Position numbers and translations under genes: made by a program
DNA from: Eutreptiella sp. 'Long Island Sound 2002'
Lineage: Eukaryota > Euglenozoa > Euglenophyceae > Eutreptiales > Eutreptiaceae
NCBI GenBank assembly: GCA_964036045.1
Contig: OZ038382.1
Location: forward strand, 141,682,961-141,746,960
Length of the DNA stretch: 64,000 bases
Reading direction: 5' to 3'
The notes under the pieces: model-generated
What the model saw: the letters and a program-made list of their open reading frames with translations, nothing else
What the model was told of the DNA's origin: nothing
Databases searched by the model: none
Shown: piece after piece, positions 1-64,000 of the stretch
Layout: each line of letters begins with the position of its first letter
Position numbering within the stretch: position 1 is the first letter of the stretch

Positions 1-22
1 ATGAGGTGCACACACGTGTGCT

Positions 23-430
23 TTATATGAAGTCGCAAAACACGCGCTTGTAGATGAGGTCCGACTTCTTATCTTTGTATGTGGGTTGTGCAGAGGGAGG
101 GTTGTGCTTGCACATGTTGCGAAGCACACCCGTGGTCTTTTCTTCCAACTCTTTGATTAGATTTTTGTCATACTCCACTTTCCCAGAGGCATCTTTGGGG
201 TAATGCTCTGGAACAAAAAATTCTTCACCACGGATCACCACCTTTGGACGGACCTCATCTACAGAAGGCGGCTTGTCAACCACAGACCGGTCACCCAAGG
301 CGAATGCCAACACAATGCATGCCACTGTGGCAGTAAATTGCACTGCCCATTTGTGCAATGCCACACATATCTCCGAGGGACAGAAACCGGAAGCATGCAG
401 GGCACACTGATAAACTCCACAATCAGAAGT
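23..430 (-). CDS. C-terminal fragment of the three-copy unknown gene family (locus 2 exon 4 type)
   Basis: The minus frame stays open from about 430 down to a TAA at 23-25. It reads a hydrophobic stretch (VACIVLAFALG), then GEEFFVPEHYPKD and a charged tail rich in Lys and Glu ending VFCDFI. The block GEEFFVPEHY resembles GEETVVPDDF in the intact exon at 44405-45693, and more weakly VLVTVPPEAV near 31.6 kb. I therefore take it as the C-terminal part of a third paralogue. The N-terminal part would lie at higher coordinates, but the frame runs into the 85-bp satellite at about 430, so the gene is truncated there. Function unknown. The family match is by eye over a short block and is inference. 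Confidence 0.45.
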   Translation of the reverse strand, partial: TSDCGVYQCALHASGFCPSEICVALHKWAVQFTATVACIVLAFALGDRSVVDKPPSVDEVRPKVVIRGEEFFVPEHYPKDASGKVEYDKNLIKELEEKTTGVLRNMCKHNPPSAQPTYKDKKSDLIYKRVFCDFI

Positions 431-798
431 GGCCCATAAATGGGCAAGGTGGCTACTTAACCCCTGCCGCCTCGGGGATCCCCACCGCTTCAGAGCGGGG
501 GGCAGAATCACAAGATGCCCACTTGTGGGCAAGGTGGCTACTTAACCCCTGCCGCCTCGGGGATCCCCACCGCTTCACAGCGGGGGGCAAAATCAGAAGT
601 GGCCCAATTGTGGGCAAGGTGGCTACTTAACCCCTGCCGCCTCGGGGATCCCCACCGCTTCACAGCGGGGGGCCAAATCAGAAGTGGCCCACTTGTGGGC
701 AAGGTGGCTACGTAACCCCTGCCGCCTCGGGGATCCCCTCCGCTTCAGAGCGGGGGGCAGAATCAGAAGTGGCCCACAAGTGGGCAAGGTGGCTACCC
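421..798 (+). repeat. Short array of the 85-bp satellite (about 4.4 units)
   Basis: The same unit as the large array at 34.2-42.7 kb. The hairpin core starts at 432, 517, 602, 687 and 772, exactly 85 bp apart. Units share GCCGCCTCGGGGATCCCC and AGCGGGGGGC. The core stem here is mostly GCCCAC..GTGGGC, whereas the large array mostly has GCCCAT..ATGGGC. Confidence 0.95.
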
Positions 799-799
799 A

Positions 800-1003
800 A
801 TAACCTAGTAAAAAAAAAGCTTTTGTTTTCACTAGGTTCTGAAACCTAGTAAAAACAAAAAAAAAATTTACTAAGTTTTGAAACCTAGTAAAAAAAAACT
901 GTTTTTTTACTAGGTTCCCAATACCTAGTAAAAAATCAGAACCTAGTAAATTGTTACCTAGTAAAAAGATTTTTTTAAAAAAAAAATTTTACTAGGTTTC
1001 ACT
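800..1003. repeat. Cluster of ACCTAGTAAA / TTTACTAGGT inverted repeats
   Basis: About nine copies of ACCTAGTAAA or its reverse complement TTTACTAGGT, separated by A or T runs, in about 200 bp. Adjacent copies in opposite orientation can form hairpins, for example the pair around 889-925. It lies beside the truncated family gene at 23-430, as other palindromes lie beside its paralogues. Confidence 0.85.
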
Positions 1004-2959
1004 ACAGACCCCACCCCACACCACACGGTGCACCCGACATGCCCGGAGGACACTCGAGGCACAGCTCGTACAGCTCGGCTTGGTACAACCAATCAATGTA
1101 AAACGGCATGGGTACAGCATACTCTTGGCGCCAACCCGTCAAAGGGTTTGCCGCCGCCGTCGTCGTGTATTACTAGTATTAACTATCCCGGCTTTAACCC
1201 CGGAGTTACCCTCCCACACGTTAGGCAAACTTGGGCCATGCAAACTACCCACCCCCCTTCCCCCCGTCCTGGGCTTCGAGGGGCCATACTGGCCCACTGG
1301 GCTACACCCAGAAATGGGGTATGAATTTTGCACCTAGGGGACCCCTTGCACCTGGTGAGGGAAAATGGAGTGTTTTATATTTCAAAAATGCTATTCTCAT
1401 GCAAGCGGATCCAAGGGAATGTCACTCAATAACCATGCATGCATATTGCAAGAGCCTGCTGTCAAACCCAATTTTTGTAATGCATCAACCATTGCAAGTG
1501 TGGCACACATATGGATCATGCACCATTGCACTGCATTACAAGAAACGAGATGGCACCACCCTGACATTCACTCATCAAGCGTGTGAGTACACAATGAATG
1601 TCGACCAACGGTCACTCAAATCCAGCCATCATAAACGGGGTCTCCATTTGCCATGTAAAGACCCTTGGACAAAATTTCTGCCAGACCTTGCAAAATACAA
1701 AAATGCATTACGTATTCATCAAAAACACCAAACGTGGAGGAAAATTCTACCAGCTCAACTGAAAAAGAAAAAAACGGGTTTCAAAACCTCAACAACACCT
1801 GCAAAGATAGCATCTGACGGAGGAGACGACCTCATAACTTCAATACATACATCAAACAGGCGAAAACAGGCACAACGAACAATCCACCGCTTCTTGCGCA
1901 AGCCAATAGGCCTCTACTTGTCTTATGTGCACCCTTCCCTGCATTTGCCTATGGTGCTTGTTGGGCATGCACCTCAGGGTTGGCAGCAGCAGCAGCAGCG
2001 GCAGCATAACCGGATGCCTGTGTCTGTTGTGAGGGGTTGAAATGGGCTGCAAAGGCACTCATTGCCTTGTTGGCTGCGGGTCGCGCTGTGGGCTGGGGAG
2101 TACCATGAGCAGATGTGCCCTGCCCCCCCTTGCGGTACTAGATGCCTTGGGACTGGTGGTCGCGGCGAGTGAGGTGACCGGCCGGTTGTGGGCCTGCGCC
2201 TCACTTGGTTTGTGAGCCGTGATACACCGTCAGCCCGCCCCGCCGTGGCAAGCGGCGGCGGTGGGGCGAACTCCACTGTTTGTTGGGGAGCGTGTCCAGA
2301 ACAGCCCACTTGCCACCACACAATGTCCACATGCACCATAGACCTTGTCGTTCCAACCTTGTTTCGTGCCCCGCCCTCTCCCTGGTCCCGACCTGCTAGG
2401 AGAGCCCGCCCTTCGAGAATGGCCCCTGCTCTGCCTTGAGTAGAGTGTAGGCCGCTAGGTAGTCTGGACCTCAATGCGATCATCGTTGCTCCTCTCCGCC
2501 ATGCTTAGAGCTGTCAATGACTCCCCTCTCTCGTAGATGTTTGCACCGTCTTGCTAGAGCATGGATCGAGGTGCGATGCTGTGTGCCGCGAGATTGTGCT
2601 GGCGCTTCCCCCCACATCGTCCTTGACGGGATGCCGGCCGACAAGAATTGTCGTGGAGGTTGTGATGGTGGTGCATTGTGCCGATGTGTCACTGCATATG
2701 CCGCCGGGAGGTGGCGCTGTGATTGTCTTGTCGCCGCCCTGTGTACGGTGTACACTGGGGCCTGTTCCACCTCAGGAGGCTGCCCCAGTCTGTGCCCGTC
2801 TCCATGGCGCATATCCCCAGCGGCTCCGTCAATAGCGCGCGCGAAGCGGCTGCCCGCTAACTGCCACTCACGGGCGCCTGGGCGCCCCTTGAGCGCGGTG
2901 GGTTCGAACAGGGGGATGTACCGCCCTCCAGCCGTCGCCAGGCCCCACGTACCCAGTAT
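1004..2959. other. No supportable gene; noncoding or unrecognised
   Basis: Open frames exist on both strands (the longest is plus 1231-2040), but they show low-complexity or compositionally driven residues, no domain motifs and no paralogue in the window. A short CAG run lies at 1986-2003. G+C rises after about 2050. Confidence 0.5.
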
Positions 2960-3350
2960 TTGCCTGTGCCCGCGGAAGCTCAGAGGCCGTCTCCTGCCGT
3001 ACCACCAGCCCCCCTCAGACCCCGCGCCGCCCGCCGCGTTGGTTGCCACCCCGTCCGGCTTCCGCAAGCGCTCCCCGGCGGCCCGCTACCGGCGGGCCGT
3101 GAACAACGCGGGGAGGTGGTGGGAGCGCCGTGTGGCCGCCCTCTCCCCCATGGCCCCGCAGTGCGCCCTGTACGGGCACACGGAGGCCTGGCTGGCGGGA
3201 TAGCTATCGCCCCCCGTCACGGATGCGCAGATCCTAGAGGCCGATCGCCAATTCCACACCCACCTCCTCCGTACCCTCCGCCCCGTGCGGCCGACCGCGG
3301 CCATCGAGCATGCCCGCGACAAGAAGGGCAACCACCTCGGCTGCTGCTAG
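2960..3350 (+). pseudogene. Gene remnant of unknown function with an in-frame TAG
   Basis: From about 3026 a plus frame reads convincingly as protein: ATPSGFRKRSPAARYRRAVN, then PQCALYGHTEAWLAG, a TAG at 3201-3203, and in the same frame LSPPVTDAQILEADRQFHTH and EHARDKKGNHLGCC to a second TAG at 3348-3350. The post-TAG segment has normal amino-acid composition and no other stop, so the first TAG looks like an interruption rather than an end. The 5' limit is unclear. The second TAG overlaps the TAG ending the convergent minus-strand gene (the shared bases are CTAG). No family recognised. Confidence 0.4.
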
Positions 3351-4955
3351 TTCTGGCGGCTCCCCGGCCAGACCCCTTTACTGACAACCTCAGGACCGAC
3401 ATCCACATTGTCCCCGAACACCAGCTTGAGGGCGCGCAGAACATCCTCGTAATCCGCCCCCCGAGCGTTGGAGAGATGAATGCGGAGCATAGGGGGCTGA
3501 CGGCGGGAAGACAGGGTACTCCCTCGGGGTCCACGGCCGATCTAGGAATTGGGTGGGCGCATGCGCTTGGGGGGTCTTTGCTCCTGCAACGGGCGAGTCG
3601 AGGAACGGCTGAACCCGCGTCAGCAACGGGGAGGTAGAGCCCACCTCCGGCCCAAGTACCGCCTTCACGTGAGCTGTGTCGGCGTCCGGGGCAGTGGACT
3701 CTACCATCGCCGAGACAACGGATCTGAAGAACGGCTTCTTGTTGGCAACCTCTAGCATCGCGTGACGCGTGCCCACGCCGGTAGTGGGATGGACCCCCAA
3801 GGACGCCGCGTGCAGGCCGCAGGCCGTATCCTTAGGGAGACGAGCAAACAGGGCCTTCGGGTCCTCCAGCAGACGGACACACCCGGGGACAGCCCCCGCA
3901 TTCGGGATCTTGGCCTTCACGTAGTCCCGCCATATGGCCAATTGCGTGGCCGCCTTCGCGGCCGCTGCACCGAAGAGGAGGGGTTGGGCGGAGAGTATGG
4001 TCTGGAACTCCGCTCCAGTCTTGGCCTTGAAGATCATTGGGACCAGTCCCGCCGCCGACGCCAACACAGAGAGGTGCAGGCCCACGTTGGCCACGGCCTT
4101 TGACACGTGCTCCTCTAACAAAGAGCGGCATACATCCACCGCCGTGTCCATCTCGGATTGCAGCGCCTTTGTGTCTCCCACCATGGGGCGTGCGGTAGCG
4201 GCATCGCCCTTGGGGGCATCAGCCGGGGCGCCGGCCGAGCCGCCGGCGCCCCGCATCTCCTCCGTGAGCGCGCGTGCCGGCATGGGCGGGAGAGCCTTGG
4301 CAGTGGTCACGAACGCCATAACCGTCGACCAGAGGACGGACGCCGTGACGGGCATAGGCGACGGCTGGCCGTCCTCGTGGTGGCGGTCAAGCCAAGGCAA
4401 TAGCTTGGACTGGCGGGTCGCCCACGCAGCGTACTCCCCTCGCCATAGCCATAGCTAGCTGAGCCGGGCCTTCAACCCCAGAGACGGAGATATCGGGCGG
4501 ATGTGGGATAGCATCTGGCGTAGAGCTTCCGGCTCGGCGTCCACTGTGGCCCAAAACTCGGTTTCCGCCCGGTCCCACTTGAGATTGGCGGACACCGACG
4601 CGCAAAATAGGAGGTCCTCATCAGCCGAGGCAATTTCCAGGAAGTCGGAGATTTCCTGACGCAGCGTGCTCCAAGACGCCAACAGGTAAACCGGCTGATG
4701 GGTCCGTAAGAGGGCAACATCCATCGAGGACACGGACCCCCGAAACACCGACAGCCGCAGCCCGAGGGAGAACGCCCGGCCATCCGCCGGCTCCACCCCG
4801 GCCAGCTCCGTCTTGGAGGGGCCACACGTACAATTGCAAAGAAGCTTCGGGGGGTGGCTGACGATCCTAGTGACAACCCAGAGGCAGGCGGATGTGATCT
4901 GCTGGAGCTGCCGAGGACAACAGGCAGCGTAGATCCCCCCCGGGGTAAGAACTCA
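3347..4955 (-). pseudogene. Unknown protein gene (~530 codons), one in-frame TAG and one frameshift
   Basis: The frame is open from a TGA at 4953-4955 downward: GGIYAACCPRQLQQITSACL, then SWSTLRQEISDFLEIAS, a TAG at 4455-4457, and in the same frame LWLWRGEYAAWATRQSKLL and a long Ala-rich helical region (EMDTAVDVCRSLLEEHVSKA; AAKAATQLAIWRDYVKAKIP) to about 3500. There a C5 run breaks the frame; the next frame continues MLRIHLSNARGADYEDVLRA and KLVFGDNVDVGPEVVSKG to TAG at 3347-3349. An intron acceptor may precede the first segment. The helical, low-complexity middle recalls ORF1 or gag-like proteins of retroelements, but no zinc knuckle is seen and no homology was found to the LINE ORF1 at the right edge. 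Function unknown. Confidence 0.45.
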
Positions 4956-7020
4956 TACACCTTGCAGGACCACGACGCGGGCAGGCAACGGGAGGGAGTA
5001 TTGTACAACTGCAAGTCACCAGCTAGCCAGCAGTTTCACCAGGGCCCTATCGTCTGGCGCGTGGTACGCCGCTCCTGTCCGCGGCAGCGTCCGCTCAGGG
5101 CGGGACATGTTCACTTCTCATCGGCAGGGCCCCATGAGCCACCAACCGGCCCGGGACAGCCAGACTGAGCAGGGGCTGTCCACACACGTGCCCCCAGTGC
5201 AGCGGGTCATCAAACACTGGAGCCACTCGGCGCCCCCATAGGACATAGGAATAGTGGGCAGGGGGGGTGGAGTAGTGTACAGCCGCGGGCCGCACGTACT
5301 ATCCAAGCCTCTTACTCTACGAGCCGGGGGGGGAGGGGTAGGTCAGCGAACACATTGAAGCACGGGGAGCAGTAGTCTCCTCACTGGTTGGGGAAGAGCA
5401 CATGGTACGGCAGCGCCCGGTCTAGGGACGCGTACTCGGGGAAGAGATCCTCGTACGAGGGCAGCACTAGGGGCCTCTCGGGCAGCGGCCCGCGGGCATG
5501 CGCCTCACCACGCGCGGAGCCTGGCGCATGGGGCTACGCTGCGCTGACGGGGGCCTAGGGGCGCCTTCGTCAGGGCCCTAAGACGGCAAGAGGCCGTTCT
5601 GCACCACATCCCAGAGCCTAGAGGACGCTCAGAGGGTGAAACGCTGGTGGGCCGTGTCAAATATGGTGGCGCAATGGTGATGCGAGTAGAGCGGGCGTGG
5701 CAGTAGTTCACCCAAGGCCAAGCAAAGGCGACCCTTAAAACCCCCAAGGGCAAGTGGCTCACGGCTCATGGCTCATGGCTGATGGCTCATGGCTCAGAGC
5801 AGGTGTCCCGCAAGCATGAGGGCACCCTCTACAACGAGCCCTCCAAACGGGGCAAGGCCTGCTCCAATTTCATTTGGCAGGGGGGGGGGGGGCATCCCAC
5901 CGCACCCCAAAAGTCCCCCCCCTCCTGAGATGGGGCCAAATCCTTGACTGCCAAAATTGAAAATGCAAGGTGATAGCACTTTCGTCCTAGCTAGATGGTG
6001 ATTGTTTATTCTTGGTGGTATCTAGATGGTTGCTGTTCAAAACCTATTCAAAACATTGATTGTTGCCACCTACAAAGCATTAGCACATTTGCCTTCGATG
6101 CACCCTTCCTTCCTTTTTAGGTGGAAGCAACTCCACAGGAAATGAAGCAATACAAAATTCAGCAGGCCTAGAACAGCGATGCGCATTGTTTGCACTGCAT
6201 ACATCCCAACAACCGGTGCCTCACTGGCACATGTCTAAAGGGAGATTGTATTTGATGGGCAAACATGTGAAACATGAGCTAATAGTCAGCATCCGGATAA
6301 TATAACAATTACAACACCCGTTAACAAAACAGCACCACGCGGCAGCGGGCAGCAAATCGGTCTTGCTGAATGAGCAAATCAGCCTGGCTAAATGCCACAG
6401 GTCTGAGGAGCATGCAAAGAAGGGGCAGTTGGCTACAGTGCTTCAGTCATGCACACATTTTGGCTGCAAATCAGCCACTAGAGATGCCGACATGGGTGGA
6501 GCCGCTACGGCGGCTACTAGTGCTCCCGCCACTCGTGCTATTGGTGCTACTGCCACTACTATCATCATCAGTGTAACAACATCAAACATGGGTCATGCTA
6601 CAAAAAGAATGGGACGGCATGGCACAAAGATCAAAATACATAGTGCTAAGGTATGCCATCCCACCCCACCCCAAAAGCCCCCCCCCCCCCCCCCCGTGTA
6701 AAAGCAACCCCCCCCCTTCTAAGCGGGGTGGGGTCGGAACCCCCCCCCCCCTCCGCGGCAATATGAAATTGGCCCTGCCCCAAGAAGGCGGAGCCTCACG
6801 ACCCGCCGCCAGCGGGCCCTGTGGCGATGGGCGCACAAGCTCCGGTCCTCAACCACCCCCCCCCCCCCCCCCCCTACTATGGCCCTGCCCTTCGCGTGGC
6901 CCGGGGCCCTTGGGCCTTGGGGTCCGTCTCCGTGGAATTTGTACCTCCCCCCCTCCTGCGGCGGGGACCGCGCCGCCCCCACGCCCCCCGTCCAGCCACT
7001 ACTACCCCCTCCGGGGGTGG
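4956..7020. other. Noncoding stretch with simple repeats and homopolymers
   Basis: No frame with credible protein composition. It holds G or C runs at about 5880, 6677, 6740 and 6855, a trinucleotide-rich patch at 6500-6575, and an AT-richer part (5950-6400) with no recognisable feature. Confidence 0.5.
5757..5798 (+). repeat. 7-bp tandem repeat (GGCTCAT)n
   Basis: Five to six imperfect copies of GGCTCAT (variants GGCTGAT, GGCTCAC, GGCTCAG) in a row. Confidence 0.85.
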
Positions 7021-10000
7021 AGAGTTCCACTGCCCAATGCCCCCAAGAAATGTGGCAGTACATTGGAGGAGTTTCAGTGCCCACTGCCCCCGCGCAGTGT
7101 GGCAGTGCATTGCACGAGGTCCACCGCCAATTGCCCCCTGGCATTGTGGCAGTGCATTGCACGAGTTCCACTGCCCACTGCCCTCAGGCAGTGTGGCACT
7201 GCATAATAGGAGATCCAATGCCCCCTGGTAGTGTGGGAGCGCATGGCACAAATCCGCTGCCTAGTGCCCCCGGACGAGGAGGCAGTGCATAGCACGAGGA
7301 CAACTGCCCACTGCCCCCGGGCAGTGAGGCAGTGCAGTGCACGAATTCTAGCCCACTTCCCACAGGCGCTGTGGCAATGTATTGAACGAGTTCCATGGCC
7401 CACCACCCCCGCACGCGGTGAGACAGTGCATGGCACGAGTTCCAGTGCCCCTTGCCACCAAGCAGTGTGGCGGTACATTGCAGGAGTTCCATTGCCCAAT
7501 GCCCTAGGCATTGTGGCTGTACATTGCGGGAGTTCCACTGCCCACTGCCCCCAGGCAGGGAGACATTGCATTGCAGCAAATCCACTCCCCACTGCCCCTA
7601 GGCAATGAGGCATTGCATTGCAGGAGTTTCACTACCCACTGCCCCCAGGTAGGGAGGCACTGTTCGGCTGGAGTCGCACTACGGACTGCCCCTAGGCAAT
7701 GAGGCAGTCCATTGCAGGAGTTGCACTGCCCAACGCCCCCGGGCAGGGAGGCAGTGCATGGCAGGAGTTCCATTGCCCATCACCCGAGGTAGTGAGGCAG
7801 TGCGTTGCAAGAGTCCCAATGCCAACAGCCCCCGGGCAGTGTGGCAGTGCATTGCATGAGTTCCGCTGCGCAGTGCCCCCGGACAGCGAGGCAGTGCATT
7901 GCAGGACCTCCATTGCCCATTGCCGCCGAGTAGTGAGGCGGTGTGTTGCAGGAGTTCCAGTGCCCATTGCCCCTCAGGTAGTGAGGCACTGCATTGAATT
8001 AGTTCCACTGCCCACTGCCCCCGGGTAAGGAGGGAGTGCATTGCAGGAGTTCGACCGCCCACTGCCCCTGGGCAGTGCGGCAGTGCATAGCAGGAGTTCC
8101 ATTACCCACTACCCTTGGGCAGTGAGGCAGTGCATTGCAAGACTTCCGCTGCCCACTACCCTCAGGCAGTGTGGCAGTGCATTGCAGCGTTTCCACTGCC
8201 CTCTGCCCCAGGCAATGAGGCTTTGCATTGCAGGATTTGCACCGCCCACTGACCCCGGCAGTGTGGCATGGCATTGCAGCAGTTCCACTCCCCTCTGCCC
8301 CTGAGCAGTGAGCAGTGCCACTCCTGCTATGCACTGTCGCACCGCCTGGCGGCAACGGGCAGTGGAACTCTTGCAATGCACCACCACACTACCCGGAGGC
8401 AATGGGCATTGGAACTCCTGCAAGGCAGTGCCTCACTGCATGGGAGTAGTGGGCCATGCAACTCTTGCAATGCGCTGACACACTGCCTGGGGGCAGTGGT
8501 CAGTGGAACTCTTGCACTGCACTGCCCCAGCACCTCGGAAAAATGGGCACTGCAACTCCTGCAATGGGCGCAGTGGGCAGTGCAAGTGGTGCAGTGCACT
8601 GCCTGACTATCCGCGGGCACTGGGCAGTGGAACTCGTGCAATGCACTGCCACATTGCCTCGGGCCAATGGGTAGTGGAACTCTTGGAATGCACTGCCTCA
8701 TTGCTTGGGGGCATTGGGCGGTGGAACTCGTGCAATGCACCGCGTCGGTGCTTGGGGGCACTGGGCAGTGCAAGTCATACAATGCACTGCCCACTACCTA
8801 GGGGCATTGGGCAGTGAAACTCCTCCAATGCACTGCCTGACTGCCTGAGGGCAGTGGGCAGTGCAATTGCTGCAATGCACTGTCCCATTACGTGAGGGCA
8901 GCGGGTAGTGCAACTTCTGCTATGCACTGCGACATTCCCCTTGGGGCACTGGGCAGTGGAACTTTTGCAAAGGACTGCCCCATTGCCTTGGGGTAGTGGG
9001 CATCAGAAATCCTGCATTACAATGCCTCACTGCCTGGGGGCAGTGGGCCGTGCAACTCCTACAATGCACGGCCCCACTACGTGAGGGCAACGGGCAATGA
9101 ACCTCCTGCCCGGCATTGGCACCGTACCTGGGGGCTATGGGCAGTGCATCTCCTACTATGCACCGCCGCGCTGCTTGGAGCCAGCGGGCGGTGCCACTCC
9201 TGCAATACACTGGGGGTAATGGGTAGTGGACCTCCTGCTATGCGCTACCACACTGCCCAGGGGCAGTCGGCACTCGACCTCCTGCAAATGCACTGCCTCT
9301 CTACCTGGGGGTGGTGGGCTGTGGAACTCCTACAATGCACTGCCATACTTCCTGGGGAAAATGGGCAGTGGAACTCCTGATATGCACTACCTCACTACCT
9401 GAGGTTAGTGGGCAGTGCAACTGCTGCAATGCAGTGCCCCATTACGTGAGGGCAGTGGGTAGTGCAACTTCTACTATGCATTGCGACATTGGGGGCACTG
9501 GGCCGTGGAACTTTTGCAAAGGACTGCCCCATTGCCTGGGGGTAGTGGGCAGCAAAACTCCTGCATTACACTGCCTCATTGCCTCAGGGCACTGGGCAAG
9601 GCAAATCCTACAATGCACGGCCCCACTACGTGAGGGCAACGGGCAATGAACCTCCTGCTGTGCATTAGCACCGTACCTGGGGGCTATGGGCAGTGCATCT
9701 CCTGCTATGCACTGCCCCGCTGCTTGGAGCCAGCGGGCCGTGCAAGTCCTGCAATAGACTGGGGGCAATGGGTAGTGGACCTCCTGCTATGCGCTACCAC
9801 ACTGCCTAGGGGCAGTCGGCACTCGAATTCCTGCAATGCACTACCTCTCTACCTAGGGGCAGTGGGCTGTGGAACTCCTACAATGCACTGCCATACTTCC
9901 TGGGGAAAATGGGCATTGGAACTCCTGCAATGCACTGCCTCATTGCCTTAGGGCAGTGGGCAGTGCAACTGCTGCAATGCACTGTCCCATTACGTGAGGG

Positions 10001-11640
10001 CAGCGGGTAGTGCAACTTCTGCTATGCACTGCGACATTCCCCTGGGGGCATTGGGCAGTGGAACTTTTGCAAAGGACTGCCCCATTGCCTTGGGGTAGTG
10101 GGCAGCAGAACTCCTGCATTACAGTGCCTCACTGCCTGGGGGCAGTGGGCAGTGCAAATCCTACAATGCACGGCCCCACTACGTGAGGGCAACGGGCAAT
10201 GAACCTCCTGCTGTGCATTAGCACCGTACCTGGGGGCTATGGGCAGTGCATCTCCTGCTATGCACTGCCGCGCTGCTTGGAGCCAGCGGGCGGTGCAACT
10301 CCTGCAATACACCGGGGGCAATGGGTAGTGGAACTCCTGCTATGCGCTACCACACTGCCCAGGGGCAGTCGGCACTCGACCTCCTGCAGGGCACTGCCTC
10401 TCTACCTGGGGGTAGTGGGCTGTGGAACTCCTACAATGCACTACCATACTGCCTGGGGAAAATGGGCAGTGGATCTCTTGCAATGCACTGCGACGCTGCT
10501 TGGGAACAGGGGACAGTGGAACTCGTGCAATGAACTGCCTGATTGCTTGGGAGTTGACGCCAATGCAACTTGTGCAATGCATTGCCTTACTGCCTGACGG
10601 TAGTGGGCAGTGGAATTCGTGCAATGCAGTGCCTCACTGCCTTGGGGCAGTGGGCAGTGCAAATCTTGCTATGCACTGCCACAGTGCCTGGGGGCAATGG
10701 GTAGTGGAACTCGAGCACTAGCCCACGCACTGCCCGACTACCTGGGGGCAGCGGGCAGTGGAATTCCTGCTCTGCACGGCCACATTGCCTTGGGGCAGCG
10801 GGCACTGGAAATCCTCTCATGCACTGCCACACTAACTGGGGGCGGTGGGCAATGGAACTCCTACCATGCAGTGCCTCACTACCTGGGGGCATGGGGCAGT
10901 GGAGCTCTTGTTATGGACTACGGCACTGCCTGGGGGCAATGCACATTGGAACTCTTGCAATGTGCTGCGTCACTAGCTGAGGGCAGCGGGCAGTGGAACT
11001 CCTCCTTTGCAGTGCCTCAGTTCTTGGAAGCACTGGGCAATGCAACTCGTGCTATGTGCTGCCTCACTACCTCGGGGCAGTGGGAAGTGGAATGTATGCT
11101 ATGCACTGTGTCACTGTCCGGGGGCAGTGGGCAGTGGGACTTCTGCAACGCTCTGCCTCACTTCGTGGGGCCGGTGGGCAGTGGAACTCATGCTATGCAG
11201 TGCCACACTGCTTAGGGGCCGTGGGTAGTGGACCTGGTGCTATGCATTGCCTGAATGCCTGGGGGCAGTGGGCAGTGAAACTCCTGCTATGCAATGCCTC
11301 ACTGCTTAGGGGCAGGGGGTAGTGGAACTCCTGCAATGCACTGCCTCAGTGCTTGGGGGCAGTGGGCAGTGGAACTCCTGCAATGCACTGCCTCACTACC
11401 TGGGGGTAGTGGGCAATGGAACTCCTGCTATGCACTGCCTCACTGCCTGGGGGCAGAGGGCAGTGCAACTCCGGCCACGCACTGCCTCACTACCTCGGAG
11501 CAGTGGGCATTGGAACTCCTGCTATGCACTGCTGCGCAGCCTCGGGGCAGCGGGTAGTGGAACTCCTGCAATGCACTGCCTCACTGCCTGGGCGCATTGG
11601 GCACTGCAACTCGTGCAATCTATATTGCGCCGAGTTCCAT
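7021..11640. repeat. 47-bp satellite array, about 98 units, with an orientation switch near 8.3 kb
   Basis: From 7021 to about 8300 units read GAGTTCCACTGCCCACTGCC..GGCAGTGNGGCAGTGCATTGCA at a 47-bp pitch (for example AGTTCC-like starts at 7023, 7070, 7117, 7164 and 7211). From about 8310 to 11640 the reverse complement is read (GGAACTCCTGCAATGCACTG). Each unit contains CACTGCC..GGCAGTG inverted-repeat arms. A higher-order block of roughly 555 bp occurs three times at about 8.88-9.33, 9.43-9.88 and 9.97-10.43 kb. The many open frames inside are by-products of the repeat. Confidence 0.95.
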
Positions 11641-11903
11641 ATTGCCTTGAGTCAATAGAGGGCCTAGTGCTCCATTCGATCCTCTTGTGTAGGCTGTCCA
11701 ACTATTCTCCGGCCATCTTCGGACACCATTTGCAGGGTGTTGGCTTTCATGGACTTGTTGAGACGGCGCACTTGCTGCACCTCTTTGAGGGCCTGCCTAT
11801 TTTGGGATGTGTTCTCCGCTAACAGTCACACCCTGGCATCCAGCTGGTCCCACCAATCATACATCCGCTGCTCGAGCTCTGTAGGCTGCATATCAGGTAG
11901 CGT

Positions 11904-11934
<31 letters not shown>

Positions 11935-12660
11935 GCATATATGAGCGAGGAGGCCGAGGTGAATCGCCAAGATGCCTCCGGTGGGGGGGGGGGACCCCAG
12001 GGCCAAACCCCCGGCTTCCACTAACCCACAGACTAACCCCACGACCAACCCCAACATTAACCCCAACCCCAATCAACCCCTTAACCACACTAACCACACG
12101 ACTGGAACCCCAAAGGTGTTGGACCCAACGACGGGGTCCCGTGAGGTATAAGCGTCTGTATAAGGACCCAATGGGCCAAGATGGCCATGGAGAAAACAAG
12201 TGAACACTTACATGGCGTCGGTACGCCCCTGGCCATGCTCGACGGCATGGCTCCAGCATCCATTATAGCGATACCCTAGAGACCTATATTAAAACCAATA
12301 TGATGATTTTTTATCGCAAAAAATAATTCGTTAACAAAAAGTTTACCTCTTTTTTTTGGGGGGGGGGGGGGGGTTAGCGGGTTTTCCTCAAAATTTCCCG
12401 CCGCCAAGGGGTGCCTTACGGGTTTGGGTTTCATTTTCGCCCTGGGGTTGGGGGAGGGGTCTCACAGGTGTGAATGTGACAAAATATTGAAATGGTCCTC
12501 GGCTTTAATGTTTGATTTTAACTTTTGGATTAATTTTTCAGAAATTACTACCTAACACGTCACCGCTGCTAATATTAACATGCCTAAAATGAACTGTTTT
12601 CTGCAAAAATTCACACTCCCTAGAAATGCACAAGGACACATGAAACATACCTTTTGTCGC
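11641..12660. other. No gene seen; simple-sequence patches
   Basis: Contains a GT microsatellite, a C/A-rich patch at 12000-12110 (CCCCAAC-like), and a G run near 12357. Nothing protein-like is supportable. Confidence 0.5.
11903..11938 (+). repeat. (GT)n microsatellite
   Basis: About 15 GT dinucleotides with one GC interruption. Confidence 0.95.
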
Positions 12661-13443
12661 TTCCGGGGAGGGCACCTCCCAGGAAGGGGAGGCCATGGTC
12701 CTCCTGACCTATATCCAACGGCTAGCGGCATAGACCGGGGTATACTGGACGAGGAGGCGGCAGTGGGGGCCCTCCGTACATACTAGGAGGGAGGTCTTGG
12801 TGATGGCATCCATATGCTACAGCCTTGGGGGGCAACCGTGTGGTCCGCACCTCGACAATCAACTTTATTACGATGCCGTCGCACTAGATCACAGACCTCA
12901 ATGTCCAAGTGGATGCAGCAACATAGGATCCGCCCAAGGTAGACCTGGCTTGGCTACTACGCCGCCCCTTCTCTTTCCTCCCCCTTGTGGCCTACGGGGA
13001 CCAATGCCAGCTCTCCCCCACAGTGCTGCATGACTGGCTGCAGGAGCAAGCCTCCATTCCAGCACGAGTTGGATATGAGGCCCGTTGGTGGGCTAACTAC
13101 ACGCCACAGGGAGGCCTCCCTCTAGAATAAGTCGACACAGACCGGCAACCCCACATATCGGCGCACCGATGCCGATAGTTTTGCAGCAATGGGCGGCTAC
13201 ACTGCAGACCCCCTCCATGAAGCAGGCCAAAATGGAGTGCTCCGGGCCCCGTGCGTTGGGTACGGAGTGCATGTGCCACGTCATCGAGGAGTCCATCTAG
13301 GTCTGGTATGCCCGTGCCAAGGCGCGCGCCCCGTTGCTGAAGGCCCGGCTCGGCCAGAACAGCTCGATGGCGTGGGTGTTGCAAGACCTACACCTGCAAC
13401 AACAGGCCGAGAGGGAGGGAGTTGTGCGAGAGCTCCTGGGCTA
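12661..13443 (+). pseudogene. Decayed copy A of an unnamed element (paralogue of 16411-17346)
   Basis: Plus-strand segments align by eye with the copy at 16.4-17.3 kb. NVQVDAAT-TAG-DPPKVDLAWLLRR (12905-12973) matches NVRVDAATKEELQADLTWML. LHDWLQEQASIPARV matches LQEQEWLQEQAAAPARV. VLQQWAATLQTPS matches VLEQWSAAIATPS. SMAWVLQDLHLQQQAEREGV matches TMAWALQELQLHQQAEWEGV, and both end at TAA. The frame is broken by TAG at 12924-12926 and 13298-13300 (both opposite AAA Lys codons in the other copy), a TAA near 13127 and frameshifts. The 3' flanks also match (13503-13565 with 17392-17450), so the copied unit extends past the ORF. Protein family unknown; it may be the structural ORF of a retroelement. 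Confidence 0.6.
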
Positions 13444-13460
13444 ACTACCATAGCCTAGTG

Positions 13461-16370
13461 GGGAGCCTCTAGGTCCGCCTTTTCCTCGTCTGTGCCCCTT
13501 TTAGAACGCACTTGCACACAACGCGCGCACGACACAAACAGCCCTCCCGTTTACCTGTTCCCGTGGGTAGACATCCAGCTGCGGTGGGGTTGGATCTGCA
13601 AATTGACAGCTACAAATCCGCGACATTCAAAACAGGGGGATGCACAGATGCACAAAGATGCAGAGCAGAGCCACAGCAATGCACAACATCTTAGGGCCAA
13701 ATGGCAAAATCTGAAGCAGTTCCTTTGGTCCAATGGTGTTGTGGGACAAAGTGGCACCCAGGGCCCTGCACCTACAAATACAGGAGTGTTGAGCAGTAAG
13801 GAATCCTTGTATTCAATCTAACGTTGTCTTCTAGTAGCTCGCTGAAAGCCTGTGGCTGCGTGGTGGGACCTAACCCATCACAACTTGTCTGGCTGGGTGC
13901 TCCCCAGCTGTTGCCGGAAATATGGGCAAAAAGAAAAATCAGCTGTGATATAGATGCTTGCAAGAAGCAAATTACAGCAAAACGCGAAGAGACTTGGGGA
14001 CAGGTGGGGACATAAAAAGCAGTCAGAAAATACTAACCACTGAAATCTTCGGTGGTCCTCCCTTTTAGAGATTCGTCCCGTGTGCCTTCCAGCTCCGAAA
14101 AATTCCCAAGATTTGCCATGCACAACGTCAGTTCATTTTTTAGCTGTACAATGGGCACATAGATTGGGACATGCGGAATGCGCGTTTGGAACTGGGTGGA
14201 ATAAGTGACACCTGCTGACACTGGTGCACATGAGAAATCCTGGTGTTGGCCACCAACAAGCCGCACTAGATAGCACACTGGGGACCACGAGGTGCAGCCT
14301 CTTTGCAAACATCTACCAGGCATGGTGTCATATTGCAGAATCTGCCAACAAAAAATGCCCCTTAGTCCATTTAGATTGGCCAAAGCGGATCGAGCATGTA
14401 CAAGATGTACCGTTCTGAGAGGGGGGTGCATTTGCTGCAGGGCATGTGCACCAACACCCACTGCCAGACCCATACGTGGCGCCAACTAGGGCCCAGCAAC
14501 CCGATGCAGCGGACCTGTGCCCGCATCCTGGCCCCCCCAGATCAGCCAGAGAAGCAAATAGTGGCAAGCCGAGCCAACCCCTTATGTCATTGTGGCAAGA
14601 TGGCGGACGCCATTTTTCTCACCCCCAAAGAAACCCAGTGCCATGGGAAATACTTGGCCAAGAAAACAAAACAGAACAAAACAGGAGTGCTTTGCAGCCT
14701 AAAGCAGCTCGTGCTCACGGCACGCCGGGCATCTTGACGCTAGGAGCTGAGGGGCCGATGATTGGCACGTCACTGTGCTTGGCCCGTTGGCGCACATTGA
14801 GTATTCCCTGCAAGTTCCATCCCGCCCTTTACCAGCCCTGTATCAAACCAGTGCCATAGTTGGGGGCACCACTGCCATTCAATTAAAAAAAAGGGCAGTG
14901 CCACATTCATCAGACCGCATATTTACAACAGGTTCAAATGAGGAACAAGCTGATGGTGTGGTCAACACAGTGGAATTCCGCTCCGGAATAAGTGCATTGG
15001 GGGAGACTGAAAATACATCTAGTGACTTAGCATGATGGAAGCTGTTTGGGAAACTTGTGCAGGACATGTTGGGGGTATAAGAGACCTTGCAGAGGTGCTC
15101 ACAAAATGGTGCAATCTAGGACCCAGAACCACGAGCTGGTTCTGGTGAAGAGCACCTGTATGGTTAATGTATGGGAGTGACTGCAGAATGGCATTAGGAT
15201 ACTCCCCCACAGGAAACTGCAGGGACTAAATAGAATCCCACGGTGGCTGCACATCCCCGCCATCTCCCAGTGTGGGAAGGGCTAACATGGCGGGAATGGC
15301 TCAACCCCCAGGACCGCATCAGTGTCCGAAGCAGCGAGGGGTCAAAGAGGCAACGTGACCCCTGTTGTATCGGGATACTCAGAGCAGGAGACTCAAATAA
15401 CTGCATAATGCACGCCATATTGGGGTCCCAAATGCGAGAAGCTGAATGATGCCCCTGAGAGAAGATTAGGGACAAAACAGAGAAGAAGATGAAGATAAAA
15501 CAGAAGCCCCCATCCCCCTCCAAACTTGGAGCCTGTCCGGACAGACAGGACAAGCGTCACCTTCGTCCAGGGCACACGGGGACAAGCGTAAATATTTTTC
15601 AGGACAAGCTGCGCTGCATTGGGTCGCACCGCAGCACAGGTGCAGGTTCTGGAGGGCTGAGTCTGGGAAACATAGCAGAACAAGGGGAGGAACACAAAAC
15701 TCACACATACACCAAAACATGCATCACTGTTGTGCGGGATATGTGGGGACAAGCGTCATTGTTTTGTGGGATAAGCGGTGGCTCCAACTCTGCTCTGCTC
15801 CCACCAGCTTGGGCCCCTTTTGTGAGGACAGATCGTGTCTGTCTGACACTCAACACGTGGTTCAAGGGGAAATCGGGTCCAAAAAGCAGTTCAGTGTCAA
15901 GACACAAGGGCAGAATACGGTCATCTTGGTGTGGGGGGATTGGTGAGCCAACCCATGCCAATTGTGAGCTGACTGACGGTAGTTTGGAGCCAACCGACAA
16001 CGGCTTTAGGCCAACTAGTGGCGCCTGTGAGCTAACCGACGTCGTTGCGTTTGGGCCAGACATTCTTCAGCAAAAAACAAAAAAAGACCTTGTCCACTGA
16101 GGACGCTGTGCCTGCACTTAGTATAGCCAGGACGGCAGCTTTAATGCTGGCGGCCTTGATGCACACTGCACGTGCCCACCAAAGCTGGGACCCATACTAG
16201 GGGTGGATATAGTGGGGGGGGGGTCCCCCCCCAGCCCCACGCCCCACGCTGCACCCCCACTGGGTCCCAACAACGCCGCCCCTGTACTTACGGCCCCGGA
16301 CGGCGTCGGTACATGGTTTCATGACCTACCCGCACTGGCCATGATCCACGGGGCCATAGTAGCAACCGGC
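13461..16370. other. Intergenic; no supportable gene
   Basis: Mixed-composition DNA with short open frames on both strands but no motif or paralogue. Short direct repeats of GGGACAAGCGT occur around 15550-15760. See the minisatellite at 15948-16048. Confidence 0.5.
15948..16048. repeat. 21-bp minisatellite, about 4.5 degenerate units
   Basis: Diverged units around GAGCYRACYGAC and GAGCCAACC. In the minus frame they read as heptads (VSSQAPL, VGLKPLS, VGSKLPS, VSSQLAW). No wider gene supports coding. Confidence 0.6.
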
Positions 16371-16410
16371 ACTGGCACCACCCCGGCGGGCATGGCGATG
16401 GCTCTCGCGT

Positions 16411-17346
16411 ATGAGCATGCGCCGGGGGAGTACACCACCATGGCGACCTAGGGGGTGGGGACCTCCCAGTTGGAAGAGGTCCCAGCACTGGGTGGTGTCG
16501 GACTCGCAATTGGTGGTGGGCAACGGGCGAACTTGCCAAGATGGCGGACAGTGCAGTGATAGGATACACCACCTCTATGCGCCAACCCTGGCAGAGAAGC
16601 CCCTGGCCCCCACGACTGCAATAAAGGTAAGCGCCATCAACGTACGGGTGGATGCGGCAACCAAAGAGGAGCTGCAGGCGGACCTCACCTGGATGCTGTG
16701 CCGCCGGTTGCAGGAGCAGGAATGGTTGCAGGAGCAGGCAGCGGCCCCGGCTCGGGTGCACTATAAACACCGGCGGGGGCCAAACTACCGGCCGGGTCTC
16801 AGCCTGCCCCTGGACTGGTTCACCAGTGGCCAGCAGCGGCATCTCGTAGCCCACCGCATGTGCAACCCGCCCACCGTGACGCATGCGCAACCTGCCCACC
16901 ATGACGTAACTTGCAGAGCACGCGACTGAGCACATAGTGCTTACTGTGCGGCAGCGGCCCTGAAGCGGCCCTGAAACGGCCCGCGACCTTTGGGAGTGCC
17001 CAGTGCAGTCCCATGAGTGGTGCCCACCCAGGCAGCGCCTGCATACGTGGCTCACCACCTACGTTGGGCCGCAAGCTTCACAGGTGCAGGGCCAACTGTG
17101 GGACCCACCGTCCTGGAGCAATGGTCGGCGGCAATTGCCACGCCATCCCTGCAGGCGGCTCATATGGACTGCCGGGCCTCGCAACATTGGGACGCCCAGA
17201 AAGTCTGGCTCTCACACGCGAAGGCCGGGGAAGGCCTCATGAAGGCTTCTGCGGGGCCCAGGGGCACCATGGCGTGGGCCCTGCAGGAACTGCAGCTGCA
17301 CCAGCAGGCGGAGTGGGAAGGAGTCCCCAGGGAGACTGTGAACTAA
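16411..17346 (+). pseudogene. Decayed copy B of the unnamed element
   Basis: The open frame 16411-16929 contains INVRVDAATKEELQADLTWM, CRRLQEQEWLQEQAAAPARV and NYRPGLSLPLDWF. Three TGA codons follow in the same frame (first at 16927-16929), after which the same frame reopens at about 17014 and runs to TAA at 17344-17346 with HWDAQKVWLSHAKAGEGLMK and MAWALQELQLHQQAEWEGVP. Copy A (12.7-13.4 kb) shares four separate blocks and the terminal TAA, which fixes the strand and true C-terminus. The Gln/Leu/Ala-rich C-terminus suggests a helical or coiled domain. Upstream, another frame carries a TAG at 16449. Not identifiable as a known family. TGA rather than TAG interrupts this copy. Confidence 0.6.
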
Positions 17347-17574
17347 ACCCACAAGGCATGGGAACGGCTCGAGCCACGGTACAGGTGTGCCACACACAAC
17401 ACACAACGCACGTTAACACACACAGCCCTCCTGTTTTGCACTACCCGTGTGCAAGGCAGCCCAGCCATTGCCAGTTGGTAACAGCGCCTTCGGCACACCA
17501 CACCACACCATACCGCACCACACCCCACACCTTACCGCACTGGTGCAACCCACCGCACCACACCTGAACGTAGC

Positions 17575-18280
17575 TTCGCGGGACCTCCACGTGATCAGAC
17601 CCGAGGCTCAATCCGAAATCGATGAGCTTAAGAGCGGATTTTGGGTCGCGCGAGCCCCAGACGAGGTTGTTGGGCTTTAGGTCACGATGTTTGAGGCCGT
17701 GTGCATGGCAGCACAGCATCCCGCGCAGAATCTGCCGCACCACGACCGCAGCCTCCTCTGAATTCAAGCGCCCCCCCTTCTCGTCAAGTCGGTCCGCAAG
17801 GGTCCCGCCACTGCAGTTCTCCTCCACCAGGTACAATCTGCCTGTGCCCTCATAGTACTCATAGAGCCGTACCACGTTCGGATGGTCTAACTCCATCAGT
17901 GCCTCCACTTCATTCAGTTGGTTCTGCTGTGGCATCCCAGGCTCCTGGCGGAAGGTCACTTGCTTTATGGCGCGCAGGAGGCCAGTGGCACGCTGCCGTG
18001 CGCGCATGACAGTCCCGAAGCCCCCGCGCCCGAGAAACTCAAGTGTCTCATATTGCCGGTGCATCTCCTCCTCGTCGCCTGCACAGCGGATGAGGGTTGC
18101 GCGCTCGAACACCTCCCCGGGCAGGTGGGTGTCACGCGCATGCAGCCGGGTGGTGTGTGTGATGGCCATGAGTGTTGCGCTGGCGGCTCCAACCGCGCAT
18201 GCTGCTGCCACTCTGCGGCAATGCAGACGCGGGAATGTGCAGCTGGCACGTGCTGCTGCTGCAGCCACGCGGGCAAACAT
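17575..18280 (-). CDS. Ser/Thr protein kinase, 5' exon (CaMK/CDPK-like or NEK-like)
   Basis: From ATG at 18280 the exon encodes an Ala/Arg-rich N-terminus (about 50 residues, with ACAVGAASATLMA hydrophobic, a possible organelle-targeting or anchor segment) and then a kinase domain. It has the Gly loop GRGGFGTVMRA, VAIK-type lysine RAIKQ, helix C glutamate in NEVEAL, hinge YLVEENCSGGTL, catalytic loop HRDLKPNN and metal-binding LIDFGLS. The exon appears to end at SYVQ followed by GTGTGG, a plausible donor. The APE motif and C-lobe are not in this exon, and no convincing downstream exon was found between 17.5 and 13 kb on this strand; that DNA holds the decayed element copy instead. The gene is therefore partial here: either a long intron or a truncation. 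Confidence 0.8.
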
Positions 18281-21096
18281 GTTGCAGCTGCTACTGTGTC
18301 AAACTGTTCGGCCAAAGAAAGCCTTGCAGAGGGTGCGAGATCAACGCCACATCCGCCCGCCAGTATGGGAAACACTGCACACTCCTCCTTTTTGGGCCTA
18401 TTCGCGCACCACGGCAAGGGGTAACATTTTGTATCTAATGGTGTGTTAAATGGTGTTTTTTGAAATCATCACCCGATGTTTTTTCGGTTGAGAATCCTCC
18501 AGATCCCCCGCACTGCACGCCCATATATTGGAGGGCCTACACTTGGTTGGCATCACGTGGCCATGTGTCAATCCAAACCAAGCCCCGGGGCAACGGCTTT
18601 TCTCTGTATGCACACTGCAACCAAGGGGGTTGAGGGGGGGCTTCTGAAGAGGGGGGGGGGGGGCACCGGGAATTCTTCGCACGAGAAAATTTTGCACCGG
18701 GTTTATTTCGCACAGTGGCCTAAAAATTGAGCAGGAAATTTTGTATGCGTCCAGGTTTTTTTTACCCCAGGTGGTTCCTGCATGACCCGGATCTCAATCC
18801 CAGGGCCCAAGCACACCTTCCTTTTGGTTGCTGTGCAGCCAGAGCCCTCAAATTTCAAAAAAAAATTCCGTCCTTCGGTCTATAGATGGTCCTTGAGCTG
18901 GCATATGTCAGCGACAGGCCTAACTCTGGTGGATGTGCAGTGGCCTGTCTGCTCAAAAGTCCTGGGTTCCATTCCTGGGAACTCCAAACTGATGGCCTGT
19001 TGCATCTATTTCTGTATCTGTTTCTGCCTCCATGTCTGCAAGTGGCAGTGACAGTAAGTCTGCTGCAAAAAAGACAAAGCAGTGTGTCCCCAGTGCAGGT
19101 GCGGATGTTCTGGCACCCTTGGGTACAAGCACTATGCCCCCATTTTGGCTCGAGCAGGGCCATGCATCGCGGATCATTGATGAATTGAAGAAGCACTAGC
19201 GGGGTGGTGATGCGCCAAAGTGGCTAAATTTGGACACAGGTTTCTTTCGCACATCGGCCTGGGAATTGGGCGGGAAGTTTCGCACACATTTGAATTACGA
19301 AATTTCCCCACAATGAAATATTCCCGCCGCGAAATCCCCCCTGCTGTAGGTCCTATCCCCACATCCCCATGGGGCCCGCAAGGGTTGGCTAAAAGAATTC
19401 CGGTCTTCCAGCACCCCCCAATGACCCTGTGGCGGCCTTAGGGCGCGTCTGTGTTACGCATTGTTGATACAACAAACACACAGAAACCCATAGAAACCCA
19501 TGTTGGAACAAATAGGCTGCCCTAGTGGTACCAATTGGCCTTCAAAAAGACTCTTTTGGGGCGTTTGCTCAATGTTAGGCAAAATTGGTAGTGACTGCAG
19601 GCATTTGGGTGGGCCGGACCACCGCGGTGCAAGGGGTGAACTTCTTGGTGGTTTCACAAAAATTTCAAAATTTCAGGTTTGAATTCCAATTCGGGCAGGG
19701 TCCACAAGTTCGTGCGAATTCAGGGCAAATGCGAATTCAGGCAAATTTGTGCGAATTCAAGCAAATCTTTGCGAAATTGAACACCCATCACTACCAAGGG
19801 CTCGAAAGGAGCCCTCAAGAAGGGTTGTGTGCCGTGACAATACAGCCATTGTATGTTGCAACAAGATGCATTCATCAACCTCTGGACCTGTCTATGGCCA
19901 GTTGTGGCCCTTTTGAACGCTTGGAACCCACTCTGCAAGCTTTTAAGGCAAAGCTATGGAAAATCAGAGCTCTTCCCCCCCCCCCCCCCCTCCTCCCCAA
20001 AAAAGGATCCTCAGCCCCGGGTTGGGGGTAAATTTGAAGTATTTTAGGGAATATGTGTATCTTGTGAAAATAACAATTTACACAAGAAACATCCCAGACA
20101 CGGGGGGCCGACTCTTTGGGTTTGGACAATACCCCCCTCCCCCCACTAACTGTTGGCCAGAGGCCCCCTAGGGAGGGGAGCGGGGCTGGCAGGGGCGATA
20201 GGGGGGGGTATGGGGGGGGCTTCAAATGGTCAGGTTGTAGTGTCTGCATTAGGCTCTGGCCGCGCCTGCCCCACGGTTGTCATCGCCTTCTGTCCATCCG
20301 GCGGTAATTCGCGATCACAGTGTGAGTCATGTTCGTGTGAGCAGTTCTTGCATCCGCAGCCCCTACACTTACGGGCGCTTCGGACTCTATTGTGTCAGGC
20401 GTACATCCAGGTCAGTGGTCACCCCCTTCCCGAGTCAGACTCTAATTAAACACTATCCAAGGGCCATTTGACTAGTGACTAGCGAATTGTTTATTTTGGT
20501 GAAATTTTTTTGTTGTTTACCTTTTTTTTTAACAAATTGTTTACAAAAATGGCCATTTTGTTGATGCTTGCCTCCTTTTACCTAATCCTTCTATTGCAGG
20601 TTCATAGGACACAACTTTGTTCCATGTGGCTGGTACCATTGAGCACTGTATAATTCTCTAGTACATGTTCAGACATGTTTGTGTGTTTATTAAACATGTT
20701 TTCCTGGGTGTGGTTTATTCATGGTTCCTTGCAGGATGTTATTCTTCAATTTTGGTACAAATCAAATCCCATGCTGTTTATTCTTGGATGTTGCCAATCA
20801 CTGTTTATTTTTTGGGACCTTCATTCAGCTGAAATTGATTCTTCCTCTGTGCGTTGTTTTTTCCCCCCGTTGTTTGCGTTTGCATGCTAACACTTCCTGG
20901 TGGTCTTGGTTAATCCCTTCCTGTAATCCATACCCTGCACATGAAACAACATCACAGCATAAGTAGAGGGAACATCTTTGTATTTGAATGCTTCTACGTT
21001 TTTATGTGCGCGGCCCCACTGCAGTTGCTTCAGTAGTCCGGTGGGCACTCGCTTCCCTCCCGCTCCCTGACTGCCCTACTGTCGTGCTCCTGCCCG
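18281..21096. other. Noncoding, repeat-rich stretch
   Basis: No credible gene. Two related segments are seen: 18690-18750 (TTTATTTCGCACAGTGGCC..) and 19224-19300 (TTTCTTTCGCACATCGGCC..). Homopolymers occur at 18650, 19977, 20130 and 20205. The AT-rich part at 20450-20980 has nothing recognisable. Confidence 0.5.
19709..19780 (+). repeat. GCGAATTC-type tandem repeat (three to four ~20-bp units)
   Basis: Successive GTGCGAATTCAGGGCAAAT, GCGAATTCAGGCAAATTT and GCGAATTCAAGCAAATCT, then GCGAAATTG. The motif resembles the GCGAAT..ATTCG flank of the locus 3 palindrome at 50160-50230. Confidence 0.75.
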
Positions 21097-21310
21097 AGGC
21101 AGAAGCGCCCCTCCCCCTCACCCTCCTCCTCCTCCTCCCCCTCCTCCCCTTCACCACCCTCCTCCCTCTCCTCCTCCTCCTCCCATTGTCCTGTACTTTA
21201 CTTTACTGTACTGAACTGTACTGCACTGTCCCGTCCTGTATGGTACTTGTACTTATTGTACCGTCCTGTCCTGTGATGTACTGCACTGTACTGTACTTTG
21301 AAGTACCTTG
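21097..21310 (+). repeat. Pyrimidine tract followed by a TACTG-type microsatellite
   Basis: 21112-21185 is CTCCTCCTC-rich. 21190-21305 is built of ACTGT / GTACT pentamers. The zinc-finger reading frame on the minus strand runs into this repeat and loses protein character. Confidence 0.9.
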
Positions 21311-22060
21311 GACGAAGGGAACAGAGTGGCCAAGTTGAGGGTATTGCTGACATGCAATGCACCACATCTTGTCCCTGCTAGCATCATACCTTAGCCAAGA
21401 CCGGGTAAGAAGCCACTCTGTTTTGAACTGCCGTTTCTTGGGGAGGGGGGTTAGACGGCCGGTGCCTCTCAGCACAGGAGGTGCAAATACCATCTGTGGT
21501 GCACCCTGGATGCACGCGGAAATGACACTTGTGACATTCCACATTGAGGGAGGACACTTCCTGTCCACAGGCACAGCAAGTGCACACAAAGCAGTGCACG
21601 TTTGATCCAACCATGGTCATGCACGCCTCATCAACCACCTTGTGGCGCCTCTGACATGAATACTTGGTGCCACAAATGTTAGCGCCACAACATGCACACC
21701 GTACAGGAACAAGAAAAAAAGGACTTAGGGAGGGGGTGGCGCGTGAGGGCGATGGAGGCGGGGCTGCCGGCGCGCCTGCACTAGACGACGGCTTCTTCAT
21801 GGTGAACACCCAGCCATCCCGCGTGCCATCCGTCTTGGCGGCTCGCATGACCTAGGTGTGGGCCAACTTCGTCAACGCCCCACCGTCTAGGGAGTGTAGG
21901 TACCGGAGGGCAGCCGAGGCATTGTTGAAGTGCATCCCATTGGCACCCTCGGGTGCAACCGGGCCGAGGCGGCGCATCCATACATCACCACCCATCCCGA
22001 GACGCGAGACAGGTTTGAAGGGTGAACAAACCGGAAGACCAGAGATGATAATTCTTCTGG
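21290..22060 (-). pseudogene. Cys-rich zinc-finger protein joined to a hAT-associated zinc-finger motif (TAG and frameshift)
   Basis: Minus-strand reading: GMGGDVWMRRLGPVAPEG, FNNASAALRYLHSLDGG and ALTKLAHT, TAG at 21852-21854, then in the same frame VMRAAKTDGTRDGWVFTMKK, a Pro/Ser linker and a Cys-rich module with CACCGANICG, CFVCTCCACG, CHKCHFRVHPGC and CTSC. This is a PHD- or C1-like arrangement of CxxC and HxxC pairs. Near 21440 (AACCCCCC) the frame shifts, and another frame continues QFKTEWLLTRSWLRYDASR and MWCIACQQYP to FVQGTSKY. That pattern (F..WL..RSWL.YD....M.C..C) is typical of the N-terminal zinc finger associated with hAT-like transposases. The end dissolves into the microsatellite. 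Probably a transposon-derived remnant. Confidence 0.55.
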
Positions 22061-22089
22061 GAGAATGGAGAAACATAGGAACCACCGAA

Positions 22090-23791
22090 GTTCAAGTTTG
22101 GTCTATTTACTTATGCTACTGCGCACAGACATACACCGAATTACAAGTGAGAACTTTGTTTATTTTAGGTTGAAGCTTTTTGTTCAAATGTGGACCTACA
22201 AATGCAAGCTGTCATGAAGTGCCAAGAGGCACATTTCCATAACCTCTTTGTTCTAAGCGGTCATGTGTCCGTGGGCACCAGCTGTCGAGTATGATTGTTG
22301 CTTTACGGAACCCTGTGTAAGTGGCATACCCGAAATGACGACTATCAAGCGAATGGCACAACGAGGCAACCCAAAACCTTCCCCAATCCATGCAACAATA
22401 TGTGAAAACACAGATAAACATCAATAAACATCAATGAAGGGCGATTCTCTCCCAAAAACAGGTGTTTTTTTCGAAAATAAACGTATAATTATGTGTTTAT
22501 TTTCCATTTGACTAGCAACTAGAATAGCAGTTAATTAAAGCCTGTTCCAAAGGGGGGGGGGGGCAAACGGCTGGGCATGTAGCCTGGGCTGAGCTTCGAG
22601 GGCGGGGGGGGGGGAGGGTATTCAGCGTCCTAGGACCCGCGGAGTCGGCACCCCCCCCTGTGATCATAGATAGACCCCATACCTCACAAACAGAGGGCAT
22701 GCTTTGCTCACGCCTGCCCTTAAACGAACGAATATCTGAATATGACACAATGGGGAGGTTCCGGTCAGCTCTTTGTTTCTTCATGGACCCCAAATCCAAT
22801 GGCAGGGGTGCCAGGGTCCCATCTCCAGGTAGCTTTGATTGGCCCCTTATGTGGCCCCACCATTGGGGATTTCACCTGCCTGGGTTGGCTGAAACATTGT
22901 GCTTTTTGGCCTCTTGATGACCTCTGGGTGTCCTTGGGCGGCCAGGCTTGTCTCAGTATTTGGTGATCATGGGAGCACTTATTGACCCATGGGCAGCCAT
23001 GTAGCACAAATCAGGCCACCTATTGGTGTCCATAGTCCATATGTCCCTTAAAGAGCTGCTTTGGGGCTATATCACCCATTTGGATAGATTTCGGAAAATC
23101 ACTGAGCCCACTTTGGAGTGCATTGTTAAGAGCAATTCTCTGTGAGGTGGCAATAGAATTCCACCTCCCCCCAAACCTCTCCCAAAAAACAAATTGCGCA
23201 GGTTATTCGACCAAAACCAAATCAGGCCCACATGTGTGGGAAATGCACCCACACACACACACACCTTTTGGGCCTATTCACACACCATGGCCATGGTCTT
23301 CTACCTTGCAAAATCCCTATTTTGCCTAATAATGGTATCCCCGGATGAATTTTTGTTTCGGACTGAAAAACCATTGCGAAGGTGGTATACGAACCTTGGT
23401 TGCCATCTGCAGCAACTATTCGTTGATCCACACCCAGGTACCATTCACCTTTTTTTCTTCCGTATAGAACCTTTAACAAATGAGATTCATAGCTCAGGTC
23501 CATGTGTGGCATGAAATGCTGCATGTGCAGCAATGATGATTGTTTCAAGCAAACTGATGATAAAGGAGGGCTAAGCCAGCAGCAGCTGGGACAAACAGCG
23601 CGCTCACAGGCTACAGCCTTAGTAAACAATGAAAGAATCAAAGCAGTTACCAGCCTCAAACTGCAAACCAAAGATGCAAACAAACACCAGCGATGATCGA
23701 GCTCTGTGTCTACAAACACAAAAAGAAGACCACAGTGGGATCGAACCTTAATTAATGCCAGGGTGACACTCCAACACAGGAGCTGAAATAC
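22090..23791. other. Noncoding; no gene seen
   Basis: Contains G runs at 22552 and 22603 and a short (CA)n at 23251-23262. Open frames are short and featureless. Confidence 0.5.
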
Positions 23792-23964
23792 CCGGAAATG
23801 CTTATAAGTGACTTTGAGTATACAGTGAATATACCAAGATACCTAGCAGCTGACGATCCACAAGCGCCCAAGAGGCCAGGTACCACATACCAATGCTCAT
23901 AAGGCGAAACGAAGGGCACTTGCCGTTTTTTGGTGACCAGTTGCTGGTGCCACCTTATCCGCAA
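23792..23964 (+). repeat. Dispersed repeat, copy 1
   Basis: Nearly identical to 26212-26374. Shared landmarks are TTTGAGTATACAGTGAATAT, CAGCTGACGATCC, CAAGCGCCCAAGAGGCCAGG and GACCAGTTGCTGGTG. Copy 1 has an extra ~9 bp near its start. No coding function is evident in either copy. Confidence 0.9.
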
Positions 23965-24423
23965 TATAATACACAGTAACCTCAAAAGTGGCATCCAGAT
24001 TATCCTATGGATCCAAACATTCCTCCCAGTACTGTACATGCTTCACAGCGGGCTGTTCACCCTGAGCGGGTAGGTTTGCATACCGCTGCTTAAATCCTCC
24101 CCGCCTAAAAAAGAAGATGCCCACCAAAAAAAAGATGCAACTTGTGATCCAAGTGGCACAGCGGAGTTGAAAAAGGAAAGCAGACATTCTTTCATCCAAT
24201 TAAAAAAAAAAACACATCACATCCCAAACCCTCACAGCGCTCCAAAGACACAGATTGTGCGATGGGCAGTAGCTGCCTTGGAGACACCTCAGTTTAAATG
24301 TATGTAGGTTGGTGAGGCTCGACAGCAGAAACAAAAGTTGATTGGCCTTACATCGGCATCCTCAAGGGGTATGTGCATTAAAAACATTATGGCGTTGATT
24401 GGATCAGCAGAATCCTACGAATC

Positions 24424-24556
24424 ACCCCGTCGCAATATAAAATGCCCTCATCGCAAAATAAAATACCCTCATCGCAATATAAAGTGTCCTCATCGCAATA
24501 CAACATATCCACATTGCAATATAGAGTGCCCCCATCGCTATGTAGAGTGTCCCCCA
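24424..24556 (+). repeat. 21-bp minisatellite, six units
   Basis: Units of CCTCATCGCAATATAAAGTGT with variants. In one plus frame this reads as heptads PHRNIKC / PHRKIKY. No surrounding gene supports translation. Confidence 0.9.
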
Positions 24557-26211
24557 CGGTCAGGGCTGCTCTAGCGCAAGGGGGCTGGAGTAAAAGAGTA
24601 CATGTTATCATCAAATCCATAGACCCCAATCATCACAGGACGCGGTCTGTTAGAGGCGGCACAACCAAACCACCCCAACTTCCCACACTGAGGTATATAG
24701 AGATCCTCAGGGGACGCCACCATGACTGCCCTCAGGGTCTCCTGGCCACTCCAAGCAAAAAAAAAGAGCTAGAATGGGTAAACAAGGGTCCGAAATTGGT
24801 CTTGCAAAGTGTCGGACATGCCATTGGCCCCTTTCAATTGGAGGACCCCAGGTGACAAAAATTGGTGCTTGGTGTGCGGCATTTGGTGATTTTTTTTTAT
24901 TTTTGGTGACTCCATGTGCCCAAAACAACGTAGATCGCACTGTGGGGAGTCCTGGTGTATGAGCCGGTCGACTCTACACATACCTTTCAACTATGAGGAT
25001 AGGTGTCTTCTTAACATGGGTATCATCTTCCTTTGTTGGTATGCCTTGCTCCTTTGTTACTGCGAAATTGAACCAAAATCAAGGACAAGCAGACCTGATA
25101 CTGTCCAGTCAAAGGCCCTCAAAGTGGTTTAGTGCATAAGCACCATTGACACTGAGGGCAATTTGGGAACACGCCGCATTTGACAAATGAGAGTCAGCGG
25201 TTGTGCTGTATTATGGTCACGGTTACAGTCATATTTGTGGGATGCACAGCACCTGGCATAGATGCGTCATGCCCAGGAGCAGCCCCCTTTTCTCTGGTGC
25301 AACTGAGCACAGAACTTGACGGTGTCTCCGTCAGGTGGTTCTTGTGCAACGCCGGCGCTAAAGTGCGCTGCCGTCAGGATAAGAATATGTAAAATTTGAG
25401 GAGGTCACACTTGCACTCCGACGTAATGGGCTCCAGCAGGCTTCGCTCCTGCTCTGAGGCCTCTGCTGGTGATGGTCATGATCTTTGAGCCCTCGACCCT
25501 TGCCAACTACCATGGAGACAGTAGGATCTAGGATGGTCTGGCAGGGAGTAGGCGGTTCATTGAGCCTGCAGTGCTGTTCGATAACGACACGGTTTGAAAT
25601 GGGGGGCAAGGGGGTGAGACGTCAACGGGGAAATGAGTTGTGGTGGACCATGAACAGGTTGGGGCAATGCTGGCTCCAGTCAAGACCTGGCCCCAGAAGG
25701 CGGAACACATCAATCCGTCGAAGCGCACTTGATCCACGGAGTAGGGCACTTGCGCACAGAGCAACACCATGAAGAATGGGATGGGGCATCTCTGCGCAGA
25801 GCGACGCCATTACAACAATATGATAACTGATCATAACAACGAAGAAGGAACTGCGGAAGGAACTGTGGAACTGCTCGACAAGTGGAAGGGTCGTGCTGCC
25901 GAGAGGCGGGGATCTCTTCGCTTGCCCACACGGGCGCTCGCAGCCCGGCGGAAAATTCCGACACTCACGTCAAGGAATCCCCAATGTATCATCCCAACTA
26001 AGTGATCCCCGTAGGATCTGTGCACGAGGTGCGCGTTCCTGCACGTGCACACACGACGTTTCAGGGTGGAGGGCTAGACGCCGCAATCCATGTGGGCAGA
26101 CCTGCCGCCCTGCCTGAACCCCAGAAATGTCCTTGCGATGGTCAGTACCCCCGGGGGTACCATGCTGCAGCTAGTCACTTTGCGGGCAGGGGTGAAAAAC
26201 ATGGGTCAAGC
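24557..26211. other. Noncoding; no gene seen
   Basis: Short frames only and no paralogue in the window. An A run lies at 24757-24765 and a T run at 24891-24899. Confidence 0.5.
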
Positions 26212-26374
26212 CGGGAAATGCTTTGAGTATACAGTGAATATACCAAGATACCTCGCAGCTGACGATCCTCAAGCGCCCAAGAGGCCAGGTACCACATACC
26301 GATGCTCATGTGGCGAAACAACAGGCACTTGTTGCTTTTCAGTGACCAGTTGCTGGTGTCATATTATCCGCAAG
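26212..26374 (+). repeat. Dispersed repeat, copy 2
   Basis: Second copy of the 23792-23964 sequence, about 90% alike by eye and in the same orientation 2.4 kb away. Confidence 0.9.
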
Positions 26375-26943
26375 CACAGGATGCAGGGCATGAAACATGG
26401 CCCGGGACAATCCATTAGCGGTCCAATGGCCAAATGTCCAGTAGCCACAGGCATTCCATCAGCATTCAGACCACGCACTGGACAACCCCAACCCACGTCC
26501 CTTGGGCCTCAATTGATCAGTTAGTTGAGTCCGGCAGGAGCAGACCCTCACCGGCGTGAGGGTCACTGTATGAGGCAAAAAGAACAGTTTTGAGGTCTCT
26601 GATTCGCGCTTCTCTACCACTTCCAGCTGCTCTGACCGCAACTACAACTGCGTGACACCAGCTTTACGGGAGTAGAACAAGGACAGGGAAGTAGTGGCAA
26701 ACCAGTGGATTGCTGCCAGCGGCACACACCCCAACTTCGTCCAAATGAAATGGCAATCCCCCGCCCTACTTTGCCACAATGGCTCCCCCCTGGGCCGACA
26801 CATCTCTTCGGGCATTACATTGTACCCTGCCTAGACCGGCTTGTGCCTCACCTCCCCCGCCCTGCGGTGTATCTGGGTTTGTCTTCAAGAATCCATTGCC
26901 CTGTGCGGCCCTCACTTGCAAGCCCCATGCTTGACATTTGGAG

Positions 26944-27150
26944 GTAGTTTGGGCTGCAGTCTGCAATTTGCTACACACGTGACTTGTGGCGAAAATTGGT
27001 CTGTTTTGGATGATGAGCTCTAACTGGGTCGGCATTGTGGGCTGGGTCGGCACACGTTCGCCCCGGGGAGCATGGGCGTTTCAAACTCGAAGGATCAAAT
27101 CTTTGTTTTTTGACCCCGACCCTCGGACCAGACCCTCCCTCCGCTCTGGC
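26944..27150 (+). repeat. Diverged dispersed repeat, copy 1 of 2
   Basis: Matches 28353-28580 in order: CAGTCTGCA..TTGCTACACA, then GGCACACGTTCG, then a GGGCG-TTCAAA block, GAAGGATCAAA, and GACCC..GGACCA..CCTC. The divergence is high. Confidence 0.65.
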
Positions 27151-28352
27151 GCATACCCACCTGGGCTGGGCACGCAGCAACCCCAAAATTCCGTAGTTTT
27201 GCATTTGGCATTAGCCCCACCTCCAGCTCCTGCCTCCATCGCTGGAGACAAATGCCAGCCCCTGCCCCTGCCCCAAACCTGACTGTACGTCTTCAAAGGA
27301 CAACCAGCGCCACACCTTTCCCACACACCCCTTGGTTTGCGACCAACTGTGACCTTGGTCACTACAGAAGGCACCCGCCCAGTATTTCACTGACCACTCA
27401 GATCAATTGGGAATCCCCCTTTGGCTGACCCGCAGGTAGGCCAAGGGGCACCTATCCCCTCCCCCACACCTTCATGTCCAGCACAGGGACATAGACGGCA
27501 ATGCAGCAGCGCCACCTCAACGAATCTCCAGCAATTCTCTGCATTACCACCAACAACCCCAAGGAATCCCCAGCAACCTGCAGAAGCCTCTAGTGCAACC
27601 TGAGGCAATCTCCAGAGCAACGGATATCATGGGTCAACCTGAACTCTCCAACTCACATCCCGCCAGACCATCTCAGGCCAACCCAGACCTGAGGGGAAGG
27701 TAGGGGAGGTCCTCATGCGAAGTGAGGCACAGCTCTTCGAGATCCAACACCCCACCCGGTGGGGTCAAGTGTCCGCTGCACCATGATAAGGCTCCGTGTG
27801 CTACTGCTCAGCAACAAGCATGCTTGAGAATGTGCTGTCAGATAACCCGTCGATGAGGCCACAATTGCACCATGCCCGGGGCAGCTGATAAGGTGTGTTG
27901 AGTACAGCGGCCGCACGTCGAACTTATGCGGGTCGGGGGATGATCTGCAAAGAGGCGCAGGACAAGCCCTTACCCGGTGCATCCCACAAAAACAACTTTG
28001 AAACGTGCTCAGCAGGGGTTTACCATCAGCAACGATTGCATCGCCGCCTCTTGGGCCTTTTGGTAGAGACCCCTACTGTAGATCCTGTGCCTGTGGGGCA
28101 TCTCAGTACTGACTACAACCTGATGGGCATTGGACATGCACCTGACGCCTGGGTGGCTGTGTTGGGCCCGTAGCAATACGCATGGGCACAATATTTGCAT
28201 GGACATAAGGATCGGCCCAGTGCCTTGAGGAAAAGAAGCGAAGCGCAGTATGCCGTCACTAATGCGCACGGCTGCGGACAGGAACGCCGGATGCACACCA
28301 CGACCCAGCACGCCGCCGTGAGAACACAGCTTGCACGTGATGTTGGATGTGG

Positions 28353-28580
28353 TCTGGGATTCAGTCTGCAGGTTGCTACACATATCACCACGTAGCAAAA
28401 ATCGCTCTGTATTTGCATTTGACAGGCCTTGACTGGGCTTCGGCATATCTTTTACATCGTGGGGCCGGCACACGTTCGATTGGGGGGAAGCGCGGGCGGT
28501 TCAAATTCAGAGTCTTATTTGAAGGATCAAACAAGACCCTGGACCATCCCTCGGAGCTGTTCTTCCAGGGCTCTTCCCTT
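28353..28580 (+). repeat. Diverged dispersed repeat, copy 2 of 2
   Basis: Second member of the pair with 26944-27150, in the same orientation 1.4 kb away. It carries the same ordered landmarks. Confidence 0.65.
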
Positions 28581-29628
28581 CGCGCTCGCTGTCTATGTAC
28601 CGTCGGGGGAGAGGCCTCTAGCTTCTCCCCCTCAGACTGAAAACTTGGATATGGACCCCGTCCAACGTTCGCTCATCGGCAGCTGCGCTGGCAGAGATGT
28701 TTGCGAGTGGTACCAACAAGGTCCAGGCGGCGGCAGATGAGGCTGAGGTCTCCGGGGATGCAGTGGCGGTGGTTTGATGTCTGTGTGTGTGTGTTTAGGC
28801 ACTGAGTTCCGTGCGGCAGCACCCACGGCACAGGAGGCTGGGTTCCGTCCCAAGACCATGCGATTGCTTGACGGGCCTCCCTGAAGCCAACAACCAAATG
28901 TACAGTCTTTGCCAGTGCTCCCTCTGCGGGGCCTGGGGGTGGCCACGGCGTGTTGCAAGGCAGAAAAGCCTGTGTCCGTATCTAATTTTCGAAGCAGGAA
29001 CGAGCAACGGTGAGCAGGGGCGGGGGCCAACGACAAGGCCCGCGCAATGGTCAGGCACATGGGGGTACAGCATCGTCAGGGCCACGGAAGTACATCGTGT
29101 CTCCTGGTAATCCCGCATTCCCAAAGCGCTCTTCACGACAGAACAAACCGACAACATTGGCCTATAGACATCCCACCCTCTGCCCCGCATGATTCACACC
29201 TCTGCGTCCTGAGTGTTGCTTTGGCTGCCGTCAATGTCGTCTGCCAATTCAATACAAACCCCATCTGCAGGGACCTCCTGGTCATCAAATGGATCTAAGT
29301 GCGCCTAGCGGAAAGATTCATTGCCCAAGATCATCATTGCGCTCAGAGGCACAATCGCAGCACACAATACGAGGCAGGCAAATACCTAATAAGATCCCAT
29401 GTGGTAGGGGGCGGTTGGCGATCGGAGCGGATGGCCATGGGCTACTAACGCTGGTGCCTATTTGTGAAGGCCGGGAAGTGCCAGGACAGAGTTAAAACTT
29501 AGGGTGCACTACGCATACAGATACACCCGTTAACCCCAAAACCTAGGGCGCCGTAAAAAATACACATTTTCTGAAAACATGTGTGTGACAGGGCTCTAAC
29601 CCCCTCAGTCACCAATGGGGATCCCAGT
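28581..29628. other. Noncoding; no gene seen
   Basis: No credible frame. A half-site GGCGCCGTAAA of the locus 1 palindrome lies near 29546-29556. Confidence 0.45.
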
Positions 29629-29660
29629 CAACATTTACGGCGCCGGCACTGTAAATGTTG
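29629..29660. repeat. Locus 1 palindrome, extended 32-bp form
   Basis: Arms CAACATTTACGGCGCC and GGCACTGTAAATGTTG pair except at two positions. It is the largest member of the TTTACGG family. Confidence 0.9.
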
Positions 29661-29994
29661 ACGAATCTCGGTCTAATTTTCCATTTTCTCTACACCGAAA
29701 TGTATCTGCAAAACACAGTCCCAGCAACGTGTTGCACCAATATGTCACACCCTGGGCCTTGTTCAGCTCTGGCGCGATGGTTCATTGGTAAACCTGGAGG
29801 AATAGTGAAAAAGAATCGAAAAAGGGAAGGATAGGTGCAAGGTCTAATTTGCAAAGCAGATCAAGGCTTTTGTCTATTTGTACGACGGCAAAGAAATATT
29901 GATCTCTGAAGGTCATACTGCCTGTCAAAATATCACGTCTTTGTAATTTTCGGTGTAGAGATTCTGCTTCCACTAAAGTCTCTCTACGAAAATG

Positions 29995-30015
29995 TTTACG
30001 GCGCCAGCGCCGAAA
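29995..30015. repeat. Locus 1 palindrome TTTACGGCGC..GCGCCG-AAA
   Basis: Same family. The right arm lacks one T, so the outer pairing is damaged. Confidence 0.85.
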
Positions 30016-30487
30016 AAAATGACGGCTGTCAAAAGCATCAGAATGTGGTGGAAATGTTGTTGCTCACTACAGGGGTGGGGCAGAGATGCCTAGATGGGGG
30101 AAACCTGCACAGTCCAATGATACCACTTCTGCTCAACCAGTAATTCCCCCTTGCTCCTACCCTTGTGGCACACAGTACATCCCTTTACCCCCCCCCTCAC
30201 CCCCAAACCCCCTCTCATCATTTGCTGTGCACCAACGCAAAGATCAACAAAAGAAATCTGTAGAGCACACCAGAAATTTGCAACATATGGATACAAGATA
30301 GGCAATAAGGCCAATGGGCAACAGACCATACGTTTGTCAAAAAAAACACCACAGAATTTACCTGCAGGGAGTTATATGGGACAATTGAGTCCCGATGAAA
30401 AGACATACCTGAGTAATCTGCTATGCTACAACCCTATACCGTTCCTGTTTGAAGGTAATGGCATTTGAAATAAACCCAGACAGGCTG

Positions 30488-30509
30488 TTTACGGCGTTAG
30501 CGCCGTAAA
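30488..30509. repeat. Locus 1 palindrome (9-bp arms, TTAG loop)
   Basis: Perfect arms TTTACGGCG and CGCCGTAAA around TTAG. Confidence 0.95.
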
Positions 30510-30733
30510 ATGAAATGCGGATGCAAAGTTGCAAAAAATATACACAATGTGCATTGCATAAGAAAATGTATGCAAAATAAATGTTAATGTTGGCATGTTG
30601 GGGAAGATACCATTGTCAATTCGAAAAGAATGCACCAGTGAAAAAAGTAGAGCATGTCCATGTTCACCACAATGTATCATGCTGAAAACCGCCTTTCAAG
30701 CAGAGAGGCGGCTTGCCTTAGGGTAAAAAATTG

Positions 30734-30755
30734 TTTACGGCGCCAACGCCGTAAA
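30734..30755. repeat. Locus 1 palindrome (9-bp arms, CCAA loop)
   Basis: Perfect arms TTTACGGCG and CGCCGTAAA around CCAA, 159 bp beyond the end of the locus 1 reading frame. Confidence 0.95.
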
Positions 30756-32456
30756 ATTAACATCAAGGTTATGTATGCAGACATACACAGCATGTGCATT
30801 GTATACAGTCCAGATACAACCAACCACCCCTGAGGAGCCACAAACCCCGTATGTCAGGATAGTAGAACGGTCACAGCAGCAAACAACACCACTGAAACAG
30901 AACTAAAGTTGCCCTAGAACATGTCACTGTTCACCCCAAACAGGGAGTTCGGCTGTGACTCCCCAAGTGCCTCACTGTCGTCTGCGACAGACTGCAGGTC
31001 CGAAGCCCCATCAGTCTTTGGGCACTTGGCCCGGAGACCCACCTGACGGGTCTGCTTTCTCTTGGGGTTACCTGTGGTACCTCCCTTTGCAGGAGTGCTG
31101 CGACCTGCTCTGGCACTCTGCATATCTTGGGCGTCCTGGTCAGCATTTTGCCGACCCGTGTCAGTCCTAGCCTTCTTGGCAAGGGTTGTGTGCTGACTTG
31201 TTGCAAGCAACCCACCGCCGCCAGTAGGGACCGCACCTGTGGTCTCCAGCTGCCTACCTGTTGCATGGGTCTAGGCTTGCTTGTGCCGCTGCTCAAGGGT
31301 AGGGGTAGGGGCAGGGTGTGCAACCTCAGTGTTGCCTGCACCCTTTGCCTCCTGTTTCTCCTTTTTTTCCTGTCCTTCTCGTTCTCCCTATGCTGCTTCA
31401 AGGGCAGCCACCTGTCTCCTCCTCTGTGCGAGGTCCTGAACTGTCTGGTGCTTGGTGTTGGTTGCATCCAGCACAGTACCTTTGACCAGGAGCCCAATCT
31501 CCAAAGTGAGGTCCTGGCCGGCAGTACCCTCCTCAGCAATCTTGGTAATCTCCATGTTCTTGGAGAAATGCTTCACTGCTTCTGGTGGCACAGTGACTAA
31601 CACCTGCCACTAGGGGAAGGCTGTGGCCATTGCACCCACCAAATCCAAAGCGGAGTTCCGCCTTGGATGCGGGCACAAAGCCAGGGGAAAAAAATTTCCT
31701 GTCTCTAGGTGAGGCTTAAGCCCAGCCCGGAGCATGAGCATCGCAATAATGCTCGGTCGAAGACCCAGCTTACTGCCAATATAAGGTGGCAACGATGCCG
31801 CCTTAGGGCTAAGCAGCGCCACAGAGACCATCCCACCCAACCCCGTCAACCTGGGGTTGGGCAGGTAGAGCTGTCCCTCTTCTTGCGACACAAGATACAG
31901 AGTACTGGTCGCCGAAAAATTACAAACCTGGGATGCCCCATCCCCAGTGTTTTGGTCCAGCCAATCCTGAATAACAGTGGCTTTCCCAAACATAATAACT
32001 GGGGTACCCCCATTGGCCACCCTCGGGAGGCCCTCACTGTATGGGATGTCGCCATCCGAGCACTCCACCAGAATACAATGGGTACTCCTAGCGTTGACCA
32101 TCACCATCAAGTCGCTACCAGCCAGGACAACCTTCTTGCGGTCGCCGAATTCGGCTTGATAACTCACAACATCCTTCATGCAGTGAGTGCTACAGATGGC
32201 ACTGCTGCCTGTCCAGAGGGGTGGAGCAAACGATGCCGTAGGGCTGCAAATGCCGGATCTGTCCAGACAGGGCTTTTCAATAGAGAGCCCCGTTCTAGCC
32301 AGTCCGCTTTCCCCGAGCGGAGCTCAGCATAAGCTCACCCTCCAAGTCCGCCACGAGGGATAAATTTATCCGCATGTTTTTCGTAGAGGGAGTTTGCAAG
32401 GTTGCGGCAGAGCTACAAGTTTTCTCTACAACGAACAAAATGTGTGGGTTTAATAA

Positions 32457-32478
32457 TTTACGGTGTTGGCACCGTAGA
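32457..32478. repeat. Locus 1 palindrome inside an intron
   Basis: TTTACGGTG..CACCGTAGA with TTGG loop. The arms have changed together relative to the TTTACGGCG form (CG to TG on one side, CG to CA on the other), so pairing is kept. It lies between coding pieces. Confidence 0.9.
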
Positions 32479-33027
32479 TATGGAAAACGTAACAAATGCA
32501 CAAAATGCACAAATGCACATAGTGTTCTGACATGCCACCAAATCATTTTTTGGATGGCGGATGTTCCAAATGATGTTGCGGCGGCACTTGAGGAACTTGA
32601 GGTAGCCGTTGACCTTGGACACGTTGACCGACATCGATCGATCCACCAACCACCAGGTCAGCTCCTGGATATCCGATGTCGTCAGTCCCGTGGAGTTGTC
32701 ACGGAAACTGGTAGCTCGGATGGGCGCGTAGGCTGCCTCATAGCGGCGGTTGACACGAGTAGCTATGTCCCCAAACGTCCTGTCATGGCTGGCTGCAGCC
32801 ACAACACATGCTATACCATTGTACCTCCAAATGGCATTTGTCCTCTATGGAAAACAAGTAGGAGAAATGAATTTCCAAAAAGGGGGGAAATCTGGCGAAA
32901 CTTGTCTAATTTGGACAAACCTGTTTCGCCAGCATTTCCTTTTGTTGTGCTGGTGACCGCTGTTTCAACTCTTGGTCGGACCCTAGGTCCATGATCTTGA
33001 CCCCCGATGCCAGTATGGCGCTGAACC

Positions 33028-33037
33028 GGGCGTCACC
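33028..33037 (+). repeat. 10-bp target-site duplication, left copy
   Basis: GGGCGTCACC directly left of the terminal AGGGGG. The right copy at 42946-42955 is GGGCATCACC, one CpG-type transition apart. On the minus strand both encode Gly-Asp-Ala in the same frame. Confidence 0.7.
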
Positions 33038-33152
33038 AGGGGGGGGGGGGGATTCTCGGAAATCGGATACCATGCTTAAAACCCCCCCCAGTGCCAAATT
33101 TAAGAAAGGGGGGGGGTTTGGGGGGGGGGGGGTTTAAGGGGGTTTTTCGCTG
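33038..33152 (+). repeat. Left terminal inverted repeat
   Basis: Pairs with 42842-42945. Contains a 13-bp G run, GGAAATCGGATACC, and the inner end GGTTTAAGGGGGTTTTTCGC. Confidence 0.7.
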
Positions 33153-33281
33153 CGCGGGGGTATTGTGTGGGCCTTCCAGTCCTAGTGTGCATGCTACTAC
33201 AAGGGAAAGAGAGGGAGAGCGAGGAGGTGTAGGCGGTGGGGGAGGTATCCATTTGTGACGTGTGTGCGCATGTAGCTCCGC

Positions 33282-33910
33282 CTACTTCTTCCGCCCTGGC
33301 GTCTTCACCGTGCAACGCTTCTTCGCATTTTGCTTGGTAGCGGTGATGGGCCGCTTTTTGCCCTTGCCAGGAACAGCTGTCTTTTGCGGGAGAACTTCCA
33401 CCCCGGAAGAAGAGGTGGAAGAGGAAGAAGATGAGGAAGAAGAGGAGCTCTTGCCATCCTCGGAAATTGCGGAACTCTCGTTACCGTTGGACGAATCGTT
33501 ATCTGCGGAAGACCTAGATTCCACAAAGCTTGCATCCTACTCCGGTTTCCAGTCCCAATCGGAGCATCCAGAGGCTTCACAGAAGGACGCACTCTCAATG
33601 TCCACCCCTTTGCTACTTTCAAAGTGATCTTGGGCTTCATCACCATCGGGATTTTTTTGGCTCGCTCCTTTTTTTTCTCATCGTCCTGCCCAACTACAAC
33701 CCATTCCGTCCGGCAACCCACAATACCCAATTGACATTGTGTTCTAGTGCACACGAGACCTTGTACTCGTGTTTTCCCCACGGCCGTAGGCAGCAATTCA
33801 TCACGCGACATTTGAAAGTGTACCTTAAGAGCTGTAAGGGACGAAAGTCGTATGTAGCATGGAAATGGAATTGCACAAAGGGATGCAAAAACAGCAGCAA
33901 AATGCAACAA
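33282..33910 (-). pseudogene. C-terminal gene remnant inside the TIR element, acidic Ser-rich tail
   Basis: The upper part reads FASLCAIPFPCYIRLSSLTA, HFQMSRDELLPTAVGKTRVQ, then VVVGQDDEKKKERAKK. The frame changes in an A run near 33652-33680 and continues NPDGDEAQDHFESSKGVDIE and CSDWDWKPE, TAG at 33537-33539, then in the same frame DASFVESRSSADNDSSNGNE, a Ser tract and a basic end KTPGRKK at TAG 33282-33284. The first block weakly resembles the C-terminal region of the 736-aa protein of locus 2 (SLPICVPVPDYKVEVRRL..GTMSRTRI), so it may be a relative of that transposase-like gene. The 5' part is missing: the frame runs into the duplicated flank of the satellite. Confidence 0.45.
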
Positions 33911-33973
33911 ATGGCGCCTACTCCGGTCGCACTGCGGCGAGTGTTGACCTCAATGCCTACTACATTTTATCAA

Positions 33974-34178
33974 GGGAACCGCCCCTGCGACCATTTACCT
34001 AGAAAAAACACATGCATACGAGGAAAAGAAAGGGCAATACGACCAACAAAGGGAGAAACCTGCTGGATTTCATCACGGGAACCGCCCCTGCCACCACTTA
34101 CCTAAAAAAAACACATACATACGAGCAAAAGAAGGGACAATACGACCAACAAAGGGAACAAAATCAGAAGTCGTTCCC
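33974..34178 (+). repeat. Direct duplication of a ~103-bp unit bordering the satellite
   Basis: GGGAACCGCCCCTG..AATACGACCAACAAAGGGA occurs at 33974 and again at 34077, about 90% alike. The second copy leads straight into the first satellite unit. Confidence 0.9.
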
Positions 34179-34186
34179 AGGAGAAG

Positions 34187-37100
34187 TGGCCCATAAATGG
34201 GCGAGGTGGCTACATCACCCCTGCCGCCTCGGGGATCCCCACCGCTTCAGAGCGGGGGGCAAAATCAGAAGTGGCCCATATATGGGCAAGGTGGCTACAT
34301 CACCCCTGCCGCCTCGGGGATCCCCTCCGCTTCAGAGCGGGGGGCAAAATCAGAAGTGGCCCATAAATGGGCAAGGTGGCTACATCACCCCTGCCGCCTC
34401 GGGGATCCCCTCCGCTGCACTGCGGCGGGCAGAATCAGAAGTGGTCCATAAATGGGCAAGGTGGCTACATCACCCCTACCGCCTCGGGGATCCCCTCCGC
34501 TTGAGAGCGGGGGGCAGAATCAGAAGTGGCCCACAAATGGGCAAGGTGGCTACGTCACCCCTGCCGCCTCGGGGATCCCCTCCGCTTGAGAGCGGGGGGC
34601 AAAATCAGAAGTGGCCCATAAATGGGCAAGGTGGCTACATCACCCCTGCCGCCTCGGGGATCCCCTCCGCTTCAGTGCGGGGGGCAAAATCAGAAGTGGC
34701 CCACAAATGGGCAAGGTGGCTACATCTCCCCTGCCGCCTCGGGGATCCCCTCCGCTTCAGAGCGGGAGGCAAAATCAGAAGTGGCCCATAAATGGGCAAG
34801 GTGGCTACATCACACCTACCGCCTCGGGGATCCCCTCCGCTTCAGAGCGGGGGGCCGAATCAGAAGTGGCCCATAAATGGGCAAGGTGGCTACATCACCC
34901 CTGCCGCCTCGGGGATCCCCTCCGCTTCAGTGCGGGGGGCAGAATCAGAAGTGGCCCAAAAATGGGCAAGGTGGCTACATCGCCCCTGCCGCCTCGGGGA
35001 TCCCCTCCGCTTCAGAGCAGGAGGCAAAATCAGAAGTGGCCCATAAATGGGCAAGATGGCTACGTCACCCCTACCGCCTCGGGGATCCCCTCCGCTTGAG
35101 AGCGGGGGGCAAAATCAGAAGTGGCCCATAAATGGGCAAGGTGGCTACGTCACCCCTACCGCCTCGGAGATCCCCTCCGCTTCAGAGCGGGGGGCAAAAT
35201 CAGAAGTGGCCCATATATGGGCAAGGTGGCTACATCACCCCTGCCGCCTCGGGGATCCCCTCCACTTGAGAGCGGGGGGCAAAATCAGAAGTGGCCCATA
35301 AATGGGCAAGGTGGCTACGTCACCCCTGCCGCCTCGGGGATCCCCTCCGCTTGAGAGCGGGGGGCAAAATCACAAGTGGCCCATAAATGGGCAAGGTGGC
35401 TACATCACCCCTGCCGCCTCGGGGATCCCCTGCAGTTCAGAGCGGGGGGCAGAATCAGAAGTGGCCCACAAATGGCAAGGCGGCTACATCACCCCTGCCG
35501 CCGCGGGGATCCCCTCCACTTCAGAGCGGGGGGCAAAATCACAAGTGGCCCATAAATGGGCAAGGTGGCTACATCACCCCTGCCGCCTCGGGGATCCCCT
35601 CCGCTGCAGTGCGGGGGGCAAAATCTGAAGTGGCCCATAAATGGGCAAGGTGGCTACGTCACCCCTACCGCCTCAGGGATCCCCTCCGCTTCAGATCGGG
35701 GGGCAAAATCAGAAGTGGCCCATAAATGGGCAAGGTGGCTACATCACCCCTGCCGCCTCGGGGATCCCCTCCGCTTCAGAGCAGGGGGCAAAATCAGAAG
35801 TGGCCCATAAATGAGCAAGGTGGCTACGTCACCCCTACCGCCTCGGGGATCCCCTCCGCTTCAGAGCGGGGAGAAAAATCAGAAGTGGCCCATAAATGGG
35901 CAAGGTGGCTACATCACCCCTGCCGCCTCGGGGATCCCCACCGCTTCGGAGCGGGGGGCCAAATCAGAAGTGGCCCAAAAATGGGCAAGGTGGCTACGTC
36001 ACCCCTACCGCCTCAGGGATCCCCTCCGCTTCAGAGCGGGGGGCAAAATCAGAAGTGGCCCATAAATGGGCAAGGTGGCTACATCACCCCCGCCGCCTCG
36101 GGGATGCCCTCCGCTTCATGGCGGGGGGCAAAATCAGAAGTGGCCCATAAATGGGCAAGTTGGCTACGTCACCCCTATCGCCTCGGGGATCCCCATCCCT
36201 TCAGAGCGGGGGGCAAAATCAGAAGTGGCCCACAAATGGGCAAGGTGGCTACGTCACCCCTTCCGCCTCCGGGATCCCCTCCGCTTGAGAGCGGGGGGCA
36301 AAATCAGAAGTGGCCCATAAATGGGCAAGGTGGCTACGTCACCCCTACCGCCTCGGGGATCCCCTCCGCTTCAGAGCGGGGGGCAAAATCAGAAGTGGCC
36401 CATATATGGGCAAGGTGGCTACATCACCCCTGCCGCCTCGGGGATCCCCTCCACTTGAGAGCGGGGGGCAAAATCAAAAGTGGCCCATAAATGGGCACGG
36501 TGGCTACGTCACCCCTGCCGCCTCGGGGATCCCCTCCGCTCGAGAGCGGGGGGCAAAACACAAGTGGCCCATAAATGGGCAAGGTGGCTACATCACCCCT
36601 GCCGCCTCGGGGATCCCCTCCGCTTCAGAGCGGGGGGCAGAATCAGAAGTGGTCCATAAATGGGCAAGGTGGCTACATCACCCCTGCCGCCTCGGGGATC
36701 CCCTCCGCTTCAGAGCGGGGGGCAAAATCAGAAGTGGCCCATAAATGGGCAAGGTGGCTACGTCACCCCTACCGCCTCAGGGATCCCCTGCGCTTCAGAG
36801 CGGGGGGCAAAATCAGAAGTGGCCCATAAATGGGCAAGGTGGCTACATCACCCCTGCCGCCTCGGGGATCCCCTCCACTTCAGAGCAGGGGGCAAAATCA
36901 GAAGTGGCCCATAAATGAGCAAGGTGGCTACGTCACCCCTACCGCCTCGGGGATCCCCTCCGCTTCAGAGCGGGGGGCAAAATCAGAAGTGGCCCATAAA
37001 TGGCCAAGGTGGCTACATCACCCCTGCCGCCTCGGGGATCCCCACCGCTTCGGAGCGGGGGGCCAAATCAGAAGTGGCCCATAAATGGGCAAGGTGGCTA

Positions 37101-40100
37101 CATCACCCCTGCCGCCTCGGGGATGCCCTCCGCTTCATGGCGGGGGGCAAAATCAGAATTGGCCCATAAATGGGCAAGTTGGCTACGTCACCCCTATCGC
37201 CTCGGGGATCCCCTCCGCTTCACAGTGGGGGGCAGAATCAGAAGTGGCCCATAAATGGGCACGGTGGCTACGTCACCCCTGCCGCCTCGGGGATCCCCTC
37301 CGCTTGAGAGCGGGGGGCAAAATCACAAGTGGCCCATAAATGGGCAAGGTGGCTACATCACCCCTGCCGCCTCGGGGATCCCCTCCGCTTCAGTGCGGGT
37401 GGCAGAATCAGAAGTGGCCCAAAAATGGGCAAGGTGGCTACATCGCCCCTGCCGCCTCGGGGATCCCCTCCGCTTCAGAGCAGGAGGCAAAATCAGAAGT
37501 GGCCCATAAATGGGCAAGATGGCTACGTCACCCCTACCGCCTCGGGGATCCCCTCCGCTTGAGAGCGGGGGGCAAAATCAGAAGTGGCCCATAAATGGGC
37601 AAGGTGGCTACGTCACCCCTACCGCCTCGGGGATCCCCTCCGCTTCAGAGCGGGGGGCAAAATCAGAAGTGGCCCATATATGGGCAAGGTGGCTACATCA
37701 CCCCTGCCGCCTCGGGGATCCCCTCCACTTGAGAGCGGGGGGCAAAATCAGAAGTGGCCCATAAATGGGCAAGGTGGCTACGTCACCCCTGCCGCCTCGG
37801 GGATCCCCTCCGCTTGAGAGCGGGGGGCAAAATCACAAGTGGCCCATAAATGGGCAAGGTGGCTACGTCACCCCTACCGCCTCGGGGATCCCCTGCGGTT
37901 CAGAGCGGGGGGCAGAATCAGAAGTGGCCCACAAATGGCAAGGCGGCTACATCACCCCTGCCGCCGCGGGGATCCCCTCCACTTCAGAGCGGGGGGCAAA
38001 ATCACAAGTGGCCCATAAATGGGCAAGGTGGCTACATCACCCCTGCCGCCTCGGGGATCCCCTCCGCTGCAGTGCGGGGGGCAAAATCAGAAGTGGCCCA
38101 TAAATGGGCAAGGTGGCTACGTCACCCCTACCGCCTCAGGGATCCCCTCCGCTTCAGATCGGGGGGCAAAATCAGAAGTGGCCCATAAATGGGCAAGGTG
38201 GCTACATCACCCCTGCCGCCTCGGGGATCCCCTCCGCTTCAGAGCAGGGGGCAAAATCAGAAGTGGCCCATAAATGAGCAAGGTGGCTACGTCACCCCTA
38301 CCGCCTCGGGGATCCCCTCCGCTTCAGAGCGGGGAGAAAAATCAGAAGTGGCCCATAAATGGGCAAGGTGGCTACGTCACCCCTACCGCCTCAGGGATCC
38401 CCTCCGCTTCAGAGCGGGGGGAAAAATCAGAAGTGGCCCATAAATGGGCAAGGTGGCTACATCACCCCTGCCGCCTCGGGGATCCCCACCGCTTCGGAGC
38501 GGGGGGCCAAATCAGAAGTGGCCCATAAATGGGCAAGGTGGCTACATCACCCCTGCCGCCTCGGGGATCCCCTCCACTTCAGAGCGGGGGGCAAAATCAG
38601 AAGTGGCCCATAAATGGGCAAGGTGGCTACGTCACCCCTGCCGCCTCGGGGATCCCCTCCGCTTCAGAGCGGGGGGCAAAATCACAAGTGGCCCATAACT
38701 CGGCAAGGTGGCCACGTCACCCTTGCCGCCTCGGGGATCCCCTCCACTTCAGAGCGGGGGGCAAAATCAGAAGTGGCCCATAAATGGGCAAGGTGACTAC
38801 GTCACCCCTGCCGCCTCGGGGATCCCCTCCACTTCAGAGCGGGGGGCAAAATCAGAAGTGGCCCACAAATGGGCAAGGTGACTATGTCACCCCTGCCGCC
38901 TCGGGGATCCCCTCCGCTTGAGAGCGGGGGGCAAAAACAGAAGTGGCTCATAAATGGGCAAGGTGGCTACATCACCCCTGCCGCCTCGGGGATCCCCTCC
39001 GCTGCAGTGCGGGGGGCAAAATCAGAAGTGGCCCATAAATGGGCAAGGTGGCTACGTCAGCCCTACCGCCTCGGGGATCCCCTCCGCTTCGGAGCAGGAG
39101 GCAAAATCAGAAGTGGCCCACAAATGGGCAAGGTGGCTACATCGCCCATGCCGCCTCGCGGATCCCCTCCGCTTCGGAGCAGGAGGCAAAATCAGAAGTG
39201 GCCCACAAATGGGCAAGGTGGCTACGTCACCCCTACCGCCTCGGGGATCCCCTCCGCTTGAGAGCGGGGGGCAAAATCAGAAGTGGCCCATAAATGGGCA
39301 AGGTGGCTACGTCACCCCTACCGCCTCGGGGATCCCCTCCGCTTCAGAGCGGGGGGCAGAATCAGAAGTGGCCCATATATGGGCAAGGTGGCTACATCGC
39401 CCCTGCCGCCTCGGGGATCCCCTCCGCTTCAGAGCGGGGGGCAGAATCAGAAGTGGCCCATATATGGGCAAGGTGGCTACATCGCCCCTGCCGCCTCGGG
39501 GATCCCCTCCACTTGAGAGCGGGGGGCAGAATCACAAGTGGCCCATAAATGGGCAAGGTGGCTACATCGCCCCTGCCGCCTCGGGGATCCCCTCCGCTTG
39601 AGAGCGGGGGGCAAAATCACAAGTGGCCCATAAATGGGCAAGGTGGCTACATCACCCCTGCCGCCTCGGGGATCCCCTGCGGTTCAGAGCGGGGGGCAGA
39701 ATCAGAAGTGGTCCATAAATGGGCAAGGTGGCTACATCACCCTTGCCGCCTCGGGGATCCCCTCCACTTCAGAGCGGGGGGCGAAATCAGAAGGGGCCCA
39801 TAAATGTGCAAGGTGGCTACGTCACCCCTACCGCCTCAGGGATCCCCTCCGCTTCAGAGCAGGGGGCAAAATCAGAAGTGGCCCATAAATGGGCAAGGTG
39901 GCTACATCACCCTTGCCGCCTCGGGGATCCCCTCCGCTTCAGAGCAGGGGGCAAAATCAGAAGTGGCCCATAAATGAGCAAGGTGGCTACGTCACCCCTA
40001 CCGCCTCGGGGATCCCCTCCGCTTCAGAGCGGGGGGCAAAATCAGAAGTGGCCCATAAATGGGCAAGGTGGCTACGTCACCCCTACCGCCTCGGGGATCC

Positions 40101-42690
40101 CCACCGCTTCGGAGCGGGGGGCCAAATCAGAAGTGGCCCATAAATGGGCAAGGTGACTATGTCACCCCTGCCGCCTCGGGGATCCCCTCCGCTTCATGGC
40201 GGGGGGCAAAATCAGAAGTGGCCCATAAATGGGCAAGTTGGCTACGTCACCCCTATCGCCTCGGGGATCCCCATCCCTTCAGAGCGGGGAGCAGAATCAG
40301 AAGTGGCCCATAAATGGGCAAGGTGGCCACGTCACCCCTTCCGCCTCGGCGATCCCCTCCGCTTGAGAGCGGGGGGCAAAATCAGAAGTGGCCCATAAAT
40401 GGGCAAGGTGGCTACGTCACCCCTGCCGCCTCGGGGATCCCCTCGGCTTGAGAGCGGGGAGCAGAATCAGAAGTGGCCCATAAATGGGCAAGGTGGCCAC
40501 GTCACCCCTTCCGCCTCGGCGATCCCCTCCGCTTGAGAGCGGGGGGCAAAATCAGAAGTGGCCCATAAATGGGCAAGGTGGCTACGTCACCCCTGCCGCC
40601 TCGGGGATCCCCTCGGCTTGAGAGCGGGGGGCAAAATCACAAGTGGCCCATAACTCGGCAAGGTGGCCACATCACCCTTGCCGTCTCGGGGATCCCCTCC
40701 GGTTCGGAGCGGGGGGCAGAATCAGAAGTGGTCTATAAATGGGCAAGGTGACTATGTCACCCCTGCCGCCGCGGGGATCCCCTCCACTTCAGAGCGGGGG
40801 GCAAAATCAGAAGTGGCCCATATATGGGCAAGGTGACTATGTCACCCCTGCCGCCTCGGGGATCCCCTCCGCTTGAGAGCGGGGGGCAAAATCAGAAGTG
40901 GCTCATAAATGGGCAAGGTGGCTACATCACCCCTGCCGCCTCGGGGATCCCCTCCGCTGCAGTGCGGGGGGCAAAATCAGAAGTGGCCTATAAATGGGCA
41001 AGGTGGCTACGTCACCCCTACCGCCTCGGGGATCCCCTCCGCTTCAGTGCGGGGGGCAGAATCAGAAGTGGCCCACAAATGGGCAAGGTGGCTACGTCAC
41101 CCCTGCCACCTCGGGGAACCCCTCCGCTTGAGAGGGGGGGGCAAAATCAGAATTGGCTAATAAATGGGCAAGGTGGCTACATCACCCCTGCCGCCTCGGG
41201 GATCCCCTCCGCTGCACTGCGTGGGGCAAAATCAGAAGTGGCCCATAAATGGGCAAGGTTGCTACGTCAGCCCTACCGCCTCGGGGATCCCCTCCGCTTC
41301 AGTGCGGGGGGCCAAATCAGAAGTGGCCCACAAATGGGCAAGGTGGCTACATCGCCCCTGCCGCCTCGGGGATCCCCTCCGCTTCAGAGCGGGGGGCCAA
41401 ATCAGAAGTGGCCCATAAATGGGTAAGGTGGCGACGGCACCCCTGCCGCCTCGGGGATCCCCTCCGCTTCAGATCGGGGGGCCAAATCAGAAGTGGCCCA
41501 TAAATGGGCAAGGTGGCTACATCACCCCTGCCGCCTCGGGGATCCCCTCCGCTTCAGTGCGGGGGGCAGAATCACAAGTGGCCCATAAATGGGCAAGGTG
41601 GCTAGATCGCCTCTGCCGCCTCGGGGATCCCCTCCGCTTCAGAGCAGGAGGCAAAATCAGAAGTGGCCCATAAATGGGCAAGGTGGCTACGTCACCCCTA
41701 CCGCCTCAGGGATCCCCTCCGCTTCACAGCGGGGGGCAAAATCAGAAGTGGCCCATAAATGGGCAAGGTGGCTACATTACCCCTACCGCCTCGGGGATCC
41801 CCTCCGCTTTAGAACGGGGGGCCAAATCAGAAGTGGCCGATAAATGGGCAAGGTGGCTACACCACCCTTGCCGCCTCGGGGATCCCCTCCGCTTCAGAGC
41901 GGGGGGCAAAATCAGAAGTGGCCCATAAATGGGCAAGGTGGCTACATCACCCCTGCCGCCTCGGGGATCCCCTGCGGTTCGGAGCGGGGGGCAGAATCAG
42001 AAGTGGTCCATAAATGGGCAAGGTGACTATGTCACCCCTGCCGCCGCGGGGATCCCCTCCACCTCAGAGCGGGGGGCAGAATCAGAAGTGGCCCATAAAT
42101 GGGCAAGGTGGCTACGGCACCCCTGCCGCCTCGGGGATCCCCTCCGCTTCGGAGCGGGGGGCAAAATCAGAAGTGGCTCATAAATGGGCAAGGTGGCTAC
42201 ATCACCCCTACCGCCTCGGGGATCCCCTCCGCTGCAGTGCGGGGGGCAAAATCAGAAGTGGCCGATAAATGGGCAAGGTTGGTACGTCACCCCTACCGCC
42301 TCCGGGATCCCCTCCGCTTCAGTGCGGGGGGCAGAATCAGAAGTGGCCCACAAATGGGCAAGGTGGCTACATCGCCCCTGCCGCCTCGGGGATCCCCTCC
42401 GCTTCAGAGCAGGGGGCAAAATCAGAAGTGGCCCATAAATGAGCAAGGTGGCTACGTCACCCCTACCGCCTCGGGGATCCCCTCCACTTGAGAGCGGGGG
42501 GCAAAATCAGAAGTGGCCCACAAATGGGTAAGGTGGCGACGGCACCCCTGCCGCCTCGGGGATCCCCTCCACTTCAGAGCGGGGGGCCCAATCAGAAGTG
42601 GCCCATAAATGGGCAAGGTGGCTACGTCACCCCTGCCGCTTGGGGGATCCCCACGGCTTCAAAGCGGGGGGCAAAATCAGAATTGTCCAA
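34187..42690 (+). repeat. 85-bp satellite array, about 100 units
   Basis: Unit landmarks: GGGCAAGGTGGCTACRTCAC, CCCTGCCGCCTCGGGGATCC, CCTCCGCTTCAGAGCGGGGG, and CAAAATCAGAAGTGGCCCAT. One unit near 35475 and its duplicate near 37935 lack 1 bp. Each unit contains three short inverted repeats: CCCC..GGGG, CCGCT..AGCGG and GCCCAT..ATGGGC. Because 85 is not a multiple of 3, a frame passes through all three phases and meets the TAA in CCCATAAATGGGC every third unit. This explains the string of 84-codon open frames, which I do not regard as genes. The last units (42600-42690) are degenerate. Confidence 0.97.
34877..38358 (+). repeat. Higher-order duplication inside the satellite (offset 2,463 bp)
   Basis: The succession of variant units at about 34877-35895 recurs at 37340-38358. 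It includes the same rare units (GAGCAGGAGGC, the 84-bp AATGGCAAGGCGGC unit and GCTGCAGTGCGG) in the same order. Shorter duplications are also seen: 1,104 bp offset (35726 and 36830), and a 170-bp tandem at 40270-40610. Confidence 0.85.
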
Positions 42691-42841
42691 AAAAGGGCGG
42701 AAATGCAACGTCACCCTTGCATTATGGGGGGTCCCTAGCTAAGGGGACAAAATCAAAAGTGGCTGAATTGGGGGCAAGGACAAACCTCTGGATGTGCAGT
42801 CCAAAAGAATGCCACCAAAAAAAATCGCACCAACGATGTGT

Positions 42842-42945
42842 CTACGTCGAAAAACACCCTTAAAACCCCCGCTCGGACCATTTTAAAAAAAGGGGGGGTT
42901 CAAAACCCCCCACGCTATCGGATTTCTCAGAACACCCCCCCCCCT
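42842..42945 (-). repeat. Right terminal inverted repeat
   Basis: The reverse complement aligns with 33038-33152 and ends in a C run followed by T. The TAAAACCCCC and GGATTTCTCAGAA blocks correspond to the left end. Confidence 0.7.
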
Positions 42946-43116
42946 GGGCATCACCATCCACGTGTGGGGTACCGGTAGCTGCACACTGCCGGCAAACCCG
43001 CCCATGCAAGAAGTTCACCAGGTCTACCGTGGTTGGTTCGGATATCCCATGCTGCTGCCGTGGATGTCTACCATGTAGCAGCCTCCTCCAGTACTGCCAG
43101 AGGAGTATTGCTCGCA
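42946..43116 (-). pseudogene. Locus 1 unknown gene, exon 5' of the TIR insertion
   Basis: After a plausible acceptor (GTGACAG near 43117) the minus frame reads LRAILLWQYWRRLLHGRHPR, EPTTVDLVNFLHGRVCRQCA and TGTPHVDGDA, where the element's right end begins. The same frame resumes as GDARFSAILA at 33037 on the far side. DLVNFLHG corresponds to RLVKFVGL in exon 3 of locus 2. The 10-bp target duplication therefore lies inside an exon. Upstream on the same strand are the palindrome at 43270 and a further possible exon piece at about 43330-43400 (SSLNRNSQRVHTSSASPTQE) with a GTAGGT or GTATGA donor. Confidence 0.5.
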
Positions 43117-43269
43117 AAGATGGTTGCTGTCACATGGCGTAGGTGAGGGCATATGAAATGAAGCTGGTGCCTAGTATCCAGCAGAAAGTTTTTTCTAATC
43201 CGCAGCACCTTGGTAATGTGCTAGGATGCAATGATCATTGGAAGCTCACCTGAGGTAAAAGATGTATGT

Positions 43270-43291
43270 TTTACGGCACCGGCACCGTAAA
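43270..43291. repeat. Locus 1 palindrome upstream of the split exon
   Basis: TTTACGG and CCGTAAA arms around CACCGGCA. It belongs to locus 1 although it lies 10 kb from its relatives, because the TIR element separates them. Confidence 0.9.
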
Positions 43292-44042
43292 CAAACATTT
43301 GTGCATATGTGTAGCCTACAATGTCATACCTACCATGTTCTTGAGTAGGGCTTGCACTGGATGTATGTACCCTTTGCGAATTGCGGTTAAGGGAACTTTT
43401 GAATGAGAGAGCGAATATGGGTACCCAAAACAACTATTTTGTCCGAAAAAGGCCTTTTTCAATGGGTTGGAATGGAGGATATGGTTTCAAAAATTCTAAA
43501 AAATAAAATAGAGATACCTGCGAGAAAAAAACCACCCCTTTTCCATACACTACGTGGCCATGGTAGCCGTTTAATGCCCTATCCGTATTGTGCCGTTCGC
43601 CTGTGTCTGCTACGACTTAGGCGTCACAAGTTGCCCACCCCCCACCTGGCGCTATGGCCCACGGAAGTCCATGTTGTAATGAGGGGGAAAGTATGTGAAA
43701 AGGGGTGTTATTTTTTGGGTACCCAAACCCCCCTGGTGGCAACATGCAAAAACAAGGTGTGTATTTCAAATATATGCCATTATTTGCATTTCTGGAAACA
43801 CACAGATTTTCAAAATAAAGACATTCAATCGCCAAAATATAGTGTTGTTTTACATTTAGACCACTGCATTCCAGTGTGTGGGGGGGGGGGGGGGGGCTGC
43901 CTATTTTTCTCTCCCCTTTGTTCGAGGTTGATCACAGAACCCCCCTATACACCACAGATGAGGGAACCCCAAACATACCTTTCATTGAAGCACACAAAAA
44001 ACTATCCCAAAGCATGTACTTGTATTTCCTATTTTAACCAAC
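43292..44042. other. Boundary between loci 1 and 2; no firm gene
   Basis: The plus open frame 43403-44098 is AT-rich and has no motif. A 16-bp G run lies at 43881-43896. The first locus 2 palindrome follows at 44043. Confidence 0.4.
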
Positions 44043-44365
44043 CTGGCCAAAATTTCGGCCAGCTCTTCGAAAAAGTCCAAACACATGGTCCTATTTGACA
44101 GACAGGCCTAAGCTGGCCGAAATTTCGGCCAGGTCCATCGAAACTCCGAATATGATCACTGAAATGGGTACCTAAGACAGTAGACATGAGCAAGGAACAC
44201 AGGAGCAGTGACATTTGAACAGGGTGTGCAACATAATATACTCAATTACAAGCGAATACTTGCCACCTGACGAATCAAAGCAGACTTTTGCAGTGCCTAT
44301 GGGGAAACACAATAATAAAAGGCTGAAGAGGCTGAGGACTGCATGCTGGCCGAAATTTCGGCCAG
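44043..44365. repeat. Three locus 2 palindromes downstream of the four-exon gene
   Basis: CTGGCCGAAATTTCGGCCAG at 44113-44132 and 44346-44365 (perfect) and at 44043-44062 with one substitution. The first two are 70 bp apart. The copy at 44113 is followed by AGGTCCATCGA, a flank shared with the two intronic copies. Confidence 0.97.
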
Positions 44366-44404
44366 ACTTCATGCTGACAGGCAATATAAGCAGCAGGACT
44401 GGCA

Positions 44405-46992
44405 TTAGCGCTTGCGCAAACCAGATGCACGGGGCTTCTTAGCACCTGTGTTAGCAGGCTGCTTGGCAGGGGCTGCAGCACCAGACTTGGCAGTGGCAGA
44501 GTTCTGTGACTGTGTGTTTCCACCCTGGGATGGTGAAAAATGATTCACAAAAGTATTCATACCTTTGCCAGTAGGGGCAACAGTGCCTGAGGAGGAAGCT
44601 GGGGTGGCCTGAGCGCACTGCGTGCCACTGGGTGAGGGGGCAGGGGCACTTTTGGGTTTCTTCTTTGGAGTTTGTGTCTCTGGTTGCGACTCTGCCTCCC
44701 CATCTTGCTCCTCAGGATCCTCATCTACATACCTAACCCCAGAACAATCCACAGGAAAACCTGCCCCCAAGTCGTGGTACACATCCTCCCATGACTTGGG
44801 GTGGCACGTGTCGGCGTTGGTGATACCTGCTCTGATGAGCTGAACAAAGTCATCGGGCACAACAGTCTCCTCACCCAAAAGGGCACACACAACATTACAG
44901 TCCTTGGAAAACCTGGTAGACATCATGCTTGCAAAATACACAGACAGAGTCCCCAGCAAAAACCAGTAGCCTGCCCGTTCTGGGACCGGAACCAGGCTCA
45001 AAAGAAATGAGAATATTTCAACAGGAATCACAGACGACATGGGTCCTTCAGTAAAAGCCACGTAACGGGGAAGCCTGTTATCAAAGGCAGTGGCAGAACA
45101 AATGGAAACCAGATGGGACGTAGAAGTGTACAGCGGGGTCTTGCTTGACAAATTGTAAAGTGCAACATCACACTGATACATATCCTCAGCCACAGTGGCC
45201 TTCAAAGCAGCAACAGTGGCTTTCACATCAGCAGACTCACCCGCAATGAACACAGGCACACCGGACAAAAGCAGCTGCGCAACCAGGTTATGCAAACCAG
45301 CTGTATAGAGGCGGGGCACCTCAATGACACAAGCAGCAAAGGGCAGTGAACTAATGATACTGGGAACAGGGACTCCACAACGCATTGCCATCAGTTCCAC
45401 ACGGCCTGACTGTGCAATGAGTTTGCTTGTGCTTGACTCAACGAGGGACTCCCTAGCACACTGGATACTGACCAGTCCAGTATCAGATTTTTCACAAACA
45501 GGCTTAGCAACAGGCTTCTGCAACAATCCCCGCAACCCCTCATATTTAGGTTCCTTCCAAAGAGGGGCCTTAATTACTGCTGACCACGGGGGCCAGGGGT
45601 TTTCTTCAGTCCAGGTCCAACTGCCATAGGCTACCTTCAGGTGTGATGCAATAGCGCACTGCCTTTTGGCCATCTCGATAGTACCAAGTGTAGCTGCAGA
45701 CAGGTGGTAGCACAGGGTGGGCTCCTATTGTGCATTAATTGAACGACACACAAGCTCGCCGAAATTTCGGCCAGGTCGGTCGATTTATTCGAATACAAAC
45801 CCCTGTTTGACCAAAACATACCTCTGGTGTTGTTCACAAGCCCATTGGTAGCCGCCTCGGGATGAAGAATGTGCCAGGACCACATCTGGGCCTTTTTAAC
45901 ATCTTTTATAATTTTTTTGAGACCAGGTAGGGTACTTTTTGTCCCATCCATGTAACCTACGATCTCGCGAAGTCGGTCAGGCGTGATGCCTTCCACTTCC
46001 TTGAACGTACCCAGTGCGGGATGTAGTCCACGCTTTTCCATGGCTGCCATGGCGTCTATTGAAGGAAGACCCACAAATTTCACCAAACGCCCAACGCCAC
46101 CCCACCGTTTGGCAACAGCACTCTGCACAGGAGAACATGTGGAACACAGAAGCTGGCCGAAATTTCGGCCAGGTCGATCGACAAAACCGAATTAATAAAT
46201 GAAACACACCACAGTGCCTTCCTCGGCAGTAACACCACACTCTTCAAGCATAACAGTAATGTGATGGTACAGGGTGTACTCATTGGCATCCTCATCCTCA
46301 AGCCTATCCAGGAGTAGGGACATTCGCTCCGATGTGGTGGATGCTGAGCCAGCAGTGGTCTGGATTTGATGTAAGCCTGCAAGCCGGCGCCTAGTCCGCA
46401 GGGGGCAGTCCTGTTTGACTTCATAACCACCAAATACCAGGGTCCAATCCGGAGTCTCCATATTTTTCATCTCAAATTCGGTCTTGTGTTTTTGGGCAGC
46501 AGTGTAAACATGCTGACCCCCCAACAGAACCCAGCGAGTGGCTGTGCAACAGGAATATTCGTAACAGCAGGGTCGAAAATTCAGACGCGAAAACGGTACT
46601 ATCAAGAAGAATACCACAACACACATACGAGTGACTTTATAAAAAAGAAGATCCTGGATGTAATCCACAGGCGGGGCTGCCTTCAGATCGTCGTAGCGGC
46701 GTTGCACGCGATCATCCGAAATCCTACGGACCTGCCCAAATTTTCGGTCGTGGTCGATAATAATCTGATCCCACCGAACCTTTATTTTCGTCGTTGACGT
46801 AACCCAGTCGGATAACTTGATGGAGGATGATGAATTTTTCTTTGGTGCGGCCTTAGGCTTCTTTTGAAGTCCCTCTGTGCTCGCCTGGTCCTCTTGAGAC
46901 TGGGATTGCACTTGAGATTGCCCATTGTCTGCTGCAGGCTCACCATCTGGCGAAACAGCCATGTCCTGCGATACCCCTCCAGGCTCAGTCAT
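44405..46992 (-). CDS. Locus 2 four-exon gene of unknown function (761 codons)
   Basis: Exons 46992-46629, 46541-46210, 46122-45822 and 45693-44405 join in frame to TAA. Introns are 87, 87 and 128 bp: donors GTATGT, GTGTGT and GTATGT; acceptors GCACAG, GTGCAG and CTGCAG. The start MTEPGG is chosen at 46992; an in-frame ATG 36 bp upstream is possible. Residues ~10-55 are Gln/Ser/Lys-rich. Residues ~60-105 (RWDQIIIDHDRKFG..RVQRRYDDLKAA) resemble a trihelix or SANT-like DNA-binding pattern. The middle (RLVKFVGLPSIDAM) and the last exon (CVIEVPRLYTAGL; SGVPVFIAGES; GEETVVPDDF) are shared with paralogues at locus 1 and 23-430. The tail is Lys/Pro/Ser/Gln-rich and ends RASGLRKR. It has no in-frame TAG. 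I recognise no enzyme family; it probably acts with the neighbouring transposase-like gene. Confidence 0.75.
45755..45774. repeat. Locus 2 palindrome in intron 3 (one mismatch)
   Basis: CTCGCCGAAATTTCGGCCAG, inside the 128-bp intron 45694-45821. Followed by GTCGGTCGATTTATTCGAAT, paralleling the intron 2 copy. Confidence 0.95.
46153..46172. repeat. Locus 2 palindrome in intron 2
   Basis: Perfect CTGGCCGAAATTTCGGCCAG in the middle of the 87-bp intron 46123-46209. Followed by GTCGATCGACAAAACCGAAT. Confidence 0.97.
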
Positions 46993-47111
46993 AAAATAAA
47001 GGGCTACAAGGCAACATTTCATGAAGGGGAGAGTTCCCAGATAGCAAATAACAAGCACAGATCAACCAAAAAAGGACCAAAACGGACTGCCTGACACGAA
47101 ATTCGGATAAC

Positions 47112-47270
47112 CTGGCCGAAATTTCGGCCAGCACTGCTCTGCATGTCAAACCACTGTGTACAAATACCATTCTGAGAGGCTGGCCGAAATTTCGGCCAGA
47201 ACCTTAAGTCATTTGTGTTCTGGGGGTAGCCATATGACAAAACAACAAGTCTGGCCGAAATTTCGGCCAG
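47112..47270. repeat. Three locus 2 palindromes between the two genes
   Basis: Perfect copies at 47112-47131, 47180-47199 and 47251-47270, spaced 68 and 71 bp, in the 370-bp gap between the stop of the 736-aa gene and the start of the four-exon gene. Confidence 0.98.
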
Positions 47271-47362
47271 AAAAACATGAAACAGCAAATAGACACACCA
47301 AAATCAATGGCAATGCGTGGCAGTACCCATACCACAGTGACAAACACAGCTGCAAACAGAAA

Positions 47363-49573
47363 TCAGTCCCAATCCTGGGTATCCACACCGATGTGTTCCG
47401 CCTCATCTAGGGCTTCAAAGGAGGCAACGCTGTCTGCATCACAATCAATATCTTGGTCACTATCACAAGAGTCGACAGCAATGGAATCATCAAGGGCGGG
47501 GGGGGGTACTGGGCGGGGGGGGTCCGGGGGGGGTACTGGGGGGCCTCTGGCTCGGGGCTTCGGGGGTGGCTTTGGGGGCAAGGCAATTCCACCAGGAGCA
47601 GGAGCAGCAGCAGCAGGCGGTGCACGGTTGGCAGCGCGAATAGAAGCATGTGCAGTACGCAACACCCCTTGCTCGGCAGCAGTGCGGGCAGGTGCATTTG
47701 TCTGTAAAAAATCCTCAACACCCTCAGGAACCCTGGTACACGCAACCAGATTTTGCATTGCATGCAACAGAACCACTTTTAAACTGTCCGTGGTGATTCG
47801 TGTCCTAGACATGGTACCGGGGAACGTCAAATCCTCAACTGCATCCAGTCTTCTCACCTCAACTTTATAGTCTGGAACGGGAACACAAATGGGCAGGCTC
47901 TGTGTATGGGCTGTCAAGATGAATTGTTTAAGATTGGCAGAGAACATTGCCACGGATCTCTCAGTCAGCACACCACGCAAAACTTTCTCTCCGGGTTGGA
48001 CAGGGGGAAGTGTCAGAAATAGATCAGACGACTGTTGGACACTAGTACGGGCAGTGTGACGGCGACAGTGGGCTGAGAATCGACTCAGAAGTGCCTCACC
48101 CAGCTCCTCAGAGTGGATACACCCTAGGGAGGCGGAATGCCACTGACTCCAAAACAAAAGAGCAACAGCGGTGGTTTTCACATACTCCGTGGTTAACTGT
48201 TCCTCGGGCTTTAGGATGTTCAGCATGAGCAGTAGGGACATCTCAAGTGCCTGCTTAGCTACAATACCGGAACCTGCCCCCCGTCCCTCCCAGTTGCACT
48301 CACGAACCAAAGTCCCAATGCTGAAAGCAGCTGGACAGTATGTGTACAGCAAAGCCTTAAGGGCTAATAACATACGCAAACCCTTGCGCTGAATGGGTGT
48401 CAAGTCCCGCTGGCTATTGAGCAGGGAAGTGACGCGCTCATCTAGTCTGCCTCTACTGGACGATGTGGCTAGCATGAGTCCAAGCAACGTCTTCTCCATA
48501 TGGATGACCTTGACCTTGCGAGGGAGGATAGACCCAACCTGAAGGCTGTTCCCCTGCTCCAAAAACTTGATGAACGGCAGGAACGCCCTGTAGATCAATT
48601 CAACGCAATACTTATAGCTATGCCATACTCCGTACACCAAAGGAAAACCCAACAGTAATTGTGGTACATTCCAGGGAACATAAGCAGCACCATAACACAG
48701 CTTAAGTAGGGCAAAGTGTATTTTCATGTCCACAAGCAGCGGAACACAGTGTCTGGTGCGGTGTTCCACACATGACAAATCAACCACGAGTTGCAAAAGC
48801 TCTTTGTGTGTGCCGGAGCGGAGCTCAGACAGGAAAAAGGGTCTCCAGTTGAGGGAACGAACATCCTTTCTGGCAATATCCAAAGGAGCACGAACCCAAA
48901 CTCTCTGAATACCTTGGTTGGCAACATCAATACGATCAAACAATGCTCTATGTGAGCGAAAGATGTTATCAGCAACCTTTGGTACCCTGGCCTCAATTTC
49001 GGCCAGCTCCGGCAGACCCCGGTATGCAGGTAGGGCAGTATTGTGCAAAACAGCAACAGCTGTACAGTTTAGGGTTAAGTCGGGTGAATGGAGATCAGCT
49101 CCCGAACTGTAACGCCTCAGGTTATCAAACCATATACAAACTTGCCTACGGTGCATGGTGTTCCACAAGTTGTGTGCTGCTAGTCCAGCACGATGGTGAA
49201 TGGACTCCTGCTTAGTGTTAAACTGACCAAGGACTCCTACCTTACGGCGTTGGCGGCACGACATAATACCCCAGTTGTAACCAGACCCACAGTTAGAGTA
49301 TGGGAGGGCCATACGGCGCAGCAGGCGGTATAGGGCATGGAACTGTGACAAAAATGTCATGTACCATCGTGGGGGCTTCTTCTCGGTGGCGGCGGCCTTC
49401 AACTGTGTCAGGGAGTGCCGGCTCCTGCGATTCTTCCGCAACAAGAGGCAGAATTGCAAAAGCTTTTGCAGAGTCCCACCACGTAATGCATTTCGCAGCT
49501 GCCCTTTGGCTGTAGTAGCAAAAGCACCTGTAACTGCAGCATGTACAACATTGACAGTAATAGCAGAAGACAT
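47363..49573 (-). CDS. Locus 2 transposase-like protein, 736 aa, single exon
   Basis: Complete frame from ATG 49573 to TGA 47363. The N-terminal ~90 residues are basic. Residues ~140-190 contain RRQVCIWFDNLRRY and LTLNCTAVAVLHNTALPAYR. Residues ~275-340 contain VPLLVDMKIHFALLKLCYGA and GFPLVYGVWHSYKYCVELIY. The sequence FDN followed by TAV, then D..H..K and a G-WH block, recalls by inspection the DUF6589-type transposase-like domain of fungal elements; this needs a profile search. The last ~110 residues are Ala/Pro-rich, then strongly acidic (DSDQDIDCDADS) and end DTQDWD. Five palindromes precede the gene and three follow it. A near-copy of the palindrome lies inside it (48987-49006, ELAEIEAR). 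Probably the DNA-recognising, mobilising protein of locus 2. Confidence 0.65.
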   Translation of the reverse strand: MSSAITVNVVHAAVTGAFATTAKGQLRNALRGGTLQKLLQFCLLLRKNRRSRHSLTQLKAAATEKKPPRWYMTFLSQFHALYRLLRRMALPYSNCGSGYNWGIMSCRQRRKVGVLGQFNTKQESIHHRAGLAAHNLWNTMHRRQVCIWFDNLRRYSSGADLHSPDLTLNCTAVAVLHNTALPAYRGLPELAEIEARVPKVADNIFRSHRALFDRIDVANQGIQRVWVRAPLDIARKDVRSLNWRPFFLSELRSGTHKELLQLVVDLSCVEHRTRHCVPLLVDMKIHFALLKLCYGAAYVPWNVPQLLLGFPLVYGVWHSYKYCVELIYRAFLPFIKFLEQGNSLQVGSILPRKVKVIHMEKTLLGLMLATSSSRGRLDERVTSLLNSQRDLTPIQRKGLRMLLALKALLYTYCPAAFSIGTLVRECNWEGRGAGSGIVAKQALEMSLLLMLNILKPEEQLTTEYVKTTAVALLFWSQWHSASLGCIHSEELGEALLSRFSAHCRRHTARTSVQQSSDLFLTLPPVQPGEKVLRGVLTERSVAMFSANLKQFILTAHTQSLPICVPVPDYKVEVRRLDAVEDLTFPGTMSRTRITTDSLKVVLLHAMQNLVACTRVPEGVEDFLQTNAPARTAAEQGVLRTAHASIRAANRAPPAAAAPAPGGIALPPKPPPKPRARGPPVPPPDPPRPVPPPALDDSIAVDSCDSDQDIDCDADSVASFEALDEAEHIGVDTQDWD
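48987..49006. repeat. Near-palindrome inside the 736-aa coding sequence
   Basis: CTGGCCTCAATTTCGGCCAG differs from the locus 2 palindrome at two adjacent bases. It encodes part of ELAEIEAR on the minus strand. Confidence 0.8.
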
Positions 49574-49644
49574 TAATGCTGAGACAAGAAAACAGTTATG
49601 TAGGAGTGTATGGTGTAATACTCATCAACAACGACAATTGCAAG

Positions 49645-49945
49645 CTGGCCGAAATTTCGGCCAGGTGTGTTCAAAGGGGAAATAATTGCTTACATGTTCA
49701 AAAATAGGAAAAGCTGGCCGAAATTTCGGCCAGCCCACCCAAAAACCAGAATATAAGTGCTTGAACAGTGAACAGACCAAAAAGCTGGCCGAAATTTCGG
49801 CCAGCCCTAAGAAAAATGAAAATAATCATGCCTATTCACCAAGAAACCAAAAAGCTGGCCGAAATTTCGGCCAGAAGGGTCAAAAGCTGCATATACACAT
49901 AGTTGTTTGCAATGTTACCCAAAACCTGGCCGAAATTTCGGCCAG
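49645..49945. promoter_or_regulatory. Regular array of five perfect palindromes upstream of the 736-aa gene
   Basis: CTGGCCGAAATTTCGGCCAG at 49645-49664, 49714-49733, 49785-49804, 49855-49874 and 49926-49945. The pitch is 69, 71, 70 and 71 bp, with A-rich, mutually dissimilar spacers. The array starts 72 bp upstream of the ATG. It may be a protein-binding array for expression control or transposition; that role is inferred. Confidence 0.9.
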
Positions 49946-50186
49946 CTTCAGAAAAACGTAAAATACAACAAACTAGAAGACGGGGGTACACAAGACTAAC
50001 ACATCAACACGTATTTCAACGGGTGTCACACAGCTCTGCCAACAACTTTGGTCACATACGTCAAATAACATACTCAAAGTAGAAATGTAGAATATTGTCA
50101 AATCGCGCGTATACGGGGTCCTAGAGGGTGGGCAACTTGTGACGCCTAAGTACGACACTTGCGAATGCAAATTCGGGACAAATTCC

Positions 50187-50210
50187 CGCGAACTTCGCGC
50201 GAAGTTCGCG
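50187..50210. repeat. Locus 3 palindrome, perfect 24 bp
   Basis: Self-complementary with arm CGCGAACTTCGC. Flanked by GCGAATGCAAATTCGGGAC and GCGAATTCGTCCC. It lies between the last locus 2 palindrome and the end of the locus 3 transposase-like gene. Confidence 0.95.
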
Positions 50211-50302
50211 CGAATTCGTCCCAGATTCGCCCACAAGTATGCACATCTTAATTCACAATAACACGCACGTCCACTTCGCCGGCCATGAAATGTCCAAACG
50301 TA

Positions 50303-52110
50303 CTATGCTCGTTGTTTGCGCTGTTTGCGGCGTTTGAAACGTTGCGTAAGGGTATGTATATAGTTGAGGTCACTAAGGGCCCTCTTGCGGGCCCGCCTAG
50401 CCAATTGTTGTACGGTCACTGGGCCTTGCCCACGCATGGACCTCTTTGCGACGCCCCGCCCCTCCGCACACAGGCTGTCGTCTATGGTGTGGTTGTCAAT
50501 GACAACCTGCACACCTAGCCGCCCACACAGAAGGCTTAGGCCCCCGCTGTTGCGCTACATGCGCTTGAGCCTACGGTGGCTGCCTTCCATGGTGAAGCAT
50601 GAAAATTGGGAGAGATATCTCCATTGGCTGGCAAAAAAATACATGTGGTCAATCCACAAACGTGACCACAACAACTTAGGCCATTCCAAGAGTAAGTGGG
50701 CTTTGCCCATTGCTATGCTACAGTCACGTAACCTTCCTAGGTCTGCCGCGGACAGCCAAGATGTCCGCCATGCATATATACACATCTTGGCAAAGTTGTC
50801 CCACCACTGCCTACAAACATCCCCCCATGGTTTCCCCCCCACCCGCTTGTTGTTCATTCCCCCCTCTTCAAGGCACACGGCAATGAGTGCCTCCGACCTC
50901 CGGGTGCGCATGAGTTGCACAGCCGCGGCACACTCTAGCCTAATGTTTCCCTTTGCGTTGGCGGTGTCATTGCCCTTTGCCATCCTACCCTTTGTTACCG
51001 TCTTGGCTGCCATGCGGGCAACATCTAGGATCGGTTGGAAAAAATTGCGGGCGACGACCGCCGCGAACTTGCCACTGGCAGCTGACACCGCATCCCTCAT
51101 GCCGGAAATACCACAAATAGTTACCCACAGCACCCCGTGCAACCTGTAGTGAAGAATGCGACGTTTGGCTGGGATGTGTCTATATATGGCTCCCATGGGG
51201 AGCACAACCTCCCACTGCCCGTCAATGATGGCTTCCAAGCCAAAATTGGCAAGGCAGTCTTGCCTATTGCGGCCGCAAACCAAACAAACCATGGCTCGTG
51301 GAGCCTCGGCTTTAAAACTTTTACAATGGGCCATTAAAATTTGTGCCTTGCCATCGGCACAGTGGAAGAAAAGTGTTTCCCGGTCGGCACCGGAAGTGTC
51401 TTTGAAGACAACCTTACTAGCATCCCACAACTGTTGGTGGAAGTCAACCTCTTGAGCAGCCGCGTACAAGGTCGACCACTCCTCACTACCCCCCAATAGC
51501 CACCAACTTGCTAGTTGATCGGGGCTACGGGTACCCCCGAGGGTGCAATGCACGAAGGACGCCTCGTGCCGCGACGTGCCGTCCACTGCTAGTGGCATCC
51601 AATGCAGCCTTGGATTGCCCGGTTGTTGGACGTGGGCGGGTTCGACCGGTCGGCAACGGTATAAGTGTTGCAACCGCGCCGGTAACGGGCAAAAGGCTCC
51701 GTATAGCTCCGTGTCATCCCCCATCTTGGCTACAAACCCCTCCGATGCGGGTTGCGCAAGCTGCTGCATGGTGACCCACACGTCCTCCCAAGGTACCCCC
51801 TCCACTAGTTGGGGTGTGAGGTACCGCGCCTCCGTCCTAGACAGGTGCAGCGACCGGATGCGCCACACCGCGGCTACGGTCGTCTCCCACATGGATGGGG
51901 CGGTGAGCAGAGCACCCACCCCTCCCCCCCCCCGTCTACCGGCGTGAGGACAATCTGGCCCGTGTCTGGGAGGTGCTTCACCAGATACTCGGCTCCTAGT
52001 TCCCCTGAGACGACGTCCTGCAATGTCCTCGCGCGGGGGCCCGGTGCTGCCTGGACTTGATATGGGCAAAGGCCTTCTTCCCCTTGTCGCCACTCCCACG
52101 TCCCCTTACA
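50303..52110 (-). pseudogene. Locus 3 transposase-like protein of unknown superfamily (TAG and G-run frameshift)
   Basis: The 5' piece (about 52110-51937) reads GTWEWRQGEEGLCPYQVQAA and GAEYLVKHLPDTGQIVLTPV. A G run at 51926-51935 shifts the frame. The main frame follows: WRIRSLHLSRTEARYLTPQL, VPWEDVWVTMQQLA, LYRCRPVEPAH, VDFHQQLWDASKVVF, a CLVCGRNRQDC cysteine cluster, ILHYRLHGVLWVTICG, DNFAKMCIYAWRTSW, and SQFSCFTMEGSHRRLKRM to TAG 50555-50557. The same frame then continues RNSGGLSLLCGRLGVQVVID and a very basic end (RFKRRKQRKQRA) to TAG 50303-50305. The FSCF.MEGSH..LKR block with an invariant-looking Glu and the following Gly/Leu-rich block look like the end of a transposase core. I cannot place the family. 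Palindromes of locus 3 flank it on both sides. Confidence 0.55.
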
Positions 52111-52277
52111 AAAAACACTGACAATAGGCAAAAGGCAATGCATGTTCTTTATGAAAGTCAAGAAAGTCAGACGCAGTTAGCCCCATTGGCATCCACCACA
52201 CAACAAAAAATTTGTACAACACATTTGTATACACCCCATGTGTTGGGAACCACTATTAAACAAAAATACTGTACAAA

Positions 52278-52370
52278 TTCGCGTGAAGTTCGCGCAAAGT
52301 TCGCAAAAAATCCCAGGACAGTGGTCGGCTGGGTCGGTCGCGCATTTGCAAAGAATCGCGCGAAGTTCGC
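52278..52370. repeat. Two degenerate locus 3 palindromes between the locus 3 genes
   Basis: TTCGCGTGAAGT + TCGCGCAAAGTTCGC at 52278-52304 and ATCGCGCGAAGTTCGC at 52355-52370. Confidence 0.8.
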
Positions 52371-52988
52371 AGCATGTTCAGGCCCCGGTGTAATGTACAA
52401 GGGTTAAAAAGGGCCGTTCGCAGGGTGACACTACTGGCTTGCAGTGCCAATGGAGCTCCCAGAGCCCTGGGCCTCGGCGGGCGTGGGGGGCTTGAAGGCA
52501 GGGTTAGTGGCGGCCTCCACCAGGGCGTCCCCCGGGTAGCGCTTCTCCGCAGCATCATGTGCAGCCTTATACACTGGCACCACCGACTCAAAGGACAGCC
52601 CCTCACCCTGATTCTGGCCGAGCAGCAGGCGCGCGGTGGCGGCCACTGCTGAGAGCTCCCCCTTCATCTTTTCTGCCTGAGGCTTCCAGGCCTGGCTCCC
52701 CGCCATGAGGTACTTCACCCCGTCGCTCACCCCCCCCCCCCGGCCGCTACCCCCGCCCCCCCTCCGCTCGCCCCACCTCCTGCTGCTGCCCCGGCTTGGG
52801 CTTGGGTTTGCGGGCCTGCGCCCGCAGCACGTCCCGCTCCCACTCCGCTGCCGTTGCCCGCTGCTCCGCCTCCTGCGCCCGCTGCTCCGCCTGCTGGAGC
52901 TTGCCCCGCAGGAGGAGAACCTGCCCCTTCGCCGCCACCGCCCGCTTTTGCCACTCGGGCAAGGCCCCCGCCTGCGCCGCCACCCACG

Positions 52989-53652
52989 TGTCCACATGCG
53001 CTGCCGGCGGGGGCTGTGCAGCCGAGGGCTGGCCCCCCGACTTGGCGGGCACTTTGTGGGCCTTGCGGGGGGCCCACCTTGCCCTTAGACCCGCCGCTCT
53101 TGGAGCTCCGCATGGAGGAGGCATCGTCCCCCTCCCCGTCCCCCTCCTCCGCATCCACGTCCACCACTCCCCCCACCTCCCCCAAATGCCGCCGCTGCTC
53201 CTCCTTTGCCCGGGTGAGCATTTGGAGCCACACGTAGCTCATGTGCTCCTCCACCCGGTCCCCCCATCCCCTCACCCCCGTCACCGCCAACGCCGCCAAC
53301 TGCCTCAGCTGCCCACCCACGTGTCCACATGCGCTGCCGGCGGGGGTTGTGCAGCCGAGGGCTGTCCCCCGACTTGGCGGGCACTTTGTGGGCCTTGCGG
53401 GGCCGGCCCACCTTGCCCTTGGACCCGCCGCTCTTGGAGCTCCGCATGGAGGAGGCATCGTCCCCCTCCCCGTCCCCCTCCTCCGCATCCACGTCCACCA
53501 CTCCCCCCACCTCCCCCAAATGCCGCCGCTGCTCCTCCTTTGCCCGGGTGAGCATTTGGAGCCACGCGTAGCTCATGTGCTCCTCCACCCGGTCCCCCCA
53601 TCCCCTCACCCCCGTCACCGCCAACGCCGCCAACCGCCTCAGCTGCCCCGCC
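52989..53652. repeat. Tandem duplication of ~332 bp within the AT-hook gene
   Basis: GTGTCCACATGCGCTGCCGG starts at 52989 and again at 53321. Both copies continue through the AT-hook, the acidic patch and the GWGDRVEEHMSY block. They differ in C-run lengths, which changes frame. Confidence 0.9.
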
Positions 53653-54239
53653 GGCATCCCCGCCCTACCCTGCACGCAACAATCCATCCTCCAATGCCCT
53701 CCACGCAGCCGGTATGCGTAGAGGGCAATAACCCTCTCCCCCTCCTTCCAACCTCCCCCGGGGTTGGGGTGGGTGATGGCGCAGGGGAAGGATATTTTGA
53801 GGGGCGGCTCCTGCGCCCCATCCTGCGTCTCCACCTCGATCTCCCACGTCGTCGCCACGAACTCCTCCCTTGCCCGCTTCCGTCCCGGGAGGTCCCGCTT
53901 CCATGCGAAAGAGGGCTGGGTCCGCAGCATGGAGAGGGTGGTGATGGGGGGGCGGTCCGACGGGTAGGCCGTGGCACCGGTTCCTGCCACCGGGTTTGCG
54001 ACAACCACGTCGGGGCCCGGGGTTGGAGGGGGGGCCGCGGGAACGGTCGGCCGGATGTCAGCGGGCGGGGCACCGGCGTAACTCGACGGCATGTCAAAGG
54101 ACACGTGGCCGGCCGTGCCCGTGCCCGTGCCCGGGCCCGTGCCCGGCAGTGCAGGAGCACTTGTGTGCCCGGCCGGGCGGAATCGCTTCTGGGCGGCCAC
54201 GGCCGCTCGGAGGTCGGGCAGCGAGCAGTCCCATGCCTC

Positions 54240-54391
54240 CTCAGAAGGATATGAAATGGAAAATGAATGAAATGTAAATATTCACGTGAAATTCGCGCGA
54301 ACTTCGCGACAAATTCCCGAATGAGCATATTGGAATGCGAAGCACACAGTTGCGAACATCGCGCGAATACGGGGTAGAAAACAATGCATAC
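54240..54391. repeat. Intron of the AT-hook gene with locus 3 palindromes
   Basis: AATTCGCGCGAACTTCGCG at 54290-54308 and CGAACATCGCGCGAAT at 54353-54368, inside an intron with donor GTATGC and acceptor CTGAG. Confidence 0.7.
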
Positions 54392-54516
54392 CTCACATTC
54401 GCGCGGGCAGGTCACAGTACACGTCCCCTTCTTGGACTCCCTCGCTCGCTTCCACTCCGGCACAGCGTGCAGCAGCCGCCAGTCGGGGGCGGGACGCGTG
54501 GGGGGCAGCGTAGCCC

Positions 54517-54675
54517 CAAGTGCCCATGTCACCTCCGCGTCCTCGTCCGTCGAGCCCGCCTTCACCACCTCCATCTCGTACAGCCCGTTCCACAGGAGGA
54601 TTTCCCCCTCGCGCACGGTGACGGGGGAGATGCCGTGCGCGGAGCACGAGAGGAACAGGGGATGGTGTGTGCACG
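54517..54675 (-). repeat. Inverted duplicate of 56088-56248
   Basis: The reverse complement matches the end of the dioxygenase-like gene: HHPLFLS-SAHGISPV, REGEIL-WNG-YEMEVVKA and DAEVTWALG. The match ends exactly where GGA repeats start on the right copy. Confidence 0.85.
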
Positions 54676-54823
54676 GACATGCGCACCCCCGAAAGGGCGG
54701 CATGGTTTGGGAAAAAAGGTTGGGCCACTCACCCTTTCCAAGAGTTGCAGGTGGCCCTCCCGGGGTTGCGGGCCGTCCTGCTCATTTCCCGCCCGCGACT
54801 CGGTGGGGAGGCTTTTGGGAATC

Positions 54824-56248
54824 ATGGCCACGCACACCGTGGGCAAGCCCAAGCCTGGCCTTTGTGCCATCTACCCCACCACTGGCCTGGTTCACTGCCC
54901 CATGAGGATGGACATGATTGCCATCAATAACTATTTTCCTGCCGGTGAGCCGCAGGCTAACCATTCTAACCTTCCTTTTCAATGGCACGGAGTGCAGGCC
55001 CAGTGGTGGGATGATATGGGCATCTTGCCCAGCCACCCGACCCTGCCCCCTCTCCACCACATCCCCGATATCAGTGTGCCCACTATCCATAGGATGAAGG
55101 GGCTCGGTTGGTATCGGGGAATCGCGGACCCCCCCCCCTTCATTACGCTTCTTGCGCACGGCACCCCTGCAGGACCCCCCCTCGTATGCCACCGCTAACC
55201 CCTCCGTGAAGGCTGACCGCCCAGCCCCCCCCGATGGCTCGCAACTTCGTGGACGGCCTCGGCTACACAGTCCACCGCGATATTCTTCTCGCGGAGGACT
55301 GCAAGACCACCTGGGGGAAGGTGGAAAAAATTTGGGGGGGGGGAACCAAGTTCCTGAACACTTTGACCCGGTGTTCAATGTGAAACCAGTGGAGGAACAG
55401 AGGAAGGACCCCATCCTCCCCCAGCGGTACCAATCCAAGCCCTCCAAAACCGGCGGGCTGGCTGGTGCCCTTCTTAAAAAGTTTATTAACTCCATGCAGG
55501 ACCGTGTCCCTGATCCGTTCGAGGACTTGTTTGAGATGCCGTGTTCAATCATCGTGTCGGGTGCTGAGTCGGGGGACAAGCTCCCGCACACGGATGTCTC
55601 CACTGCCCACGACATGCTCCCCCCCCCTGACCGCCACCCCTCCAACTGCCACATCTCCATCTGCGTGGCCCTCTCCCCCCAGTACCGCCTCAACATCGTG
55701 GCGGGAACGGCGCTGGGGGAGGCCACGGAGGAGAGGTGGGACGAGGTCCTCCTCGAACAGGGGGAGGTCATCGTCATGGTCAGCACTGCCCAGCACCACG
55801 GGCTCCCCTCTCCCCCCGGGCAACAGATGCAGGGGGCAATGTTTACGCAGTGGACCCCCGATGGGCATCATTCGGGGGTTAAGCCGAATACGACACATCT
55901 GGACCCCCCCACCCCCTTGGAGCTCAAGGACTGCCTCGGCCTGCTGGAATGGGGGGTGGGGGAGGACGTGCCCACGTTCGGGCAACTGTTGCTGTTGGGT
56001 GTTGGATTGGAGGCTCGGGTGGGGCTGGCCAGCCGGGACGTGGTGGACGACGTCTTCAGCCCCCCGGAGGTGCAGCCAGGCCCCCCGGTGCGCACACACC
56101 ATCCCCTGTTCCTCTCCCGCTCCGCGCACGGCATCTCCCCCGTCACCGTGCGCGAGGGGGAAATCCTTATGTGGAACGGGGCGTATGAGATGGAGGTGGT
56201 GAAGGCGGACTCGACGGACGGGGACGCGGAGGTGACATGGGCACTTGG
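54824..56248 (+). pseudogene. 2-oxoglutarate/Fe(II) dioxygenase-like gene, disrupted by the LINE
   Basis: Start MATHTVGKPKPGLCAIYPTT at 54824. The frame breaks at C or G runs at about 55130, 55223 and 55333, but the joined readings are coherent: GLGWYRGIADP, then SLRFLRTAPLQDPPSYATAN, then FVDGLGYTVHRDILLAEDCK, then VPEHFDPVFNVKPVEEQRKD. The core has SGAESGDKLPHTDVSTAHD, a run of strand-like segments, and GEVIVMVSTAQHHGLPS. An HxD followed ~75 residues later by a His after a GE-V block is the arrangement of a double-stranded beta-helix dioxygenase; the usual distal Arg is not obvious. The end (THHPLFLSRSAHGISPVTVR to VTWALG) is also present in exon 1 of the oppositely oriented AT-hook gene. 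The reading stops being homologous at 56248, where the LINE tail begins. It could be an HxD-bearing beta-helix of another kind. Confidence 0.4.
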
Positions 56249-56267
56249 AGGAGGAGGAGGAGGAGGA

Positions 56268-56656
56268 GCGCCTGCCGCGGTCCCACGTACGGTGAGCCTT
56301 GGCGTCGTCCCTCGGGGGCCCCACGCAGGCTCTGCCGAGGGAGTCCTCCGTCTTACCTCCGCTAGAGCAAGACGAATCTCGTCGCACACCTGAGAACGCT
56401 CCTCCCAGCAGGCCGTCTGGGTCACAACGTCGGTGTACGACAACGCTACGGCTCGATCTGCTCTCCGGTCCCGGCCACCAACCGCTCCGACCTGTCCTGG
56501 ATCCACCCGAGTAAGCGTTCCAAGATCAACGGGCACGGAAGATGTGGGTCTCCCGGGGCATCACCTCCGACTTAGAACGCCGCCAGACAAGGAGTGCGGT
56601 CCGGCACGACTGCGCGCAGCACCGGAGCGGTCCGGGCGCGTGAGGTCGAGGACGGG
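56268..56656 (-). other. LINE 3' untranslated region
   Basis: The 389 bp between the ORF2 TGA and the TCC tail contain no further frame of interest on the element strand. Confidence 0.6.
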
Positions 56657-59600
56657 TCACGGCCGGGGACAGGGCCACGGGGCGGGCCGACCCATGGCCA
56701 CCTGCATGTCCTTGAAGACCGTGCGGGGTCCTTGGGAAGCCGCAGTGAGGATGGCCGAGAACGCGGAATGTAGTGCGGCACACCACGAGGGGACCACATC
56801 TCCACAGAGGCCGGCCTCCAGGCTCCGTCCATTGCCACCGTAATGGATGGCCCAGAGGCGGCGTCGACCTGGGAGATGAGGGGCAAGCCCGTGCCGTCCG
56901 AGACTGTCCAAGATGATCACGTCATGGGCATTCAGCTCAATCTCCTGCCGCATGGTCGGCGGAATCTGGTTCGTCTCGTTGTACACATACAGGACGCGGT
57001 ATGGACTGTGCCTGTTCCGGGTGGTGATGACGGACTTCACCTTAGGGGCCAGGAGGAGGTCCCCTGATAGCCAGAGTCCTAGGAGGACGTCCCAGGCCGG
57101 CCACCTGCCCGAGCCGGGCGTTGGGGCCCAGTTGGCAACGTGATACCACTCTGGCGGCGGGTTGTTGGCGAGGGACTGGTTCACGGGGGCCCGCGGTAGG
57201 GGGGAGAGGTAGTCGGCAAGAGGTAGAACGGGCACCGCGTGCCGCTTATGCAGGAGGACGGTAGTGAGAACGACGTCGCAGAGTAGGCGACGGAGACGCG
57301 CAGGACGCAGACCTCTGTGCAGCAGGGCATCCCTGTGTGGCGTGGAGATGGTTCCAAGACGACCAATAGTGTAGGTTGCGATGGTGTGGTGGGCCGGGGA
57401 GCCATCCACAGCCAGTATGAACGGCTCGTCCCCCCAAAGGACGAGGGTGCCCCAAGCAGTGGGCGTACAGTGGCGCCAGGCATGGCACCTCTGAGAGAGT
57501 CGGGCCGCAAGCCACCGATGGTAGTGGGCGCGGATGAGCGGGTCTAGCGGGCATGAGAGGATGTGGTCCCCGGAGGCGGGCATGGTGCAGAGGGGGCAGG
57601 ACGCATCCCTTGGGGGGAACAGGGAGAGGCGGATGCCGGTGACCGTGAGGTGGTCCCCCCATGTGATGAGGCCGTGGCTGACGATGTTGGCGTACTCGTT
57701 GAGGTCGGGGCGGCGTTGAGGCGGGGGGGACGCAGAATAGGCGTGGTGGGAGGCGAGCAAGGCGCGGCGCGCGTGGGGCACGGCGTCGTGTACCTGGAGG
57801 CCCGCGTGGGAGAAGCAGACGCGGGGTTGCTGTAGGGGGCCGAGCCATCCCACGGCGTCTGGGCAAGTGTCCGCAGCTTGCCCTGCCGCTTCGTCCACCT
57901 GGTCCAGCAGGGAATCGAGCCACGTGCCGGCGATATGGGAATAGAGGTGACGGGGAGGGGCGTGACCGCGGGCCATGTCGCGGCACGATCTTATGAGATC
58001 TCCTTGTAGCGAGTCTTCCGGCTCGCGGCGCCCTTCCTGCGCCGTGATGTACCCTTTGCAGTCCGCAAAGTGCCACGCACCGGATCGGAAGCCGATGGCA
58101 GGGTCGGCTGAGGGCCCCTTGGCGGTGAGGGCTACCCATGCCGTGTACAGCTCCGCCGTGTAGGCGTTGTCCAGCCTCAAGGGGATGGGGACGGGGTACA
58201 CCTGGTACCGGAGGGTGACGGGGCAGAACACCGCCACTGCCCCGCCGCAGCGCCGGGTCCTCGGGCACCACGACGCGTCGTGGAGGATCCCATAGTTCTC
58301 AGGGAGCCAGGAGAACGTGGCAACGGTCGCAGTCACCGCTTGGCAGCGTCTAACCGGGGGGACGGTGCCGACCGGCGGAGTGGGGCGGGGCGAGGCCCGG
58401 GGCCACCCCTTCCGTCGCGCGTCCTCTGTACTGCGATGGCCTGCAAGCATCCACGCGTGGGTGTCCTGGACCTCGAGTCCGGGTGACGACAGGGCCAGCA
58501 CATGGGGGGTGTGGCGTGGCAGATGGCTGTCAGGTGGTAAGTGGATGGCGATGTCGCACCGGTGGCACAGGGCGACAAAAAGATCGTGGTCCGTGGGGTG
58601 TGCGGTGCACCGGAGCCCGAGCTCTGGGGTGAGGCAGGCCTAGGAAGGATGGAACCGCCAGAGGGCAGTCAGGAGCCCGTGGCGCGTGGACCGGCAGACC
58701 AGGGAGTTGGGGTGGTTCAGGTGCCGGACGTAGACGCCGAAGAAGTTAGTAAACCCAACGACCGGTGCAGGGGGGATACCGACTCCCCCTTCGGGGACCT
58801 CACGGAGGAAGTGAGCAGAGGCGGAGAGGGTCCACACAGCGGTGGCGCGCATGGCCGAGGCGGTCATGGCGTCCAGCACGCGCAGGGCCCCGTAGGAGGG
58901 GGGGCGGACACTGGTAAACCAGTTGACCGTCCCATGACACTTGGCGGTATACATGGCGAGGGGGTAGTGGGCGGGGAGTCGCGGGGCGCGGAGCGCCCGG
59001 CACGCAGCGCGGGTGCCCGAGAACAGGCGCCTGGAGTCGACGGGATGGAAGAGGTGGGGAAGGGCATGGCGGCCAAGGACGCGGACGTAGTCCTGGCTCG
59101 TGGCACATCGCACGGGGTGACCATTGAGGTATACCGTGTCGTTGAGGAAATAGACCTGACCATCGCGCATGTCGGTGCCGATCAAGAACGTTTTGGTCGG
59201 GTCAGAGTGGAGGTTGGTGAGGCGGCCCGCCCTCTCAATGCCGCTGGCGAGGGCGGGCAAGTGGCAACGGTCGCCGGGCAGCCACTGGGTATCATCCATC
59301 AGGAGAACCCGGTTCAGCGGGCCCGCGGGGGTGTCGGTGGGGGGGACGGAACGGCAGGCCTCGTGTCCCCGAACTTCGCCATATATGCAGTACTTCATGC
59401 CGGACACGGGGCACCCCTGCCCCATGCCGGCCCCCAACCGGGTGGAGGACGGAGAGCGTCCGTCAGCCCCCCCCATGTGCACCTCAAGGGCGCGGTCATG
59501 GTGCTGAAGGGTCGTGGCGTCGGCTGGGGAGATCCCTGCGGCGGTGAGGACGGCGTACTCGGTGGTGTGGTTGATGGAGCCATACGCGTGGCGGACATCG

Positions 59601-61951
59601 TCCGACACGACCCACGCTTCGAGGCGCCTGCGCCAGCGGTCCCACCATACATCGTGTAGGACGCGGAGTAGCTCCACGGAGGAGCAGTGCGGGGACATCC
59701 CGAACTGGTAGGGCGGCAGGATGCCGCCCTGAACCAGGCGGGGCTGGTAGTGGTCTTTGATGAGGGCAGCCGTGAGTTTCCATATCGTGGCCAGATTGGT
59801 CAGCGGCCTGCCGTTTGCAATGGGGCCGTGCGGCGTCTTTTTCGGAAGGTTGATGAAGTCTGCAGAGTGTGCCTTGGGCACGGGCACCCCACGGAGAATA
59901 CTGTTGATCAGGCTCACGATCGTCGCAAACTGGGCATCCTCCAATTGTCCGAACAGCCGGTACTCCAGTAAATCGTGGTACGGCACAGTGGCCGCCGCCC
60001 GGCGGATGATGGCTCGCAGGTTTGCGGTGGTGGCGTTGGGTGGTGGGCCGAGCGTCCTGCCCTCCCATCCCGTGATGGTCCGGACGCGCGCGAGGGAGAG
60101 CGCCTCAAGAGGGGCAAGGTGCCTTTGGCGCAGCTGGTCCAACGCAACGGCGGCTTGTTGATGAAGAGGTACCGGAACGCCCACCACGTAGACCGGATCC
60201 GCTGGGGGTACGTAGCGCGCCCCTAACGTGCGGCGGTAGTCCACTTTGGTGGGCTGGCCAGGGGCAGCGGGTAGGGGCGCCAGCCCTACATCCTTCTCCA
60301 GAAGGAGAACGTCCCAGGCCGCTCGGATGCGTTCTTTGAGGCGGGCGACCTCCACGAGGTGTGACGATTGGGACGCCCAGTCCGGGTAGGCGAGGGTGTA
60401 GCGTTGAAGGTTGGTGACGTGGACACGTACCGTCGACGGTACCGGCTGGCTGGGGACGGGGGGCCCGTAGGCAGCCGTAGCCGCGGCGTATAGCGCTGAG
60501 GTCACCTCGGTATAGCGTGGCTGCGCTTGGGGCGCGCCTGGGGGCGGCGTAGCGAGTTCGGCCCGAAAGGTGTCGTTGAGGGTGCGGAGCTGGCTGGCGA
60601 GGGGCTCCCGCGGGATGGGGAAGCGGCCCTTTTTCGAAGGGCATACCAATTGGGGCGCTGGCGGGAGGTCATGGAGGGTGGCAGTCACGGGTAGGTGGTC
60701 AGATGGGAAACTGGAATCGGAGCGCACCTCCGTGGTGTGGGCTGCTTCCGAAGGGGCGCGGAGGAAGATGTGGTCCAGGGCACCGGCGAAACCTTGCGGG
60801 CTCACCCACGTGGGGGCCTCCGCAAGGGGGCGTAGACGGCGCATCCCAAGGCGCGTGAGCGTGGGGAGGACGAGGTCACAGAGGGAGGCAGGGGAGACAG
60901 GGAGGTGCGAGACCCAGCGGCAGTTGGCGTTCAGGTTCCCTGTCAGGACAACCACTCTAGCCGGGGTGAGGAGGAGGTACGGGTACACCCAATCCAGGAT
61001 TTCTTGGAGGGTGTCGAGGTTCCCGTCGGCGGGGAGATACACGTTGGCGTGGCAGTGGGTCACGCCAGCCATGGTGAAGTGTGTGACGAGGGCTCTTCCC
61101 GACGGGTGGGCGATGTGGCTGGTTACGACCAGGTCCGGGGTCCTGTAGAGGAGAGTGGCACATCCCCCAGCCACTATTGCTGGTGCCTGGATGGTGTGGT
61201 ACAGTGGGTGCACCCGTTGGATGATCAGGGGCCCCGCTTCTTGAACATGCAGGGCTAGCGGGTACTGGCACTCGCGCACCAGGACGTCAAGGGCGCGGAG
61301 CTTGGGTCGCAGGGACATCTGCACGTTGAGGGTCATCACGTCTGGGCGGGGCGACACGTGGCCGGTGGGGGGGGGACCAGGGCAGGAGCCGGCGGTGGTG
61401 GAGTGCTGGGTTAGCTTGCGGTCCACGGCTGCGGGGAGGGCGCAAGGCAGGCCTCGCACCCACTTGCGGAGGTGCCGGTGGTGGTACGTGGCTGCTATCG
61501 CCAAGACACTGGCCCGGGTGAGGCCTGTGGCTGTGATGGAGACACGGCTGTGTAGGGATTGCGGGAGGACCACGTGGTGATGCTCGGGCAAGATGAAGGA
61601 GGTGGGTGGCAGGCCCTTGCGGCAGAGCTGCAACTGATGGGAGCCCGTCACCTGCACACAGTGCACGGCGCCCACTAACGACAGAACGTTACGGGGCCAG
61701 GGGTCTGCCCCGCTGGACGCCCGGTAGTAGTGTACACCCACCGGCAGGTGCAGGCACATTTCGAGGGCGTAGGGGGGCGTGATGAACTGGGCAGTGCCCG
61801 GGGCCGGCACCGGTACCAGGCCCCATTCTCTGGGGGGGGAGCTGGGAGTGTATGCGCCCAGGTGCAGGTCCCGGACATGGGGGACGCCGTCGAGGTGGGA
61901 GTGGCGGAGCTGAGACACGGCGGCAGGGATGTCCTCGTTGCGCCCCGCCAT
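56657..61951 (-). CDS. LINE ORF2: endonuclease, reverse transcriptase, RNase H, zinc knuckle (one in-frame TAG)
   Basis: ATG 61951 to TGA 56657, 1,764 codons, interrupted once by TAG at 58640-58642; the frame on both sides is the same. Residues ~1-200 are of unknown type. Residues ~205-440 are an APE-like endonuclease: TLNVQ, HVQEAG, NVYLPADG, TGNLNANC, GALDHIFL and FPSDHLPV. The usual GDxN is GNLN here. RT is at ~690-960: LPKKTPHGPIANGRPLTNLA, motif A VSDDVRHAYGS, motif B GMGQGCPVSG, motif C LLMDDTQWL. After the TAG come RNase H residues HDASW, TAELYTAW, FADCKGYI and DQVDEAAG, then the knuckle CPLCTMPASGDHILSC, then ~300 further residues of unknown role. It would nick the target and copy the element RNA. 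The GDxN change and the TAG suggest a mutated or unusual copy. Confidence 0.85.
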
Positions 61952-61959
61952 GTCCCGGG

Positions 61960-64000
61960 TTACCGGTCTCGCGGATGCCGACCGAAGTACGGCTGGTAGC
62001 GGTGGGGGTCGGCTGGGGGGCTCCAGGGCGGGGGAGCGTAGGGGTTGTGGGCCATGGCCACTCGGGGGTCGTGGGGGTCCCCCGAGTACGGGTAGGGCAG
62101 GAGGGGGGCCGCTGCATGGTGGTCGTGGCGGCTGGAAAACGCCTGGGGCTCATCGCGGTACGCGCTACGACGCCTCGGCGGCGGGCTGTCGCGGCGATGG
62201 CCTGGGCTGCGGCGGTGGGACGGGGACCGGTCCGAGCGGCGGGGGCTGTACCTGCGCTGATATTTGGAGTCTGGTTCTCCGTCCGATCCCGACGTTGCCG
62301 TAAGGTCCACCTGATCGTCAGGGTCCCGTGGACGGCGCTGCTTCCCGCAGCTTCCCCGATGAGTCTTCCGGGGCGGATGGTCTCGGTCAGGGTCAGGCAC
62401 CCAGGGCGTGAACGGTTGTTTCTTCGATTCGGCCCATGTCACTCGCCAGCCACGAGCCGTGTGCTGCCTCGTCAGTCGCATGCCGCGCTCGTACTCTGCT
62501 GGTCGGATTCCGACGATTGTGAACTTGGATGTATGGTTCAATTGTTCTTCAGTAATGGAGGAAAGGCCTGCACCAAATTTATCCCGAAGGATACCACCGA
62601 GGAGTCCTGCATCAACTTCACCGGACGGCGGATCGTCGACCTCTTGCCAGCCGACCCACAGGGCTTTTGAGAAAGCTTGCGGATCAATTTTTTGGGGTGT
62701 ATACCCCTTCTTTTTCGCTGCGCCCTGTGCCTGGTTGGCGGCTGCAGCTTCTGCTGGGGAGGTGGCTGGGCTGTCAGAAACCCGTTGGACTGCAGGGGGG
62801 TTGGAGAGGAAGGAGCGCAGGACTTCCGCAATGCCGGGCAGGCTGGGCGCGTGGCTGTGGACCCAGGCCCACTGTTCCCGAATCGGCGACTGCGGGAGGG
62901 TGTTGACTTTCGCGCCGTACTGGCGGAAGAGCTGGAGGTGGAGCGCGTGCGCAACCTCGTCCTCACAGCCCTTGGGGATCTCCGGGATCCACTCCAGCAG
63001 GTCGGTCAGGGCGGCATCAGCAGGCGACGGCAGAGACGGCGGCGGCTGGGCGGTTGCGCCCGGTGCCCGAAAGGCAGAGACCGCCCTCGGCTTAGGGATC
63101 GGGTCCGGGACAGCGAACGACAGTTCGGGTGCACGCGCAGGGGCCTCCGGGACCGGCACGGCGCTGGGCGCGGCCATAGCCCTACGGAGGACGTCGGCCA
63201 ACTCTTCGAGGTTGGGTGCCTGGGGCGAGGTGAGAACTGCTGCGGCGAGGATGACCGGTACGAGGACCAGGAACTGCTGAGAGCCGGGGGGAGGCAGCTC
63301 GAACGAAGCCGGAACGGTACTGCGCACGGCGTTGGCGAACGCTGGCGGCGTGGACTGGAGGCCGTGGAGTCTGGTGGCGATGGACAGGAGGGGGGGAACC
63401 GACCTAATGAAGTTGTTGAGCCTAACGGCTTCGGTCTGCCGCTGTGCCGCGGCGCAACGCTGGGCCTGCTGCTGGGCATTATCCCGTTCGGTGCGCACTG
63501 TGTCCAGATCCCGCGTGAGGGACTCCAGGTCGCCCCGTGCCACTGCCAGCTCCCGTCGTTGGGCCTCACACTCGTCATGCAATTGAGCGTAGTCGGTGGA
63601 GTAGGCCGTGACATCCAGGTCCGGGACGAAAGGCTCCCCCACCTGGGAGGGACTGGGGGGGGCCGACCCGACGGCCGGGGCCGGTGACTCCGGGGGCGTG
63701 GGGTCCGCGGCAGCCGGTGGTACCTGGGAGGCAGGCTCTGGGAGATTGAAAGAAAGCCTTGTCTGTTCGGGCAACAGTGATGAAGGCGATGGTTCGGACC
63801 CTGAAGGGGTGCGCTTGCCCTGGGCCTTGTAAAGGGCTGACGCTGGGGTGAACGCCGCCGTGGCGAACAGAGTGCCGGCGGGGCTGAGCGCTGCTTGCCC
63901 TTTGGTGAGGTAAGGTGCGTGGCTGGGCGGCGTGAGCGGGGGCGGGTTGGCGGTGACGGCGATGCCGGCCTGCAGCAGGGCGAAAGTGGGGGCTGTGGCC
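61960..64000 (-). CDS. LINE ORF1 (nucleic-acid-binding protein), partial at the window edge
   Basis: Open without a stop from the right edge (at least 679 residues in view) to TAA 61960-61962. The ORF2 start lies 8 bp further on in a different frame, so reinitiation or a frame change would be needed. It has a Pro-rich N-terminus, a coiled-coil region (AQLHDECEAQRRELAVARGD; RDLDTVRTERDNAQQQAQRC), an Ala/Pro-rich centre, then HALHLQLFRQYGAKVNTLPQ and QAFSKALWVGWQEVDDPPSG. KFTIVGIRPAEYERGMRLTR may be an RNA-binding fold. The C-terminus is Arg/Ser-rich (YSPRRSDRSPSHRRSPGHRR). No CCHC knuckle is seen. Expected to form the RNP with the element RNA. Confidence 0.8.
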   Translation of the reverse strand, partial: ATAPTFALLQAGIAVTANPPPLTPPSHAPYLTKGQAALSPAGTLFATAAFTPASALYKAQGKRTPSGSEPSPSSLLPEQTRLSFNLPEPASQVPPAAADPTPPESPAPAVGSAPPSPSQVGEPFVPDLDVTAYSTDYAQLHDECEAQRRELAVARGDLESLTRDLDTVRTERDNAQQQAQRCAAAQRQTEAVRLNNFIRSVPPLLSIATRLHGLQSTPPAFANAVRSTVPASFELPPPGSQQFLVLVPVILAAAVLTSPQAPNLEELADVLRRAMAAPSAVPVPEAPARAPELSFAVPDPIPKPRAVSAFRAPGATAQPPPSLPSPADAALTDLLEWIPEIPKGCEDEVAHALHLQLFRQYGAKVNTLPQSPIREQWAWVHSHAPSLPGIAEVLRSFLSNPPAVQRVSDSPATSPAEAAAANQAQGAAKKKGYTPQKIDPQAFSKALWVGWQEVDDPPSGEVDAGLLGGILRDKFGAGLSSITEEQLNHTSKFTIVGIRPAEYERGMRLTRQHTARGWRVTWAESKKQPFTPWVPDPDRDHPPRKTHRGSCGKQRRPRDPDDQVDLTATSGSDGEPDSKYQRRYSPRRSDRSPSHRRSPGHRRDSPPPRRRSAYRDEPQAFSSRHDHHAAAPLLPYPYSGDPHDPRVAMAHNPYAPPPWSPPADPHRYQPYFGRHPRDR

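Follow-up and report, generated by a model that had tools for sequence, protein, structure and literature searches.

Where the same palindrome recurs throughout the non-coding gaps of a group of genes, the question arises whether the genes belong to a mobile element that carries a DNA recognition site of its own, and which protein might read that site. To our knowledge, the means by which selfish DNA can evade silencing and yet not release every other element are understood in molecular detail mainly for the VANDAL transposons of Arabidopsis. In this study, we revisited a window of 64,000 nucleotides from Eutreptiella sp. 'Long Island Sound 2002', in which an earlier note had described three adjacent loci, each with a palindrome of its own, as one family of multigene mobile elements. 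The palindromes are confirmed, in numbers that far exceed chance. Locus 2 is indeed a multigene mobile element and locus 3 is a damaged copy of another; the loci nevertheless fall into at least two kinds of element, which differ in their proteins, ends and target duplications, and do not make up a single family.

Results

The three loci do not form a simple row, as locus 2, a complete element (X2), is nested within the element of locus 3 (Y1), whose left end lies at 43366 (Table 1). When this left end was aligned to that of the relative L057, the alignment scored 94, against 58 for the best of 200 shuffles. Locus 3 had been thought to end at 54368; its second gene matches the relative up to 56246, partly in inverted orientation, and Y1 runs past 56.2 kb, its right end not having been found. 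The element of locus 1 is damaged and interrupted by a 9.9-kb insertion, and the assignment of its end is weak, since CTTAGG occurs 16 times in the window. Its count of six sites was right (up to three mismatches; 0.02 expected by chance), but the spacer has four bases (TTTACGGCGNNNNCGCCGTAAA) and not two, and a search for the motif with a two-base spacer gave none. Loci 1 and 2 had further been taken to encode paralogous proteins, which the comparisons do not bear out. Between their proteins there was no tblastn match at E 0.01, tblastx of locus 1 to X2 and L055 gave a best E of 0.037, and, in sets of 500 shuffles, 9 and 38 scored at least as high as the pairwise comparisons of locus 1 with gene A of locus 2, and 425 and 379 at least as high as those with gene A of its relative. 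These comparisons are not significant and do not support locus 1 as a gene A paralogue.

Table 1. Positions of the elements, genes and palindromes of loci 1 to 3 in the window
Feature	Position	Strand	Basis
Left part of locus 1, with damaged reading frames and a candidate end, CTTAGGG, at 29498	29498..33040	-	Five of six TTTACGGCGNNNNCGCCGTAAA sites (29634, 29995, 30488, 30734, 32457)
9.9-kb insertion in locus 1, with minisatellite; outside the palindrome system	33041..42944		34-nt inverted ends, 79%; 85-bp x 100 array
Locus 1, right remnant; sixth TTTACGGCGNNNNCGCCGTAAA site at 43270	42945..43365	-	Site search
Y1 (locus 3), left end, starts TGTACCC; severed from remainder by X2 insertion	43366..43610	+	Alignment to left end of relative L057, X2 skipped
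X2 target duplication TACGA, 5 bp, left copy	43611..43615		Flank alignment of copies
X2 (locus 2), complete DNA transposon, 6535 bp, two genes, both minus	43616..50150	-	Inverted ends and 5-bp target duplication; six other copies with same ends
X2 left terminal inverted repeat CTTAGGCGTCACAAGTTGCCCACCC, 25 bp, starts CTTAGG	43616..43640	+	Exact inverted match to right end
Palindrome pair (44043, 44113), downstream of gene A	44043..44132		Search at up to 3 mismatches
Palindrome just downstream of gene A	44346..44365		Search at up to 3 mismatches
X2 gene A, four exons (46629-46992, 46210-46541, 45822-46122, 44405-45693), 761 aa; candidate specificity protein	44405..46992	-	GT-AG splice model
Palindrome in gene A intron 3	45755..45774		Site search and splice model
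Palindrome in gene A intron 2	46153..46172		Site search and splice model
Three palindromes (47112, 47180, 47251), about 70 bp apart, between genes A and B	47112..47270		Site search
X2 gene B, putative transposase of 736 aa	47363..49573	-	Homologues and alignment
Palindrome-like site, 2 mismatches, inside gene B coding part	48987..49006		Site search
Five palindromes (49645, 49714, 49785, 49855, 49926), about 70 bp apart, upstream of gene B	49645..49945		Site search
X2 right terminal inverted repeat	50126..50150	-	Exact inverted match to left end over 25 bp
X2 target duplication TACGA, 5 bp, right copy	50151..50155		Flank alignment of copies
Rest of Y1, rearranged	50156..56246	-	tblastn to L057 gene 2
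Y1 palindrome array TTCGCGCGAA, 11-bp period	50183..50216		Unit search
Y1 gene 1, 516-aa ORF; candidate transposase (inference)	50558..52105	-	Homologues
Y1 palindrome units (52278, 52289) between Y1 genes	52278..52298		Unit search
Y1 palindrome unit	52355..52371		Site and unit searches
Y1 gene-2 exon segment	53478..53951	-	tblastn E 1.3e-17
Y1 gene-2 exon segment	54281..54673	-	tblastn E 1.5e-17
Y1 palindrome unit, at position of apparent intron array in relative	54290..54308		Site and unit searches
Y1 palindrome unit, 1 mismatch	54358..54367		Unit search
Y1 gene-2 segment with oxygenase-like HTD...HHG motif, inverted relative to rest	54803..56246	+	tblastn 39-47% identity, E 2e-81; motif alignment

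X2 is a transposon and is mobile. Its six other copies, which include one split in two and one short derivative, have the same ends with 0-2 mismatches over 26 nt, and the 5-bp target duplications match in six of the seven copies and in four of five bases in the seventh; a 3-bp target duplication was rejected after alignment of the flanks of the seven copies. Proteins of 422 aa that are 97% identical to 55% of gene A occur in clusters of 134 and 175 members. Gene B has 21 homologues, including one cluster with 267 members, and its invariant residues in an alignment of 14 sequences include D282, H318, E360 and E425. No recognised domain was found in gene A, gene B or the Y proteins: gene A matched no Pfam family up to E 5, gene B had DUF1496 as its sole, sub-threshold match, the locus-3 ORF matched only COX6B, again below threshold, and P0028 matched nothing in Pfam up to E 0.1. 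Profile and sequence searches of PDB gave nothing credible, for gene B included, and the predicted structures of gene B and P0028 had a mean pLDDT of 37. Neither a relative nor the palindrome was found in viral contigs, and no protein relative in bacterial and archaeal contigs; the palindrome has a single match in each of 11 bacterial stretches, which we take as chance.

Searching the window for sites with up to three mismatches from CTGGCCGAAATTTCGGCCAG gave 14, all at 44043-49945, with 0.01 expected by chance. The 13 sites counted previously are non-coding, as had been said, and two of them are intronic, but a fourteenth (48987) falls within coding sequence of the 736-aa ORF. The sites avoid coding DNA, as 13 of 14 are non-coding though 69% of the element is coding (binomial p = 2.6e-6). 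In the 2.28-Gb genome there are 12,533 palindromes of the locus-2 type at up to two mismatches, and one with the reversed control. Gene-independent scatter, which would have spoken against a link to the element, was not seen among the 50 listed of these 12,533: they form six clusters, each bounded by X2 ends, and all lie in six X2-type elements. L017, the diverged short derivative of X2, has 30 sites (up to three mismatches) in 3.9 kb, with most of the coding part giving no alignment, and is identical to X2 at 111/120 within sites and 732/925 outside them. Among four near-identical X2 copies, 14 of 260 columns are variable in palindromes and 89 of 1780 in other non-coding DNA (p 0.76), so that the palindromes vary like the rest and there is no sign of selection on them after insertion. 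CpG is depleted in the non-coding DNA of X2 (observed/expected 0.46) and TpG is raised (1.46), as CpG methylation would give; the depletion is not special to this part, the CpG ratio being 0.52 in X2 coding DNA, 0.58 in the left flank and 0.80-0.84 to the right of X2.

The related family B4, whose gene B is about 45% identical to that of X2, has the same layout and the same spacing of about 70 bp, but carries the palindrome CTGGGCGAAATTTCGCCCAG instead of CTGGCCGAAATTTCGGCCAG. All 32 B4 loci have sites. C5/G16 is found in 94 of 99 X2 sites (eight stretches from seven elements) and in none of 139 B4 sites, a count from which L053-L055 (same places as L023-L025) and L058 (a third variant) had been left out. 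B4 sites are G5/C16 in 85 cases and otherwise partly decayed, with 27 G/T, 20 A/C, 4 A/T, 2 G/G and 1 T/C; as the strands of the sites are mixed, G/T and A/C are one change viewed from either side. In the direction of the gene (30 loci), 86 sites lie upstream of the matched gene B part, none inside it and 43 downstream (71 to the left and 58 to the right if minus-strand loci are not turned). Sites fall within intron 3 of gene A in X2 and, in L055, within the corresponding gap of the B4 gene. Between X2 and B4, position and spacing (69-71 bp) are thus kept while both half-sites have changed symmetrically. L058, a third and decayed relative, has the half-sites CTGGACGAAA.

Locus 3 is not of X2's kind. 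About five CGCGAACTTCGC-type sites had been reported there, and such sites are present (up to one mismatch, at 50187-50210, 52283, 52359 and 54296), but they form parts of TTCGCGCGAA units that repeat with a period of 11 bp. Of these units, eight (up to one mismatch) lie at 50152-54400. The palindromes had also been said to stop sharply at the locus boundary; one further CGCGAACTTCGC-type site lies outside locus 3, at 59368, and one TTCGCGCGAA unit lies elsewhere in the window, at 19709. The relative of locus 3 carries TTCGTACGAA with the same 11-bp period; at up to one mismatch, locus 3 has eight CG-core and no TA-core units against 41 TA-core and six CG-core units in the relative (five of the six count as both), a comparison between a single locus 3 and two fully read copies of the relative. 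The Y kind repeats the symmetric palindrome change between relatives that is seen in X, and both comparisons support the earlier proposal in that related families carry palindromes altered alike in the two half-sites. Gene 1 of Y1 has 56 homologues, including clusters of 128, 203, 248 and 122 members. In the relative Y28, five of six copies examined have TGT..ACA ends, each with a matching 2-bp target duplication; in the sixth, no right end was found. The HTD...HHG pattern is common to the window and to L057 gene 2, which has no Pfam or PDB match.

Discussion

We lean towards the explanation that a dimeric protein made by the element binds the palindromes of its own family and has co-diverged with them, most likely in the service of anti-silencing or transactivation. 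Every family would carry many copies of its own palindrome in non-coding DNA, each a putative binding site of a symmetric, element-encoded protein, and protein and site would have diverged together so that each family acts only on itself. That the families each spread their own palindrome, with a matched change in the half-sites, is as expected if each element's protein recognises only its own kind. The binder would most likely be gene A in X, an intron-bearing gene whose last exon is its most diverged part, and gene 2 in Y, although this choice is a guess, as neither the domain searches nor the structure models point to a particular protein. Its job would most likely be to keep the chromatin of the element open, as VANC does, because sites are found not only near the ends, the expected place of transposase assembly, but also between genes and in introns.

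Many sites are indeed found near the ends, where those of a transposase would be expected, and this counts against the explanation that we prefer. A transposase or accessory transposition protein might use the palindromes to join the ends and pick out family members, with the intron and intergenic sites as by-products of tandem duplication. The site clusters near the X2 and B4 ends would fit such a role, as would L017, which keeps and multiplies sites without most of the genes, and the ends too differ between families (CTTAGGCGTCACAAGTT against CTTAGGCCACGCTAACT). However, subterminal arrays alone would be sufficient for it, and X2, B4 and Y28 have intergenic and intron sites far from the ends, so that we regard this role as unlikely, though by no means far-fetched. 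The palindromes could also be promoter or enhancer elements for host factors, in keeping with the sites upstream of genes, the family differences being subfamily drift in which tandem duplication carried a symmetric change along. This seems improbable, as host factors would be expected to have one shared site, whereas the two related X families consistently use two variants and the Y kind shows the same pattern again.

Hairpins in RNA or DNA, serving as processing sites or as replication or recombination signals, would also explain perfect inverted repeats, and a symmetric change preserves base pairing no less than the symmetry of a dimer site. Against this, the sites of X2 and B4 (10+10 bp, no spacer) are loopless and would be expected to fold poorly, sites flank genes on either side, the window has no Rfam match at the gathering score, and the 11-bp period of Y suits protein binding on one face of the helix. 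We therefore consider hairpins highly improbable.

The earlier note knew of no described family with such a layout, but the VANDAL transposons of Arabidopsis are one. VANDALs are Mutator-like elements with a MuDR transposase and a target duplication of about 9 bp. As described, these multigene DNA transposons encode anti-silencing (VANC) proteins and carry tandem copies of a short motif in their non-coding DNA, upstream regions and introns among it; the motif goes with the family and differs between related families, the VANC21 motifs being short (YAGTATTAY) and arrayed in the same orientation (PMC5735166, PMC10398659). In the elements studied here a motif is likewise repeated in non-coding DNA and introns and differs between related families, but the motifs are palindromic and the target duplications are 5 or 2 bp. 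Since no MuDR-type transposase domain was found in X2, and its target duplication is 5 bp, membership among the VANDALs fails. En/Spm (CACTA), with its TNPA, encodes two proteins and contains a short internal binding motif in many copies; its 12-bp, non-palindromic, subterminal TNPA sites bring the ends together and select family members for movement, and CACTA elements have CACTA ends and a 2-3-bp duplication. X2 also combines two proteins with many short internal motifs, but has CTTAGG ends and a 5-bp duplication. A 5-bp target duplication is also that of the hAT5 group (PMC12730594), but no hAT transposase domain was detected here and the ends are again CTTAGG.

Y28 shares TGT..ACA ends and 2-bp target duplications with PlavakaA, although no Plavaka or other transposase domain was detected here and the passages on Plavaka cited from PMC12730594 do not mention family-specific palindromes. 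TET-bearing Plavaka are named PlavakaB in that source. Gene 2 of Y28 has an oxygenase-like HxD...H pattern and so could modify DNA bases; neither Pfam nor PDB gave a match to TET/JBP, and any link to the TET/JBP-bearing fungal transposons is at the level of this motif only.

Two more kinds of element seem to have reached a VANDAL-like solution, with palindromic sites. A wider reading, which we put forward tentatively and with considerable doubt, is that family-private palindrome recognition arose, within a single non-VANDAL genome, in two or more unrelated kinds of DNA transposon, that one symmetric base pair per half-site would switch specificity (position 5 C, G or A in X; a CG to TA core in Y) with position and helical spacing kept, and that a Y-borne DNA-modifying oxygenase at the tagged DNA might bring about self-targeted demethylation. 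Because two families differ by a single symmetric base change, it can be tested directly, with a few proteins and 20-bp probes, whether protein and site have evolved together, and the families offer natural candidate protein-site pairs for reading the recognition code. The 74 best-scored copies of one Y relative show 98-100% identity, and 65 of these copies lack an internal stop, so that this relative appears to be young and may still be active.

X2 and the related family B4

X2, the transposon at locus 2, and B4, a family related to it, are alike in layout; what sets them apart is one position of the palindrome half-site, changed symmetrically. X2 is bounded by an exact inverted repeat, whose end, CTTAGGCGTCACAAGTTGCCCACCC, was fixed by comparison with six other copies (L016, L017, L018 with L019, L020, L021 and L022). 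The window copy and five of the six others have a matching 5-bp target duplication (TACGA in the window; TATGA, TACTA, CCCCA, ACGAT and TGTTA in the others), and the remaining copy has AGAAG/ACAAG, with one difference; the inverted ends and the 5-bp duplication thus identify X2 as a DNA transposon. Two protein clusters, with 134 and 175 members, represent gene A over 55 % of its length, and one with 267 represents gene B; these sizes show that copy number is high. Long aligned blocks of other copies are 94–99 % identical to X2; a 319-bp block of L019 falls below these at 77 %, and L017, a 3.9-kb derivative with most of the gene content gone and 30 palindrome sites (≤3 mismatches), is about 75–80 % identical.

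The earlier note had counted 13 palindromes at locus 2; the observation holds, with the number amended to 14 sites with ≤3 mismatches, all within 44043–49945 (chance 0.01). Thirteen of these are non-coding, although coding sequence makes up 69 % of the element (P=2.6e-6), and gene A has sites on its downstream side and within two introns, with others in the gap between genes A and B and upstream of gene B. Neighbouring sites in the arrays are 68–71 bp apart; the palindrome is constant (one of ten aligned units differs, by one base) and the intervening DNA has largely diverged. The window belongs to a genome of 2.28 Gb in 2205 contigs, judged to be eukaryotic by its size and its spliced genes; this genome has the palindrome at 12,533 places with ≤2 mismatches, a tally that may take in exact B4 sites, which differ by two bases, as against one place for the reversed pattern. 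Fifty of the 12,533 were listed, all exact and on contig 1, in six clusters, and every cluster is an element of X2 type whose ends can be recognised; for these 50 sites, found only inside such elements, the proposed tie between palindrome and element stands.

B4 was reached through P0013, a protein 46 % identical to gene B of X2, with a genome search (73 of 7859 candidates scored, 77 matches) from which the 30 best matches were taken as loci of 4.6–4.8 kb; a palindrome scan of these gave CTGGGCGAAATTTCGCCCAG. Sites were then counted with positions 5 and 16 ignored and ≤2 mismatches elsewhere, in eight X2 stretches from seven elements and in the 30 best B4 loci plus L059 and L060. X2 has 99 sites, present in 8/8 stretches (94 C5/G16, three C/C, two G/G), and B4 has 139, present in 32/32 loci, none of them C5/G16 and 85 G5/C16 (the remainder being 27 G/T, 20 A/C, four A/T, two G/G and one T/C). 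With zero mismatch elsewhere, C/G is found in 62/62 X2 sites and G/C in 16/19 B4 sites. In gene direction, 86 B4 sites lie upstream of the matched gene B part (30/30 loci), 43 downstream (25/30 loci) and none inside it in the 30 loci, and site spacing peaks at 69–70 bp in B4 and 70–71 bp in X2. L055, a whole B4 element with ends CTTAGGCCACGCTAACT and target bases matching at 4/5, has a gene A 33–48 % identical to that of X2 and a palindrome between the segments matching exons 3 and 4. It is from these counts and the common layout that the single symmetric change follows, and the expectation that relatives would be accompanied by a palindrome of their own is borne out for B4. In L058, a decayed third relative with 40 % identity in gene B, five sites were found at ≤5 mismatches, two with an exact CTGGACGAAA half-site, which is only suggestive of a third variant. 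The comparison covers two element kinds, X with three families and Y with two, in the best-scoring copies of one genome.

Locus 3 and its relative Y28

The CGCGAACTTCGC-type sites reported at locus 3 (element Y1) are present and form parts of TTCGCGCGAA units, which recur every 11 bp. P0028, the Y28 protein, shares 58 % identity with the locus-3 ORF; the best 74 of 8580 candidates, those scored, are 98–100 % identical and 65 of the 74 lack an internal stop, and the element may therefore still be active. Copies L056 and L057 were read and the ends of five others examined; the ends are TGTACCC...GGGTACA, and both, with a matching 2-bp target duplication, were found in five of six copies (L056 being left out, its right side cut short), the right end of the sixth being looked for and not found. 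The Y28 palindrome is TTCGTACGAA, with the same 11-bp period. At ≤1 mismatch, locus 3 has eight CG-core units and no TA-core unit, and TA-core units number 16 in L056 and 25 in L057, with four and two CG-core matches, respectively, five of these six doubling as TA-core.

The loci had been described as lying side by side, with locus 3 ending at 54368; neither description could be kept. With X2 skipped, the locus-3 left end aligns with L057 as far as the palindromes (score 94 versus a shuffle best of 58, n=200), which indicates that X2 jumped into the locus-3 element, and matches to gene 2 of L057 show that locus 3 extends beyond 56.2 kb, partly inverted. Gene 2 of locus 3 and of L057 share a PHTDV...HHGLP pattern that we take to be reminiscent of 2-oxoglutarate oxygenases, a reading to which Pfam and PDB searches gave no backing. 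The locus-3 ORF ends after LKRM (50555–50560), where relatives run on MLRNSGG..., and P0025, representing a cluster of 128 members, has the same terminal residue.

Proposed role of the palindromes

The palindromes are family-specific and symmetric, lie almost only in non-coding DNA and keep their spacing, all of which suggests a dimeric protein that would recognise the element, and we infer that it is element-encoded because the palindromes co-diverge with the element's own genes. Such a dimer would bind the palindromes of its own family, and binding would most likely lead to anti-silencing of the element. The palindromes might instead serve synapsis of the ends; the subterminal clusters and L017 are compatible with both roles, but sites also occur within introns and gene–gene gaps, which fits end synapsis less well. 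These internal sites, together with a CpG in each family's consensus palindrome, make anti-silencing the better fit. X2 non-coding DNA has a deficit of CpG (observed/expected 0.46; TpG 1.46), but the ratio is only slightly greater in X2 coding DNA (0.52) and in the left flank (0.58), and the deficit is therefore no more than a hint of CpG methylation by the host. Between X2 and L017, sites are more strongly conserved than the DNA around them (identical at 111/120 versus 732/925 positions). In four near-identical X2 copies, variation in the palindromes is as great as in the rest of the non-coding DNA; this would be expected of copies that decay once inserted, with selection confined to the active lineage.

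Excerpts of two reports (PMC5735166, PMC10398659) describe Arabidopsis VANDAL transposons with short motifs repeated across non-coding DNA and introns, bound in gel shifts by the anti-silencing protein VANC21, and different motifs for VANC6; as far as these go, motifs repeated in this way and differing between families are a logic common to VANDALs and to X and Y. Membership tests of X and Y as VANDALs came out against. The Y28 ends match the PlavakaA lineage as presented in part of PMC12730594; a transposase domain was looked for in Y28 and none was found. No report of family-specific palindromic motifs in transposons was evident from titles in a limited literature search, and we do not claim that they are unpublished.

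Locus 1 and other features

The six TTTACGGCGNNNNCGCCGTAAA sites noted at locus 1 were recovered in the window at ≤3 mismatches (chance 0.02).

Features of the window and the evidence for them
Feature	Position	Strand	Description
X2	43616-50150		6535-bp DNA transposon; shared ends and target duplication
Gene A of X2			Four GT-AG exons, 761 aa
Gene B of X2			736 aa
Locus 3 left end	43366		Alignment to L057 left end
L057 gene-2 match	54803-56246	+	
L057 gene-2 match	54281-54673	-	
L057 gene-2 match	53478-53951	-	
Tandem repeat	52980-53648		334-bp unit, two copies, 97 % matching; region of locus-3 second gene
Insertion	33041-42944		Inverted ends of G/C-run type
Minisatellite in insertion	34182-42682		85-bp, about 100 units
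Array	421-796		4.4 copies, 85-bp unit of the kind in the insertion
Minisatellites	7022-11619		47/94-bp, CACTGCC...GGCAGTG type, spanning 4.6 kb
Long ORF	58643-62149	-	Sub-threshold reverse-transcriptase match; probably a non-LTR retrotransposon
Kinase ORF	17444-18298	-	Protein-kinase domain; likely a host gene fragment

An additional palindrome set, GTTATCGCG/CGCGATAAC, stands in L056 (5177–7746) on both sides of a 711-aa ORF (5380–7515) with weak sub-threshold matches to PhyH and 2OG-oxygenase, and this stretch is possibly a third palindrome-tagged element.
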